Shown here piece by piece: positions 1 through 47,482 of a stretch of 47,482 nucleotides of DNA. Both the position numbers and the translations under genes were made by a program. The stretch is taken from NCBI GenBank assembly GCA_015233465.1, contig JADFXP010000011.1, positions 16,444 to 63,925 of the forward strand, written 5' to 3'. The notes under the pieces were generated by a model that made no database searches, was not told where the DNA came from, and was given only the letters and a program-made list of their open reading frames with translations. The number at the start of each line of letters is the position of its first letter. Within the stretch, counting starts at the first letter, position 1. Origin of the DNA: Candidatus Magnetominusculus dajiuhuensis. GTDB taxonomy: Bacteria > Nitrospirota > Thermodesulfovibrionia > Thermodesulfovibrionales > Magnetobacteriaceae.

Positions 1-108
1 TTTTAATAGTTACAACTACTCCCCTTTTCCACAATTAAATTTAATTCTAAAACATACATAAACAAATATTTTAATATCAACTTATTAAAGAATTATTAAT
101 CACAATCA

Positions 109-825
109 TCACTCCTTTACATAAAATTGCATCCTCACGCCTTCAACCTCTACAACATCGCCGTCTTTTAATTCATGCCGTTCAAACACATCCTTGTTAT
201 TTACCTTGATTGGCTTACCTCCACCTGAAGGACTAATGAAATATCCCTCCTGTCTTCTATTTATTAAAGCTGCTATCTTTGACTTAAACATGCCTTTTAA
301 TCTAATTAATGCGCTATTATCCTTTCCAATTGTTGATATTCTGTCTTTACATAAATAATCTTGACTGTCAGTAGAGCCTTCTATTATTCTAAACCCGCCC
401 AATGCGTCTTTTTTAACTGTAGTCGGAGCTGTTTCTTTACTTTGCTGCGATAATATCTCCTGCTGTAATTTTGGGTCTAAGACAAGCGTTTCATCCATAG
501 AAAACCTTTGCGAAGGGGGTGACTCCACTCCAGTAGATTCATCAGCTACAAAAGTTAAGGTATGCTTTCCTATTATTGCATTATCGCCATTTTGCAGCTG
601 TAATTTTGAAATCTTCTTGCCATTTACAAATGTGCCGTTTAGACTATTTTGATCCTCAAGATAAAAATAATCCCCATCTTTAAATACCTTCGCATGAAAT
701 GACGATACAGCAAGATTATCAATCTGAATATCATTATTTGGTTTTCGTCCAATTGTAAACGTATCTTTATCTAAAGGTAATTCCTTTAATATGGCTCCTT
801 TAAACTTGAGTAATAGCTTAGCCAT
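109..825 (-). CDS. Tandem FHA-domain protein
   Basis: Phosphothreonine-binding adaptor, probably cytoplasmic, acting with the adjacent kinase and phosphatase. Residues about 4-90 are a good FHA domain: FTIGRKPNNDIQ, then SSFHAKV, then LNGTFVNGKKI, i.e. the GR, SxxH and NG landmarks. Residues about 150-235 look like a second, degenerate FHA fold (STIGKDNSALI, then KDGDVVEVEGV) lacking a clean SxxH. A linker of about 60 residues, rich in T, Q and S, joins them. A GTG lies one codon upstream (828), but the AGGAGG is 5 nt from the ATG at 825 and only 2 nt from the GTG, so ATG is preferred. It is the last gene of a three-gene minus-strand operon. The family assignment is firm; the partner assignment is from context. 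Confidence 0.85.
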   Translation of the reverse strand: MAKLLLKFKGAILKELPLDKDTFTIGRKPNNDIQIDNLAVSSFHAKVFKDGDYFYLEDQNSLNGTFVNGKKISKLQLQNGDNAIIGKHTLTFVADESTGVESPPSQRFSMDETLVLDPKLQQEILSQQSKETAPTTVKKDALGGFRIIEGSTDSQDYLCKDRISTIGKDNSALIRLKGMFKSKIAALINRRQEGYFISPSGGGKPIKVNNKDVFERHELKDGDVVEVEGVRMQFYVKE

Positions 826-865
826 CACGTCCTCCTAATTATTAATATATCATTTAAGAAGATTT

Positions 866-1678
866 TTAAACCCCCAGTCTAAACATCTTAAATAACTTAT
901 GTAAAAAAGGGAATCTCTTCTTTTCATTTATATATGCAATTATTATAGTAATATTATCATGTCCGCCTTTGGCATTTGCTTTATCTATAAGACTATTACA
1001 GGCTTCCATTGGACCGCTTGAGGTCATTATAGTCTCTGCTATTTCATTATCAGTTAAAAGCGTATTTAACCCGTCTGTACACAATAAAAGTATATCTCCA
1101 TCAAGCACCGTCATCTCATCAATTGATGTCTCTATCTCTGGAGCAATCCCAAGCGCCCTTGTAATCACATTGGTTAATTTCAAATCGCTTGCCTCTTCAT
1201 TTGACATCAAGCCCTTTTTCACCTGTTCATACGCAAGCGTATGATCATCAGTTAACTGCTCAATCAATCCTGCCCTTAATAAGTAAATCCTGCTGTCGCC
1301 TGCATGAACCAAACTTAAGCGGTTATTTTCTAATAACACAGATGCTATAGTAGTACTCATACCCTGCCACAACGGATTAGAACTTGCAGCCTCATAAATA
1401 GCCTTATTTGAAAGCATCACAGCAGCATTTAAACGATTTGTCGCTTCAGAAAATTCATGTTGAAACTTACCAATCATAGGGGTCTTTTGAGACTTCGAGT
1501 TTCTGATATAATCAGTAATTATCTCTATTCCCATTGAGCTTGCAATCTCGCCAAACGCAGCTCCGCCTACTCCATCTGCTACAGCAAACAGCCCTAATTC
1601 AGTATCAACAGAAAATTTATCCTCATTTTCTTTTCTCTTTCTGCCAATATCTGTCTTAGCCCCAACCTTTATTATCAT
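866..1678 (-). CDS. PP2C-family Ser/Thr protein phosphatase (PrpC/Stp-like)
   Basis: Metal-dependent phosphatase expected to reverse phosphorylation by the neighbouring kinase. The 270 residues hold the full PP2C motif series: RKENED (15-20), ADGVGGAAFGE (metal-binding D35), HAGDSRIYLL, TDDHTLAYEQV, NVITRALG, LLCTDGLNTLLTD and GGHDNITIIIAY. No signal peptide or membrane segment is visible, so it acts in the cytoplasm. The length is typical for single-domain bacterial PP2C. It starts with ATG one base after the kinase stop, so the two are probably translationally coupled, and the FHA gene follows 40 bp later. All metal ligands I can recognise are present, so it should be active. Confidence 0.93.
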   Translation of the reverse strand: MIIKVGAKTDIGRKRKENEDKFSVDTELGLFAVADGVGGAAFGEIASSMGIEIITDYIRNSKSQKTPMIGKFQHEFSEATNRLNAAVMLSNKAIYEAASSNPLWQGMSTTIASVLLENNRLSLVHAGDSRIYLLRAGLIEQLTDDHTLAYEQVKKGLMSNEEASDLKLTNVITRALGIAPEIETSIDEMTVLDGDILLLCTDGLNTLLTDNEIAETIMTSSGPMEACNSLIDKANAKGGHDNITIIIAYINEKKRFPFLHKLFKMFRLGV

Positions 1679-1679
1679 A

Positions 1680-4133
1680 TCAGCTCATAGACTTTATACA
1701 TGTTGTAAGATCACTTAATAAACTCTTTGCATCTTGGTATCTCAAATCCACCGTTTTTTCTAGTAATTTTAATATTATTTCCTTAAAACAATCTGGCACA
1801 ATTATATTTCCTTCCAAAATACCAGAAACTTGAGTATTTGCTATATTATACATAAGTTGTGTAATACTGTCACCTGAAAAAGGTTTTTTACCTGTCAACA
1901 TCTCATAAAATACCACTCCAAGTGAAAATAAATCTGTTCTCCCATCTAATTTCTTACCTAATATCTGCTCAGGAGACATATAACTTGGCGTTCCCAGTAT
2001 CACTCCTGTCTGTGTCCTTGATGAAAGCATTACCCTTGCTATTCCAAAATCCGTCACCTTTACCTCCCCATTAGTTAATAGCATTATGTTAGCAGGTTTT
2101 ATGTCTCTATGTACAACACCATTTTTATGGGCATAATGAAGGGCATATGCAATGTGGGCAATTATTTTTATTACCTTTTGCGGTTTTAATACACTTGACG
2201 GGTCGCAATATACGCTCAGATTTGTACCATTTAAAAGCTCCATAGCAATGTAAGCAGTATCATTATCCTCGCCAACATCATAAATTGTTACAATATTAGG
2301 ATGCGTCAGCCTGCCTGCTGCCTCTGCCTCACGAAAAAATCTTGCCTTTGTCTCTTCTATTATATCCTGCGAAACATTGCTGTATTTTAGTGTTTTAAGA
2401 GCAACATAACGGTTTATCAATGTATCCTTACCCATATATACAGTTCCCATTGCGCCATTTCCAAGCTCTTTTAACACCAAATAACGCCCAAGCATTGGTC
2501 CTGCTGTATCTTTATTTAAAATAATAGGCGATGTTTTTTTATCCTCTACCCCAATCTTAGCTGTCTCACTGTCAGCACTTAGAGTATTTATCTTATTTTG
2601 CACATCCTTATATGTTCCGCCTTTAATTAAATGTTCATACATTAAAATTGCCTTTCCAATCATTGACTTTTTCTCATATTCCAGCCCTAATTGGTATATC
2701 TGTTCTTTAATCATATTATCATTCAAGCCGCATTTTTTATAGCTGTCAAATGCCATTTCCAATAAACCCATCCGCTTAAATGAATCTCCTAACATCTTAT
2801 TAATCTGATCGCTGTCAGCCTCAAGCACTGAACTTTTTGACCTTTCAGTAATATAACGGAAGATCAATGTCACAAATAACCCTGTCACCAATAACATATC
2901 CGGATAAATCACCTTAAGCCAATAACCATACTTATGAAAGATAATAATTGATGCTATATTATATAAAACCAAAAATATCGTTATTATAACAGAACTGGTA
3001 ACGTTAAAAAGTCCAAAACACAAAAATATCCCCACCACCAATAACCCTGTCAATTCAATATAAACCAACCACTGCGGTCTATAAATATGCTCAGTATTGA
3101 TTATATTATTAATAATCAACGCAGTTAGCTCTGTTGAAATATTATCATTAGAACTTACTTTATCAGCGATTTCCTTTGAAAAACCTATCAACACTAACTT
3201 ATCTTTAAAAACTCCTGTAGGTGTCCTGCCTTCCATAACATCTATGAAGGAAAACTTCGGAACTGCAAATAAACCGCTATCTCCGCTTATAAGCATATTG
3301 TAACCACTAGTCACGGGTATTACATGCTGGTCATAGGATATATAAGAATCAATATTTAATTCACTCAAATCAAAATCAAGATACATAAGAGCAAGCTGCA
3401 AGGTAAATGATGGATAAAGAGCGTCTTTATATGCTATCAGAAGCGGCACCCTTCTCACTGCACCATCTGAATCATATGTTACATTTATCGCCCCAAGACC
3501 AATTGTCCTTGATGCAAATTTAGAATACGGCATTAAAATATCCTTCGCACTAATTGGAATTATTGGAGATGGCGGGATAGGTTCTATTGCATTATCTAAT
3601 AAATAATCAGGCAGTTCAGCGCTGACCCCTGAAACGTCTGATTTACCCGTTAAGAAAAAAATCGGCATCACAATCCTGCCTGAAGTTTCTATGGAAGTAC
3701 TAAACCTCTCATCCCCATTAAGCCTCTGCTCTGTGTCTTTGAGAAGTTTTAATGCACCACCACTGTCGCCTTTATGGGCTAACTGATCTATAATAAAACG
3801 AATCTCTGAAAGGGCAACATTGTTTTCAGCAGATGTGAACAACTGGCATAATCCAATTAACTTAGGTTTATTTTGTTCAATGGTATCAATTAACTTAGCA
3901 TAAAGTCCTCTTGACCACGGTAATTGTCCGTATTCATTGATACTTTTTTGATCAATATTGATTATAACAATATTGGAGGCAGAAAGGGTGGTTCTAAAGG
4001 CATTTCTAAGGTCATAAAACTTGAGTTCAAGCCTGTCAAGCGGATACCACTCAAATAATTGAGCTGCAATAAAAAGCACAGTAAGCGCTAATCCAAAAAC
4101 CCAATCAGGCAGTCTCTTTTCATTACTATTCAT
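1680..4133 (-). CDS. CHASE2-domain transmembrane Ser/Thr protein kinase
   Basis: Receptor-type eukaryotic-like kinase. A membrane segment near residues 13-30 is followed by a periplasmic CHASE2 sensor (about 40-330; hallmark IVIINIDQKSINEYGQLPW), then three hydrophobic segments (about 345-430), a helical linker with TPR-like character (about 445-520) and a protein kinase domain (about 550-815). Kinase motifs are intact: ELGNGAMGTVYMGKD (P-loop), VALKTLK (catalytic Lys), VVHRDIKPANI (catalytic loop), VTDFGIARV (DFG) and GTPSYMSPEQI. It leads the kinase-phosphatase-FHA operon. A TTGAAA-17-TATAAT promoter ends 8 nt before the ATG and there is no ribosome-binding site, so the transcript looks leaderless. 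The ligand of the sensor is unknown. Confidence 0.93.
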   Translation of the reverse strand: MNSNEKRLPDWVFGLALTVLFIAAQLFEWYPLDRLELKFYDLRNAFRTTLSASNIVIINIDQKSINEYGQLPWSRGLYAKLIDTIEQNKPKLIGLCQLFTSAENNVALSEIRFIIDQLAHKGDSGGALKLLKDTEQRLNGDERFSTSIETSGRIVMPIFFLTGKSDVSGVSAELPDYLLDNAIEPIPPSPIIPISAKDILMPYSKFASRTIGLGAINVTYDSDGAVRRVPLLIAYKDALYPSFTLQLALMYLDFDLSELNIDSYISYDQHVIPVTSGYNMLISGDSGLFAVPKFSFIDVMEGRTPTGVFKDKLVLIGFSKEIADKVSSNDNISTELTALIINNIINTEHIYRPQWLVYIELTGLLVVGIFLCFGLFNVTSSVIITIFLVLYNIASIIIFHKYGYWLKVIYPDMLLVTGLFVTLIFRYITERSKSSVLEADSDQINKMLGDSFKRMGLLEMAFDSYKKCGLNDNMIKEQIYQLGLEYEKKSMIGKAILMYEHLIKGGTYKDVQNKINTLSADSETAKIGVEDKKTSPIILNKDTAGPMLGRYLVLKELGNGAMGTVYMGKDTLINRYVALKTLKYSNVSQDIIEETKARFFREAEAAGRLTHPNIVTIYDVGEDNDTAYIAMELLNGTNLSVYCDPSSVLKPQKVIKIIAHIAYALHYAHKNGVVHRDIKPANIMLLTNGEVKVTDFGIARVMLSSRTQTGVILGTPSYMSPEQILGKKLDGRTDLFSLGVVFYEMLTGKKPFSGDSITQLMYNIANTQVSGILEGNIIVPDCFKEIILKLLEKTVDLRYQDAKSLLSDLTTCIKSMS

Positions 4134-4141
4134 AGATTAAT

Positions 4142-4170
4142 ATTATACCAGAGTATGAACTCTGTTTCAA
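4142..4170 (-). promoter_or_regulatory. Sigma70-type promoter of the kinase operon, with a palindromic spacer
   Basis: On the minus strand: TTGAAA (4165-4170), a 17-nt spacer, then TATAAT (4142-4147). The spacer contains the inverted repeat CAGAGT-TCAT-ACTCTG, a natural operator position. The ATG is only 8 nt beyond the -10 box, which predicts initiation within about 1-3 nt of the start codon. Confidence 0.7.
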
Positions 4171-4194
4171 CTGTAAACTAATAATAAAAATTGA

Positions 4195-4467
4195 AATAAC
4201 ATTGACTGTTATATTACTATTAATATAGTTTCTTACGGTTATCACGAGACTGTTGAAGCAAATAAATCAAATATTTTCACTTCTTCTAACAATGGGAAAA
4301 TAATCAATCCAGATTTTCTTAATGAAAGAAGGCAAGTAGAAATAAACTTGTTTTCTGAATGGATACCTAAGATTGATAATAAAACTACAAAATGGATATT
4401 GTCAGTTATTACTAAGGCTGATTTATTTATGGAAAAACCATCTATGGATATTCGTCTTACACTATGA
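4195..4467 (+). pseudogene. Remnant of a GTPase-domain protein
   Basis: This 410-bp gene gap (4134-4543) holds an open frame with no start codon, from a stop at 4192 to TGA at 4465. It reads IVSYGYHETVEANK near the front and then WIPKID...KWILSVITKADLF. TKAD has the form of a GTPase G4 (N/TKxD) motif, and the VSYGYH...TKxDLW pattern recalls the second half of a GTPase domain often found in accessory proteins. The P-loop half is absent and the frame ends soon after the G4 motif. I read it as a 5'- and 3'-truncated relic; the family is tentative. The rest of the gap holds the kinase promoter and a weak hairpin (GCTCC/GGAGC, 4499-4517). Confidence 0.4.
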
Positions 4468-4543
4468 ATGTTTCTTAATTCAACGAAACTTCCCTTAGCT
4501 CCTGAACGTTATGGAGCATCTTTCTATTTTATTTTACCTCATG

Positions 4544-6700
4544 CTAATTACGTAATATCCTTTTAATATCTTGATCTAACATCTTAACACTTTCAGTATA
4601 TTCACCTAGCATTGACATATCCTTTTCCATCTTTAAGGCTAAGTTTAGATTACCATTTTCATAAAGTACAAAATCTAATAGCAGCTTTCTCCCAAGTGAA
4701 TAATCCCCAGTTAAATATGCAGCCTGTATAAATGGAGTGAACATCTCAGCAATATTAGGGGTATCTATATAATATTTAAGAAAATATGCTTCCTTATAAA
4801 GTTTTACTACACCATTAAAATCTTTCTTTAGTAATAAAACCCTAGCATTTTGATAATAATACCCCCAATCTTTCATCACCATATTTCTATCAAGTACGTA
4901 TCTATTTAAGTTAAATAAAAGAATATTTTTTGCTATATCTTTGGGTTCACTGCCCATTATCCATCTAAAAGGAAACTGTCTTGTAGTATTTATTAATAAA
5001 TTGTCAAGAGATGAATTGATAATAAATGGATTAAGGTTTATCTGTTTTGGGATATTTGAAAAGTCTATCTCTCCGTTTAAGGCAAGAACTCCATTACGAA
5101 ATGAAGCCACAACAATTTGTTTTGGATAATAATGTATCACATCATTTATAAAATTCAACTTGGTTATACCTTTAGAAGGGTCTTTATCTTCAAAAAGAGA
5201 TTTTGAAACAACAGTCTCTTTTACACTATATTTTAGAATTGTATCACACATTGTTCCATATGCAGCAATTCCACCTTTACCCTTTGAAGTAGCATATAAA
5301 ATATTTAATGGTCCAGCGAGTTCATAATCAAACCAAAAATTATACCCATTAGTAAATATTTCATTTCTTACATTATCTATTACTAAAACTGTCCCTTCTT
5401 TCAAATCTGGCACACGCCATACAAACTGCCACCAAAAAGCCCTCTGCTGCTGCCAATCATTATCATACTTTTTAACAACATCATTACAAATCCCTACTCC
5501 AAATAATATTATAATCCCTAAAAATACTTGAAATAACCTGTAGTTAATAATCTTTTTATGATATAAAAAGAAAATTGATGATGATATAAAAATAGCCATC
5601 CCCACGTTTGCTTGTAAGGCTAATCTGCTATTTTCACCATTGGCAATCGGATACCGTGTTGCAGCATAAGGAAATATCGCAGCAATTATAAATAGCACAC
5701 CAAATATCATTATTAACCTTGTCTCTTTTAATATCTCTTCATCCTCTTTATTCTTATCATTTGAATTAAATATCTTTAAAATAGTAAATATTGCGCCAAA
5801 AAATGATGACATATATAACAGCAAATCTCCTTCTAACACAGTCATCCAAATATTTTCCTTGTACATACCGTAAAATAAAGCATAAATGGAATGATTATAT
5901 CTATGAAAAATTAACAGTAACCCAGATATAGTGAACATCCCTTTTGGATGATATATATTAGCTGACGGACCAAATGGCGGTCTTATCATTGTATAAAGCA
6001 AAATTCCAATCCCAATTAATATATAAATAGAGGAATACTTCAAGGCAGCTTTTTTAGGACTCATTGTAACTTTTTCAGCCGTTGAAACTGGATTGATGCA
6101 GCAACTTCTGCTTCCAAAGACATAATAAATAATAAATGGTCTGAATGCCTCAACAAATACAAAGCTCTCAAGCCCCACCATAGCAAAAAAAGATAAAATT
6201 ATTGAGCTTATATAGTAAAAATAATTAATCCTTTCTTGTTTAAAACACTTTATAGTTAATAAAATAGACAAAAGAAAGGCAAATAGAAAGATTGTCCTTG
6301 CGATTTGAACTGTCCATAACATATTTACTAAAGGCGAAACCATATAGACTGCACCAATGATTTCAGAAAGAATGGTCTTAGTACGCATAAGATTTTTAAA
6401 TATTGAATATATTAAGATACCATTTAATGTAAAAAATATAAATCTTATAATATTAAATATCAATGTTGTATCTGCCTTAAAATACTTAAAAAGACTAAAA
6501 AACAGATACATTATATTACCCTCAAAACTGTGCCCAAGGCTTTGATAAGGGTAGATAAACTCACTATAGGAATCACTTGCAAAATAATGCCATACCCATC
6601 CCCAATCGTCTCCCCAAAATCCTTCAAGATATAATAATCTCCCCCAGCAGACAAATGCCAAAATAATTAAATATAGAATAGTTTTATTTGTTTGTTTCAT
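4544..6700 (-). CDS. GT-C-like integral membrane protein with a TPR-like C-terminus
   Basis: A 718-residue polytopic membrane protein of about 11 hydrophobic segments up to roughly residue 400, then a soluble C-terminal part of about 300 residues. The first extracytoplasmic loop carries GDDWGW (residues 30-35), the kind of paired acidic motif seen in lipid-linked-sugar GT-C glycosyltransferases. The C-terminal 150 residues resemble helical TPR repeats (YYQNARVLLLKKDFNGVVKLYKEA; ILRN at the end). Its ATG lies 11 nt after the murA stop with no ribosome-binding site, so it probably depends on coupling to murA. A role in envelope glycan or protein glycosylation is inference; no substrate can be assigned. 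Confidence 0.6.
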   Translation of the reverse strand: MKQTNKTILYLIILAFVCWGRLLYLEGFWGDDWGWVWHYFASDSYSEFIYPYQSLGHSFEGNIMYLFFSLFKYFKADTTLIFNIIRFIFFTLNGILIYSIFKNLMRTKTILSEIIGAVYMVSPLVNMLWTVQIARTIFLFAFLLSILLTIKCFKQERINYFYYISSIILSFFAMVGLESFVFVEAFRPFIIYYVFGSRSCCINPVSTAEKVTMSPKKAALKYSSIYILIGIGILLYTMIRPPFGPSANIYHPKGMFTISGLLLIFHRYNHSIYALFYGMYKENIWMTVLEGDLLLYMSSFFGAIFTILKIFNSNDKNKEDEEILKETRLIMIFGVLFIIAAIFPYAATRYPIANGENSRLALQANVGMAIFISSSIFFLYHKKIINYRLFQVFLGIIILFGVGICNDVVKKYDNDWQQQRAFWWQFVWRVPDLKEGTVLVIDNVRNEIFTNGYNFWFDYELAGPLNILYATSKGKGGIAAYGTMCDTILKYSVKETVVSKSLFEDKDPSKGITKLNFINDVIHYYPKQIVVASFRNGVLALNGEIDFSNIPKQINLNPFIINSSLDNLLINTTRQFPFRWIMGSEPKDIAKNILLFNLNRYVLDRNMVMKDWGYYYQNARVLLLKKDFNGVVKLYKEAYFLKYYIDTPNIAEMFTPFIQAAYLTGDYSLGRKLLLDFVLYENGNLNLALKMEKDMSMLGEYTESVKMLDQDIKRILRN

Positions 6701-6711
6701 AAAAATCTATT

Positions 6712-7971
6712 TTAATTACTCTCCATATCCCTTTTTATATCCCCGCCAAGCATAGAAATCTTATTTTCAATCTTATCATATCCTCTGTCAATATGAAAGA
6801 TCTTATCAATGATAGTTGTGCCTTCTGCTGCGAGCCCTGCTACTATTAGCGAGGCGCTTGCCCGAATATCAGTAGCTACAACAGGCACTCCAGTAAGTTT
6901 ATTTATGCCCTTAACAGTAGCTGTATTAATATCTGTATCAATACACGCGCCCATCCTCTGGAGTTCTGGAACATGCATAAAACGATTTTCAAAGATAGTC
7001 TCTTTTATTATACTGATACCATCGGCTAAGGCCATCAAGACCATAAACTGCGCCTGCATATCAGTTGGAAAACCCGGATAAGGAAGGGTCTTTATATTAG
7101 CGGATTTCAAACGTTCTGGGCCAATCACCCTCAACCCATCTGTCTCAACTTTAAAGGTCAATCCTACCTCTTTCATTTTATCAATCACAGCATCAAGATG
7201 ACGAATTTCACATTTTTTAATAAGAATATCACTATTTGTAGCCCCTGCTATAGATATAAAAGTGCCAGTCTCAATCCTGTCTGGAATAACTCTATAATTT
7301 AACGGATTAAGCCTTGCAACCCCTTCTATCTCAATCAAACCCTCTCCGCCGCCTTTTATCTTGGCACCCATAGTATTTAAGGCATCTGCAAGGTCTTTTA
7401 CCTCTGGCTCCATAGCGGAATTATTTAATCTTGTGATCCCTTCAGCAAATACTGCAGCCATCATGATATTTTCCGTACCAGTCACTGTCGGTGTTTCAAA
7501 GAAAATATCCGTGCCTTTTAGTTTATCTGCCTTAGCAACAACATATCCCTCCTGCAGCGAAATCTTTGCTCCCATCTTTTCAAGTGCAAGCAGGTGCAGA
7601 TTTATAGGTCTTGCCCCAATCCTGCATCCCCCAGGAAGTGCAATCTTAGCCATTCCATACCTTGTAAGCATAGGACCAAGCGCAAGCACAGAAGCCCTCA
7701 TTGCTGCTACCAACTCGTAAGGTGCCTCTGCATAAGAGAGAGCCTCTGTATTAATTATAAGACTATCTCCTTCTCTATTGACCTTTGCTCCAAATGTCTC
7801 AAGTAATCTGGACATTGTGGAAACATCAATAAGGTCAGGGATATTATGTAATACATGCACTCCGCTGCTTAATATTGTGGCAGTCATTATCGGAAGGACT
7901 GCATTTTTCGCCCCGCTTATTTCAACTGTGCCTGAAAGCCTGCGTCCGCCTGTGATTATTAATTTAGGCAT
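6712..7971 (-). CDS. murA: UDP-N-acetylglucosamine 1-carboxyvinyltransferase
   Basis: First committed step of peptidoglycan synthesis: transfers enolpyruvate from PEP to UDP-GlcNAc in the cytoplasm. The 419 residues match the family length. Lys22-Asn23 (SGAKNAVLP) and the catalytic cysteine loop LPGGCRIGARPINLH (Cys116) are intact, so it should be fosfomycin-sensitive in principle. Later family motifs include FPTDMQAQFM and ENRFMHVPEL. The ATG has AAGGAA upstream, overlapping the stop of the ChaN-PDZ gene by operon packing (15-nt gap). It is the middle gene of a three-gene minus-strand operon. Confidence 0.97.
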   Translation of the reverse strand: MPKLIITGGRRLSGTVEISGAKNAVLPIMTATILSSGVHVLHNIPDLIDVSTMSRLLETFGAKVNREGDSLIINTEALSYAEAPYELVAAMRASVLALGPMLTRYGMAKIALPGGCRIGARPINLHLLALEKMGAKISLQEGYVVAKADKLKGTDIFFETPTVTGTENIMMAAVFAEGITRLNNSAMEPEVKDLADALNTMGAKIKGGGEGLIEIEGVARLNPLNYRVIPDRIETGTFISIAGATNSDILIKKCEIRHLDAVIDKMKEVGLTFKVETDGLRVIGPERLKSANIKTLPYPGFPTDMQAQFMVLMALADGISIIKETIFENRFMHVPELQRMGACIDTDINTATVKGINKLTGVPVVATDIRASASLIVAGLAAEGTTIIDKIFHIDRGYDKIENKISMLGGDIKRDMESN

Positions 7972-7986
7972 TTTTTCATTCCTTTA

Positions 7987-9081
7987 TTATTTTAATGTTA
8001 ATAAAATATCTATATTAAGATTTTTATCCCGCTGTATTTTAACCCTTAACTTATCTCCAGGTTTACAAAAAAATAAAATCAACTTCACATCTTCAATATT
8101 ATTTATATTGGTATTATCTAAAGAAAGTATATAATCGCCCTTTTTCATACCTGCCTTTTCAGCAATACTTTCAGGTGTAAACTTATCTATCTTGACGTGA
8201 CCATTTTCTTCAGACAAAACTGCCATAAGTTTTGGCGATTCAATTGGGCTTACAGCAGGCGGAAATAAAAGATAATCAGCTATATCTCTTTGTACCAACT
8301 CATCATTAAGCAAGATAGAATAATCAATATCATAACGTCTCTTTACCCTGTTTGGAATCCCAGACCCATATGAAATATGTCCATTTCCAGCTATCACTAT
8401 AATCTGACGATCTATGTGATCCTTTAAATAACGATAAATAGATTCTGCCATATATTCATCCCAAAGTATTTGAGACTCAAAAAAATAATCAAAATTCTTA
8501 TCCTTAAAATTCTTATGAGTGAGAAAAATCTCTTTAAGTCTTTTACTATACTCTTGATCACTAAGATCAATATCATCTGGAACTTTTTCCCTTTCATCAT
8601 CAGTTAAAGATACAAGCCCTGACTTTGCTACCTTTTCAACAAGCTGCCGCTCAATATTTAAGGCAATAATTGGAATATTATTCGCCTTAGCAAAGAGAAT
8701 TATATCTCGGTAAAGATTATAATCAAACCCCCAAGTCTTAAAATATCTTGAAGATTTAAGGAACTCCCTCTCACTTATCTTGCCATTAATATAATTATCA
8801 ATGTGAGATTGATAAACCCTTGCAAACATCTCCATACCAATTGTAATCCTTGTATTTTTTTTATACAAGTCTTTGATTATCTCAAGCTGCAAAAGATGAT
8901 GAGCATACTGATCATGAAGTTCGCCGACATATATAATTTTTTTTAAGGCAAGATTGTCTATTATATCATCAAGCGAAATTGCAGCTGATACATTAATTAC
9001 AGGGGTTTTACTCATATCAGCAGAATAAGACTCTGTACAATAAATAGTCATAATTAAAAATATTAACAAAGAGATCTTCAT
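7987..9081 (-). CDS. ChaN-like (haem-binding/TraB-like fold) protein with C-terminal PDZ domain
   Basis: An exported protein: an N-terminal signal peptide (hydrophobic residues about 3-14, ending near SYSADMS) precedes a ChaN-family domain (about 30-270) with IIYVGELHDQYAHH, IGMEMFARVYQ, SRYFKTWGFDYNLY, NIERQLVEKVA and IVIAGNGHISYGSG. Residues about 275-364 form a PDZ domain (KIDKFTPESIAEKAGMKKGD, then ILSLDN). ChaN of Campylobacter binds haem pairs; many ChaN relatives have unknown function. There is no lipobox cysteine at the signal cleavage region. It precedes murA by 15 bp and is the first gene of the operon. Confidence 0.82.
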   Translation of the reverse strand: MKISLLIFLIMTIYCTESYSADMSKTPVINVSAAISLDDIIDNLALKKIIYVGELHDQYAHHLLQLEIIKDLYKKNTRITIGMEMFARVYQSHIDNYINGKISEREFLKSSRYFKTWGFDYNLYRDIILFAKANNIPIIALNIERQLVEKVAKSGLVSLTDDEREKVPDDIDLSDQEYSKRLKEIFLTHKNFKDKNFDYFFESQILWDEYMAESIYRYLKDHIDRQIIVIAGNGHISYGSGIPNRVKRRYDIDYSILLNDELVQRDIADYLLFPPAVSPIESPKLMAVLSEENGHVKIDKFTPESIAEKAGMKKGDYILSLDNTNINNIEDVKLILFFCKPGDKLRVKIQRDKNLNIDILLTLK

Positions 9082-9148
9082 TACTCTATCCCATTAAAAT
9101 ACTGTAATAATTAATATAAATTAAGCCACCTTATTTTACGCTTAAGAG

Positions 9149-9637
9149 TCAAGATTTTACAACTGATAAAATTAACTGTTCCTCTACTACAATCCTCAAT
9201 TGTCCTATTTCTGCAATTTTTGTTGTCATATCCCTGTATTTTCGTTGATTTCCAGATTCAAAATATCTGAGAGTCTCACTACAAAAAAACCAAGTGCATC
9301 TATATGGCCTGTCATATCTCTTTAAAATACAGCCCTTTTCAGAAAGATATTGGCATGGAGCATCATAATTAATCATTAAATCAGCGGTTATCGGAACGAT
9401 ACCAGTGATAAGTTTAAAAATAATATCATGATACCCGTCAATCCCGTGTCTATTTATGCAGCAGACTTGTTTGCAATCTGGGCATACCTCATTAGAACAC
9501 TGCTCAATAAAATAATCAATCTCACAGTTTTTTTGTCTTATTGAATCTGTATATTTTAAAATCTGAGTCAAAGAATTAATCTCAAGATTTTTAAGAATCA
9601 TGACTATTTCGTCAACGGATAATTTAATTTTTATCAC
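9149..9637 (-). CDS. Cys-rich YkgJ-like (putative metal-cluster) protein
   Basis: A 162-residue soluble protein whose core has cysteines spaced as CSNEVCPDCKQVCC, then DAPCQYLSEKGCILKRYDRPYRC and FFCSETL. That CxxxCxxC...PCxxL...GCxxYxxRPxxCR-like layout is typical of the YkgJ/UPF0153 group of putative zinc or iron-sulfur chelators, whose function is unknown. The start is uncertain: the longest frame opens at GTG (9637), which overlaps its only ribosome-binding-like sequence AAGGAG. The next in-frame ATG (9601) has none. It is divergent from the pilin gene with 66 bp between. Confidence 0.6.
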   Translation of the reverse strand: MIKIKLSVDEIVMILKNLEINSLTQILKYTDSIRQKNCEIDYFIEQCSNEVCPDCKQVCCINRHGIDGYHDIIFKLITGIVPITADLMINYDAPCQYLSEKGCILKRYDRPYRCTWFFCSETLRYFESGNQRKYRDMTTKIAEIGQLRIVVEEQLILSVVKS

Positions 9638-9668
9638 TCCTTTTGATGATTGTTAATTTTTATTTACA

Positions 9669-9698
9669 TTGAATCAATTATGATTTTAGTAATATAAT
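9669..9698 (+). promoter_or_regulatory. Promoter of the pilin gene, predicted leaderless
   Basis: TTGAAT (9669-9674), 18-nt spacer, TATAAT (9693-9698). The pilin ATG follows after only 5 nt (9704) and no Shine-Dalgarno sequence exists, so transcription should start at or beside the A of the ATG. Confidence 0.6.
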
Positions 9699-9703
9699 AT
9701 AAA

Positions 9704-10189
9704 ATGTCTAAATTTTTAAATAATAAAGGCTTTACCTTAGTTGAAATTTTTGTAGTAATGACTATAATCTCAATACTAGCTGCAATTGCTATCCCAACAT
9801 ATATTGGCATAAGAGATTCAGCCAAGGTATCATTCCTACAGTCAAAGGGAAATATGGCTGCAAAACAGCTTAATCAATGGGTACTTGATGTAACAGGAGC
9901 AAATGATGGCAATTGCGTTGATACTAATTTTGATGGAACAATAAATTCAAACGATTTGACGTGCAGTCAAATAATTACAAATGGATTTTCTGCGACATAT
10001 GTTGCTGGAAGAAATGCCTTAAATACAAATCAAGAGAAATCTCCATGGGATTCATCTATACAGCTATGGACAACAAATTCAGCTACACCGTCAGGCCAAA
10101 TATCTATATCTGAAGACAATCTGCAAATAACAATACAGGCGAGAGATAATAAAGGTAATACAGTATACCAATCTACTGTTACAAAATAA
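9704..10189 (+). CDS. Type IV pilin / pseudopilin with a calcium-loop insertion
   Basis: Exported fibre subunit. The class III leader MSKFLNNKG is followed by the methylated-Phe helix FTLVEIFVVMTIISILAAIAIP; Gly9 is the prepilin peptidase site and Glu14 is Glu5 of the mature protein. The globular part has Cys71 and Cys87 flanking DTNFDGTINSND (73-84), which fits the dockerin/EF-hand loop DxNxDGxIxxxD. A loop of this kind could bind Ca2+ and be closed by a disulfide. The length of 161 residues is typical. There is no ribosome-binding site; the promoter lies directly at the ATG. No assembly genes are nearby, so it is an isolated pilin locus. Confidence 0.9.
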   Translation: MSKFLNNKGFTLVEIFVVMTIISILAAIAIPTYIGIRDSAKVSFLQSKGNMAAKQLNQWVLDVTGANDGNCVDTNFDGTINSNDLTCSQIITNGFSATYVAGRNALNTNQEKSPWDSSIQLWTTNSATPSGQISISEDNLQITIQARDNKGNTVYQSTVTK

Positions 10190-10210
10190 ATATAAAAAAA
10201 GGATATTAAA

Positions 10211-10774
10211 ATGGAAGAAAACAAGTGTAATTATAATTATGAAAGACTTTATCTAAATATCCTAAAAAATATAGATAAAATGGAGGGAAGACTCTCTAAA
10301 ACTGAAAACTTATTCGTTATTATAGATTTAGTGATCCTCCTATTTTCAGTCACTGGGTTATTTGTATTATCTATAGCTGCTCATTATAAAAGCCATTCTG
10401 TTATCACGCTCGGTGGACTTCAGATTCTTTTAATCTGTGGTATGGTGCTTACAACACGTTGGGCAATAATTGCTATGAAGTCACAGCTTAAGATTAAACT
10501 TCGTTATTTTCAAGCGCGCTCAATTGAAAGAAAGATAAATTGTCAATGCTTCTCAATTATAACGGATGAGCAGCATTTTTATAACCCAGATATTCATAAA
10601 CTTGAAAGTTTTGATAATGCTGAATCTTTGGATTACCCCCAAAAAGGACCAACAGGAATGGATGGGTATCTTGGTTCAACAAAGCCTAGAATGATAACCA
10701 TGGTACCTGCAAGTTTTTTCTTTTTTACTTATCAAATACTTTTTATTTTAGTATTGATTCGATACTTCCTTTAA
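10211..10774 (+). CDS. Small membrane protein of unknown function
   Basis: I do not recognise this family. The 187 residues have a charged N-terminal helix (KNIDKMEGRLSKTENL), two hydrophobic segments (about residues 36-55 and 63-85), a basic cytoplasmic-type stretch (KSQLKIKLRYFQARSIERK), a loop of about 60 residues and a third hydrophobic segment at the C-terminus (about 164-186, rich in Phe). The ATG has AAGGA seven bases upstream and follows the pilin stop by 21 bp, so it is probably co-transcribed with the pilin. It converges with the sigma54 activator gene (17-bp gap). Confidence 0.65.
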   Translation: MEENKCNYNYERLYLNILKNIDKMEGRLSKTENLFVIIDLVILLFSVTGLFVLSIAAHYKSHSVITLGGLQILLICGMVLTTRWAIIAMKSQLKIKLRYFQARSIERKINCQCFSIITDEQHFYNPDIHKLESFDNAESLDYPQKGPTGMDGYLGSTKPRMITMVPASFFFFTYQILFILVLIRYFL

Positions 10775-10791
10775 GATATATGATATGAAAA

Positions 10792-12135
10792 TTATAGATT
10801 AAGTTCCTTAGCCTTTCTTTGTAAGGTTCTTAGGCCTATGCCAAGTAGTTTTGCAGCATGAGTTTTATTTCCAGTAGTTTCTAAAAGTGTAAGCCTAATG
10901 ATCTCTCTTTCAGTCTCTACAAGGGTTAAATTTTTTGGAATGTGATAAAAATCATCATTAGGATGCGTTTCACGATTCAGATATGACGGCAGATACTTTT
11001 CATCAATAATATTACCCTCGCAAAGAGCCATTGCTGATTCAATGGCATTTTTCAACTCTCTAACATTTCCAGGCCATTGATAATCCATCAAAATCCTCAT
11101 TGCAGCCTTCTTTATTCCCATAATATGACAGCCCTTTTCCTCATTAAATTCCTTTATCATTGCATTTACCAATCTGGGAATATCATCTTTACGCTCTCTG
11201 AGTGAAGGCATCTCTATATGTACAACATTCAACCGATAATAAAAATCCTCTCGAAATCTCTTTATCTCAATCAGAGACTTAAGGTCTTGATTTGTAGCTG
11301 CTATAACCCTGACATTTACTGTAATGGTCTCATTGCCTCCAACGCGCTCAAATTCTTTTTCCTGCAACACTCTAAGGAGTTTAACCTGTGTGTTTAAGGG
11401 CAGATCGCCTATCTCATCAAGGAATATAGTGCCAGTATTTGCTAATTCAAACCTGCCGATTCTCTTTGAAACTGCGCCTGTAAAAGACCCCTTTTCATGG
11501 CCAAATAACTCGCTTTCAAGCACGCCTTCATTAAAAACAGCGCAGTTTACCTTGATGAATGGGGCAGATGCGCGAGAGCTGTTATTATGGATAACATTAG
11601 CAAGCATGTCCTTTCCAGTACCGCTTTCTCCAGTTATTAAAATATTTACATTTTTTGACGCAATAGACTGCGCAATATTTAAGACAGACTTTAGTCTCCT
11701 ATTTTTTCCAATGATATTTCCAGTATTGAGATTTATAACCCGTTCTTCTAACGCTGTCTTTTCAAGGAAAAGAGCCTGTTTTTCTATAGCCTTATCAATA
11801 ATAGTCTTTAAAAGCCTCATGTTTACGGGCAATTCATAAAAATCATATGCCCCCTCATTCATGGTCTGAATTGCTGTAGAAAGCGTAGGTCTTTCAGATA
11901 AAATAATGGTCTCAGTCTGCGGCTTTATGTTCCTGATTTTTTTTAAAAATCCAATCGTATCCTCTCCTAAAATACCATAATCCATGACAATAATACTTAC
12001 AGACTCACTTTCTAAAATCTTATAAGCCTCTCTAAGATAAGCGGTAATCCTTACATTATATCGCATTGAAAGATAGGAGGAAATTTTTTTCCAGTGCTTG
12101 TTTTCAATAGCTACTATGACAACTGTGACATTCAT
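10792..12135 (-). CDS. NtrC-family sigma54-dependent activator with degenerate receiver
   Basis: Bacterial enhancer-binding protein. A receiver-like domain (1-120) keeps Asp52 (IIVMDYG) but has lost the acidic pair (VVIVAIEN where IVDDE is usual) and the conserved Lys (FYELPV where EKP is usual). The AAA+ domain (about 138-375) has GESGTGKDMLANV (Walker A), ELFGHEKGSFTGA (GAFTGA loop with Ser for Ala) and GTIFLDEIGDLP (Walker B). The C-terminal Fis-type helix-turn-helix is LETTGNKTHAAKLLGIGLRT. It should bind enhancers and drive RNA polymerase-sigma54 open-complex formation. Phosphorylation control is doubtful. No kinase gene is adjacent, and I found no convincing sigma54 promoter beside it. 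Confidence 0.92.
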   Translation of the reverse strand: MNVTVVIVAIENKHWKKISSYLSMRYNVRITAYLREAYKILESESVSIIVMDYGILGEDTIGFLKKIRNIKPQTETIILSERPTLSTAIQTMNEGAYDFYELPVNMRLLKTIIDKAIEKQALFLEKTALEERVINLNTGNIIGKNRRLKSVLNIAQSIASKNVNILITGESGTGKDMLANVIHNNSSRASAPFIKVNCAVFNEGVLESELFGHEKGSFTGAVSKRIGRFELANTGTIFLDEIGDLPLNTQVKLLRVLQEKEFERVGGNETITVNVRVIAATNQDLKSLIEIKRFREDFYYRLNVVHIEMPSLRERKDDIPRLVNAMIKEFNEEKGCHIMGIKKAAMRILMDYQWPGNVRELKNAIESAMALCEGNIIDEKYLPSYLNRETHPNDDFYHIPKNLTLVETEREIIRLTLLETTGNKTHAAKLLGIGLRTLQRKAKELNL

Positions 12136-12393
12136 TTGACACCTGCATAATTTTACGCCTAATTGGCATGGTTATAACTTTTATTCCTTAAATATGATGC
12201 CATTTTGACATATCTATAGCTTAATAATCAAGTTTTTTTAATAACTATTTAAGCATTAAGATAGTTTTTATATACAATTTTTAGGCATGATTTTTGTATA
12301 AATATTTCGAGTATTGGATTGCCTTATTTTAAGGTACAATTTAGATGAAGGAGAGTCAGAAGCAGGTTGACGTAGTATAAACAGGAGTAAGAT

Positions 12394-12564
12394 ATGAAGA
12401 AAAATTTTAAAAGAGATTTTGATTTTGACGAAGACGACGAGGAATATGAGACAGAAATTAAACTCAGAAAAGACAAACGCGGAAAGAAATCCTATAAAAC
12501 AATTGACAAAGTTGACGGCTTTGACGAAAAGAGGTCTAAAATAAACAGAAAAATGCGAGATTAA
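12394..12564 (+). CDS. Small highly charged hypothetical protein (56 aa)
   Basis: Not a recognised family. Opens with MKKNFKRDFDFDEDDEEYE, then turns basic (KLRKDKRGKKSYK) and ends KINRKMRD. AGGAG lies 6 nt before the ATG, and the frame ends at TAA 26 bp before a perfect hairpin terminator, all of which support a real gene. An acidic-then-basic design suggests a nucleic-acid or ribosome-associated small protein, but that is speculation. Upstream (12136-12393) is a 258-bp gap with a possible -10 (TACAAT, 12335-12340) and an 11-codon open frame (12345-12380) just after it. Confidence 0.6.
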   Translation: MKKNFKRDFDFDEDDEEYETEIKLRKDKRGKKSYKTIDKVDGFDEKRSKINRKMRD

Positions 12565-12589
12565 TTTATATATAAAAATATTTCATATA

Positions 12590-12623
12590 ATGAAAAGTGA
12601 AAGATTAGTTTTTCACTTTTCAT
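12590..12623. terminator. Bidirectional terminator hairpin
   Basis: Perfect 13-bp inverted repeat ATGAAAAGTGAAA / TTTCACTTTTCAT around an 8-nt loop, with A/T tracts on both sides. It lies between convergent genes and overlaps the stop codon of the RNase Z-like gene. Confidence 0.65.
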
Positions 12624-13645
12624 TTTTCATTTATAAATTCCTTATTTACTTCATCTAATATAGCAAAATACACATCAAGATACTTCTTAGAAACATGTAT
12701 TATCTCAAATGTCTTAACTGCTGCCTTTGCAGCTATATGTCCAGCAGCCCTTGCTGTAAGATGCCCTTTCCTGCCAGCATGGTCACAGTCTTGCTCCAGA
12801 AAATATGCCTCAATAAATAATACATCCGCATCCTTTGCTAGGGCTATTGCCCTTTCAATATTTTCTTTTGACGGCGCAATATCTGTAATATAGACAATCT
12901 TTTGTCCTTTTGTAAAAATGATCAAATCTTTAAGTTCTTCTACGCTGTGTTCAATTCCATCTATATAAATATTATCATTTATACCCTGCTCCCATTGTTG
13001 ATGGTCAAAGAGCATTGTACGTATCTTGTCTTTTAGCTCAGACAGCCAATGACCTGATTTTAATGAACGTTCTATTAGTTTATCCTTATTAATATTTATT
13101 TGAATATCTTCAATAATGGCATATCCAAGCACAGGTATCAGATGATCAAAGATTGCAGCCTTGATAGAAAGGTCTGGGTCTGAATAAATAATCTCATTAA
13201 AAGGCAATTTATCTTTAATTATTTTATTAAACCCATTTTGAGCATAAAATCCTGCACAACTAATTCCTGACTCTATAATCTCAAAGACTTCTATCTTAAG
13301 AGGATAGTTTTTGACAAGATTCCACGTATAACCGCTAAGATGTCCATTTACGGCATTAATAATACCAAGAGGGCCATAAACATAAAGCGTCTCCTCTCTG
13401 ATTAAAATAGCCCTAATCAAGGTATCAAACCCAATAAAATGATCTATGTGCATGTGCGAGACAAATACATGAGATATTTTTTGCAGATGTTTTGAGGAAA
13501 TATTTGATAACTCCCCGAGATCAAATAAAAAAAATCTATTCTTCGAACTAGGACTAGTGCCCTGTTTTATGAATTCCACAGTAACAATTGGATCATTAAA
13601 TGGATTATTTAATAATTTACAAAAAAAAGTTTTTGTCATATTCAA
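12620..13645 (-). CDS. RNase Z-like metallo-beta-lactamase-fold hydrolase
   Basis: Binuclear zinc hydrolase of the tRNase Z-like group. The HxHxDH metal motif is VSHMHIDHFIGFD (about residues 62-74); a further ligand region is VYITDIAP, and the late motifs GHLTARAAGHIAAKA and IIHVSKKY correspond to the HSTA-like and H(F/V)S.RY motifs of the family. The 341 residues are close to RNase Z length. The first HST is altered to GHLTAR, so activity on tRNA 3' ends is likely but not certain; another phosphodiesterase role is possible. Convergent with the 56-aa gene; its stop lies in the shared terminator. Confidence 0.75.
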   Translation of the reverse strand: MNMTKTFFCKLLNNPFNDPIVTVEFIKQGTSPSSKNRFFLFDLGELSNISSKHLQKISHVFVSHMHIDHFIGFDTLIRAILIREETLYVYGPLGIINAVNGHLSGYTWNLVKNYPLKIEVFEIIESGISCAGFYAQNGFNKIIKDKLPFNEIIYSDPDLSIKAAIFDHLIPVLGYAIIEDIQININKDKLIERSLKSGHWLSELKDKIRTMLFDHQQWEQGINDNIYIDGIEHSVEELKDLIIFTKGQKIVYITDIAPSKENIERAIALAKDADVLFIEAYFLEQDCDHAGRKGHLTARAAGHIAAKAAVKTFEIIHVSKKYLDVYFAILDEVNKEFINEK

Positions 13646-13793
13646 AAAATTATATAAAATGTGATACTATAAATTCTTTAAAATATTATAAGATTAATGG
13701 TATTATGACTTGATATAGAATTTCAGTCAATAATATTCGTTATAATATCTTTAAAATCTTTAAAAAATAGGTATAATTAATAAAATAGAAAAA

Positions 13794-13810
13794 TTCTAAA
13801 ATTTTTAGAA
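13794..13810. repeat. Inverted repeat upstream of galT
   Basis: TTCTAAAA, one base, TTTTAGAA: a perfect 8-bp inverted repeat in the 296-bp gap between the divergent RNase Z-like and galT genes. It could be an operator or incidental AT-rich symmetry. TATAAT-like hexamers occur at 13741 and 13772 but without a good -35. Confidence 0.3.
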
Positions 13811-13866
13811 CATATTTTGAAGGAATTTATTAGTCTTTTAGGGCTTAGCAGGTATAGGCTCTCAAT

Positions 13867-13902
13867 ATGTGCATACAAATGTGCATAAAGATGTACATAA
13901 TA
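13867..13902 (+). repeat. Three tandem 12-bp direct repeats upstream of galT
   Basis: ATGTGCATACAA, ATGTGCATAAAG and ATGTACATAATA follow one another without spacing, 40 bp before the galT start. The consensus ATGTGCATA contains a TGCA centre. The exact 12-bp phase is close to but not equal to a helical turn. They may be binding sites for a regulator of galT, or a short leader peptide (MCIQMCIKMYI...). Confidence 0.5.
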
Positions 13903-13941
13903 ATTCCTGATAAACAATTGTGAACTAATATAGGAGGTAAC

Positions 13942-14928
13942 ATGTCAGAGTTAAGAAAAGACCCTATTATAGGCAGATGGGTAATACTTTCGACAGAAAG
14001 AGGGAAGAGACCATCGGATTTTGCACCACCTTCAAACACTAAAAGAGGGTTGGGATTTTGTCCCTTCTGTTCTGGTAATGAGCATACAACCCCAAATGAG
14101 ATAATGCGTTTTCATTCTGGGAATTCAGACCCTAAGGATTGGACATTACGTGTAGTTCCAAACAAGTTTCCTGCATTAAATGTTGAAGGCGAGCTTGAAA
14201 GAAGAAGCGAAGGTATGTTTGGCAAGATGAACGGAGTTGGCGCACACGAGGTAATCATTGAAACCCCTGATCATCAACAGACATTTGCAACAATGAGCAA
14301 AAAAGCTGCAGAAGATGTTTTCTGGGCATTTTATTCAAGGATTTCAGACCTAAAAAAAGACAAACGCTTTAAGTATGCACATTTATTCAAAAATGAGGGC
14401 GTAGCATCTGGTGCATCCCTTGAACACTCACACAGTCAGTTAATCGCCCTTCCAATTGTCCCAAAAAGAGTGCAGGAAGAGATTGATTCAGCAAGAAAAT
14501 ATTATGATTTTATGGAAAGCTGCATATTTTGCGATCTAATTGATCAAGAATTATTCTTTAAAAACAGGGTGATTACGCAAAATGATAATTTTATAGCAAT
14601 TTCACCTTTTGCCCCAAGGGTACCGTTTGAGACATGGATACTTCCAAAGAGACATGAATCTGCATTTCAACCAATTGATAAAGATTTTTCACAATTGGCA
14701 GATATTGTTCAAACTATTTTAAAGAAGATCAATACTATATTGAATGTGCCTCCATACAATCTGTTTTTCCATACATCTCCTTTTACTGAGGAGCAGAATA
14801 TTTATTATCATTGGCACATTGAGATTATCCCGAGACTTACAAAGAGGGCTGGTTTTGAATGGGGATCTGGATTTTATATAAATCCAACAACTCCTGAAGA
14901 TGCTACAAAGTTTTTAACTGAGGTATAA
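13942..14928 (+). CDS. galT: Galactose-1-phosphate uridylyltransferase-type nucleotidyltransferase
   Basis: HIT-superfamily enzyme that swaps UMP between UDP-glucose and galactose 1-phosphate (Leloir pathway). Two CxxC metal sites are visible (LGFCPFCSGNE and ESCIFCDLI). The nucleotidylated-His loop reads SLEHSHSQLIALP, i.e. His-Ser-His rather than the classical His-Pro-His, and the late motif is IYYHWHIEIIPRL. The 328 residues fit. AGGAGGT precedes the ATG. Because of the HSH loop, an ADP-glucose phosphorylase-type relative remains possible. A REP-like hairpin follows 12 bp after the stop. Confidence 0.88.
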   Translation: MSELRKDPIIGRWVILSTERGKRPSDFAPPSNTKRGLGFCPFCSGNEHTTPNEIMRFHSGNSDPKDWTLRVVPNKFPALNVEGELERRSEGMFGKMNGVGAHEVIIETPDHQQTFATMSKKAAEDVFWAFYSRISDLKKDKRFKYAHLFKNEGVASGASLEHSHSQLIALPIVPKRVQEEIDSARKYYDFMESCIFCDLIDQELFFKNRVITQNDNFIAISPFAPRVPFETWILPKRHESAFQPIDKDFSQLADIVQTILKKINTILNVPPYNLFFHTSPFTEEQNIYYHWHIEIIPRLTKRAGFEWGSGFYINPTTPEDATKFLTEV

Positions 14929-14938
14929 ATTACTTGTA

Positions 14939-14961
14939 GGGGCAGGTCTTATACCTGCCCT
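14939..14961 (+). repeat. REP-like GGGCAGGT hairpin after galT
   Basis: GGGCAGGT (14940-14947), loop CTTAT, ACCTGCCC (14953-14960), followed by a T-rich run. It can serve as a terminator of galT. A related hairpin with the same GGGCAGG core occurs at 22383-22404. Confidence 0.55.
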
Positions 14962-15043
14962 TATTTAAGATTTTGAAATTGCCTTACAGTTTTTAACTTT
15001 ATAAGAGGAAGTTAATACGAGAACTAAGACTAATATCAAAAAA

Positions 15044-17449
15044 GTGGAAGTAAAGGATTATATAGCTCCGTATAATGCGGATAAATTGCTTCAAAGATTT
15101 ACATCTATCTTTGAATATGCAAAGGCTGTAACCTCTATACTTGACCTTGATGAATTATTATTAAAAACTACTAGTGTAATTACCAAGATCACTGGTTCAA
15201 AGGGCTGTCTGATACGGCTTTATGAGGATGGACAATTAAATATAAAAGAATACAAGGGGATTCCAGAAGGACTTATAAATATCCTTGAGAATAAAACTGG
15301 AAGGATAATACCTGAATATGTAACAAGGAGCGGGTATTCATTATTAATAGAAAATACATCTAAACTGCCAGATGGACTGCCTGAGCAGTTGAAGGTAATG
15401 CGATTGATGAGTCGTTCAATTTTATGCGTGCCATTAAAAAAAGATTCTACTGTGATGGGCACAATAGAACTCTTTGATAAGGAAGATTCCGCAAGCCCAA
15501 GTTTCACTTCAAGTGATATTCTCACTGCTGAAGGCTTGGCAGTACTGGCATCACTATCAATAGACAAATCGCGCATATATCAAAAAGAAAAAGAACAGGA
15601 AGAAATCGCATTAAGGGCTAAAACTAAACTTGAGGCAGTCTTTAATAGTGTCACTGCTGCAATCATTACAATTGACAGGGATTTCATAATTACATCTGTA
15701 AATAGTCATATGAATAATTGGTCAAACATACCTCCTGATAAACTTATTGGCAGGAGCTGCAATGATGTATTTTCAGGGTCTGACACCATATCTCCGCAAG
15801 AGGCTGCAAGGATGACCTTTGAAACTGGACAGATTAATTCAGTAACATTTGCTGATACAGATCGTTATGCAGAGCTTACGTCTTATCCGATCTTAGAACA
15901 TGGAGAGATAATTGAATGTATTGTCTTAGTCAGAGATATTACAGAAAGATTTCTGCGTGAAAAAAAGATTGTAATGCTTTATAATCAAGTTTCAGAGAGC
16001 AAGGAAAGACTTGAAAGCATAGTACACGATTCAGCAGACGCTATAATCACGACGAATGTTGACGGCGTAATAACCTCGTGGAATATGAGCGCAGAGAGGA
16101 TATATGGATTTAGCCATGATGAGGCAGTTGGGCATATATTTCCATTAGCTCCATATACTGAGTCAGATCGTAATTTAGTAAAGCATTTATTAGATGGAGA
16201 GACTCTAAAAGACATAGAAGTATTAAGCAAAAGAAAAGATGGAGATATAATCACAACATCACTAACGATGTCGCCAATGCGTAATACAATTAGAGAAATC
16301 AATGGAATCAGTATTATAGCAAGGGATATTACAAGACGTAAGAAAATAGAACATGAACTTGTCAAAAGCAATTTAGAGAGCGCAAGATTGTATGAAAAAA
16401 TGAGGTTAGCAGAACAGGAACTTAAAAATATATTTGAATCCATCTCAGACCTTGTTTATATAATAGACTGTGATTATAATATACTGAAGGTCAATAAGGC
16501 AGTATGTGATCTTATAGGACTGCCAATGCAAGAAATAGTTGGAAAAAAATGTCATGAAGTCTTTCATAATATTGGAACTATTTGGGAGAAATGCCTCCAC
16601 AGAAAGACCATTGAAAATAAAAAATCTTATATATGTGAGGTAGATTCATTTTATTATAAAGGCAATGATACATATGGGATGTCTAATTCACCAATAATAG
16701 ATACTCAGGGAAATATATTAGGCACAGTGAATATTGTTAGAAATACAACAGAATTAAAGAAATTAACAGCACAGCTTGCGAGTTTTGAAAAGATGGCAAT
16801 GCTTGGTGAGGTAGCGGCAGGGATGGCGCATTCCATAAGAAATCCTTTAGTTTCAATAGGCGGATTTGCTAAGAGACTTGCACAAAAACTTGATCCTCCT
16901 TATAGTGAATATGCTGGCATAATACAAACAGAGGCTGGGAGACTTGAAGATCTGCTAAAGAAGACTATAGGATTTGTTCAAAGCGCTAAGGCATCTATGA
17001 GTGCGGTTGATTTAAACACTCTAATCGTAACGCTGATACACATGACCACTATTAACAACAGCGCAGATATAATAATTGAAGAAGAAATATCCAAAGAATT
17101 AATAGAAATAATTGGAGATGCAGGAAGACTAAAAGATGCTTTTTCAAATATAATAAAGAATGCAGTACAATCAATTGATAAAAAGGGACGTATAGTCATT
17201 AGATTATATAGCAAAGATGGATTTGCAGTAATAGAAGTTGAAGATAGCGGCATAGGGTTAAAAAAAGAGGCATTAAAGCATATCTTTGACCCCTTTTATA
17301 CAACAAAACCAGAAGGAACAGGGCTTGGCCTTGCTATAGCGCATAAAATAATAATGCAGCATTCAGGATCAATTGACGTAAGCAGCATACACGGATCGGG
17401 TACGATTTTTACAATAAAAATACCACTAAAGGAGGTTTCTGAACAATGA
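15044..17449 (+). CDS. Soluble GAF-PAS-PAS-PAS sensor histidine kinase
   Basis: Cytoplasmic two-component kinase of 801 residues without membrane segments. Order: GAF (about 25-185), PAS1 (about 195-305; AAIITIDRDFIITSVN), PAS2 (about 325-445; DAIITTNVDGVITSWN), PAS3 (about 460-575; with CDLIGLPMQEIVGKKC), HisKA (about 583-645; H-box MAHSIRNPLVSIGG) and HATPase_c (about 690-795; SNIIKNAVQSI, VEDSGIGLKK, DPFYTTKPEGTGLGLA). PAS3 contains several cysteines, so redox or metal sensing is possible. The start is weak: GTG at 15044 has no ribosome-binding site and no better in-frame start exists after the stop at 15002. Its stop overlaps the next ATG. Confidence 0.93.
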   Translation: MEVKDYIAPYNADKLLQRFTSIFEYAKAVTSILDLDELLLKTTSVITKITGSKGCLIRLYEDGQLNIKEYKGIPEGLINILENKTGRIIPEYVTRSGYSLLIENTSKLPDGLPEQLKVMRLMSRSILCVPLKKDSTVMGTIELFDKEDSASPSFTSSDILTAEGLAVLASLSIDKSRIYQKEKEQEEIALRAKTKLEAVFNSVTAAIITIDRDFIITSVNSHMNNWSNIPPDKLIGRSCNDVFSGSDTISPQEAARMTFETGQINSVTFADTDRYAELTSYPILEHGEIIECIVLVRDITERFLREKKIVMLYNQVSESKERLESIVHDSADAIITTNVDGVITSWNMSAERIYGFSHDEAVGHIFPLAPYTESDRNLVKHLLDGETLKDIEVLSKRKDGDIITTSLTMSPMRNTIREINGISIIARDITRRKKIEHELVKSNLESARLYEKMRLAEQELKNIFESISDLVYIIDCDYNILKVNKAVCDLIGLPMQEIVGKKCHEVFHNIGTIWEKCLHRKTIENKKSYICEVDSFYYKGNDTYGMSNSPIIDTQGNILGTVNIVRNTTELKKLTAQLASFEKMAMLGEVAAGMAHSIRNPLVSIGGFAKRLAQKLDPPYSEYAGIIQTEAGRLEDLLKKTIGFVQSAKASMSAVDLNTLIVTLIHMTTINNSADIIIEEEISKELIEIIGDAGRLKDAFSNIIKNAVQSIDKKGRIVIRLYSKDGFAVIEVEDSGIGLKKEALKHIFDPFYTTKPEGTGLGLAIAHKIIMQHSGSIDVSSIHGSGTIFTIKIPLKEVSEQ

Positions 17450-17793
17450 AGATACTAATAGTAGATGATGACCCACATATCAGAACATTATATAAGGAGG
17501 AACTTATAGATGAAGGATATGAGGTAGTTCTTGCAAACTCAGGCAAAGAGGCTCTTGAAATATTTGAAAAAGAGAACTTTGACCTTGTAACCTTAGACAT
17601 ACTAATGCCGGGAATGGACGGCATAGAAGTGCTAAGAAAAATGAAGGAAAAAAATCCAGCTCTGCCAGTAATTATGTCAACCGCATATGACTATAGAGAT
17701 GACTTCTCAGTCTGGGCATCAGAGGCATATGTAGTAAAATCAGCAGACCTTGATGAATTAAAAAGCACTATTAAGAAATTGTTGAATAAATGA
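17446..17793 (+). CDS. Single-domain response regulator (CheY-like)
   Basis: A 115-residue stand-alone receiver with an intact pocket: Asp7/Asp8 (ILIVDDDPH), phospho-acceptor Asp51 (LVTLDILMPGMDG), Thr in IMSTAYD and Lys in YVVKSADL. It overlaps the kinase gene by ATGA and has a good AAGGAGG, so the two form a cognate pair. With no output domain, it must act on a protein target or pass phosphate on. A palindromic repeat begins directly after its stop. Confidence 0.95.
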   Translation: MKILIVDDDPHIRTLYKEELIDEGYEVVLANSGKEALEIFEKENFDLVTLDILMPGMDGIEVLRKMKEKNPALPVIMSTAYDYRDDFSVWASEAYVVKSADLDELKSTIKKLLNK

Positions 17794-17798
17794 GGGAG

Positions 17799-17910
17799 AA
17801 AAAGGCATCTTTTGAGGGCTCTGCCCTTGTTATCTACGGGCACCCGCAAAGGGTATTAATCTATGAAACTTTTTACAAAAAAGTTTCCAAAAAGGCCCTT
17901 TGAACCCATT
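17799..17910 (+). repeat. 3'-end palindromic repeat, copy A (extended form)
   Basis: Begins AAAAGGCAT 5 bases after the response regulator stop and ends TTTGAACCCATT. It holds the hairpin AGGGC-TCT-GCCCT, a small CGGG-CA-CCCG hairpin (17837-17846), and AAAGGG...CCCTTT arms whose loop is enlarged by an inserted hairpin GAAACTTTTT-ACA-AAAAAGTTTC (17865-17887). Its last bases provide AAAGG and the TTG that opens the rlmD-type gene. Sense orientation relative to the upstream gene. Confidence 0.85.
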
Positions 17911-19147
17911 AATAGAGCTTAAAGTCTTAGCCCCTGTCTACGGTGGGATGTGTTTGTCCCAAAGTACAGGGGTTGTTTTTATTAAAGGCGCTATACCCGG
18001 CGAAACCGTTGCTGCAAAGATAATAGAACGAAAAAAGGATTATTCTATTGCAGAAACTGTTGAAATAATTGATCCTTCCCCTGATAGAATTGAACCGAAA
18101 TGCAGGGTATTTAATATATGCGGAGGCTGTCATTATCAGCATATAAATTATACTCGGCAGATTGAATTAAAAAAAGAGATTCTAAAAGACTGTCTAAATA
18201 GAATAGGACATCTTGAAATATCCACTGATATTAACCCATTAATAGGTAATCAATGGGGCTATAGAACAAAGGTGCAGCTTAAATTATCACCCGAAGGACA
18301 GCTCGGCTTTTATAGAGAAGGCTCAAGAGATATTATACCTATTGACGAATGCCCTCTTGCAACTGAGCCAATAAATATAGCCATTACACGAATATCTAAT
18401 ATTGCCCCTCTTATTAAAAAGGTTAAAGAGATTTCTATATTATCAGGTAAAAATCTGATAGCCTTATTAAAAGGAGACAAGATAACAGAGTCTACCCTTG
18501 AGCAATTTATAAATATAGGTTTTGATGGAGTGAGTACAGATAATGGATCACTTAAAGGCGCAGAATTTTGTACATTTGAGGGTTCTACAGGATATAAATA
18601 TACTGTTTCTCCAAACGGTTTTTATCAAACAAATTGGGAATTAAATCAAAGACTAATTGAGAGGGTCTTAGGGGAAGCAGACCAAGCAAAAAATATCATA
18701 GATGTCTATGGCGGGGCTGGGAATTTTGCAATACCGCTTTCAAAATTTGCCTCAAAGGTATTGATAGTTGAAGAAAACCCTCATTCAAAGGCAGATGCCC
18801 AAAGAAACATCAAGATAAATAAATTAAAAAATATCAAATATATCTCCAAATCATTTGAAAAGACGAAAATGCCAGATCATTATGACCTAATGATACTAGA
18901 CCCGCCAAGACGAGGACTGACAACTGCTGCAGTAAATGCGGTCAAGAAAATCGCCCCAAATAAAATTATCTATATATCATGCAACCCAGCAACCTTTGCG
19001 CGGGATATACTTAAATTATCAGATGTCTATAAAATGAAATCCGTTGATTTGGTGGATATGTTTCCCAATACCTATCATTGTGAGGTGATTGGGATAATGG
19101 AAAAAGGCATCTACAAGGGCTCTGCCCTTGACCCGCAAAGGGTCTAA
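17900..19147 (+). CDS. rlmD: RlmD/RumA-type 23S rRNA (uracil-C5) methyltransferase
   Basis: SAM-dependent m5U methyltransferase with a TRAM domain (1-60), a [4Fe-4S] site (Cys68, Cys74, Cys77 in KCRVFNICGGC plus Cys in IDECPLA), a SAM-binding DVYGGAGNFAIPLS, DPPRRGL and the catalytic Cys of YISCNPATFARDI. The 415 residues fit. The start codon is TTG inside repeat copy A (AAAGG 4 nt upstream); no later Met precedes the TRAM core, so this start is needed. The last 16 residues (GIYKGSALDPQRV) are encoded by repeat copy B. Orthologues may modify U1939, U747 or both; the target is not decided here. Confidence 0.92.
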   Translation: MNPLIELKVLAPVYGGMCLSQSTGVVFIKGAIPGETVAAKIIERKKDYSIAETVEIIDPSPDRIEPKCRVFNICGGCHYQHINYTRQIELKKEILKDCLNRIGHLEISTDINPLIGNQWGYRTKVQLKLSPEGQLGFYREGSRDIIPIDECPLATEPINIAITRISNIAPLIKKVKEISILSGKNLIALLKGDKITESTLEQFINIGFDGVSTDNGSLKGAEFCTFEGSTGYKYTVSPNGFYQTNWELNQRLIERVLGEADQAKNIIDVYGGAGNFAIPLSKFASKVLIVEENPHSKADAQRNIKINKLKNIKYISKSFEKTKMPDHYDLMILDPPRRGLTTAAVNAVKKIAPNKIIYISCNPATFARDILKLSDVYKMKSVDLVDMFPNTYHCEVIGIMEKGIYKGSALDPQRV

Positions 19148-19164
19148 GACCCTTTGAACCCATT
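19101..19164 (+). repeat. 3'-end palindromic repeat, copy B (coding)
   Basis: Starts AAAAGGCAT inside the rlmD-type gene and ends TTTGAACCCATTA. Hairpins: AAGGGC-TCT-GCCCTT (19115-19129) and AAAGGGTC...GACCCTTT (19137-19155). Both stems differ from copies C, E and F by paired changes. It supplies the stop codon (TAA, in the second loop) and the last residues of the methyltransferase. Confidence 0.9.
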
Positions 19165-19205
19165 AAAAAAATATATAACTTGTCATCAATATGTCACATA
19201 AATTA

Positions 19206-19214
19206 TGCTATAAT
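19206..19214 (+). promoter_or_regulatory. Extended -10 promoter of the AAA_13 ATPase gene
   Basis: TGCTATAAT is a perfect extended -10 (TGnTATAAT), 29 bp before the ATG at 19244. A -35 is not clear, which extended -10 promoters tolerate. The leader carries AAAGGAA about 11 nt before the ATG. The gene therefore has its own promoter, separate from rlmD. Confidence 0.5.
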
Positions 19215-19243
19215 ATAAATATTATGAAAGGAATATTACCCAA

Positions 19244-21565
19244 ATGACAATAACTAAAATTTCAAAACTTAAAAACTTTGGAATTTTCCATGATTTTACA
19301 TGGCTAAGCGACCTTCCTGATTTCAAAAGATTTAATCTTATTTATGGATGGAATGGAAGCGGGAAAACAACTATTTCTCGTATTTTTACAAGTTGTGAAA
19401 AGAATAATATAGAATTTAAACAATATCCAATAAATGGAGAATTCGAAATAATAACTAGTGACGATAAATATATTAGTAATATGAATATTAATAGTTCTTT
19501 ACCAATTAAAGTTTTTAATAAAGATTTTATTGATGACAATATTTCTTTTGATCCTTCTAATCCATCAAACCCAATTGTCTATATCAGCGAAGAAGATATT
19601 CTAAGTAAAGACGAACTTGAGAAGTTGAAAAAGAAAAAAGAAAACCTTGAGAATGAATATAATACTGCTAATTACGCCCTAAATGAAAAAATAAAAACGA
19701 AAGATAATTTCCTAATATCTATTGGTTCAAAAATAAAAGAAAATGGAATAGATATAAATTATAATAAAAGAAAAGCAGAAAATAAAATTGATGAAATCGG
19801 AATTGATAATTTTCAAGACAAATTCCTTAAAGATGAAATTAAAAAAAATTATGAATTGAGAATTAAAGGAGAGACAAAAAAAACGATTAATACAATTGAT
19901 GGATTTCATATTAAATTTATATTTGATGGTGAAGAAATAACAAATTTTGACAAAATATCTTCGATCATACAACAATTACTTAATAAGAAAATCACCTCAG
20001 TAGATGAAAGATTAAAAAACGATCCAAAATTAAATGATTGGGTAAAACAAGGTTTTGATTTACTAAAAACTTACGGAATAAAAGATAAATGTTTATTTTG
20101 TGAGAAACCTCTTAATAATGATTTTTTTAACAATCTATCTAATCATTTTAACAAAGACTACCAAGATCTTCAAGATGCAATTTCATCTATTATTGAAGTA
20201 CTTAAAGGACTAAAAAAAGATGAATTTAATACTCAAGGTTATGATTTTTATCCTGAATTAAGTGGAGAAGTTAGTAAATTAAAAGATTCTATTAACATTG
20301 AAATCCGTCTACATAATCAATGGATTGAAAGTGCAATCTCAGCATTAAATGAAAAATATAAAAATCCTCTATCTGTAATTTCAAATCTTAACATACAATC
20401 CTATCCAAATACTTTCAATAATTATCTCGATAATTTTAATAAAAATATTAAAGAGCACAATTCGCAAGTCCTCAATAATGAACAACATGTTAAAAAGGCA
20501 AAAGAATCTTTAGAACTACATCACTTAGCTGAAGCTGTAAGAAACTATGATTATAAAAATATTCTATTTGAATTATCAAAAGCCGAAGAAAATGAATCTT
20601 CTCTACAAAATGAAATAAAAAAAAATAATGATAAGATTTTAGTACTTGAACAAAGAAATTCTAATGTTACAATAGCATTAAAAGATATTAATAATCATTT
20701 AGAGGCATTTTTGTGTACCAATGAAATTAAATTAAAGTTGGACGACAACAAAAAGGGATATATATTAACACGAAATAATAACCCTGCGAATAATCTTAGT
20801 GAAGGTGAAAAAACAGCTATCGCGTTTTCATATTTTATAGTTAAGGTAAAAGAAAGGAATTTTAAAATTGAAGATGGAATATTTTTTATTGATGACCCTA
20901 TTTCAAGTTTAGATTCAAATTTTATTTTTCATTGCTTTTCTTTAATTAAAGTGTATTTTAAAGATGCAGGTCAACTTTTTGTTTTTACTCATAATTTTGA
21001 ATTGTTTAATTTTATTAAATACTGGTTTAATAATAAAGATGGGTTTTATATGTTAGAAAATTATATGTTAGAAAATTCAAACATTAGGTCTTCAAAAATT
21101 AAAGAACTTGAAGATACTTTAAAAAAATTTAAGTCAGAATACCACTATTTATTTGTACGTCTTTATGAGTTTACACATAATACACGTCCCGTAGTATACG
21201 ATGATTTATACACTATTAGTAATATTGCTAGAAGATTTTTAGAAATGTATCTTACTTTTAAAATCCCAAGTACAGGTGATGTTTTAAGTAAAATTAAGGC
21301 TTTGAATATAAAAAAAGAAGATATTAAAGAAGAAGAAATAGAAACAGTTTATAAGCTAATTAATGAATATTCTCACGCATCAGATATATCACTAAAACAC
21401 CCAAATAAAGCAGAAATTCAAAAAGTTGTAACTATTTTATTGAAAATAGTAAAAATTTCCGATGAAAAACATTTTGAAACGATAGAAAGTGATTTTTTCC
21501 ATCAAGGTAAAAAAAACAACGCATTTCACAGTGCAAATGTATTTAATCGATATGCTACCCATTAA
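19244..21565 (+). CDS. AAA_13-family ATPase, candidate PrrC/RloC-like anticodon nuclease
   Basis: A 773-residue ABC/SMC-like ATPase. Walker A is GWNGSGKTT (35-43), signature NLSEGEKTAIAFS (about 516-528), Walker B GIFFIDDPISSLDS (about 543-556) and an H-loop FTHNFELF. The middle is coiled coil with a CLFC pair (Cys283, Cys286) that resembles a zinc hook. After the ATPase core, YHYLFVRLYEF, then Arg663-x3-Glu667 (IARRFLEMYLTFK) and INEYSH (His711), resemble the Arg-Glu-His triad proposed for PrrC and RloC tRNA anticodon nucleases. AT content is higher than in its neighbours and it stands alone with its own promoter, suggesting a horizontally acquired abortive-infection gene. Function is inferred; a different AAA_13 role is possible. 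Confidence 0.7.
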   Translation: MTITKISKLKNFGIFHDFTWLSDLPDFKRFNLIYGWNGSGKTTISRIFTSCEKNNIEFKQYPINGEFEIITSDDKYISNMNINSSLPIKVFNKDFIDDNISFDPSNPSNPIVYISEEDILSKDELEKLKKKKENLENEYNTANYALNEKIKTKDNFLISIGSKIKENGIDINYNKRKAENKIDEIGIDNFQDKFLKDEIKKNYELRIKGETKKTINTIDGFHIKFIFDGEEITNFDKISSIIQQLLNKKITSVDERLKNDPKLNDWVKQGFDLLKTYGIKDKCLFCEKPLNNDFFNNLSNHFNKDYQDLQDAISSIIEVLKGLKKDEFNTQGYDFYPELSGEVSKLKDSINIEIRLHNQWIESAISALNEKYKNPLSVISNLNIQSYPNTFNNYLDNFNKNIKEHNSQVLNNEQHVKKAKESLELHHLAEAVRNYDYKNILFELSKAEENESSLQNEIKKNNDKILVLEQRNSNVTIALKDINNHLEAFLCTNEIKLKLDDNKKGYILTRNNNPANNLSEGEKTAIAFSYFIVKVKERNFKIEDGIFFIDDPISSLDSNFIFHCFSLIKVYFKDAGQLFVFTHNFELFNFIKYWFNNKDGFYMLENYMLENSNIRSSKIKELEDTLKKFKSEYHYLFVRLYEFTHNTRPVVYDDLYTISNIARRFLEMYLTFKIPSTGDVLSKIKALNIKKEDIKEEEIETVYKLINEYSHASDISLKHPNKAEIQKVVTILLKIVKISDEKHFETIESDFFHQGKKNNAFHSANVFNRYATH

Positions 21566-21590
21566 ACTGACTTATTATTTTGAACTCTAA

Positions 21591-21690
21591 GCGGGTTCAA
21601 GTTTATAAGTTGAACCTAATAGTTCGTATTAATGAAAAACTGTCTCTAATTAGACGAAATCTAAGGTTCAAGTTACAAACTTGAACCCGC
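21591..21690. repeat. 100-bp inverted-repeat element
   Basis: Perfect 14-bp terminal inverted repeats GCGGGTTCAAGTTT (21591-21604) and AAACTTGAACCCGC (21677-21690). Each end is itself palindromic: the right one forms GGTTCAAGTT-ACA-AACTTGAACC (21665-21687). It lies between the convergent ATPase and atpI genes. It has no coding capacity; it may be a MITE-like or REP-type element and also act as a bidirectional terminator. The GGTTCAA core echoes the TTTGAACCC end of the other repeat family. Confidence 0.75.
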
Positions 21691-21728
21691 CACATCTGGC
21701 TGGGAATATCCCCCTAAGAAATTCACCC

Positions 21729-22076
21729 TCACCCCTTCCTCGCATAACTCCACCCCTCTTTAAATATAACCAAAAATGAAATCGTAAGCCCAACCAACAG
21801 TCCAAGTCCGTTTACTGTCCTGCTTGCCATCAGTATAAACAAAACAGCCAAAACCATTAATAGACGCAGCGTATTTAATATAATCAACCTTGTCTTTATT
21901 GCCTGTCCTTGTGTTAATCCAGTCAGTCCTTTGCTTAGACCTCTAAAATTTAGAAGCGCGAGGATTCCGCCGATAAATATGCTGAATGGGATTTCAATTG
22001 GGAACCAGAATGACGAAATAATTGAAGCGGCTAATAATATTATTACAGCTTGAGTATATATTTTTTTATTATTCAT
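21729..22076 (-). CDS. atpI: AtpI-like ATP synthase accessory protein
   Basis: A 115-residue protein with four hydrophobic helices: AVIILLAASIISSFWF, SIFIGGILALLNFRG, LRLLMVLAVLFILMA and LGLLVGLTISFLVIF. The ALLNFRG motif between helices two and three is characteristic of the ATP-synthase-I family (subunit I), linked to c-ring assembly or Mg2+ supply. The ATG lies right after repeat copy C with no ribosome-binding site. It follows atpZ, as usual, but atpB and the F0 genes do not follow; the next gene is convergent. The separation from the synthase operon is noteworthy. Confidence 0.78.
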   Translation of the reverse strand: MNNKKIYTQAVIILLAASIISSFWFPIEIPFSIFIGGILALLNFRGLSKGLTGLTQGQAIKTRLIILNTLRLLMVLAVLFILMASRTVNGLGLLVGLTISFLVIFKEGWSYARKG

Positions 22077-22082
22077 AATTTA

Positions 22083-22150
22083 TGGGTTCAAAGGGACGAG
22101 TCCCTTTGCGGGAGTTTGAGGGCAGAGCCCTCATGACAATGCCTTCATAT
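22083..22150 (-). repeat. 3'-end palindromic repeat, copy C
   Basis: Read on the minus strand it starts at the atpZ stop (ATATGAAGGCATTG) and ends TTTGAACCCA. Hairpins GAGGGC-TCT-GCCCTC (22118-22132) and AAAGGGA-CTCG-TCCCTTT (22090-22107). Almost identical to copies E and F. It separates atpZ from atpI. Confidence 0.9.
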
Positions 22151-22369
22151 TTTTTTAACTGTTCTAAATAGTTCGACAAATCCGGCTATAATTCCGAGAG
22201 TCAAAAAAATCAGCATTAATATTGGGGCAGTGCCGAATAGTTTATCTAATCCATAGCCCATAGCGAGTCCTACAAAGGTTGAAATAACTATCTGAATACC
22301 TACTTGACTTGCTGAGAGGAGCTGTTTTGTAATTGACGGCTCTGGCGGCTGCTCTTTATTCATAAGCAT
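22145..22369 (-). CDS. atpZ: AtpZ-like F0F1 ATPase accessory protein
   Basis: A 74-residue protein with two membrane helices: GIQIVISTFVGLAMGYGLDK and ILMLIFLTLGIIAGFVELF, the AtpZ/AtpI pattern (GxxxGxxLDxxxGTxP). Partner of AtpI in ATP synthase assembly or divalent-cation supply. The start is either the ATG at 22369 or the one two codons later (22363); neither has a ribosome-binding site. A REP-like hairpin separates it from the NrfD gene upstream. Repeat copy C begins at its stop codon. Confidence 0.82.
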   Translation of the reverse strand: MLMNKEQPPEPSITKQLLSASQVGIQIVISTFVGLAMGYGLDKLFGTAPILMLIFLTLGIIAGFVELFRTVKKI

Positions 22370-22382
22370 TATACAATAAAAT

Positions 22383-22404
22383 AGGGCAGGTTTTAGCCTG
22401 CCCT
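22383..22404. repeat. REP-like GGGCAGG hairpin
   Basis: AGGGCAGG, loop TTTTAG, CCTGCCCT. Same core as the hairpin after galT (14940-14960). It lies 19 bp after the NrfD stop (minus strand) and 14 bp before the atpZ start, so it may attenuate or terminate read-through. Confidence 0.55.
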
Positions 22405-22423
22405 ACCATGTTAATTCTATATT

Positions 22424-23698
22424 TCAATGAGCCTTCTCGTATAGATCATCTGAACGTCTGCCCGGATGCTCCTTAGGCGGATGTAATTTCTCATGCACTT
22501 CTGGCGGGAGAAGCGATCCAGAGTATATTGGAATGGCAAATTTTACAAATAATGTAAATACCATAGCGCCGCATGCCCAGATACCAAGTCCTACAAACTT
22601 CTCAACTAATGATGGCGAATATTCATAGATCTCGCCTAATACTGATGGGATAAAGCCTGGAATTATCAAACCCATGCCTTTCTCTATATATACGCCTGTT
22701 ATCACCATTACGCAGGCAATATTTAATGTTAAATAACTTTGCCGCGTCTTTGGTATCAGGAAGAGAAAAAACGCTCCCACATTACAGAAAAACGCTAGTC
22801 GCAGCCAAAATACAAGATTATGATGGCCATGCAGTCCAAAGTACATATACTCCATAGGCGCTAAATGTATGCTATGTGAATAAAATTCCTTAAATACCTC
22901 AGCAGCAAATAAGAATAGATTTACTGCCATAGCATATGCTATTAATTCAGCTATCTTAAAGATTGCAGTATCGCTTATCTGAATTGTAGAAACCTTTCGA
23001 ATTAACTGAAATATTAATAACATCAATGCAGGGCCTGAACACAAGGCTGACGCTATAAATCTTGGCGCTAATATTGAGGCATTCCAAAATGGCCTTGATG
23101 ATAGTCCATTATACAAAAATGCAGTCACTGTATGAATACTTATTGCCCATGGTATTGAGATTAATACTACCGGAAATAAAAATGCCATCTTATATTCCTT
23201 GCCTTGAGATAGTCTATGCAAGATATATAACACTGCTGTGAGATTTAAAAATAAATAACCGTTTAAAACTAATACGTCCCATGCCAGTAGTGAAGACGGG
23301 AAATTCATCTTACCGATTAATGGCAATATATGCCAGCCTAACAAAGGTCTGCCCATATCTGCCGTAACAAACAGCAGACACATAACAATTGCCGAGATTG
23401 CAAGTATCTCGCCAAATAATACTATCTCCTTTATTGGTTTAAAATGATAAAGATAAGCTGGTATTACAAGCAATACCGCTGCTGCTGCAACACCTACTAA
23501 AAATGTAAAATTTGATATATAAAATCCCCATGACACCGGGTCTCTCATTGCTGTAACTATTAAACCCCTGTCAAACTGATGCGCATAATTTAATGCGCCA
23601 TTTATAATAAGCGAAACTAATATGAGTAACCACAAATAATATAACTTGCCTCCTTTAGCAAGGCTTTTTAATGCAATAAAGAAATTCTTTGAAATCAT
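22424..23698 (-). CDS. NrfD/PsrC-type quinone-interacting membrane subunit
   Basis: A 424-residue polytopic protein (about ten helices) of the NrfD family, which exchanges electrons with the menaquinone pool for a periplasmic Fe-S/cytochrome partner. Helices include LYYLWLLILVSLIINGALNY, FLVGVAAAAVLLVIPAYLY and FLFLIPKTRQ. A longer frame opens at 23743, but its first 15 residues come from a decayed repeat; GGAGGAG stands directly before the ATG at 23698, which is the true start. It is third in the cytochrome-FeS-NrfD operon. The C-terminus (LHPPKEHPGRRSDDLYEKAH) is cytoplasmic and basic. Confidence 0.9.
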   Translation of the reverse strand: MISKNFFIALKSLAKGGKLYYLWLLILVSLIINGALNYAHQFDRGLIVTAMRDPVSWGFYISNFTFLVGVAAAAVLLVIPAYLYHFKPIKEIVLFGEILAISAIVMCLLFVTADMGRPLLGWHILPLIGKMNFPSSLLAWDVLVLNGYLFLNLTAVLYILHRLSQGKEYKMAFLFPVVLISIPWAISIHTVTAFLYNGLSSRPFWNASILAPRFIASALCSGPALMLLIFQLIRKVSTIQISDTAIFKIAELIAYAMAVNLFLFAAEVFKEFYSHSIHLAPMEYMYFGLHGHHNLVFWLRLAFFCNVGAFFLFLIPKTRQSYLTLNIACVMVITGVYIEKGMGLIIPGFIPSVLGEIYEYSPSLVEKFVGLGIWACGAMVFTLFVKFAIPIYSGSLLPPEVHEKLHPPKEHPGRRSDDLYEKAH

Positions 23699-23700
23699 CT

Positions 23701-23762
23701 CTCCTCCAAGGGGTCTGAGACCCTGCAATGGGTCTAAAACCAATCTATGGTCTGGGACCGGT
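23701..23762 (-). repeat. 3'-end palindromic repeat, decayed copy (H)
   Basis: Directly after the Fe-S gene stop. On the minus strand it shows TTGCAGGGTCT-C-AGACCCC near its end and weaker GGTCC/AGACC symmetry before it, matching the second hairpin of copies B and D (GCAAAGGGTCT...AGACCC). The first hairpin is not recognisable, so membership is less certain. Confidence 0.45.
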
Positions 23763-24704
23763 CTATAAACTAAAGAAATAATAAAATTTAGGTCTTGTAT
23801 TTAAATCTTCTTTGAGTCGAAATACCCTTTTCTTATCAATACAATAACGTATCTCACTGTCTTTGTCTAGTAGATTACCGAATTTTCTTGCTCCAACAGG
23901 ACAAATCTCAACACAGGCAGGATATTTACCTTTTCGAGTCCTCTGTATACAAAATGTGCATTTCTCAACACATCCTTTAATCCTTGGACGATTCCCAAGA
24001 TAATGCGTATCAGGATTTATCTCCTCTTTAGGGATATTAGGCTTTGCCCAATTAAAATGTCTCGCGCCATAAGGACAAGATGCCATGCAATAACGGCAGC
24101 CTATGCACCAATTATAATCTACAACAACTATTCCATCAGGCTCTTTCCACGTTGCCTTTGTCGGACATACCTTAGCACAAGGAGAGTTTTCACATTGCTG
24201 ACATGAAACAGGCATGTAGAAATAACCCTCTTCTGGAACTTCATCTGGATTATAGTATATCTCAGATTCCTCAAGGTCACTTACCCATTTTTCACCCTTT
24301 TTAAAACGCAATACACTAATCCATTGAATCTGCGGGTCATGCCTTGATTGATTATTTTCTTTTACACATGCGTAAACACACCGCCTGCAGCCAATACACC
24401 TTGAAAGATCAAGCCCATAACCAAATAATGTATTTGGAATAGGTTTTTCTGTTCCGACCTTAATATCTACTCCATAATCCGCCTTATAATCCTTTTCAAG
24501 ACGGGCAATCGTAGATTGAAGCTCATCCTGCGACATCTCTTTAAAATGTTTCTGAAAAAATTCGTCCCATATAGACGCATCTGCGGTGCCAAAAGGGACC
24601 GCAATTGATGAAATTCCAATAGCTGCGCCCTTTAAAAAACCTCTTCTGCTTAATTCACCGTCACCGCTCTTTAAGTTCTTTAATTCGTCATTATTACTTG
24701 GCAT
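23763..24704 (-). CDS. Tat-exported four-cluster ferredoxin subunit (HybA/NrfC/PsrB-like)
   Basis: Periplasmic electron-transfer subunit that links the NrfD quinone site to the cytochrome. A twin-arginine signal ELSRRGFLKGAAIGI precedes four cysteine sets: CIGCRRCVYAC; CQQCENSPCAKVCP; CIGCRYCMASCPYG; and KCTFC...CVEICPVGARKFG, i.e. four [4Fe-4S] clusters. The frame opens at 24716, but GAGGA lies 5 nt before the ATG at 24704 (MPSNNDELKN), which I prefer. Between the cytochrome and NrfD genes, with 24 bp and 64 bp gaps. Resembles the Fe-S subunits of Cbc4/NrfCD-type menaquinol complexes. Confidence 0.92.
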   Translation of the reverse strand: MPSNNDELKNLKSGDGELSRRGFLKGAAIGISSIAVPFGTADASIWDEFFQKHFKEMSQDELQSTIARLEKDYKADYGVDIKVGTEKPIPNTLFGYGLDLSRCIGCRRCVYACVKENNQSRHDPQIQWISVLRFKKGEKWVSDLEESEIYYNPDEVPEEGYFYMPVSCQQCENSPCAKVCPTKATWKEPDGIVVVDYNWCIGCRYCMASCPYGARHFNWAKPNIPKEEINPDTHYLGNRPRIKGCVEKCTFCIQRTRKGKYPACVEICPVGARKFGNLLDKDSEIRYCIDKKRVFRLKEDLNTRPKFYYFFSL

Positions 24705-24728
24705 TTTAGTCCTCATATATTATTTTCA

Positions 24729-25298
24729 CTATTCGTGATTTATTGTTGAAGATTGGATTTGTCCATTTTCAGATGGTCTTAATGGAGCTGGTTCTGGTTT
24801 AAGTTCCTTAAATTTTGGATCATGAGGATTATGACAATTTACGCAGAGACGATACATTTTCTCCCCATTCCACATGCCTGTTCTTTTGCCATGTAACCCT
24901 ACCTTCCAGTCTCTATAAATCTCACCATGACACTGCCCGCATAACGCATATGACTCCGTAAATGGAATCAGTCTTCCATCTGTGAGATGAAGCACATCTC
25001 TATCGCTTGCATTATGACAATCTAAACACCAGCGCTGCTTCTCAGCATGTTTGAATACGATATTCGTATGCTCATCTTTAAGCACTCTAGGCTTAGTATT
25101 TACATCCAAACCTGCATGACAGTTTGAACATGGATATATCCCTTCAGTAAATGGCGGAGATGGCACAAAAAACTTTGGGATTCCCTCTTTGTTGATAGGC
25201 GCTGTTTTTTTAGGAGCATCCGCAGCTCCAACTGCTAATGACATTAAAAAAAGGCTTGTGATTAATACTAAAAATTGTACTGCAATCTTAATTTTCAT
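24729..25298 (-). CDS. Periplasmic tetraheme cytochrome c
   Basis: A 189-residue exported cytochrome with a Sec signal peptide (FLVLITSLFLMSLAVGAADA) and four CxxCH haem-binding motifs: CSNCH, CLDCH, CGQCH and CVNCH. The last is followed by NPHDP, as in NapC/NrfH- or CbcS-like small multihaem proteins. It is first in the operon with the Fe-S and NrfD subunits, so together they may form a menaquinol:cytochrome c oxidoreductase or the reverse. The C-terminal tail is Pro-rich and low-complexity. No catalytic molybdopterin subunit is present. Confidence 0.93.
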   Translation of the reverse strand: MKIKIAVQFLVLITSLFLMSLAVGAADAPKKTAPINKEGIPKFFVPSPPFTEGIYPCSNCHAGLDVNTKPRVLKDEHTNIVFKHAEKQRWCLDCHNASDRDVLHLTDGRLIPFTESYALCGQCHGEIYRDWKVGLHGKRTGMWNGEKMYRLCVNCHNPHDPKFKELKPEPAPLRPSENGQIQSSTINHE

Positions 25299-25364
25299 TT
25301 CTCATTACCCCATATTTCTTAAATGTATTTATTTAAACCATTTCTAAATACTGGTGCAATTAAA

Positions 25365-25395
25365 TTGTAAATAATTGTAAATTATCCTTTATAAT
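25365..25395 (+). promoter_or_regulatory. Possible tilS promoter with a 10-bp tandem repeat
   Basis: AATTGTAAAT occurs twice in perfect tandem (25363-25372 and 25373-25382), giving TTGTAA hexamers, and TATAAT follows at 25390-25395. The first TTGTAA is 19 nt from the -10 and the second 9 nt, so the -35 is suboptimal. The leader to the tilS ATG would be about 90 nt. Confidence 0.35.
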
Positions 25396-25491
25396 AATGT
25401 CTACCATAAAAAAATATTTTTTTATTTTTTAATAATGATTAATAATAGATAAATTTAGTCCTCTAATCTACAAAATATTAAGGTAATTTAT

Positions 25492-26901
25492 ATGGATAAC
25501 TATGAATTTCAATTTATAAAGAAGGTCTTTAATTTTGCAAAAAAATATAAGATGTTTGCTAAAGGTCAGAAGATACTTGTTGGTCTTTCAGGCGGTGCAG
25601 ATTCGGTTTGTCTTTTAAACGTTCTGTTAACATTTGATTTAAACATCTCTGCGCTATATGTTGACCACGGTCTAAGACCGACTCAAACCCCAAGCGAAAT
25701 TGAATTCTGTTCTAATCTATGCAGCAAACTCAAGGTTGATTTTATGGTTGAATCTGTTGATGTATATCAATACCAAAAACTCCATAATATAGGAATCGGC
25801 GCTAGCGCACGGACAAAAAGATATGAGGCATTAGAGGCTGTTGCTCATAAAATTGGCACAGATAAAATAGCGCTTGGACATAACAAAGATGACCAATGCG
25901 AGACCTTTTTGATTAATATGCTAAGGGGGTCAGGGATGTCCGGGCTTTGCGGAATTCCCCCAACACGCAATAGGATAATTAGACCGATTTTATGCGTTAA
26001 TCGCTCTGAAATCAGGTCTTTTCTTGAGACAAGGCGCATCAATTATATTACAGACCCATCAAATCTAACTAATAAATATCTTAGAAATAATATCAGAAGT
26101 GAACTTCTCCCTTTATTAAAAAAATATAACCCATCCATAATGCAAACCATTTATAACACAACTGAAATCCTTAGCGTTGAGGATAAATTTCTTGAATCTG
26201 TTACGTCTCAATTGATGACAGAGATAGTTATAAATTGGAAAGATGGAATTATTGAGCTTGATATAAAAAAATTAACAATAATTGATCTGGCTTTATTAAG
26301 AAGGATCATTCGTCAAGCCATTAGTCATTTTAATTTATCGCTTGGACTTATTCATATTGACAATATTATTAATTTAATCAAAGACTTAAACACTGGAGGC
26401 TGTCTTAACCTGCCAGATGACTTGATTGTAATTAAGGGATATGACCGCCTTATTATAAAAAATGTAAATTTTGTAAATTCACCAATAATTGGATGTGAGC
26501 TAAATATCCCAGGCGTTACCATTATTGATAAAACAGGTTCATCAATCACCGCATCATTTACAGACCTGCCTCAAACCCAATACGGTAAAGATGAGACATA
26601 TCTTGATTTTGATAAAATTATTGGTAAAACACTAAAAATAAGGACAAGAAATAAGGGTGATTTCTTCTACCCTCAAGGATTTGGAAAAAAGAAAAAGCTG
26701 CAAGATTTCTTCATTGATGAAAAAATTCCAAGAGAGATTAGAGATACCATACCAATCATTTATCTAAATAACGAAATAGTCTGGATCGCAGGCCACAGAG
26801 CAGACGAACGATTTCATGCAAATATGAAAACAATCAATATTTTAAAATTAGTCATGAGGACTCTGCCCATTTTATCTACGGGTTCCCGCAAAGGGTCTTG
26901 A
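25492..26901 (+). CDS. tilS: tRNA(Ile) lysidine synthetase
   Basis: Converts C34 of the CAU-anticodon tRNA(Ile) to lysidine, allowing AUA decoding, which is fitting in this AT-rich genome. The PP-loop is LVGLSGGADSVCLL (Ser33-Ser38), followed by YVDHGLRP, the GHNKDDQCET motif and LLPLLKKYNP. Residues about 385-455 are the TilS C-terminal domain (KIRTRNKGDFF, KKKKLQDFFIDEKIPR, VWIAGHRADERF). The full-length form has 469 residues. AAGG lies 8 nt before the ATG. The last residues (about MRTLPILSTGSRKGS) are encoded by repeat copy D, replacing the native end. Confidence 0.96.
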   Translation: MDNYEFQFIKKVFNFAKKYKMFAKGQKILVGLSGGADSVCLLNVLLTFDLNISALYVDHGLRPTQTPSEIEFCSNLCSKLKVDFMVESVDVYQYQKLHNIGIGASARTKRYEALEAVAHKIGTDKIALGHNKDDQCETFLINMLRGSGMSGLCGIPPTRNRIIRPILCVNRSEIRSFLETRRINYITDPSNLTNKYLRNNIRSELLPLLKKYNPSIMQTIYNTTEILSVEDKFLESVTSQLMTEIVINWKDGIIELDIKKLTIIDLALLRRIIRQAISHFNLSLGLIHIDNIINLIKDLNTGGCLNLPDDLIVIKGYDRLIIKNVNFVNSPIIGCELNIPGVTIIDKTGSSITASFTDLPQTQYGKDETYLDFDKIIGKTLKIRTRNKGDFFYPQGFGKKKKLQDFFIDEKIPREIRDTIPIIYLNNEIVWIAGHRADERFHANMKTINILKLVMRTLPILSTGSRKGS

Positions 26902-26915
26902 CCCTTTGAACCCAT
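26853..26915 (+). repeat. 3'-end palindromic repeat, copy D (coding)
   Basis: Lies across the 3' end of tilS and ends TTTGAACCCATTA. It shares TTATCTACGGG with copy A and contains CGGG-TT-CCCG (26879-26888) and AAAGGGTC-TT-GACCCTTT (26890-26907). The first hairpin is disrupted (GAGGACTCTGCCCA). It supplies the TGA stop within the second hairpin. Read in a different frame from copies B and F. Confidence 0.85.
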
Positions 26916-26933
26916 TATTTTTCATTTTATTTC

Positions 26934-26962
26934 TTGACTTTAATTACCAATCAGATTATATT
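26934..26962 (+). promoter_or_regulatory. Sigma70-type promoter for the pseudo-receiver/hemerythrin pair
   Basis: TTGACT (26934-26939), 17-nt spacer, TATATT (26957-26962). The leader of about 55 nt ends in AAAGGAG before the ATG at 27025. Confidence 0.65.
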
Positions 26963-27024
26963 AGATAAGCAAGGTCTTGATTACTTTATTGATTTAATTT
27001 GAGAAAGTTTTAAAGGAGCTATTT

Positions 27025-27396
27025 ATGTCAAAGATGGTTGTAATTATTTGTGTAAAATCTGAGTTGGAAAGCAATATTAATAATGCCTTAGAGGGAGTCA
27101 GCAGTTCTATTTACATAAATTCTTATTCAACATTACCTGAAGTAGAGGATAATATTGAGAATATTAATGGCGTAAATATCTTGATTATAGATTCGGCAAA
27201 GACAGGACAGTCAACAATAGAATTTACTCAAAAGATTAAAAAAATTAATCCAAAGACTAAAATTATTCTCATAATTGATGCTAATGCACCAAAGGTAAAC
27301 GTGATTGACACTATGATCGATGGCATAATAAATGGAGTGCTTTTGGTACCATTTACGAAAAAGCAAATGGAAGAATATATTAATTTCTTCTTATAA
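27025..27396 (+). CDS. Degenerate stand-alone receiver (pseudo-receiver)
   Basis: A 123-residue CheY-fold protein. It keeps Asp56 (VNILIIDSAKTG) and the surrounding hydrophobic strands, but the acidic pair of the first strand is gone (MVVIICVKSEL) and the conserved Lys before PF is Val (VLLVPFTKK). Mg2+-dependent phosphorylation is therefore doubtful; it may be a constitutive or ligand-controlled adaptor. AAAGGAG 6 nt before the ATG. The hemerythrin gene follows 36 bp later in the same orientation. Confidence 0.72.
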   Translation: MSKMVVIICVKSELESNINNALEGVSSSIYINSYSTLPEVEDNIENINGVNILIIDSAKTGQSTIEFTQKIKKINPKTKIILIIDANAPKVNVIDTMIDGIINGVLLVPFTKKQMEEYINFFL

Positions 27397-27432
27397 TCTA
27401 TTAATCCAATTTTCAAAAGGAGGGTTTAAAAA

Positions 27433-27837
27433 ATGCCATTTATGACTTTTAATGATACTATGAAGGTAAATATAGAAGAAATTGATGATCATCATAGAAC
27501 ATTAGTCAGCCTGATTAATGAACTATATGATGCAGTAAGCGCTGGCAGCGGGGAAGAAACTATAGCTAAAGTACTTCCTGAGTTGATTAATTATACAATG
27601 TATCATTTTTTCGCTGAAGAAGATTACATGGTTAAATATTCATATCCATTATACAATGAACAAAAAATGGAACATGCTAAATTGATTGAGCAGACCTTTG
27701 AGCTATATGACCGCTTTAATGCAGGGGATAAGATAAGTAATGATGTCCTTGATTTTTTAAAAAATTGGCTCAATGACCATATTCTTGGTCTTGACGTTGA
27801 TCTTGGGCGTTATTTACAAGGTATAGGGGTTGTGTAA
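27433..27837 (+). CDS. Bacteriohemerythrin
   Basis: Single-domain O2-binding di-iron protein of 134 residues. Iron ligands visible are His21 (IDDHHRTL), His58 and Glu62 (HFFAE), His81 (KMEHAKL), His116 and Asp121 (HILGLD). The family HxxxH motif reads QxxxH here (Gln77), so one of the five expected histidines is replaced; the site may be altered. AAAGGAGGG precedes the ATG. It pairs with the pseudo-receiver, hinting at an oxygen-response module. Convergent with pgi; repeat copy E fills the gap. Confidence 0.88.
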   Translation: MPFMTFNDTMKVNIEEIDDHHRTLVSLINELYDAVSAGSGEETIAKVLPELINYTMYHFFAEEDYMVKYSYPLYNEQKMEHAKLIEQTFELYDRFNAGDKISNDVLDFLKNWLNDHILGLDVDLGRYLQGIGVV

Positions 27838-27841
27838 TTAA

Positions 27842-27908
27842 TGGGTTCAAAGGGACGAGTCCCTTTGCGGGTGTTTGAGGGCAGAGCCCTCAAGACAATG
27901 CCTTCATA
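27842..27908 (-). repeat. 3'-end palindromic repeat, copy E
   Basis: On the minus strand it starts at the pgi stop (ATATGAAGGCATTG) and ends TTTGAACCCAT. Same hairpins as copy C: GAGGGC-TCT-GCCCTC and AAAGGGA-CTCG-TCCCTTT. The opening bases, including the stop codon, are the same as at atpZ. It is oriented with pgi, not with the convergent hemerythrin gene. Confidence 0.9.
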
Positions 27909-29244
27909 TCTTCCAGCAGCTATTCCTATTTTTCAATTCATTAATTAAGTCTTTATCTTCTTTATTTCCGTGTTTTTCAAGCATTTCGCGTATCATAGTT
28001 TTACCTGTTTCGACCCATGGCTGATTGAATGGGTTTATCCCAAACAGAAAACCTGTAACAACTGTGGCAATCTCAAGGAATAAAAACAACTGGCCTATAT
28101 GATAAGCATCTATTGTAGGTATTAAGATAGACATATTAGGTTTAGAGTCCTTAGTAAGGATATATTCTGTAGATTCTTGCCCTGCGATACAAATATCAGC
28201 CATACTTTGACCAATGAGATAATCAAAATAATCAATCTCCTCAAATGTCTTAGGTATTATAAAGCAGTCGCCGTAGTCTTTTATCTTGATAAAGATTACC
28301 ACTTTATCCTCTGGGCCTTCCATCCATAGCTGGAGCTGTGAATGTTGATCTTTTGTGCCGATGGAAGGATATGGGGTGAGGCCTGAGCCGAGCTTTCCGA
28401 GACTTTCTGCCCAGAGTTGGCAGAACCATTCTGAGAGAGATTTTAAACCGTCTGCATATGGCATTAAGACATTTATCTTGCGGTTTTCTTCTGTACACAT
28501 TATAAAAAGAAGAGCAGAAAATAAATACACAGGATTTTCCCAAAGTTCTGGTCTTGTGCAGCGTTCTAAGATATCGCGTGCACCTTGTAATAACTCAAGA
28601 CTGTCTATACCTGCAACCTCAGAAAGCAAGAGTCCGGAAGCACTCAATACTGAAAAACGTCCAACTACCTTTTCAGGGATTTCAAGGGTTTTAAATCCAT
28701 ATGTCTTAACAAGTTGATGAGTTGTGCAGTTTATGCTGCATGTGAGGATGATACGTTTTGCAGCCTCAACCTTGCCTAATTCTCTTGACATCTTTTCCCA
28801 AAGTATCATGAATGCAGCAACGGTTTCAGAGGTATTTCCAGATTTGCTGACAATATTTATTGTGGTCTTTGAGAGGTCTATGTTATTCATTATATTTTTT
28901 AAGATTATAGGATCAGCATTATCAAATATAAATATACGCGGCTTATTTCTGACATTGTGCATCTGGCTTAAGGCATTTAATATTGCGCGAGGGCCCATAG
29001 CAGCGCCTCCCATGCCAAGAAAGAGAAAATTCTCTGAGGTTTCTCTAATCTCTTTAGCCATAACCTTGATTTGCTCAATATCTTGACTAACAAGGTCTAA
29101 GAAGGCTAGTTCATTCCATTTTCTATCTTTTATCTGTTGGTGAGCCTCATTGATACGTTCCCTTAATGCCTCTATCTGATTGATGGAAACACCTTTTTCT
29201 CCCAAGACATCAGCCATCATATTTGCAAAATATACTTCAAGCAT
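27904..29244 (-). CDS. pgi: Glucose-6-phosphate isomerase
   Basis: Interconverts glucose 6-phosphate and fructose 6-phosphate. The 446 residues match the short bacterial PGI form. Signatures: FLFLGMGGAAMGPRAIL, the phosphate-binding IVSKSGNTSETVA, and GTKDQHSQLQLWMEGP with the active-site His/Gln region. AAGGTG lies 8 nt before the ATG. The leader is unusual: a tandem duplication of the ribosome-binding region plus two hairpins (see 29250-29365). Its 3' end merges into repeat copy E. Confidence 0.93.
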   Translation of the reverse strand: MLEVYFANMMADVLGEKGVSINQIEALRERINEAHQQIKDRKWNELAFLDLVSQDIEQIKVMAKEIRETSENFLFLGMGGAAMGPRAILNALSQMHNVRNKPRIFIFDNADPIILKNIMNNIDLSKTTINIVSKSGNTSETVAAFMILWEKMSRELGKVEAAKRIILTCSINCTTHQLVKTYGFKTLEIPEKVVGRFSVLSASGLLLSEVAGIDSLELLQGARDILERCTRPELWENPVYLFSALLFIMCTEENRKINVLMPYADGLKSLSEWFCQLWAESLGKLGSGLTPYPSIGTKDQHSQLQLWMEGPEDKVVIFIKIKDYGDCFIIPKTFEEIDYFDYLIGQSMADICIAGQESTEYILTKDSKPNMSILIPTIDAYHIGQLFLFLEIATVVTGFLFGINPFNQPWVETGKTMIREMLEKHGNKEDKDLINELKNRNSCWKI

Positions 29245-29249
29245 ATAAT

Positions 29250-29365
29250 TTTCACCTTAATGCCTTGCGAGGTTTGGGGGCGCAGCTCCCAACGTTTCAC
29301 CTTAATGCCTTGCGAATTAGTGGGTCTAAACCCCTTTGGGAGTGCAGCTCCCAAGCCCTCCACAG
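29250..29365 (-). repeat. Tandemly duplicated leader with two GGGAG hairpins before pgi
   Basis: A 21-bp perfect direct repeat (29250-29270 and 29295-29315, 45-bp period) ends each unit and contains the ribosome-binding site AAGGTG on the minus strand. Each unit also has a hairpin: TTGGGAG-TGCAG-CTCCCAA (29336-29354) and a G-rich variant (29274-29292). It lies between crp-like and pgi genes. It may be another palindromic repeat family or a translational control region. Confidence 0.6.
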
Positions 29366-29387
29366 GCTGCATTTACAAAATATTAGA

Positions 29388-30068
29388 TCAAACTAAAGTC
29401 AAATTATCAATCATTTGTTTTAGTCTTTCTTTTTGCAAGATATGAATTCTTACTCCAGTTGTCTCAATTAATCCATCATTTCTGAGTTTAGTTATAGCTC
29501 GAGACACTGAAACACGCGTTGTGCCTGTCATATCTGCGATTTCTTGATGTGTTAAATGTATCTTTACAGTGGTTTTTTCTGAATATTTTAATATCAAGGC
29601 AGCTACTCTGGTTGTAACATCCATAAAAATCATATCTTCAAACAACTTTTCCATTTCAATACGTTTATTTATGGTCATTTTAAGAAAATTTAATGCAACA
29701 TCTGGCCTTGTACCCATAAATAATAAAAAGGCATCTCGATCTATTATACTTCCAGAGGAATCCATAGTAGCTTCAGCAATACTTGAACGGGTCGTTTCAG
29801 AGGATAAACATAATTCTCCAAAGAATTCCTTTGGTTCTACTAGGTCAAGTGTAAGTTTTCTACCGTCAGGTGCGAGTCTTGAGAGCTTAATCCTGCCCTC
29901 TTTGAGGTAATAAAGCGTTTTCGCAGGATCACCTTGCATAAAAAGTGTTTTATCCTTATTGATTTTAAATGGCGAAGAAGCCTTTTTTAACAGAGTTATC
30001 TCTTTTTCTGTCAAATTTGTAAATATATTTAAACCATCTATACTCCAAAAATTATCCATATCCCTCAT
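29388..30068 (-). CDS. Crp/Fnr-family transcription regulator
   Basis: A 226-residue regulator: cyclic-nucleotide-type beta-barrel (about 15-130; PAKTLYYLKEGRIKLSRLAPDGR, then EPKEFFGELCL), dimer helix, and Crp-type winged helix (LTHQEIADMTGTTRVSVSRAITKLRNDG split across residues about 170-200). There are no N-terminal cysteines, so no FNR-type Fe-S cluster. The cAMP-binding arginine region is not clearly conserved (TTRSSIAEA is similar to RxS), so the ligand is open. The first ATG (30068) lacks a ribosome-binding site; a second is three codons on. Confidence 0.9.
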   Translation of the reverse strand: MRDMDNFWSIDGLNIFTNLTEKEITLLKKASSPFKINKDKTLFMQGDPAKTLYYLKEGRIKLSRLAPDGRKLTLDLVEPKEFFGELCLSSETTRSSIAEATMDSSGSIIDRDAFLLFMGTRPDVALNFLKMTINKRIEMEKLFEDMIFMDVTTRVAALILKYSEKTTVKIHLTHQEIADMTGTTRVSVSRAITKLRNDGLIETTGVRIHILQKERLKQMIDNLTLV

Positions 30069-30110
30069 AAATATTAATATTTCTTGAAATGCCCATTTAC
30101 TGCCTCTAGC

Positions 30111-30139
30111 ATATTACACTGAATAGAAAACTAAGTCAA
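30111..30139 (-). promoter_or_regulatory. Promoter of the Crp/Fnr-type gene
   Basis: On the minus strand: TTGACT (30134-30139), 17-nt spacer, TAATAT (30111-30116). A leader of about 35 nt precedes the ATG. It is back-to-back with the promoter of the ligase gene (30162-30190). Confidence 0.6.
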
Positions 30140-30161
30140 GAAATTTCAGTTATTGAATGAT

Positions 30162-30190
30162 TTGATAATTTTTTCAAAATCAGTTATGAT
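30162..30190 (+). promoter_or_regulatory. Promoter of the acyl-CoA ligase gene, predicted near-leaderless
   Basis: TTGATA (30162-30167), 17-nt spacer, TATGAT (30185-30190). The ATG lies 9 nt further on with no ribosome-binding site, so the mRNA leader would be about 0-3 nt. Confidence 0.55.
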
Positions 30191-30199
30191 AATCGTAAT

Positions 30200-31882
30200 A
30201 TGCTAAATTTCCAAACAAACTCACAACTTTTATATAAAGAGGCTATAAATTCCCCTAAAAAGGTTCGTTTTATGGTCTCTGACAATGATGGCGGTTTCAA
30301 GGCTGTCACTTGGGGTGAGTTTCTTGAAAATACCATTAAAATTGCCTTATATCTGGACAGTATTATGCCCTTAACAGATAAGAAATTTGTAGTATTTGCT
30401 AAAACAAGGGTGGAATGGGCTTATTTTGGTCTTGCTATTGAGGCATGCAGAGGGGTATTTGTTCCAGTTTTTCATACAAGCCCAGAATCACTTTTAATTT
30501 ATATAACAAATCACTCTGACGCTGATTTTATAATTACCGAAAATACGCTCCTTGCAGAGATTTTTATGAGCATTAGACATATGCCTAAGGTCAAAAAAAT
30601 CCTTATTATGGACAAAAAAAATGATTTTACTAATGTCGAAACCTTTACTCCCATGGTCTATATAGAAGAGATTTATAAAATAGGAAGCAGACTGATGGAG
30701 AAAAACCCTGACAGATTTCCACAGCTGTTAAGTAATATTTCAATAAATGACACTGCTACCATACTTTATACATCAGGCACAACTGGAGTCCCAAAGGGCG
30801 TAGTTCTTACCCATAAAAACCTATTTGTGAATTCCTCTGACTGGATAGATGTCCTTGGTCCACTGATACCTAACGAAAAAATAGACCTGCTTTGGCTTCC
30901 AACATCTCATATATTTGGATGGGGTGAGCTTGGGCTTGGTCATGTGCTTGGATTTAAAACTTATTTTACAACCCCTCTTGAAGTCCTTGGACTTATGCCT
31001 ATTATCAAACCAACCATATTTATAAGCGTTCCCGTATACTGGGAAAAACTCTATCTCATGGCTGTCGCTTCCTCTAATATAGAAAACAAACAATTTGATA
31101 AATTAATTGAATTAACAGGAGGCAGACTTAAATTTTGTCTATCAGGAGGGGCTGGATTAAAACGTGAAGTAAAAGAATTTTACTATAAGGCAGGATTATT
31201 GATAATTGAAGGTTATGGACTCACTGAATGCTCGCCAACCCTAACCATGAACAGAGGCGATGACTTTGACTTTGATACTGTAGGCAAGGCATTTCCAAGT
31301 GTAACGCTTAAACTTGCGCAAGATAATGAGATACTTGCTAAGGGTGAAAATATATTTAACGGATACTATAAAGACAAAGAATCTTCAACTGAGGCATTTG
31401 ATAAAAATGGATGGTTTAAGACTGGCGACCTCGGAACATTTACTGACAAAGAGTTTTTAAAGATAATCGGGCGAAAAAAAGAGATAATCGTTACCTCTGG
31501 AGGCAAAAATATCTCCCCTGCCCTCATTGAATCAAAATTTAAAGATTCCCCATTGATTGAACATATAGTTTTATACGGAAACGAACGTAAATACCTTACC
31601 GCACTCATTACTTTAAATAAAACAGCAGCCCAGAATCTATCGGATATAGCTATTAAAACTGTAGTACAAGAAAATATTGACAAGGTAAATAAAGACCTTC
31701 AATCATTTGAGACCATTAAGAAATTCTATATTCATGATAAAAGCCTTACAGTAAAAGACGGATTCCTTACTCCTGCACTAAAACTCCGCAGAAATAACGT
31801 TTATGAGGCATTTAAAGATATTCTTGATAAACTTTATGAGGGCTCTGCCCTCAAACTCCCGCAAAGGGACTCGTCCCTTTGA
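30200..31882 (+). CDS. AMP-dependent synthetase/ligase (long-chain acyl-CoA synthetase-like)
   Basis: ANL-superfamily enzyme that adenylates a carboxylic acid and loads it on CoA. Motifs: TILYTSGTTGVPKGVVLTHK (P-loop-like A3), GYGLTECSPTLTMN (A5), GWFKTGDLGTF (A7) and GRKKEIIVTSGGKNISPALIE (A8-A10 region). The 560 residues resemble FACS of the FAA1/FadD15 type. The substrate is probably a fatty acid. The last 14 residues (EGSALKLPQRDSSL) come from repeat copy F, so the native C-terminus has been replaced; the catalytic Lys of A10 would be near residue 540 (LKLRRNN). Confidence 0.9.
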   Translation: MLNFQTNSQLLYKEAINSPKKVRFMVSDNDGGFKAVTWGEFLENTIKIALYLDSIMPLTDKKFVVFAKTRVEWAYFGLAIEACRGVFVPVFHTSPESLLIYITNHSDADFIITENTLLAEIFMSIRHMPKVKKILIMDKKNDFTNVETFTPMVYIEEIYKIGSRLMEKNPDRFPQLLSNISINDTATILYTSGTTGVPKGVVLTHKNLFVNSSDWIDVLGPLIPNEKIDLLWLPTSHIFGWGELGLGHVLGFKTYFTTPLEVLGLMPIIKPTIFISVPVYWEKLYLMAVASSNIENKQFDKLIELTGGRLKFCLSGGAGLKREVKEFYYKAGLLIIEGYGLTECSPTLTMNRGDDFDFDTVGKAFPSVTLKLAQDNEILAKGENIFNGYYKDKESSTEAFDKNGWFKTGDLGTFTDKEFLKIIGRKKEIIVTSGGKNISPALIESKFKDSPLIEHIVLYGNERKYLTALITLNKTAAQNLSDIAIKTVVQENIDKVNKDLQSFETIKKFYIHDKSLTVKDGFLTPALKLRRNNVYEAFKDILDKLYEGSALKLPQRDSSL

Positions 31883-31889
31883 ACCCATT
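31838..31889 (+). repeat. 3'-end palindromic repeat, copy F (coding)
   Basis: Forms the 3' end of the ligase gene, with the TGA within the TTTGAACCC end. Hairpins GAGGGC-TCT-GCCCTC and AAAGGGA-CTCG-TCCCTTT, identical to copies C and E. It lies at a convergent junction with hddC. Confidence 0.9.
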
Positions 31890-32586
31890 ATAAAAAACTA
31901 CATAAATAATCTTTTGCTTGCTTATATCTCTCAGGAGTCCCTATATCAATAAATTTACCTGTTTTTATGTACCCATATATATCTTTGTCTAATATCTTTG
32001 GAAAAAGATCATACTCTATTGAGTATTGAATCATCTGCGGGATATGATCAAATACACTTTGATTAAATATATATACCCCACCATTAATAAGACCACTATC
32101 TTCTGATTTTATTTTTTCACTAAAACTAATAATACGACTGCTTTCATCAATTAAAACTCTGCCATATTCTGAAATATTCTCTTTTAAGACAAGGGCAATT
32201 GAAATAAAGGCATTTTTATCCTTATGAAAACTCATAAAATCATTGTAATCTAATTGACAAAATGAATCTCCGTTCATTGCAAAAAACATATTACTTTTTA
32301 TAAACCTTTGAGCATTCTTTACAGCCCCAGCAGTGCCTAAGGGAGAGCTTTCTTCAGAGATTATTATCTCTAAATCCCTAAATTTATCTTGATAATAATC
32401 CCTAATAAATCCTTGTTTATAACCTGTACATAATATAAATCGTTTATAACCATAAGAAGCTGCATGAATAATCAATATATCAAGGAAAGACCTATCTCCC
32501 ATTTGCGCCATTGGCTTTGGTCTATCACTAACTACAGCCTGAAGACGGCTCCCAATGCCTCCGCATAAAATAACTATATCATTCAT
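31888..32586 (-). CDS. hddC: HddC-like sugar-1-phosphate guanylyltransferase
   Basis: A 232-residue nucleotidyltransferase: IVILCGGIGSRLQAVVSDRPKP is the GGxGxRL...KP signature, then MNGDSFCQLDYNDF (DxD-type metal site) and FIDIGTPERY. Closest in style to HddC, which makes GDP-D-glycero-alpha-D-manno-heptose from the heptose 1-phosphate; the GHMP kinase in this operon (HddA-like) supports it. A GMP- or CTP-type NTase for another sugar is possible. Its start overlaps the preceding gene's stop (ATGAATGA). Last gene of the operon. Confidence 0.75.
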   Translation of the reverse strand: MNDIVILCGGIGSRLQAVVSDRPKPMAQMGDRSFLDILIIHAASYGYKRFILCTGYKQGFIRDYYQDKFRDLEIIISEESSPLGTAGAVKNAQRFIKSNMFFAMNGDSFCQLDYNDFMSFHKDKNAFISIALVLKENISEYGRVLIDESSRIISFSEKIKSEDSGLINGGVYIFNQSVFDHIPQMIQYSIEYDLFPKILDKDIYGYIKTGKFIDIGTPERYKQAKDYLCSFL

Positions 32587-34249
32587 TTTCTATCATCTCT
32601 ACATATGACGGCCTGAAAAATAAATATTCATCGTCTTTATAAATTATATCTTTTATCCCAAACTTAAGGGTAATAGGCTCAATTGCACAAGAAGCAAGAT
32701 ATATAAATTCAGTGTTTGCTGAAAAAAACTTCAACTCCTTACCATCTAATGTTTGTGAAAAAAATAAAGGTACACTCCAAATCATTTTTTCGGCAGGTAC
32801 TCTTTTTATTTTTTTCTTCATAAAATACTTTAATCTATCACCTTTATTATATAAATATGTCTGTGGAAAAATATCATACACCATAATATTTGCATCGCCT
32901 CTATACAAAGAATCAAATAAATCTATAAATGTTCCAATTTGTTTGTGATATAAAAAAAGATTGTCTCCAGATTTTAAATTTTCAGATACAACTTTATATG
33001 TCTTTGTAACTGAGAAATAATTTGGGGATAAAAATGAATATCGTGCAAGATTAAGCAATAAATTTGTTGAAATGAAAACGCAGATTGATACAATTATTAA
33101 AATAGATTTAATATCCTTAATTGAAAAGATTTCATCAATTAATGGACGTTTAAAGGTTAATAACAATGAGAAAAACAATAACGTAAAAGGAATAGTTATC
33201 ATTAAATACCAATAATAACCGTTTTTATCTAACATTATTACAACTATTGAGGCGAAAAATAAGGATGTCATTAATATATTAATCCTATCAATATTTAACA
33301 GTTCTCTGCCATCTTTAAGAAGTAAAATTATAGCAGCAATCATTACTATCAAAAAAGGAAGCCAAAAAATCATTAGAAATATCTTCATTAAAAACATCGT
33401 ATTAGTTAGCATCAGAGCATTTTTAATTAATAGTATAACGCCTGAACCATAAGAATTTCCAAATGCCCCTTCATTACCAGCCATTTTACGTGTAATTACA
33501 CTCATAAGTTCATCTACAGACTCTGGATAGTGCATTAAATACCACCATACAACTATTAGCAAAGGCAGTGCAGCTGAAAAAATGTATAATAATGTTCCCC
33601 AAGTATTTAATTTCTTAATATTTAGGAGAAAAATGGTTAAAAAAAGTATCCCCGATACTATTATAAAATTTATGTGCACAGTTGTGCTTAGGCCTATAAA
33701 AAAAGCAGACAGGTAAAAATATAGATTAGTATCCTTATCAGATAATTCCCATTTTCGATATATTATTAATCCTGATAAAATAAAGACTACCCCCAATATC
33801 TCAGGCCTTAGATGCCAGCAATGCTGGGCAAATGGCGATATGGCAAGCAGGATTAAAAAAATATTGCCGTGTAGTACATAATCAGTTTTTGTCCTGTAAT
33901 GAATTAGTTTTATCAGATATATTGACAGAATTATCAAAACTAAGATTAAAGACATATAAAATAACTGATATGTATAAAAATTTAGCGGTATACGCAAGAA
34001 ATTTGTGATATATAAAAAAATACCCTGAAAAAATGAAAACCCGGGCATAAGGTAATTCTTAGTTGTAAAGAAATCCCCATAATATAAACCATTTTGAGAT
34101 TTATAGATTAACCCTAAGGCAGGAAGAAAATATTCCGCCACATCATTGCCATGCGGGGGTATGACAAATATTGAGGCTATTATATTACATAACCAAGCTG
34201 ATATGAAAATTTTTGTAGTATGAGGGCTTGATAGAATCTTAAATGTCAT
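32579..34249 (-). CDS. GT-C membrane glycosyltransferase, paralogue 2
   Basis: A 556-residue protein with about 11 membrane helices. Strongly similar in sequence to the upstream gene (shared GFSFFQGIFLYIT, ISPFAQH, RPEILGVVFI, IGLSTTVH, YPESV). The first loop has a conserved acidic region (HGNDVAEYF), the GT-C-type lipid-sugar motif. The C-terminal soluble domain (about 420-556) is also shared. Overlaps its neighbours by ATGA on both sides. It presumably transfers a sugar from a polyprenyl carrier outside the membrane; the donor and acceptor are unknown. Confidence 0.7.
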   Translation of the reverse strand: MTFKILSSPHTTKIFISAWLCNIIASIFVIPPHGNDVAEYFLPALGLIYKSQNGLYYGDFFTTKNYLMPGFSFFQGIFLYITNFLRIPLNFYTYQLFYMSLILVLIILSIYLIKLIHYRTKTDYVLHGNIFLILLAISPFAQHCWHLRPEILGVVFILSGLIIYRKWELSDKDTNLYFYLSAFFIGLSTTVHINFIIVSGILFLTIFLLNIKKLNTWGTLLYIFSAALPLLIVVWWYLMHYPESVDELMSVITRKMAGNEGAFGNSYGSGVILLIKNALMLTNTMFLMKIFLMIFWLPFLIVMIAAIILLLKDGRELLNIDRINILMTSLFFASIVVIMLDKNGYYWYLMITIPFTLLFFSLLLTFKRPLIDEIFSIKDIKSILIIVSICVFISTNLLLNLARYSFLSPNYFSVTKTYKVVSENLKSGDNLFLYHKQIGTFIDLFDSLYRGDANIMVYDIFPQTYLYNKGDRLKYFMKKKIKRVPAEKMIWSVPLFFSQTLDGKELKFFSANTEFIYLASCAIEPITLKFGIKDIIYKDDEYLFFRPSYVEMIENE

Positions 34250-35985
34250 TGCGTCAACATCTCTACCTTGCTTGGTCTAAAAAATACAGTATTCCAGTCT
34301 TCATAGATTATCTCCTTTACACTAAACTTCAGCCACAACTTCCCTACTCCATAAGGGACAAAATACCTAAACTCCATCTTATTAGGGAAAAATGTTAATC
34401 CTTCTGAAGCGCCTTCAACTCGATATTTTGCCGCTGCCCATACCATTTTTTCAGGCTGAACCTCTTCAATTTTTTTCCTCAAAAAAGTCTTCATTTTGTC
34501 TGCCTTTTCAAATAAATATGTCTGAGGAAATATATAATATACCGATATATCCGAATCTCTCTTATATTGGGCATCCATTAATTCCATAAATGTCCCAATC
34601 TGCCCAAACCACAAAAACAGCGTATCCCCAGATCTTAAGTGTTTAGATACATCTTGATATATATTTGGAGCTAAAATATATTGATTACGATATATTGTAT
34701 ATCTTATCCTTTGAAGCAATAGATTCGTTGAAACTATCACGCATAGAAAAATTATTATTATAGTTGACAGTTTAATTGACTGCATGTGTGAATCCACAGT
34801 TATCGGACTTCTAAAGGTTATCAATAATGATAAAAAGAATACCAAAAACACAGACGTTATTATATAATACCAAAAATATGCATTCTTGTCTAAAATTTCC
34901 ATAATCATAACGCCGATAAATAACGAAGTCATCAATACGTTGATTTTATTTATCTTAAAAAACTCCCTTTTATTTTTTACTAATATAATTATTGCAGAAA
35001 TAGTTGATACCAAAAGCGGCATCCAAAATATAGACACAAATATTCTCTGTATCAATGTCTGCCAACAATGAAATAATCCTACCTTGCAGCTAATCATTGA
35101 AGCCTCTGTTAATAATAATAATAAACCTGCCCCCAAAAAGCCTTTTTTATAAGATCCCCAGCCGCTATTTTTTATATTCAGCACAAACCACAACTCTTTC
35201 ACTGATTCAGGATAATGCACCCAAAACCACCATCCAACAATGAGTAATGGAAGAGATGCTGAAAATATAAATAATAGTGCCTGATATATCTTCAACTTTT
35301 TTATATCAATAATAAATATAACTAAAAATAATATTCCGCTTATTATTATAAAATTCAAGTGAACAGTGGTGCTAAGCCCTATCAAAAAAACCGCTAAATA
35401 ATAATATATATTAAAATTTCTTCCTGATAACTCCCATCTCCTATATACATCTAACCCAGCAATTATAAATACTATCCCCAATATCTCTGGTCTAAACAAC
35501 ACACTATGCTGCGCAAATGGCGATATACCAAGTATGATTAAAAAGATATTGACATGAGTTATGTAGTCAGTTTTTTCTTTTTTATGAATCTGCCTTGCAA
35601 GGTCTATAGATAAGATTATAAATGCTATAAATAAAAACTTGAAAAATATCACGTATGTGTAGTGATTTATTGGTATGTGAAAAAAATCTGTAATATAGAG
35701 AAATATCCCTTGAAAAAATGAAAATCCAGGCTGAATAAAATATTTAAATGTAAAATCATCTCCAAAATACATTCCATTTTGAAACTTATGCAATATTCCC
35801 AGACCGCCTAAAAAATACTCGCATAAATCACCAACATATAATGGCAATGTAAATGTTGACACTATGATATTACATACCCATGCAGTAATTAAGATATACA
35901 TGGTTATACGGCTTGATAATACCCTCTTAAAAACACTGCCAAAGGACTTTGTTAAGGATAAAACTGTTGCAGTAAAATTATTCAT
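34246..35985 (-). CDS. GT-C membrane glycosyltransferase, paralogue 1
   Basis: A 579-residue protein with about 11 membrane helices. The first loop has VGDLCEYF and a GDDF further on. Paralogue of the gene it overlaps (4-bp ATGA). The region PGFSFFQGIFLYI through RPEILGIVFII is conserved between the two; the C-terminal tails end EVMLTQ-type versus EMIENE and differ more. The soluble tail starts near residue 450. Both are likely products of a recent tandem duplication with later divergence. Confidence 0.7.
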   Translation of the reverse strand: MNNFTATVLSLTKSFGSVFKRVLSSRITMYILITAWVCNIIVSTFTLPLYVGDLCEYFLGGLGILHKFQNGMYFGDDFTFKYFIQPGFSFFQGIFLYITDFFHIPINHYTYVIFFKFLFIAFIILSIDLARQIHKKEKTDYITHVNIFLIILGISPFAQHSVLFRPEILGIVFIIAGLDVYRRWELSGRNFNIYYYLAVFLIGLSTTVHLNFIIISGILFLVIFIIDIKKLKIYQALLFIFSASLPLLIVGWWFWVHYPESVKELWFVLNIKNSGWGSYKKGFLGAGLLLLLTEASMISCKVGLFHCWQTLIQRIFVSIFWMPLLVSTISAIIILVKNKREFFKINKINVLMTSLFIGVMIMEILDKNAYFWYYIITSVFLVFFLSLLITFRSPITVDSHMQSIKLSTIIIIFLCVIVSTNLLLQRIRYTIYRNQYILAPNIYQDVSKHLRSGDTLFLWFGQIGTFMELMDAQYKRDSDISVYYIFPQTYLFEKADKMKTFLRKKIEEVQPEKMVWAAAKYRVEGASEGLTFFPNKMEFRYFVPYGVGKLWLKFSVKEIIYEDWNTVFFRPSKVEMLTQ

Positions 35986-36007
35986 CTCACTACTTTTTAC
36001 TACACAT

Positions 36008-37471
36008 CTATTTTGACTTCCATATTCTTAATATGGAAATATTTTTTTCACTGCTCTTAGCAAAAATCCGCGGGATTGCCCTTAATAAACGTCCAAGTGT
36101 AAGCAGTCCACCAAGAATTCCTGATTTTCTTATCATAGGAATTATCCGCCAATATGCCAAATATATGCTTACAAATGCATCATTTTGTATCCTTATCATA
36201 TCCTCTGGCGTAAAATCACCAACCTGCATAACAGCAGAACCATAGCGGCGGAATTTGCTAAAATCATCTATTAATAATTTTAAACCATACTCGCCTTTTT
36301 TTGCCATTTCATATAATTGTGTACCAGGATAAGGGATAGCAATACTAAGATTTGCCTGTTTTATCTCTTTTGAGTGTCTCAGAAATTTTAGTGTCTTTTC
36401 TATTGTTTCAATAGTCTCACCTGGGAGTCCTATCATACATGAATTTAAAGTCTCTATGTTGTATTTATTCGTTAATTTATTTGAAGATATATAACTTTCA
36501 ATAGGCACTTCCTTACGCATAATCTTCCTTATATTTTCATCAACTGATTCAAGACCAAAAGATATTCTTGTTAGTCCAGTTCCTGCCATCTTTGCAACTA
36601 ACTCTTCATCTAATAAATTTGCGCGAGTCCCTGCCTCAAAGGTAATAGATAAGTTATCTTTCTTTATCAAATCACATATTTCCATAATATGATCTCTATT
36701 TGCAGTAAGCGTGTCATCCAAAAAAATAAAATGTGTTATACCAAAATTCTTAACAATATAGGCTATCTCATCTACCACTAATCTTGGAGTCCTGCGTCTG
36801 CTTCTCTTGCCAAAGACCTTAGTGCTGCAAAAGATACAATTAAAAGGACATCCCCTTGAAGTCATAATCGTTGTAAATCTTTTAACGCCGTGCATGGTTC
36901 CAATATTATATTTAGACAAATTTAGTAAATGCCTTGCAGGGATTGGAATTGAATCAACATCAATTGAAGAATCTGCAATACCTGAAAATAAGACATTACC
37001 ATCTTTTCTATACAGAATACCTTTTACAGAGCCAAAATCACTTCCTTCCTCAAGACATTTAAGAAAATCATTCCAAGAATTATCCGCTTCCCCAATAAAC
37101 CCATAATCAAAACACGGCAAAAATGCCTCATACTTCAATATAGTTATATGCGGCCCGCCAATAATTATCGGAGGACATCCTTTAATCTTTTCCTTAAACC
37201 GCTTAGCAAGCTCTACTGCTACATTAAAAAATGGCGTTGTTGCAGTAATACCTATAAGATCAGGTTTAAATTCCTCTGCCTTTATTACCATCTTATCAGC
37301 AGGAACATCCTCTGCCTCGCCGTCAATAATCTTTACCACATGTCCTTTACTTTCAGCCTGAGATGCCAAATAACATAAATTTAGAGGAGGCCAAACAGAT
37401 GCCTTCTTTGCAAAAAAAGAAATCAATCCATAATCTTCTGTCCACTTTGGAAATATTAGTAATATCTTCAT
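36008..37471 (-). CDS. B12-binding radical SAM enzyme (1)
   Basis: A 487-residue BchE-like radical SAM protein. An N-terminal cobalamin-binding-type domain (about 1-150; LIFPKWTEDYG..., GPHITILKYEAF) lacks a DxHxxG motif, as in many class B enzymes. The [4Fe-4S] site is TSRGCPFNCIFCST (CxxxCxxC, about residues 200-215), followed by FLDDTLTANRD and GLESVDENI. It lies in the surface sugar operon, 12 bp after the DegT-like gene. Possible roles include C-methylation or another radical modification of a sugar or lipid; the substrate cannot be stated. Confidence 0.85.
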   Translation of the reverse strand: MKILLIFPKWTEDYGLISFFAKKASVWPPLNLCYLASQAESKGHVVKIIDGEAEDVPADKMVIKAEEFKPDLIGITATTPFFNVAVELAKRFKEKIKGCPPIIIGGPHITILKYEAFLPCFDYGFIGEADNSWNDFLKCLEEGSDFGSVKGILYRKDGNVLFSGIADSSIDVDSIPIPARHLLNLSKYNIGTMHGVKRFTTIMTSRGCPFNCIFCSTKVFGKRSRRRTPRLVVDEIAYIVKNFGITHFIFLDDTLTANRDHIMEICDLIKKDNLSITFEAGTRANLLDEELVAKMAGTGLTRISFGLESVDENIRKIMRKEVPIESYISSNKLTNKYNIETLNSCMIGLPGETIETIEKTLKFLRHSKEIKQANLSIAIPYPGTQLYEMAKKGEYGLKLLIDDFSKFRRYGSAVMQVGDFTPEDMIRIQNDAFVSIYLAYWRIIPMIRKSGILGGLLTLGRLLRAIPRIFAKSSEKNISILRIWKSK

Positions 37472-37483
37472 TAGCGCCTCATT

Positions 37484-38695
37484 CTATCTATTTTCCTTTA
37501 TAAATTTATCTATTACATTAAGTATATAATCACATTCAATGCGTCCCAAATCCTGATGAATCCCTATATGAATACCATTTTCTCCTAAATATTCTGCATT
37601 TGGAAATTCTCCCAGCCTATAGCCTAAAAATCCAAATCCAGGACATTGCGTAGGCATTGAAGAAAATAAACTCCTTGTGTCAATACCATTTTTCTCCATA
37701 TAATTTACAAGCTGATTACGCGTAAATTTAACGCCTTGCTGTATAATTATCGGCAGTGCATGAGGTCCTATTTCCTCATAAGATTCTTTCTCTATTGTTG
37801 CCAAATACGGACTAAACCTTGAAAATTGTCCCATCAAATAATAGAGATTATCACGTCTTTTATTTAAAATATCATTATAAATACCAAGCGCCCCAATCCC
37901 TATTGCTGCCTCAAGTTCATTCATCTTTGCAGAATATCCAATCCTCTCAAATACAAATCTAATATCTGCATTATCTCCATATTTAAACCGTTTATCGCAA
38001 TGTGCAGAAGCAGTATTCAATACGCAGCTCTCACACTTGCAGGCGCGTCCATGACTCCTTAGTGAGCGCAAGATCTCAGCATATTCACTATTATTAGTAG
38101 TTACTATACCGCCCTCGCCTGTTGTGATTATATGGGCAATATAAAGACTGTATGCAGCCATATCACCTATTGTCCCTATATTTCTATTTTTATAGACAGC
38201 TCCATGAGCCTCAGCAGCGTCTTCTATTACAACTAATTTATGCCTTTTTGCAATCTCATTTATAGTATCCATCTCTGCTGGTTTCCCCATTAAGTGAACT
38301 GGCATTATAGCCCTAGTCTTAGGGGTTATGGCTCTTTCTATGAGGGATGGATCTATGTTTAATGTATTTCTTTCTACATCTACAAAGACAGGAGTAAACC
38401 CTGCCTGTAATACTGCATTTCCTGTTGCCACAAAGGATAAGGCTGGAACAATTATCTCATCACCACGATTTGCGCCATAATCATAAAGGACCGCACATGC
38501 GAGCACATCCGCATCTGTGCCTGAACTTAATGCTATTGCCTCGCTTGTGCCGACAACAGCAGCAAATTTCTTCTCAAACTCCCTGACATATTTACCGCTT
38601 GAGATGCGGTTTGAATCAAGTATTTTATTTATTAATGTCCGTGACTGCTCTGTAATAGTTATTGTTCCAAATGGTATATTCATCTTCTTAGGCAT
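37484..38695 (-). CDS. E1/RfbH-like PMP-dependent sugar 3-dehydratase (DegT fold)
   Basis: DegT/DnrJ/EryC1/StrS fold, 403 residues. Family landmarks are present: SSGTDADVLA, IVPALSFVATGNAV, VVIEDAAEAHGA. The usual PLP-Lys motif is SLYIAHIITTGEGG, with His188 in place of Lys, as in E1 (RfbH/AscC) and ColD dehydratases that use free PMP and do not transaminate. Starting 31 residues later, Cys219, Cys221, Cys224 and Cys233 (CKCESC...C) recall the [2Fe-2S] site of E1. I infer radical C3-deoxygenation of an NDP-4-keto-6-deoxy sugar. No E3 reductase lies in the window. Confidence 0.7.
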   Translation of the reverse strand: MPKKMNIPFGTITITEQSRTLINKILDSNRISSGKYVREFEKKFAAVVGTSEAIALSSGTDADVLACAVLYDYGANRGDEIIVPALSFVATGNAVLQAGFTPVFVDVERNTLNIDPSLIERAITPKTRAIMPVHLMGKPAEMDTINEIAKRHKLVVIEDAAEAHGAVYKNRNIGTIGDMAAYSLYIAHIITTGEGGIVTTNNSEYAEILRSLRSHGRACKCESCVLNTASAHCDKRFKYGDNADIRFVFERIGYSAKMNELEAAIGIGALGIYNDILNKRRDNLYYLMGQFSRFSPYLATIEKESYEEIGPHALPIIIQQGVKFTRNQLVNYMEKNGIDTRSLFSSMPTQCPGFGFLGYRLGEFPNAEYLGENGIHIGIHQDLGRIECDYILNVIDKFIKENR

Positions 38696-38709
38696 CTTTA
38701 ATGCTGCTC

Positions 38710-39714
38710 CTATTTTATAACATACGAAATATTTGGTTGATAGAAAACTATCTGACTCCCTGATGTCTCAAACTTAAATGGTACATGCAGAATGTTTTTT
38801 AAACGCTCTTTAATTTGTTTCTGAGCATCTAATCTTGCAAAAATCAGCAAAAAACCTCCACCACCAGCCCCAAGCAATTTGCCGCCCTCTGCCCCAGCGC
38901 TTAATGCCGCTTTATATAAATTATCTACTAAATCAGTGGTTATCTTATCCGTTAGACCACGCTTTAATTTCCACGATTCATTTAATAATCTCCCAAATTC
39001 GGCTAAATCTCTGTTTTCATCTTTTAAAATAGCAATTGATTCATCTACCATTTCGTGCATAATAGATAAATCTTTTTTATTATTTTTGATATTTTTTATC
39101 TGCTCTCCTGCTATCTCAGATGCTATACGTGAAAGACCTGTATAAAAAAGCATAAAATGATCTTGAAAATCCTTAAAGCGCTCTACTGATAATATCATAG
39201 GCTGCACATCTATTGAATCCATCTTGAAACTTATCTTATTAAACCCGCCATATGCAGCAGCCACCTGATCCTGCGACCCTACATTTTCTTTTATCATATC
39301 CTGTTCTATCATTATTGATTCATTAGCTAGCTGCTCTTTGCTTACCATCTGCCCATTTAACGCATATAATGCCTGTAGTAATCCAACAGTAAATGATGAG
39401 CTTGACCCTAATCCTGACCGTGCAGGCAGGTCTCCGTCATGATGTATCTCTATACCATCTGATACCTTCATAAACCTAAATACCTCCCGCACTGCTGGAT
39501 GGTTTATCTCATCAATCGTCTTAACTTCTTCAGATTTTGAATATACTATTCTATGCTTATGCTCAAAAAACGGAGGCAAATATCTGCAGCTTATATAACA
39601 ATATTTATCTATTGTAGTTGATAATACTGCTCCTCCATTCTCTTGATAATATAATGGATAGTCAGTGCCTCCTCCAAAAAAGGAGATTCTAAATGGTGTT
39701 CTATTTATTATAAT
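38710..39714 (-). CDS. hddA: HddA-like GHMP sugar kinase with an ATT start
   Basis: A 334-residue GHMP kinase; the HddA-type phosphorylates D-glycero-D-manno-heptose 7-phosphate at C1. The AUG-less start is inferred: the frame extends upstream of the apparent TTG at 39579 through NRTPFRISFFGGGTDYP (full N-terminal substrate motif) to a stop after ATAGGAGC. ATT at 39712-39714 sits 6 nt after AGGAG, at the exact place where relatives have Met (M-II-R-R/N-xP). The ATP loop is PARSGLGSSSSFTVG and the last motif GKLLGAGGGGFLLIF. Stop/SD spacing to the methyltransferase gene is 14 nt. Confidence 0.85.
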   Translation of the reverse strand: MIINRTPFRISFFGGGTDYPLYYQENGGAVLSTTIDKYCYISCRYLPPFFEHKHRIVYSKSEEVKTIDEINHPAVREVFRFMKVSDGIEIHHDGDLPARSGLGSSSSFTVGLLQALYALNGQMVSKEQLANESIMIEQDMIKENVGSQDQVAAAYGGFNKISFKMDSIDVQPMILSVERFKDFQDHFMLFYTGLSRIASEIAGEQIKNIKNNKKDLSIMHEMVDESIAILKDENRDLAEFGRLLNESWKLKRGLTDKITTDLVDNLYKAALSAGAEGGKLLGAGGGGFLLIFARLDAQKQIKERLKNILHVPFKFETSGSQIVFYQPNISYVIK

Positions 39715-39728
39715 TTTAAGCTCCTATT

Positions 39729-40667
39729 TCATAACATCATAAAAGACTTAATCAACATTGACAATATCTTAAGCCTTACCTGCTCTAAAGAAACCTGAGA
39801 AGATAGCTTAACAATCTCTTTATCCTCCAGATAATCAGTATCTTTTAATTGATTATCATACAAGGAATGTTCAAACATCTGTAATACCTCTTCCCATTCG
39901 AAAAATTTTCGTTTATTTTTAGTTAATTGAAATATGCTTTCTCTATTAATCTTTAGACCAAAATTTATTATATAACACGCATCAAGATCAGTTATCTGCT
40001 CATTACATTTTACTCCCATTTCTCTCATTTTTATATAATCTTTAAGTATTTTATCTAAATTTTTATCGTTTTCACAAATCCTAATTACCCTGTCAAGTAT
40101 AGTTTTAAAGGTTTCTTTACAATCATTGGTAGATAACTTTATTGAATTGTCTCTAATCTTACCAGTTATGAGTCTGTATTGATGAACTGGATTTTCTATA
40201 AGCCCAAGCCTTAACATTGAGTCAACTACTATACGAACGCCAAGATGTACTGTCTCACACTTTGTTGGAGGGTCATAATCATGAAAACAAATCATACCAT
40301 CAGGTTTGAGGAATGGCGACCATAAATTATAATCAATAAATACATCTTTCAATGTATGACTACCATCTATAAATAAAAAGTCTATAGGTTTTTTACCATT
40401 TTGCAGCCATTCAAAAGCGCCTTGCTCAGATGATTTATGTTCTATAAATACCATTGTATGTCTAAGTTTTTCATATGCCTCAAGGGAAGGAGCAATATCA
40501 TAAGACCATATCTCTATTTCTCTATCCTTTGTAGCATTATAAAAAATCTCAGATGATCCTCCCTGAGCTGTGCCAATTTCAACTATAACTCCGCCCTTTG
40601 GCACTAATGAAGCGTAATCAAATAATAATTCTTTTTCTTCCACCCATAATTGTGAAGAATTATCCAT
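39729..40667 (-). CDS. SAM-dependent methyltransferase (Methyltransf_24-like)
   Basis: A 312-residue class I methyltransferase. The SAM loop is VIVEIGTAQGGSSEI (about residues 24-38), acidic post-II IWSYDI, then IDFLFIDGSHTLKDVFIDY and MICFHDYDPP, the Methyltransf_24 pattern seen in sugar O-methyltransferases. A C-terminal helical tail of about 130 residues is not recognised. It lies between B12 radical SAM 2 and the kinase gene, so it probably O-methylates an NDP-sugar or glycan of this locus. Which position is unknown. Confidence 0.82.
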   Translation of the reverse strand: MDNSSQLWVEEKELLFDYASLVPKGGVIVEIGTAQGGSSEIFYNATKDREIEIWSYDIAPSLEAYEKLRHTMVFIEHKSSEQGAFEWLQNGKKPIDFLFIDGSHTLKDVFIDYNLWSPFLKPDGMICFHDYDPPTKCETVHLGVRIVVDSMLRLGLIENPVHQYRLITGKIRDNSIKLSTNDCKETFKTILDRVIRICENDKNLDKILKDYIKMREMGVKCNEQITDLDACYIINFGLKINRESIFQLTKNKRKFFEWEEVLQMFEHSLYDNQLKDTDYLEDKEIVKLSSQVSLEQVRLKILSMLIKSFMML

Positions 40668-40687
40668 TAACCTCTCCTAATTTATTG

Positions 40688-42163
40688 CTAATTTCCATTT
40701 TCTAATAATTTTCTTTTTAATCTCGTCTTCGTCATTCCTTCTATATGAGACCTTACTTCCTTAGAAAATTTATCCTCTATCATCTCTCTATAACCCAAAT
40801 CCTCAAAATAAATATGAAATGCCTGATCTCTAAATCTCAACACCTCTGCTGCACTTATATATTTTGTAGGCAGGGGTTGAATCTCATAGGAATGCTGCGA
40901 ATATCCATGCCACATCTTTGGCAGAACCCATCTTTCTTTAACTGCTATCTCATATAATCTTGACCCAGGATACGCCATTGCGCAATAAAAATTGGCAAAT
41001 TCACATCTTAAATCTATTGCCAAATCCAGCGTCTCCTGCATGGTATCAATAGTATCATCAGGCAGACCAAATATATAATTTCCAATCACCCTTATACCTT
41101 CATTTTGAATGGTTTCAACAACATGTTTAATATCCTTTACGCGCATCTTTTTTTCAGCGCCGTCTCTGACCTCAGGATTTGCGGATTCAATGCCTAATGC
41201 AAGCCAATTAATTCCAGCCTTTTTCATCTTTTTTAGATTCTCAGCTTTTACGGTATCTACCCGTGCATATGCCCATATATTTAAATCATAACCTCTTTGT
41301 ATGATTAAATCAACTATCGTCATATAATGAGATTCCCTTAAAACAAAAAGCTCATCTATTATCTTAATATTTTTTATTCCATATTTATCTACTAAAACAC
41401 CTATTTCTTCAATCACCAATTGTGGACTTCTATACCTTATCCCAGATCCGCCAAATGGCGCATTAATACAACAAAAAACACAGCTAAACGGACATCCTAG
41501 ACTGGTATATATTGCCCCATACGGCATTCTATTATTTATATCATCAAAACAATGCCAATTATGCGCCTTATATTTTGCCATTGGAAGCAAGTCCCATGCT
41601 GCCATTGGTAATGAGACATCCAAATCATGCAAAAGCTCCGCCCTTTTATTATGTCTTATTACTCCGTTGTCATAATACCATAACCCAGCGACCTTTGAAT
41701 AGTCACCTCTGTTTTTCAACACATTTATTAAGCCTATTAATGTGGTAAATCCCTCGCCTTCTATTACAAAATCCACACCCTCCTCTGTTATGGTCTGTCT
41801 TGGAAGGGCTGATGGATGTAGTCCGCCTAATGCAACTAATGACCTTGTTCCTTCTTTTACTGCCTTACAAATCTTCCCAGATATTGTCATATTTTGAGTT
41901 GAGGCTGAGGGCTGAGACCCATATACTACGACTACTGTAAGGAGCGGATTTAATCTGCTAATCTCTGCTGCTGTTTCATCGGCAGTATAATTTTCTGCAT
42001 TTGAGTCAATAACCTCTACGCTAATACCGTTATTCCTTAAGTATGATGCCATCACAGAAGGCCAAAATGGAGGCTCTGTTGCAGAATAATCATCTGCAAG
42101 TGTCTGATAGACCTGCCGTTTATCGCCAGGATTTATTAATACTATATCAAGTTGTCTGAGCAT
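40688..42163 (-). CDS. B12-binding radical SAM enzyme (2)
   Basis: A 491-residue BchE-like protein: cobalamin-binding fold (about 1-150; VVVVYGSQPSASTQNM, ALGGLHPSALP), then TSLGCPFSCVFCCINAPFG with CxxxCxxC, and WLALGIESANPEVRDG. Paralogous to the enzyme at 36008-37471 in domain order and many motifs (YGIKNIKIIDELFVLRE versus FGITHFIFLDDTL). It overlaps the transketolase C gene by 22 bp, indicating tight coupling. A small C-terminal basic tail ends KTRLKRKLLENGN. Confidence 0.85.
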   Translation of the reverse strand: MLRQLDIVLINPGDKRQVYQTLADDYSATEPPFWPSVMASYLRNNGISVEVIDSNAENYTADETAAEISRLNPLLTVVVVYGSQPSASTQNMTISGKICKAVKEGTRSLVALGGLHPSALPRQTITEEGVDFVIEGEGFTTLIGLINVLKNRGDYSKVAGLWYYDNGVIRHNKRAELLHDLDVSLPMAAWDLLPMAKYKAHNWHCFDDINNRMPYGAIYTSLGCPFSCVFCCINAPFGGSGIRYRSPQLVIEEIGVLVDKYGIKNIKIIDELFVLRESHYMTIVDLIIQRGYDLNIWAYARVDTVKAENLKKMKKAGINWLALGIESANPEVRDGAEKKMRVKDIKHVVETIQNEGIRVIGNYIFGLPDDTIDTMQETLDLAIDLRCEFANFYCAMAYPGSRLYEIAVKERWVLPKMWHGYSQHSYEIQPLPTKYISAAEVLRFRDQAFHIYFEDLGYREMIEDKFSKEVRSHIEGMTKTRLKRKLLENGN

Positions 42164-43107
42164 GTTCTTAATTTTATTATTGTATTTTTTACGCCTTCAA
42201 CATCAATATTGTTTATTTCATGTAGATATTGACGGTTGCCTATGTCAAATACATATTCATCTTTTATCCCTCTATTTGTAAAATAACTTATCTTATCCCT
42301 TTTCCCTTCAATTAGATTTAATATTAAGCTGTCTAGTCCGCCTTTATTAATAAATCCTTCTTCCAAAGTTATCACTGCCGAGTATTTGGACAATGTCTCT
42401 AATAGCAGCCTTTCATTAAAAGGTTTTATACCAAACATATCAATTACTCCAACACCGCCAATACTCTTTGCTGCATCCAAAGCTGTATGAGTCATATATC
42501 CAGTTGACACTAAACATATATCAATACCCGTCAAAATCTCCTTAAACCCATCTTCAATACTTATGGTTTCGGGACTTTCATAGATATTCTTTAACCCCTT
42601 GCCGTCAAGCCTTAGATATTTTGGACTATTATTTACAAGTGAATACTCAAAAATCTTCTTTGTTGTAATCCAGTCACTTGGAGAAAATAACTTAATATTT
42701 GGCAGTGTCCTCATTACTATCAGGTCTTCAAGGCAGTGATGCGTAGGCCCTGATACATCATAACTTAGACCAGCGCCTACTCCGATTAGATTAACATTCA
42801 GATCTCTTGTATGTGATAATAAGGATAGATTATTTCTAATCTGCTCATAAGCACGCATCGTAATAAACGGCGCAATTGCATAGGCATATACTATAAAACC
42901 TTCAAGACTAAAACCTGCTGCTATATTTATCAGATTTTGTTCTGCTATTCCAACATTTATAAATCTTTCTGGAAAATCTTCTCTTAATTTATCTAATCTC
43001 GGAGAACCAAAATCAGCAGATAAAAATACAATCTTATCATTAACGCCCATCTCTATACATATCTGCTCAATCAAGGCATCCCTTAATACAATTGGTTTCT
43101 CTGTCAT
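42142..43107 (-). CDS. Transketolase C-terminal subunit
   Basis: The pyrimidine-binding plus C-terminal half (321 residues) of a split transketolase. The catalytic Glu is in INVGIAEQNLINIAAGF; further signatures are ISYDVSGPTHHCLEDL-like (LSYDVSGPTHHCLEDL) and the C-domain EEGFINKGGLDSLI. It forms a heterodimer with the N-terminal half, which it overlaps by ATGA. In this operon it may supply sedoheptulose 7-phosphate for heptose synthesis, or attach a two-carbon ketol to a keto sugar. Confidence 0.92.
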   Translation of the reverse strand: MTEKPIVLRDALIEQICIEMGVNDKIVFLSADFGSPRLDKLREDFPERFINVGIAEQNLINIAAGFSLEGFIVYAYAIAPFITMRAYEQIRNNLSLLSHTRDLNVNLIGVGAGLSYDVSGPTHHCLEDLIVMRTLPNIKLFSPSDWITTKKIFEYSLVNNSPKYLRLDGKGLKNIYESPETISIEDGFKEILTGIDICLVSTGYMTHTALDAAKSIGGVGVIDMFGIKPFNERLLLETLSKYSAVITLEEGFINKGGLDSLILNLIEGKRDKISYFTNRGIKDEYVFDIGNRQYLHEINNIDVEGVKNTIIKLRTCSDNLI

Positions 43108-43913
43108 GATAACCCTGCAATAGCAGTGTCTACCTCATCGCTTGAAAGAATCCTTATATGACTTAATGGGTCAGTTTCAAGACTAGGCACGCCTTTTCCT
43201 TTTATTGTATTTGCTAATAGTAATTTCGGCTTATCTATCTTACTTTCTCGCAGACTTTTTATGCCCTCAGATACCTGTCCAATATCATGTCCGTCTACTT
43301 CTATAACCTGCCACTTAAATACCCTGAACTTTTCAGCAATAGACTCTAAATCTATAATATTCTTACAATAATCAAGCATACACACCTTATTATTATCTAA
43401 TATCAATATAAGATTACTAAGTTTATGCTGGCCTGCAAACATCACTGCCTCCCACACAGCCCCTTCAAATAACTCGCCGTCTCCAAGCAGCACAAATACA
43501 AATTCTCTACTACTTTTCAACTTTAGCCCCAGAGACACCCCGCATCCAACGCCAAGTCCATGTCCCAATGAACCATTTATAGTCTCGTAACCGGGTATCA
43601 GAGGGTCTGGAATGCCGCCTAATAATGCTCCCTTCATGCAGACTCTATCTAATTGTTCTGATCCAAAAAATCCCAGATCCGATAGTATCGGATAAAGAGA
43701 TATTGAGCCGTGTCCTTTACTAATAATAAACCTGTCCCTTTTTTCCCATTTTGTATCCTTTGGGTCAAATGACAGAAGTTTCCCATAATATAACACAACC
43801 AATATCTCAACTACTGATAATGAAGAGGCAATCCTTGTTTCCTTTGCAATCCTATGGATATTTAATGTCGCCTTTCTTACCCATAGAGCTTTTTCACTTA
43901 ATTTCAATAACAT
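43104..43913 (-). CDS. Transketolase N-terminal (TPP-binding) subunit
   Basis: The PP-binding half (269 residues): ISKGHGSISLYPILSDLGFFG, NGSLGHGLGVGCGVSLGLKL and the ThDP motif VLLGDGELFEGAVWEAVMFA...NN (GDG...N). Signal-free and cytoplasmic. It lies 78 bp downstream of the membrane protein gene and overlaps the C-terminal half by 4 bp. Split transketolases are common in sugar and secondary-metabolite clusters as well as in central metabolism. Confidence 0.92.
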   Translation of the reverse strand: MLLKLSEKALWVRKATLNIHRIAKETRIASSLSVVEILVVLYYGKLLSFDPKDTKWEKRDRFIISKGHGSISLYPILSDLGFFGSEQLDRVCMKGALLGGIPDPLIPGYETINGSLGHGLGVGCGVSLGLKLKSSREFVFVLLGDGELFEGAVWEAVMFAGQHKLSNLILILDNNKVCMLDYCKNIIDLESIAEKFRVFKWQVIEVDGHDIGQVSEGIKSLRESKIDKPKLLLANTIKGKGVPSLETDPLSHIRILSSDEVDTAIAGLS

Positions 43914-43991
43914 AATTCACCAGCCATAAGTCTTTCTCAACCCTTTATCTTTTTTTGATAATATAATTCCTTCTTTAAATTTTTTAAATTA

Positions 43992-46478
43992 TTATATTAA
44001 TGAGGGTTCTTTATAAAAATTCTTCATTCTCTTTATAATCTCTTCACTTAAGACATTAGCGTTTAATGAAGAACGAAGTTTAATATTTTCATTAAATCTA
44101 CATTTATCTATCAATTTCAATATCTCTACATTATCTTCTGAAGATTTCTCTGATATTACTTCCAATAAAACTAGTATAGGAGTACCAGATTCAAATTCAA
44201 ATCCCTGTCTCACAGCAAAATAATAAGGATTAATATATGAATTAAATAATGGGCCGTTATCTACAATCTTTAAATATCTTCCTCCATATTTCCTCTCAAA
44301 TAGAGTTGGCATAGGCAGTTCAAGTTTACTTAGAGTATTTATATCTAGTAATATATATCTTATATTAAGATGTTTCAATGTTGAAATTACTCTTTCTGGA
44401 TTATCAGAATATAATGCGTTATTAAGTATATTAGAACAATATATAGGAGTAAATCCATAATATAAAGATATATCTGGAATAAAATATCTGCCAAATTCAA
44501 ACACTAACTCAGTTGGCTTAAAATAAGATTTAATCTGCGCATATCTCTCTGAATGAATGAAATCCTTTGTATGCTGTATCTGCGCAAATCCTGTTTCATA
44601 ACGAATGTTTTCTATAATTCTATCCATTAAATTTTCTGTATTTAATAGTTTATTAGAAATATAATTACCTTTATAATTTTGGATTAATGTATCTTTAATA
44701 TCACGACTTAACACACCCTTTGTAAATATTGTCTTTGTCAGTTCAATGACCCGAATATCATCCAAAGAGTATAGACAAAATATTAAAATAAACGAAATAT
44801 TAATAATTTTCTCTTGCATAGTTATATTAAATGATTGAAAAATAGTTGTCCTTTTTAATATCACGGAGATAATAAACAAGATATAACTAAGTGCAAAGAC
44901 TATCAATGGAAAGGAATAATAATTAAAACGAGGATCAAATGATGAGGTATATATTATTATAGGGAATATTTGAAGGGAATATAAAATTAAATACTGACCA
45001 ATTAGTTTTTTTTCTTGAAAAATAATAGTTAAAAGACACGATATAATAAAAACTATGCCGCCATAATTTAAAAAAGACCGTTTAAAAAATAAAAGGAAGG
45101 ATCTAATCTTTCTAATTACTACACCTTGATTTACGTGAACTGACCGCATTGTTTGTACTGACTTTTGCTGCCCGATCTGCGTTGTTTGTACAGTCAGTGC
45201 AGGCTCTACTATTTCACTTAATTTATCCTGTTTTGTAATCCCCCATACCTCGAGGAAATAATCATCCAAATTTGAATAATATTCTGGATGAGTTACAGAA
45301 TCAAATTTAAAATCTATGTTTAATTTTGTTAAAAAATTAACCGTTATATTATCAACCATTATCCCAGTGTAATAATAATTAATCATTTTTGGCAATATGA
45401 ATAGTAAAAATACTATCATTATTGCCGTCATAAATGATTTTAACTGCACTTGTTTTCTATAATAAAGGAAGATAACTATAAAAACTGTTGCTGAAGCAAG
45501 ATAAACTCCAACTATCGTAGCACCGCTTAATAACCCTGCAGATATTACGGCTATCCAAAAAAATGCCCTATTATTTTTTGATATAAATAACAGGGTATAT
45601 ATAATTGAACTCGTATAAAATAACAATAAAAATACATGGTTACATTTTACAGGAGGCTGAGACACATTATTAATCCAAATTGATATAATCAATAATGAAA
45701 ATAATGAAGCGCTGATGACAGCTATATTTCTATAAATAAATATACGCAAGATTCCATAAAAAATTACCAAGACTGTAAATATTGACATCCCTACATTTAT
45801 ATAAGGTAAAGACTGTATAAATGATGGCAGTAATACAGGCATAGACATCATATATGGATAATAATATTCAGAAATCTTTATCTCAATTGCAAAAGGGTCT
45901 GGTCTGATGCTGTTATAGGTAATAATTGCCCTTAATTGATGGATATATTGCTGCAGGACATCGCCTTGAACTTGATATACCTCTAATGATGCCATTAGAT
46001 AATATATTGAAAATATAATAAAAAATATAATAATACAACTAAAAAATATCCAATTCCTGCTGACCCGTATACTTGGGTAAGCGTATATCTTAAATCTTTT
46101 TGAGATCAAAGATAGTAAGATTACAACAATACCGTAATACCAAAGATTCAAGATACCCAGCGTACCGCCAATAATTCCAATACAAGTAAAAGAGATAATG
46201 CCTATTAAAAAATAATCAATAAATTCAAGGTCATTATTTGTCTCTTTTGACTTAGCAAGTCCATGCAAAATATTGACAACAAAAAAACCGACAAAATACA
46301 ATATTGCAAAATAAATCGCAATATATACAATATTAATAAATACTGAAGCAATAGGATAATCTAGTGATCTGGTCAAGCGAGAAGAAAAAATATTTAGAAA
46401 TCTAAAACCCAAAAGCAGGGATATAAAAATTACGTCATTATAGTCTATTAATTTAGATGTAGTCCATTTTTTGTACAT
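43992..46478 (-). CDS. Large polytopic membrane protein, GT-C-like
   Basis: An 828-residue protein with about 14 hydrophobic helices up to roughly residue 560, then a soluble domain of about 250 residues rich in beta and charged segments (FGRYFIPDISLYYGF, RYILLDINTLSKL). A loop with QGDVLQQYIHQLRAI resembles the acidic first-loop motif of GT-C enzymes. I do not recognise a named family; a polyprenyl-linked glycosyltransferase or oligosaccharide-handling protein is the likeliest role. It lies 8 bp after the fcl-like gene. Confidence 0.5.
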   Translation of the reverse strand: MYKKWTTSKLIDYNDVIFISLLLGFRFLNIFSSRLTRSLDYPIASVFINIVYIAIYFAILYFVGFFVVNILHGLAKSKETNNDLEFIDYFLIGIISFTCIGIIGGTLGILNLWYYGIVVILLSLISKRFKIYAYPSIRVSRNWIFFSCIIIFFIIFSIYYLMASLEVYQVQGDVLQQYIHQLRAIITYNSIRPDPFAIEIKISEYYYPYMMSMPVLLPSFIQSLPYINVGMSIFTVLVIFYGILRIFIYRNIAVISASLFSLLIISIWINNVSQPPVKCNHVFLLLFYTSSIIYTLLFISKNNRAFFWIAVISAGLLSGATIVGVYLASATVFIVIFLYYRKQVQLKSFMTAIMIVFLLFILPKMINYYYTGIMVDNITVNFLTKLNIDFKFDSVTHPEYYSNLDDYFLEVWGITKQDKLSEIVEPALTVQTTQIGQQKSVQTMRSVHVNQGVVIRKIRSFLLFFKRSFLNYGGIVFIISCLLTIIFQEKKLIGQYLILYSLQIFPIIIYTSSFDPRFNYYSFPLIVFALSYILFIISVILKRTTIFQSFNITMQEKIINISFILIFCLYSLDDIRVIELTKTIFTKGVLSRDIKDTLIQNYKGNYISNKLLNTENLMDRIIENIRYETGFAQIQHTKDFIHSERYAQIKSYFKPTELVFEFGRYFIPDISLYYGFTPIYCSNILNNALYSDNPERVISTLKHLNIRYILLDINTLSKLELPMPTLFERKYGGRYLKIVDNGPLFNSYINPYYFAVRQGFEFESGTPILVLLEVISEKSSEDNVEILKLIDKCRFNENIKLRSSLNANVLSEEIIKRMKNFYKEPSLI

Positions 46479-46486
46479 AGCGAAGG

Positions 46487-47428
46487 TTATGAGATGCAGT
46501 TGTCAAGATACCAAGCATAGGTCATTTTCAACCCATGCTCAATCTCTGTAAAGGGAGTATTTATCAGCTTTAATATCTTAGAGCTGTCTAATAATTTCCT
46601 CATTGCTCCGTCAGGTTTAGACATATCCCACTCTATCTCTCCGTTAAATCCAACTATATTTGATATAATAGAGGCTAATTCCTTGATTGAATAATCACGC
46701 CCGCTGCCTATATTATAATGTGAATTCTCAAGGCTTTCTGCATTATTCATTAAATAAATGGATATATCAGCAACATCCTCGCTATATATAAACTCCCTTT
46801 TTGGCTGTCCGCTTCCCCATAAAATTACCTTTTTGCTTCCAGAGGTTTTAGCATCATGAAACTTCCTTATCAATGCTGATACAACATGCGAATTTTCAAT
46901 ATCAAAATTATCATTTGCTCCATACATCGTATTAGGGATTACAGCTATAAACTTATTTGTTTTAAACTGCTTATTATACGACCTGCATGCTATGATACCA
47001 GCTATCTTTGCTGCTGCATAGCCCTCGCTTGTGGCTTCTATTGCGCCAGTCAAAAAATATCCTTCCTTCATTGGCTGAGGACAATTCTTAGGATATGCAC
47101 ACGTTGAACCATAAAAAATAAGATGTCTAACATCACTTTCCACTACAGCATTAAAGACATTATTTTGTATGGCAGTATTAACATATAAAAAGGCTGCTGG
47201 GTTAGCGTTATTAGCCATAATCCCGCCTGTTAAACCTGCGCACAAAAAAACATACTGCGGTCTTTGATCACTAAAAAAACTATCTACTGAAGCCTGATTT
47301 GTCAGGTCAAGTTCTTTATGCGGCCTTGTAATGATATTTGTATAACCGCTTGCTATTAATTTCTTACATATTGCTGAACCTAAAAGCCCATTATGTCCAG
47401 CCACGAAGATCTTTGAATCACTAAACAT
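46487..47428 (-). CDS. fcl: GDP-L-fucose synthase-like epimerase/reductase
   Basis: A 313-residue SDR of the WcaG/Fcl type. The NADP site is IFVAGHNGLLGSAI (GxxGxxG), the catalytic triad is HLIFYGSTCAYP (Ser) plus EGYAAAKIAG (YxxxK), and GSGQPKREFIYSEDVA is the typical GDP-sugar loop. The classical enzyme turns GDP-4-keto-6-deoxymannose into GDP-fucose by 3,5-epimerisation and reduction; in 6-deoxyheptose loci relatives do the same on GDP-heptose. A GMD-type 4,6-dehydratase is expected upstream, beyond the window edge. No ribosome-binding site before the ATG. Confidence 0.9.
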   Translation of the reverse strand: MFSDSKIFVAGHNGLLGSAICKKLIASGYTNIITRPHKELDLTNQASVDSFFSDQRPQYVFLCAGLTGGIMANNANPAAFLYVNTAIQNNVFNAVVESDVRHLIFYGSTCAYPKNCPQPMKEGYFLTGAIEATSEGYAAAKIAGIIACRSYNKQFKTNKFIAVIPNTMYGANDNFDIENSHVVSALIRKFHDAKTSGSKKVILWGSGQPKREFIYSEDVADISIYLMNNAESLENSHYNIGSGRDYSIKELASIISNIVGFNGEIEWDMSKPDGAMRKLLDSSKILKLINTPFTEIEHGLKMTYAWYLDNCIS

Positions 47429-47482
47429 TACTATACCGCGAGTTTACTATTATCCTATACCCTTTTATCAGTTCCTTTATAC

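Follow-up and report, generated by a model that had tools for sequence, protein, structure and literature searches.

A high-copy family of two-hairpin intergenic repeats, likely mobile, in Candidatus Magnetominusculus dajiuhuensis

The window considered here is a 47,482-nucleotide stretch of contig JADFXP010000011.1 of Candidatus Magnetominusculus dajiuhuensis. It contains six clear copies of a short palindromic repeat (arms A to F), located in the initial annotation and all recovered by an arm profile, with E values of 2.5e-10 to 3e-20 (these values refer to the 474 kb searched). Arm A (17799..17911, + strand; profile match 17807-17911, E 2.5e-10), delimited from sequence and fold, comes after the stop of gene 17446-17793 (+) and consists of hairpin 1 followed by hairpin 2, with a second palindrome (AAACTTTTTACAAAAAAGTTT) inside the loop of hairpin 2. 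Such nesting of a hairpin within a hairpin loop (17860-17897 in this arm) was also observed elsewhere (loci L020 and L028, and copies from the relative G005). Arm B (19101..19165, +; profile 19111-19165, E 5.8e-13), read from the sequence, encodes the final codons and the stop of gene 17900-19147 (+), giving the protein the tail KGIYKGSALDPQRV, with the TAA in the loop of hairpin 2. Arm C (22080..22150, −; profile 22080-22139, E 4.9e-19) lies between two minus-strand genes, and arm D (26849..26917, +; E 1.8e-13), a variant with a ATCTACGGG linker, overlies the stop of gene 25492-26901 (+). Arm E (27839..27908, −; profile 27839-27898, E 3.9e-19) is flanked by the convergent genes 27433-27837 (+) and 27904-29244 (−). 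Arm F (31828..31890, +; E 3e-20) is likewise flanked by convergent genes, 30200-31882 (+) and 31888-32586 (−), and encodes the tail EGSALKLPQRDSSL and the stop TGA of the first of these. Four of the six copies are in sense orientation between same-strand genes; the two between convergent genes (27842 and 31838) are uninformative on polarity, because in a convergent gap either orientation is sense to one gene.

The arms follow a common plan: hairpin 1 (GGGC-NCY-GCCC in its commonest forms), a linker mostly ending in CCCGC, hairpin 2 and a GA-N-CCC tail. In arm F, hairpin 1 (31838..31852, +), read from the sequence, is GAGGGC-TCT-GCCCTC, and hairpin 2 (31862..31881, +), defined from sequence and fold, is CAAAGGGA-CTCG-TCCCTTTG, followed by AACCCATTA; the RNA fold of this arm has an energy of −22.3 kcal/mol (z −4.7), and four of the arms in the window fold stably (z from −2.3 to −4.7). 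All six copies end in the shared word TTTGAACCCAT, as first proposed, and this word was found nine times in the window with at most one mismatch, against 1.56 expected, a number reached in none of 100 shuffles. The near-identity of copies C, E and F (95–100% alike) was confirmed, as were the two hairpins with paired changes, stem variants keeping their pairing across 218 arms. A seventh, decayed copy had been placed at 23701-23762; the arm profile gives no match there at E ≤ 0.01, and the segment reads instead as a chain of GGTCT...AGACC palindromes. Rfam gave no match over the gathering threshold in the window.

The genome of M. dajiuhuensis carries more than 200 copies of this two-hairpin DNA repeat, nearly all of them between genes and in either orientation. 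Exact cores number 127 genome-wide with a longer search pattern and 153 with a shorter one, the reversed pattern giving none in either case, and the profile gave an arm count of 229 (474 kb sampled, 15% of the genome). One 48-nt core is unchanged in 15 of 117 parsed arms. The initial annotation had taken an element of 52-112 bp as the unit; the copies are real, but at 40 places the supposed unit proved to be an arm within a longer composite, in which an arm, an AT-rich spacer and an inverted arm follow one another, the arms facing each other. Among neighbouring arm pairs less than 160 bp apart (n = 46), 40 are arranged +−, one is −+, and five are same-strand pairs with overlapping matches; the facing rule also holds elsewhere, for every one of the 14 close pairs of G470 and for 16 of the 17 of G525. 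Partnerless arms make up 149 of the 229 in the genome. The idea that they are decayed halves is not borne out, since single arms score no worse against the profile (mean 61.1 for 106 arms) than arms in doublets (60.2 for 40 arms). Flanks in common with another copy (146 copies, over 50 nt of flank) were found on the 3' side in 60 cases and on the 5' side in two. Direct repeats of 2–6 bp were not clearly above background as target-site duplications (71 single arms and 39 composites, the ends of which are not sharply defined), no precise empty site was seen, and the ORFs at two of the four loci with facing arms 1–2 kb apart contained, by eye, no transposase of an autonomous parent.

Exact cores were absent from relatives (0/39), and a core with C, G or T in place of one tail A was found in none of 395 genomes of a phylum sample that included M. 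dajiuhuensis. The idea of a one-genus element was nevertheless overturned by matches to the pattern of hairpin 1 plus linker: repeats of the same plan occur in relatives within the Magnetobacteriaceae and in Rhodospirillales (alphaproteobacteria). Their presence is patchy over 18 family relatives, seven of which have 48, 14, 13, 10, 9, 7 and 4 matches, three one or two, and eight none (controls 0, n = 18), and four Rhodospirillales genomes have 86 (G470), 180 (G441), 74 (G525) and 31 (G551). A BLAST search of plasmids and phages gave weak matches to hairpin 1 plus linker in one plasmid and three phage records, and no match when a Rhodospirillales copy was used. Outside M. dajiuhuensis, the constancy of GGGC-NCY-GCCC and CCCGC is partly built in, as the sites were found by that pattern. 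Hairpin 2 is often different elsewhere and yet paired, with a stem at 80 of 91 sites versus one of 23 chance sites. The 91 sites comprised 21 of the 48 G005 matches and 26 of the 49 from six g4 genomes (G016, with nine matches, was left out), 7 of 9 from G402, 5 of 6 from Acidocella, and 10–11 each from G470, G525 and G441; the chance set comprised 28 loci, of which 23 locus-centre sites were counted, L217 and L218 being left out (genomes with 12 and 13 matches). The single Anaeromassilibacillus site, L182, was left out of the stem test, although a stem following CCCGC can be made out there by eye.

Dispersed palindromes of this kind recall REPINs, which are described as REP doublets with inverted arms around a spacer, intergenic and present in high copy number, with singles also found (Bertels and Rainey, 2011; PMC3116915). 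On that description, the present family shares the inverted palindromic arms around a spacer, the intergenic location, the high copy number and the presence of single arms, but its arms hold two hairpins each, conservation is no higher in doublets than in singles, and no Y1 gene is found in four of its high-copy genomes. The arms could be ordinary REPs or REPINs mobilised by a RAYT, a transposase of the Y1 tyrosine type, as their fit to the published plan would suggest, and M. dajiuhuensis has five Y1_Tnp (PF01797) matches, four of them over the cut-off. Of the five, one is RAYT-like, coming close to the RAYT model (74 bits, cut-off 80), and is followed at about 180 bp by a decayed arm. Two others have arms at distances of 420 and 741 bp, which brings to three of five the Y1 matches with an arm closer than 0.75 kb, in each case on one side only. 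However, other palindromes flank L031, L034 and L035, and PF01797 was not detected in four of the five Rhodospirillales genomes with copies (G470, G441, G525 and G551, with 31–180 matches each), although the enzyme may be missed where a genome is incomplete. Nor is there an association within the family, PF01797 being over the cut-off in five of nine genomes with matches and four of seven without (16 of the 18 relatives). The GTAG tag was found in none of the 151 parsed arms among the 229 of M. dajiuhuensis; of 80 arms from elsewhere, none carries it on the 5' side and two carry it on the opposite side. A RAYT as the mobiliser is, thus, not supported in M. dajiuhuensis, the five Rhodospirillales or the 16 relatives, and we consider this explanation unlikely.

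The palindromes might also have spread with no dedicated enzyme, through template switching during replication or selection for the site of a DNA-binding protein. The nesting of hairpins in hairpin loops, the wholly different hairpin 2 of different lineages and the fact that no enzyme was found are consistent with such an origin, but identical cores of 44–48 nt at several places, and spacers shared together with the inverted partner, need the copying of a defined unit, making it rather improbable.

Gene context bears on a third possibility. The initial annotation described the element as always sense to the preceding gene and as inserting only there. This polarity is a small-sample effect: over 146 copies, examined among at least 150 matches listed, tandem gaps hold 42 sense and 47 antisense copies (p = 0.67), antisense being as frequent as sense, with the remainder in convergent gaps (39), divergent gaps (8), inside genes (3) or at the edge of a stretch (7). 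With a cruder gene caller the counts were 43 sense and 42 antisense, eight copies extending into a gene, and sampled copies from sister genera lack a sense bias (four sense and eight antisense in g4, four and four in G005). Of the two kinds of scatter that the initial annotation had set against its own reading, the one over strands is seen, copies lying on either strand, whereas the one over gene positions is not: copies of either orientation keep to gene borders, where some cover stop codons and others immediately precede start codons, and only 3 of 146 are inside genes although 80% of the sequence is coding. Copies are more frequent in convergent than in divergent gaps (21 of 26 versus 4 of 11 confident gene pairs, p = 0.018, in sampled, copy-centred stretches). 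The absence of a T-tract was borne out, in that none of the 139 copies parsed (of 146) has a run of five T 9 nt or less from hairpin 2, as an ordinary intrinsic terminator would; when the distance is widened to 30 nt, 24 of 139 have such a run, copy D being among them by eye. That the arms are RNA elements selected at gene ends, as mRNA 3'-end stabilisers or terminator-like attenuators, is very unlikely and not supported: the stable folds, the stems that vary with pairing kept and the convergent excess would fit, but the argument from polarity falls because tandem copies are equally antisense, covariation is no pointer to RNA because a DNA strand forms the same hairpins, T-runs next to the stem are lacking, and presence is patchy between sister genera.

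Some copies replace stop codons and thereby add tails to proteins. Seven family orthologues of the arm F gene end within four residues of the start of the element-encoded tail (seven of 11, those with an end that the search motif captured); the same holds for two homologues with identities of 79% and 73%. The Rickettsia palindromic elements are mobile and, in replacing stop codons, extend proteins by a C-terminal peptide, and the repeat RU-1, also named ERIC, invites the same comparison. RU-1 is described as a mobile repeat with a single 127 bp unit that replaces stop codons and adds C-terminal peptides (PMC2759123). The present family resembles both in its stop replacement and C-terminal tails, by description alone.

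RIME1 and the Caulobacter intergenic repeats are intergenic palindromic elements of about 100 bp in alphaproteobacteria. Bru-RS1 and Bru-RS2 answer to the same description (PMC2267715); likened to the present arms by description alone, all of these could follow the same plan. The GTAG and CGTC REPs are described as single hairpins with a terminal tag, the CGTC kind having a terminal CGTC, TGTC or CCTC, a single stem of 8-9 bp starting with AT and no known transposase (Di Nocera and colleagues, 2013; PMC3733652); the word Nitrospira is absent from the main text of that paper. On this account, the present repeats are similar in being short intergenic palindromes with dimers, compensated stem variants and a wide phylum range, and differ in their two hairpins, their linker mostly ending in CCCGC, their GA-N-CCC tail and the lack of a constant tag. 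In M. dajiuhuensis, 19 of 151 arms have CGTC, TGTC or CCTC no more than 14 nt from hairpin 1, and two of 151 have it on the opposite side; a tag of this type lies within 12 nt in 3 of 80 arms elsewhere (9 of 80 on the other side). A literature search of titles and abstract openings gave no description of the present repeat.

These results support the proposal of a REP/BIME-type dispersed palindrome, with compensated stem changes, and indicate a family of repeats that resembles REPINs and MITEs, is likely mobile and belongs to neither of the two tagged REP classes. On balance, we favour the reading that these high-copy, mostly intergenic two-hairpin arms, single or in inverted pairs, are a non-autonomous mobile element spread in trans by an enzyme that is probably not a RAYT. 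Hairpin 1 and the linker may be the part recognised by this enzyme, because they agree letter for letter with those of a sister genus that has a different hairpin 2. The composite would be the copying unit, with single arms as its halves, and the placement at gene borders may owe more to the survival of insertions that do no harm than to a function in mRNA. More tentatively, and with less confidence, an undescribed RAYT-independent superfamily of mobile palindromes could span Nitrospirota and Pseudomonadota and reach some viral contigs, with hairpin 1 and CCCGC as the address of a widely shared enzyme and hairpin 2 as an exchangeable cassette that many lineages have rewritten while keeping its pairing.

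REPs rank with the most frequent repeats of bacteria, and in the accounts of PMC3116915 and PMC3733652 it is mainly for those linked to a RAYT that a mobiliser has been put forward. The family described here offers high-copy genomes with no detected Y1, sister genera that differ in whether they carry copies, and a common module beside a variable hairpin, and two questions therefore become testable: which enzyme moves RAYT-less REP-like repeats, and whether such repeats cross between phyla.

The six clear copies of the repeat in the window are real and similar to one another, as the initial annotation had it, and all six were recovered with the arm profile (E <= 2.5e-10). A decayed seventh copy, placed at 23701-23762, was not recovered by this profile; this site, between two minus-strand genes, carries a chain of GGTCT...AGACC palindromes, and similar ones are nested in some arms. 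No Rfam family matched the window. Each arm consists of hairpin 1, a linker mostly ending in CCCGC, hairpin 2 and a tail, in this order. The window spans contig positions 16444-63925 of a draft genome of 3.13 Mb (75 contigs, completeness 92.5%). Among named proteins, the acyl-CoA synthetase encoded in the window most resembles those of Candidatus Magnetominusculus and Magnetomonas, followed by Magnetoovum and "Nitrospirae bacterium" entries, which makes a Nitrospirota of the family of these bacteria the most likely host. The genome contains 127 instances of the exact core, GCAAAGGG-N-CCCTTTGAACCCAT (64 and 63 on the two strands), versus 0 for the same pattern read backwards, and 153 instances of the core minus its final AT. 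A genome search with a covariance model built from 25 copies gave E-values of 3.6e-20 to 6.3e-12 for the best 150 of 2151 candidates. Flanking sequence was retrieved for 146 of the 150; with the window and the loci encoding the tyrosine transposase domain Y1_Tnp (PF01797), this amounted to 474 kb. The arm profile (E <= 0.01) detected 229 non-overlapping arms in this sequence, a figure that does not stand for the entire genome, as the stretches had been picked around copies.

The compensated stem changes proposed from the window extend to the whole of hairpin 2. At least six of its eight positions are paired in 218 of the 229 arms (168 perfectly), as parsed by script, with 53 distinct stems, some of which are alternative or shifted palindromes chosen by the script. 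Two-sided changes preserving the pairing were found at all eight positions, in 8 to 35 of these stems each, and the pair is broken in 1 to 14 stems per position. Four window arms had RNA fold z-scores of -2.3 to -4.7. Further palindromes can lie within the loops of either hairpin (window 17860-17897; fetched loci L020 and L028); a similar inner palindrome, of the AAACTTTTT...AAAAGTTT type, is found in the hairpin 2 loop at 17860-17897 and in the hairpin 1 loop at about 1450 in L028, as if inserted into the hairpin tips. The large ORF 19244-21565 is directly followed, at 21591-21690, by an inverted repeat of 37 nt whose halves (GCGGGTTCAAGTTTATAAGTTGAACC... and its mate) are 86% complementary; it represents another type of palindrome, ending in GAACCCGC.

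The copies had been described as lying at gene 3' ends, always in the sense direction; the position at gene borders stands, and the direction does not. With genes called by our own codon-usage gene caller, the 146 copies were classified as tandem-sense (42), tandem-antisense (47), convergent (39), divergent (8), intragenic (3) or at an edge (7). The tandem counts do not differ significantly (binomial p = 0.67), and the sense rule is therefore restricted to the six window copies. In an earlier version of the caller, 43 copies were sense, 42 antisense and 8 partly within genes. Pairs of confident genes gave 23 sense and 32 antisense copies, and orientation is also mixed among the copies fetched from relatives. 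Placement at gene borders does hold for the family, as only 3 of 146 copies are intragenic in fetched sequence that is 80% coding. In these copy-biased stretches, a copy is present in 21 of 26 convergent gaps between confident genes, in 56 of 119 tandem gaps and in 4 of 11 divergent ones. Hairpin 1 of many antisense copies has its outer end near the next gene's start codon, and some sense copies span the stop codon.

The gene at 30200-31882 has a C-terminal tail, EGSALKLPQRDSSL, encoded by the element. Eleven orthologues from the family (57-62% identical) were collected, and the ends of seven were caught by motif; all seven proteins end 1-4 residues past the LY (or MY) preceding the tail position. 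The proteins of two homologues (79% and 73% identical) stop one and two residues past this dipeptide. The element has replaced the stop of this gene and added a tail, because the relatives' proteins end where the element-encoded tail begins. Genes 17900-19147 and 25492-26901 likewise end within arms. Such C-terminal tails are known from the enterobacterial RU elements, which are mobile repeats (PMC2759123).

Arms also form composite units. Flanking sequence is common to another copy downstream of 60 of the 146 copies and upstream of 2, because the arm is followed by a spacer and then by an inverted partner. Among neighbouring arms less than 160 bp apart, 40 of 46 pairs point towards each other, and the gap between them measures 9 to 123 nt (mostly about 10, 31-35 or 52-56); 149 of the 229 arms have no partner. 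Close pairs also face each other in the Rhodospirillales genomes G470 (14/14) and G525 (16/17, with 64 of its 74 matches covered). Inverted arms around a spacer correspond to the plan of REPINs (PMC3116915); the arms of doublets score no better than single arms here (60.2 vs 61.1), a difference from REPINs as published there. In Acidocella (L193, L196), a long separate palindrome lies between an arm and its inverted partner.

The exact core was absent from 39 relatives, and a 395-genome sample of the phylum lacked the form of the core in which one A of the tail is replaced. Among named genomes, a core variant was found in Acidocella facilis, a Rhodospirillales MAG and an Anaeromassilibacillus MAG; hairpin 1 and the linker precede it in the Rhodospirillales MAG, as in our genome. 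A wider search was performed with hairpin 1 and the linker alone, GGGCNCYGCCCN{1,9}CCCGC, and the reverse of this pattern served as a control. It yielded 165 matches versus 0 in our genome, 9 versus 0 in the Rhodospirillales MAG, 6 versus 2 in Acidocella and 1 versus 0 in Anaeromassilibacillus. In this last genome the lone site (L182) has an 8-bp stem, AGCCTTTT/AAAAGGCT, directly after CCCGC, a hint that the plan may also occur in Clostridia. At least one match was present in 33 of 176 genomes of the order to which our genome belongs. Seven of 18 family relatives had several (G005 48, G003 14, G015 13, G018 10, G016 9, G012 7, G017 4), three had one or two and eight had none, with a control of 0 in all 18; outside the family, genomes of this order had at most 4, with controls often equally large. 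In the order of the Rhodospirillales MAG, 85 of 150 genomes had a match, mostly at about control level; G441 (180 vs 9), G470 (86 vs 0), G525 (74 vs 8) and G551 (31 vs 5) were above it, and several others had 12 to 20 matches versus 1 to 9. Single examples were seen behind a WGR-domain gene on a Gluconacetobacter plasmid (0 matches to the GGGCNCYGCCCN{1,9}CCCGC pattern), in the record of a pig-gut microvirus, which has just hairpin 1 and the linker, and on the IMG/VR contig L340.

Hairpin 2 was then assessed at sites gathered without regard to it, except for two sites of the Rhodospirillales MAG first found by a hairpin 2 pattern. A perfect stem of at least six pairs directly follows CCCGC at 80 of 91 sites, a sample of the matches: 15/21 in G005, of sister genus g6 (48 matches); 25/26 in six genomes of sister genus g4 (49 matches, leaving out G016 with 9); 6/7 in the MAG (9); 4/5 in Acidocella (6); 9/10 in G470 (86); 10/11 in G525 (74); and 11/11 in G441 (180). 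Controls gave 0.5-2.3% for shuffles and 1/23 for single matches from low-count genomes. Of the 80 stems, 73 are followed by a G(0-2)-A-N(0-2)-CC tail, versus 4/80 further downstream. Genus g4 and our genome share TGAGGGC...GCCCTCAAACTCCCGC, including letters outside the search pattern, and the g4 stems differ (AAGGAGGG/CCCTCCTT, AAGGAGGC/GCCTCCTT, GAGGGGGC/GCCCCCTC). G005 retains the stem CAAAGGGAC/GTCCCTTTG of our genome with a different tail, and Rhodospirillales stems differ again (e.g. ACAGGGCC/GGCCCTGT, AAAGGATC/GATCCTTT). In G005 (L289-L307), a third hairpin follows a further CCCGC in many arms, and a GGTGCGGAGGCGCACC-kind palindrome interrupts several copies of hairpin 2.

A non-autonomous mobile element is the likely explanation, given the many copies, the cores that are identical at several sites, the defined composite, the patchy occurrence in sister genera and the replaced stop. 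No clear target duplication was detected at the copies. The obvious mobilising enzyme would be a RAYT, a Y1 transposase tied to REPs. Five Y1_Tnp matches are present in our genome, four above the cut-off; one is IS200-type, and one is close to the RAYT model, below its cut-off, and is followed after about 180 bp by a decayed arm. Arms lie at distances of 420 and 741 bp from two other Y1 genes. The search for a transposase suggested by the initial annotation found these Y1 genes, three with an arm nearby. The mobiliser is nevertheless probably not a RAYT, because palindromes other than arms flank Y1 loci (L031, L034, L035), no Y1 gene was detected in four of five copy-bearing Rhodospirillales genomes, and Y1_Tnp does not track the copies in the family (5/9 genomes with copies, 4/7 without). 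At L031, an IS200-type transposase (1298-1950) lies between 51-nt inverted palindromic repeats unlike the arms. At L034, a broken Y1 transposase gene (1375-2008) has at its flanks a palindromic repeat of 44 nt that is 98% complementary (GCGGGAGCAGGTGTCCC...), and this looks like a separate RAYT-REP pair of our genome. The probable other mobiliser of the arms would likely read hairpin 1 and the linker; the weight for this recognition lies on genus g4, since constancy elsewhere was partly built into the search.

REPs have been sorted by Di Nocera and colleagues into GTAG- and CGTC-tagged classes (PMC3733652). The GTAG tag was found in 0 of 151 parsed arms of our genome and 0 of 80 elsewhere (5' side), and CGTC-type tags, found in 19/151 and 3/80, are not constant. 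By these tests, the family lies outside both classes. Keywords and core words retrieved no paper on the arm repeat among titles and beginnings of abstracts. The proposed REP/BIME-type reading is borne out in that the family, with its inverted composites, behaves like REPINs and MITEs; its novelty would shrink mainly if the known repeats RIME1 of Rhizobium, Bru-RS of Brucella or those of Caulobacter, which may share the plan, prove to follow it.
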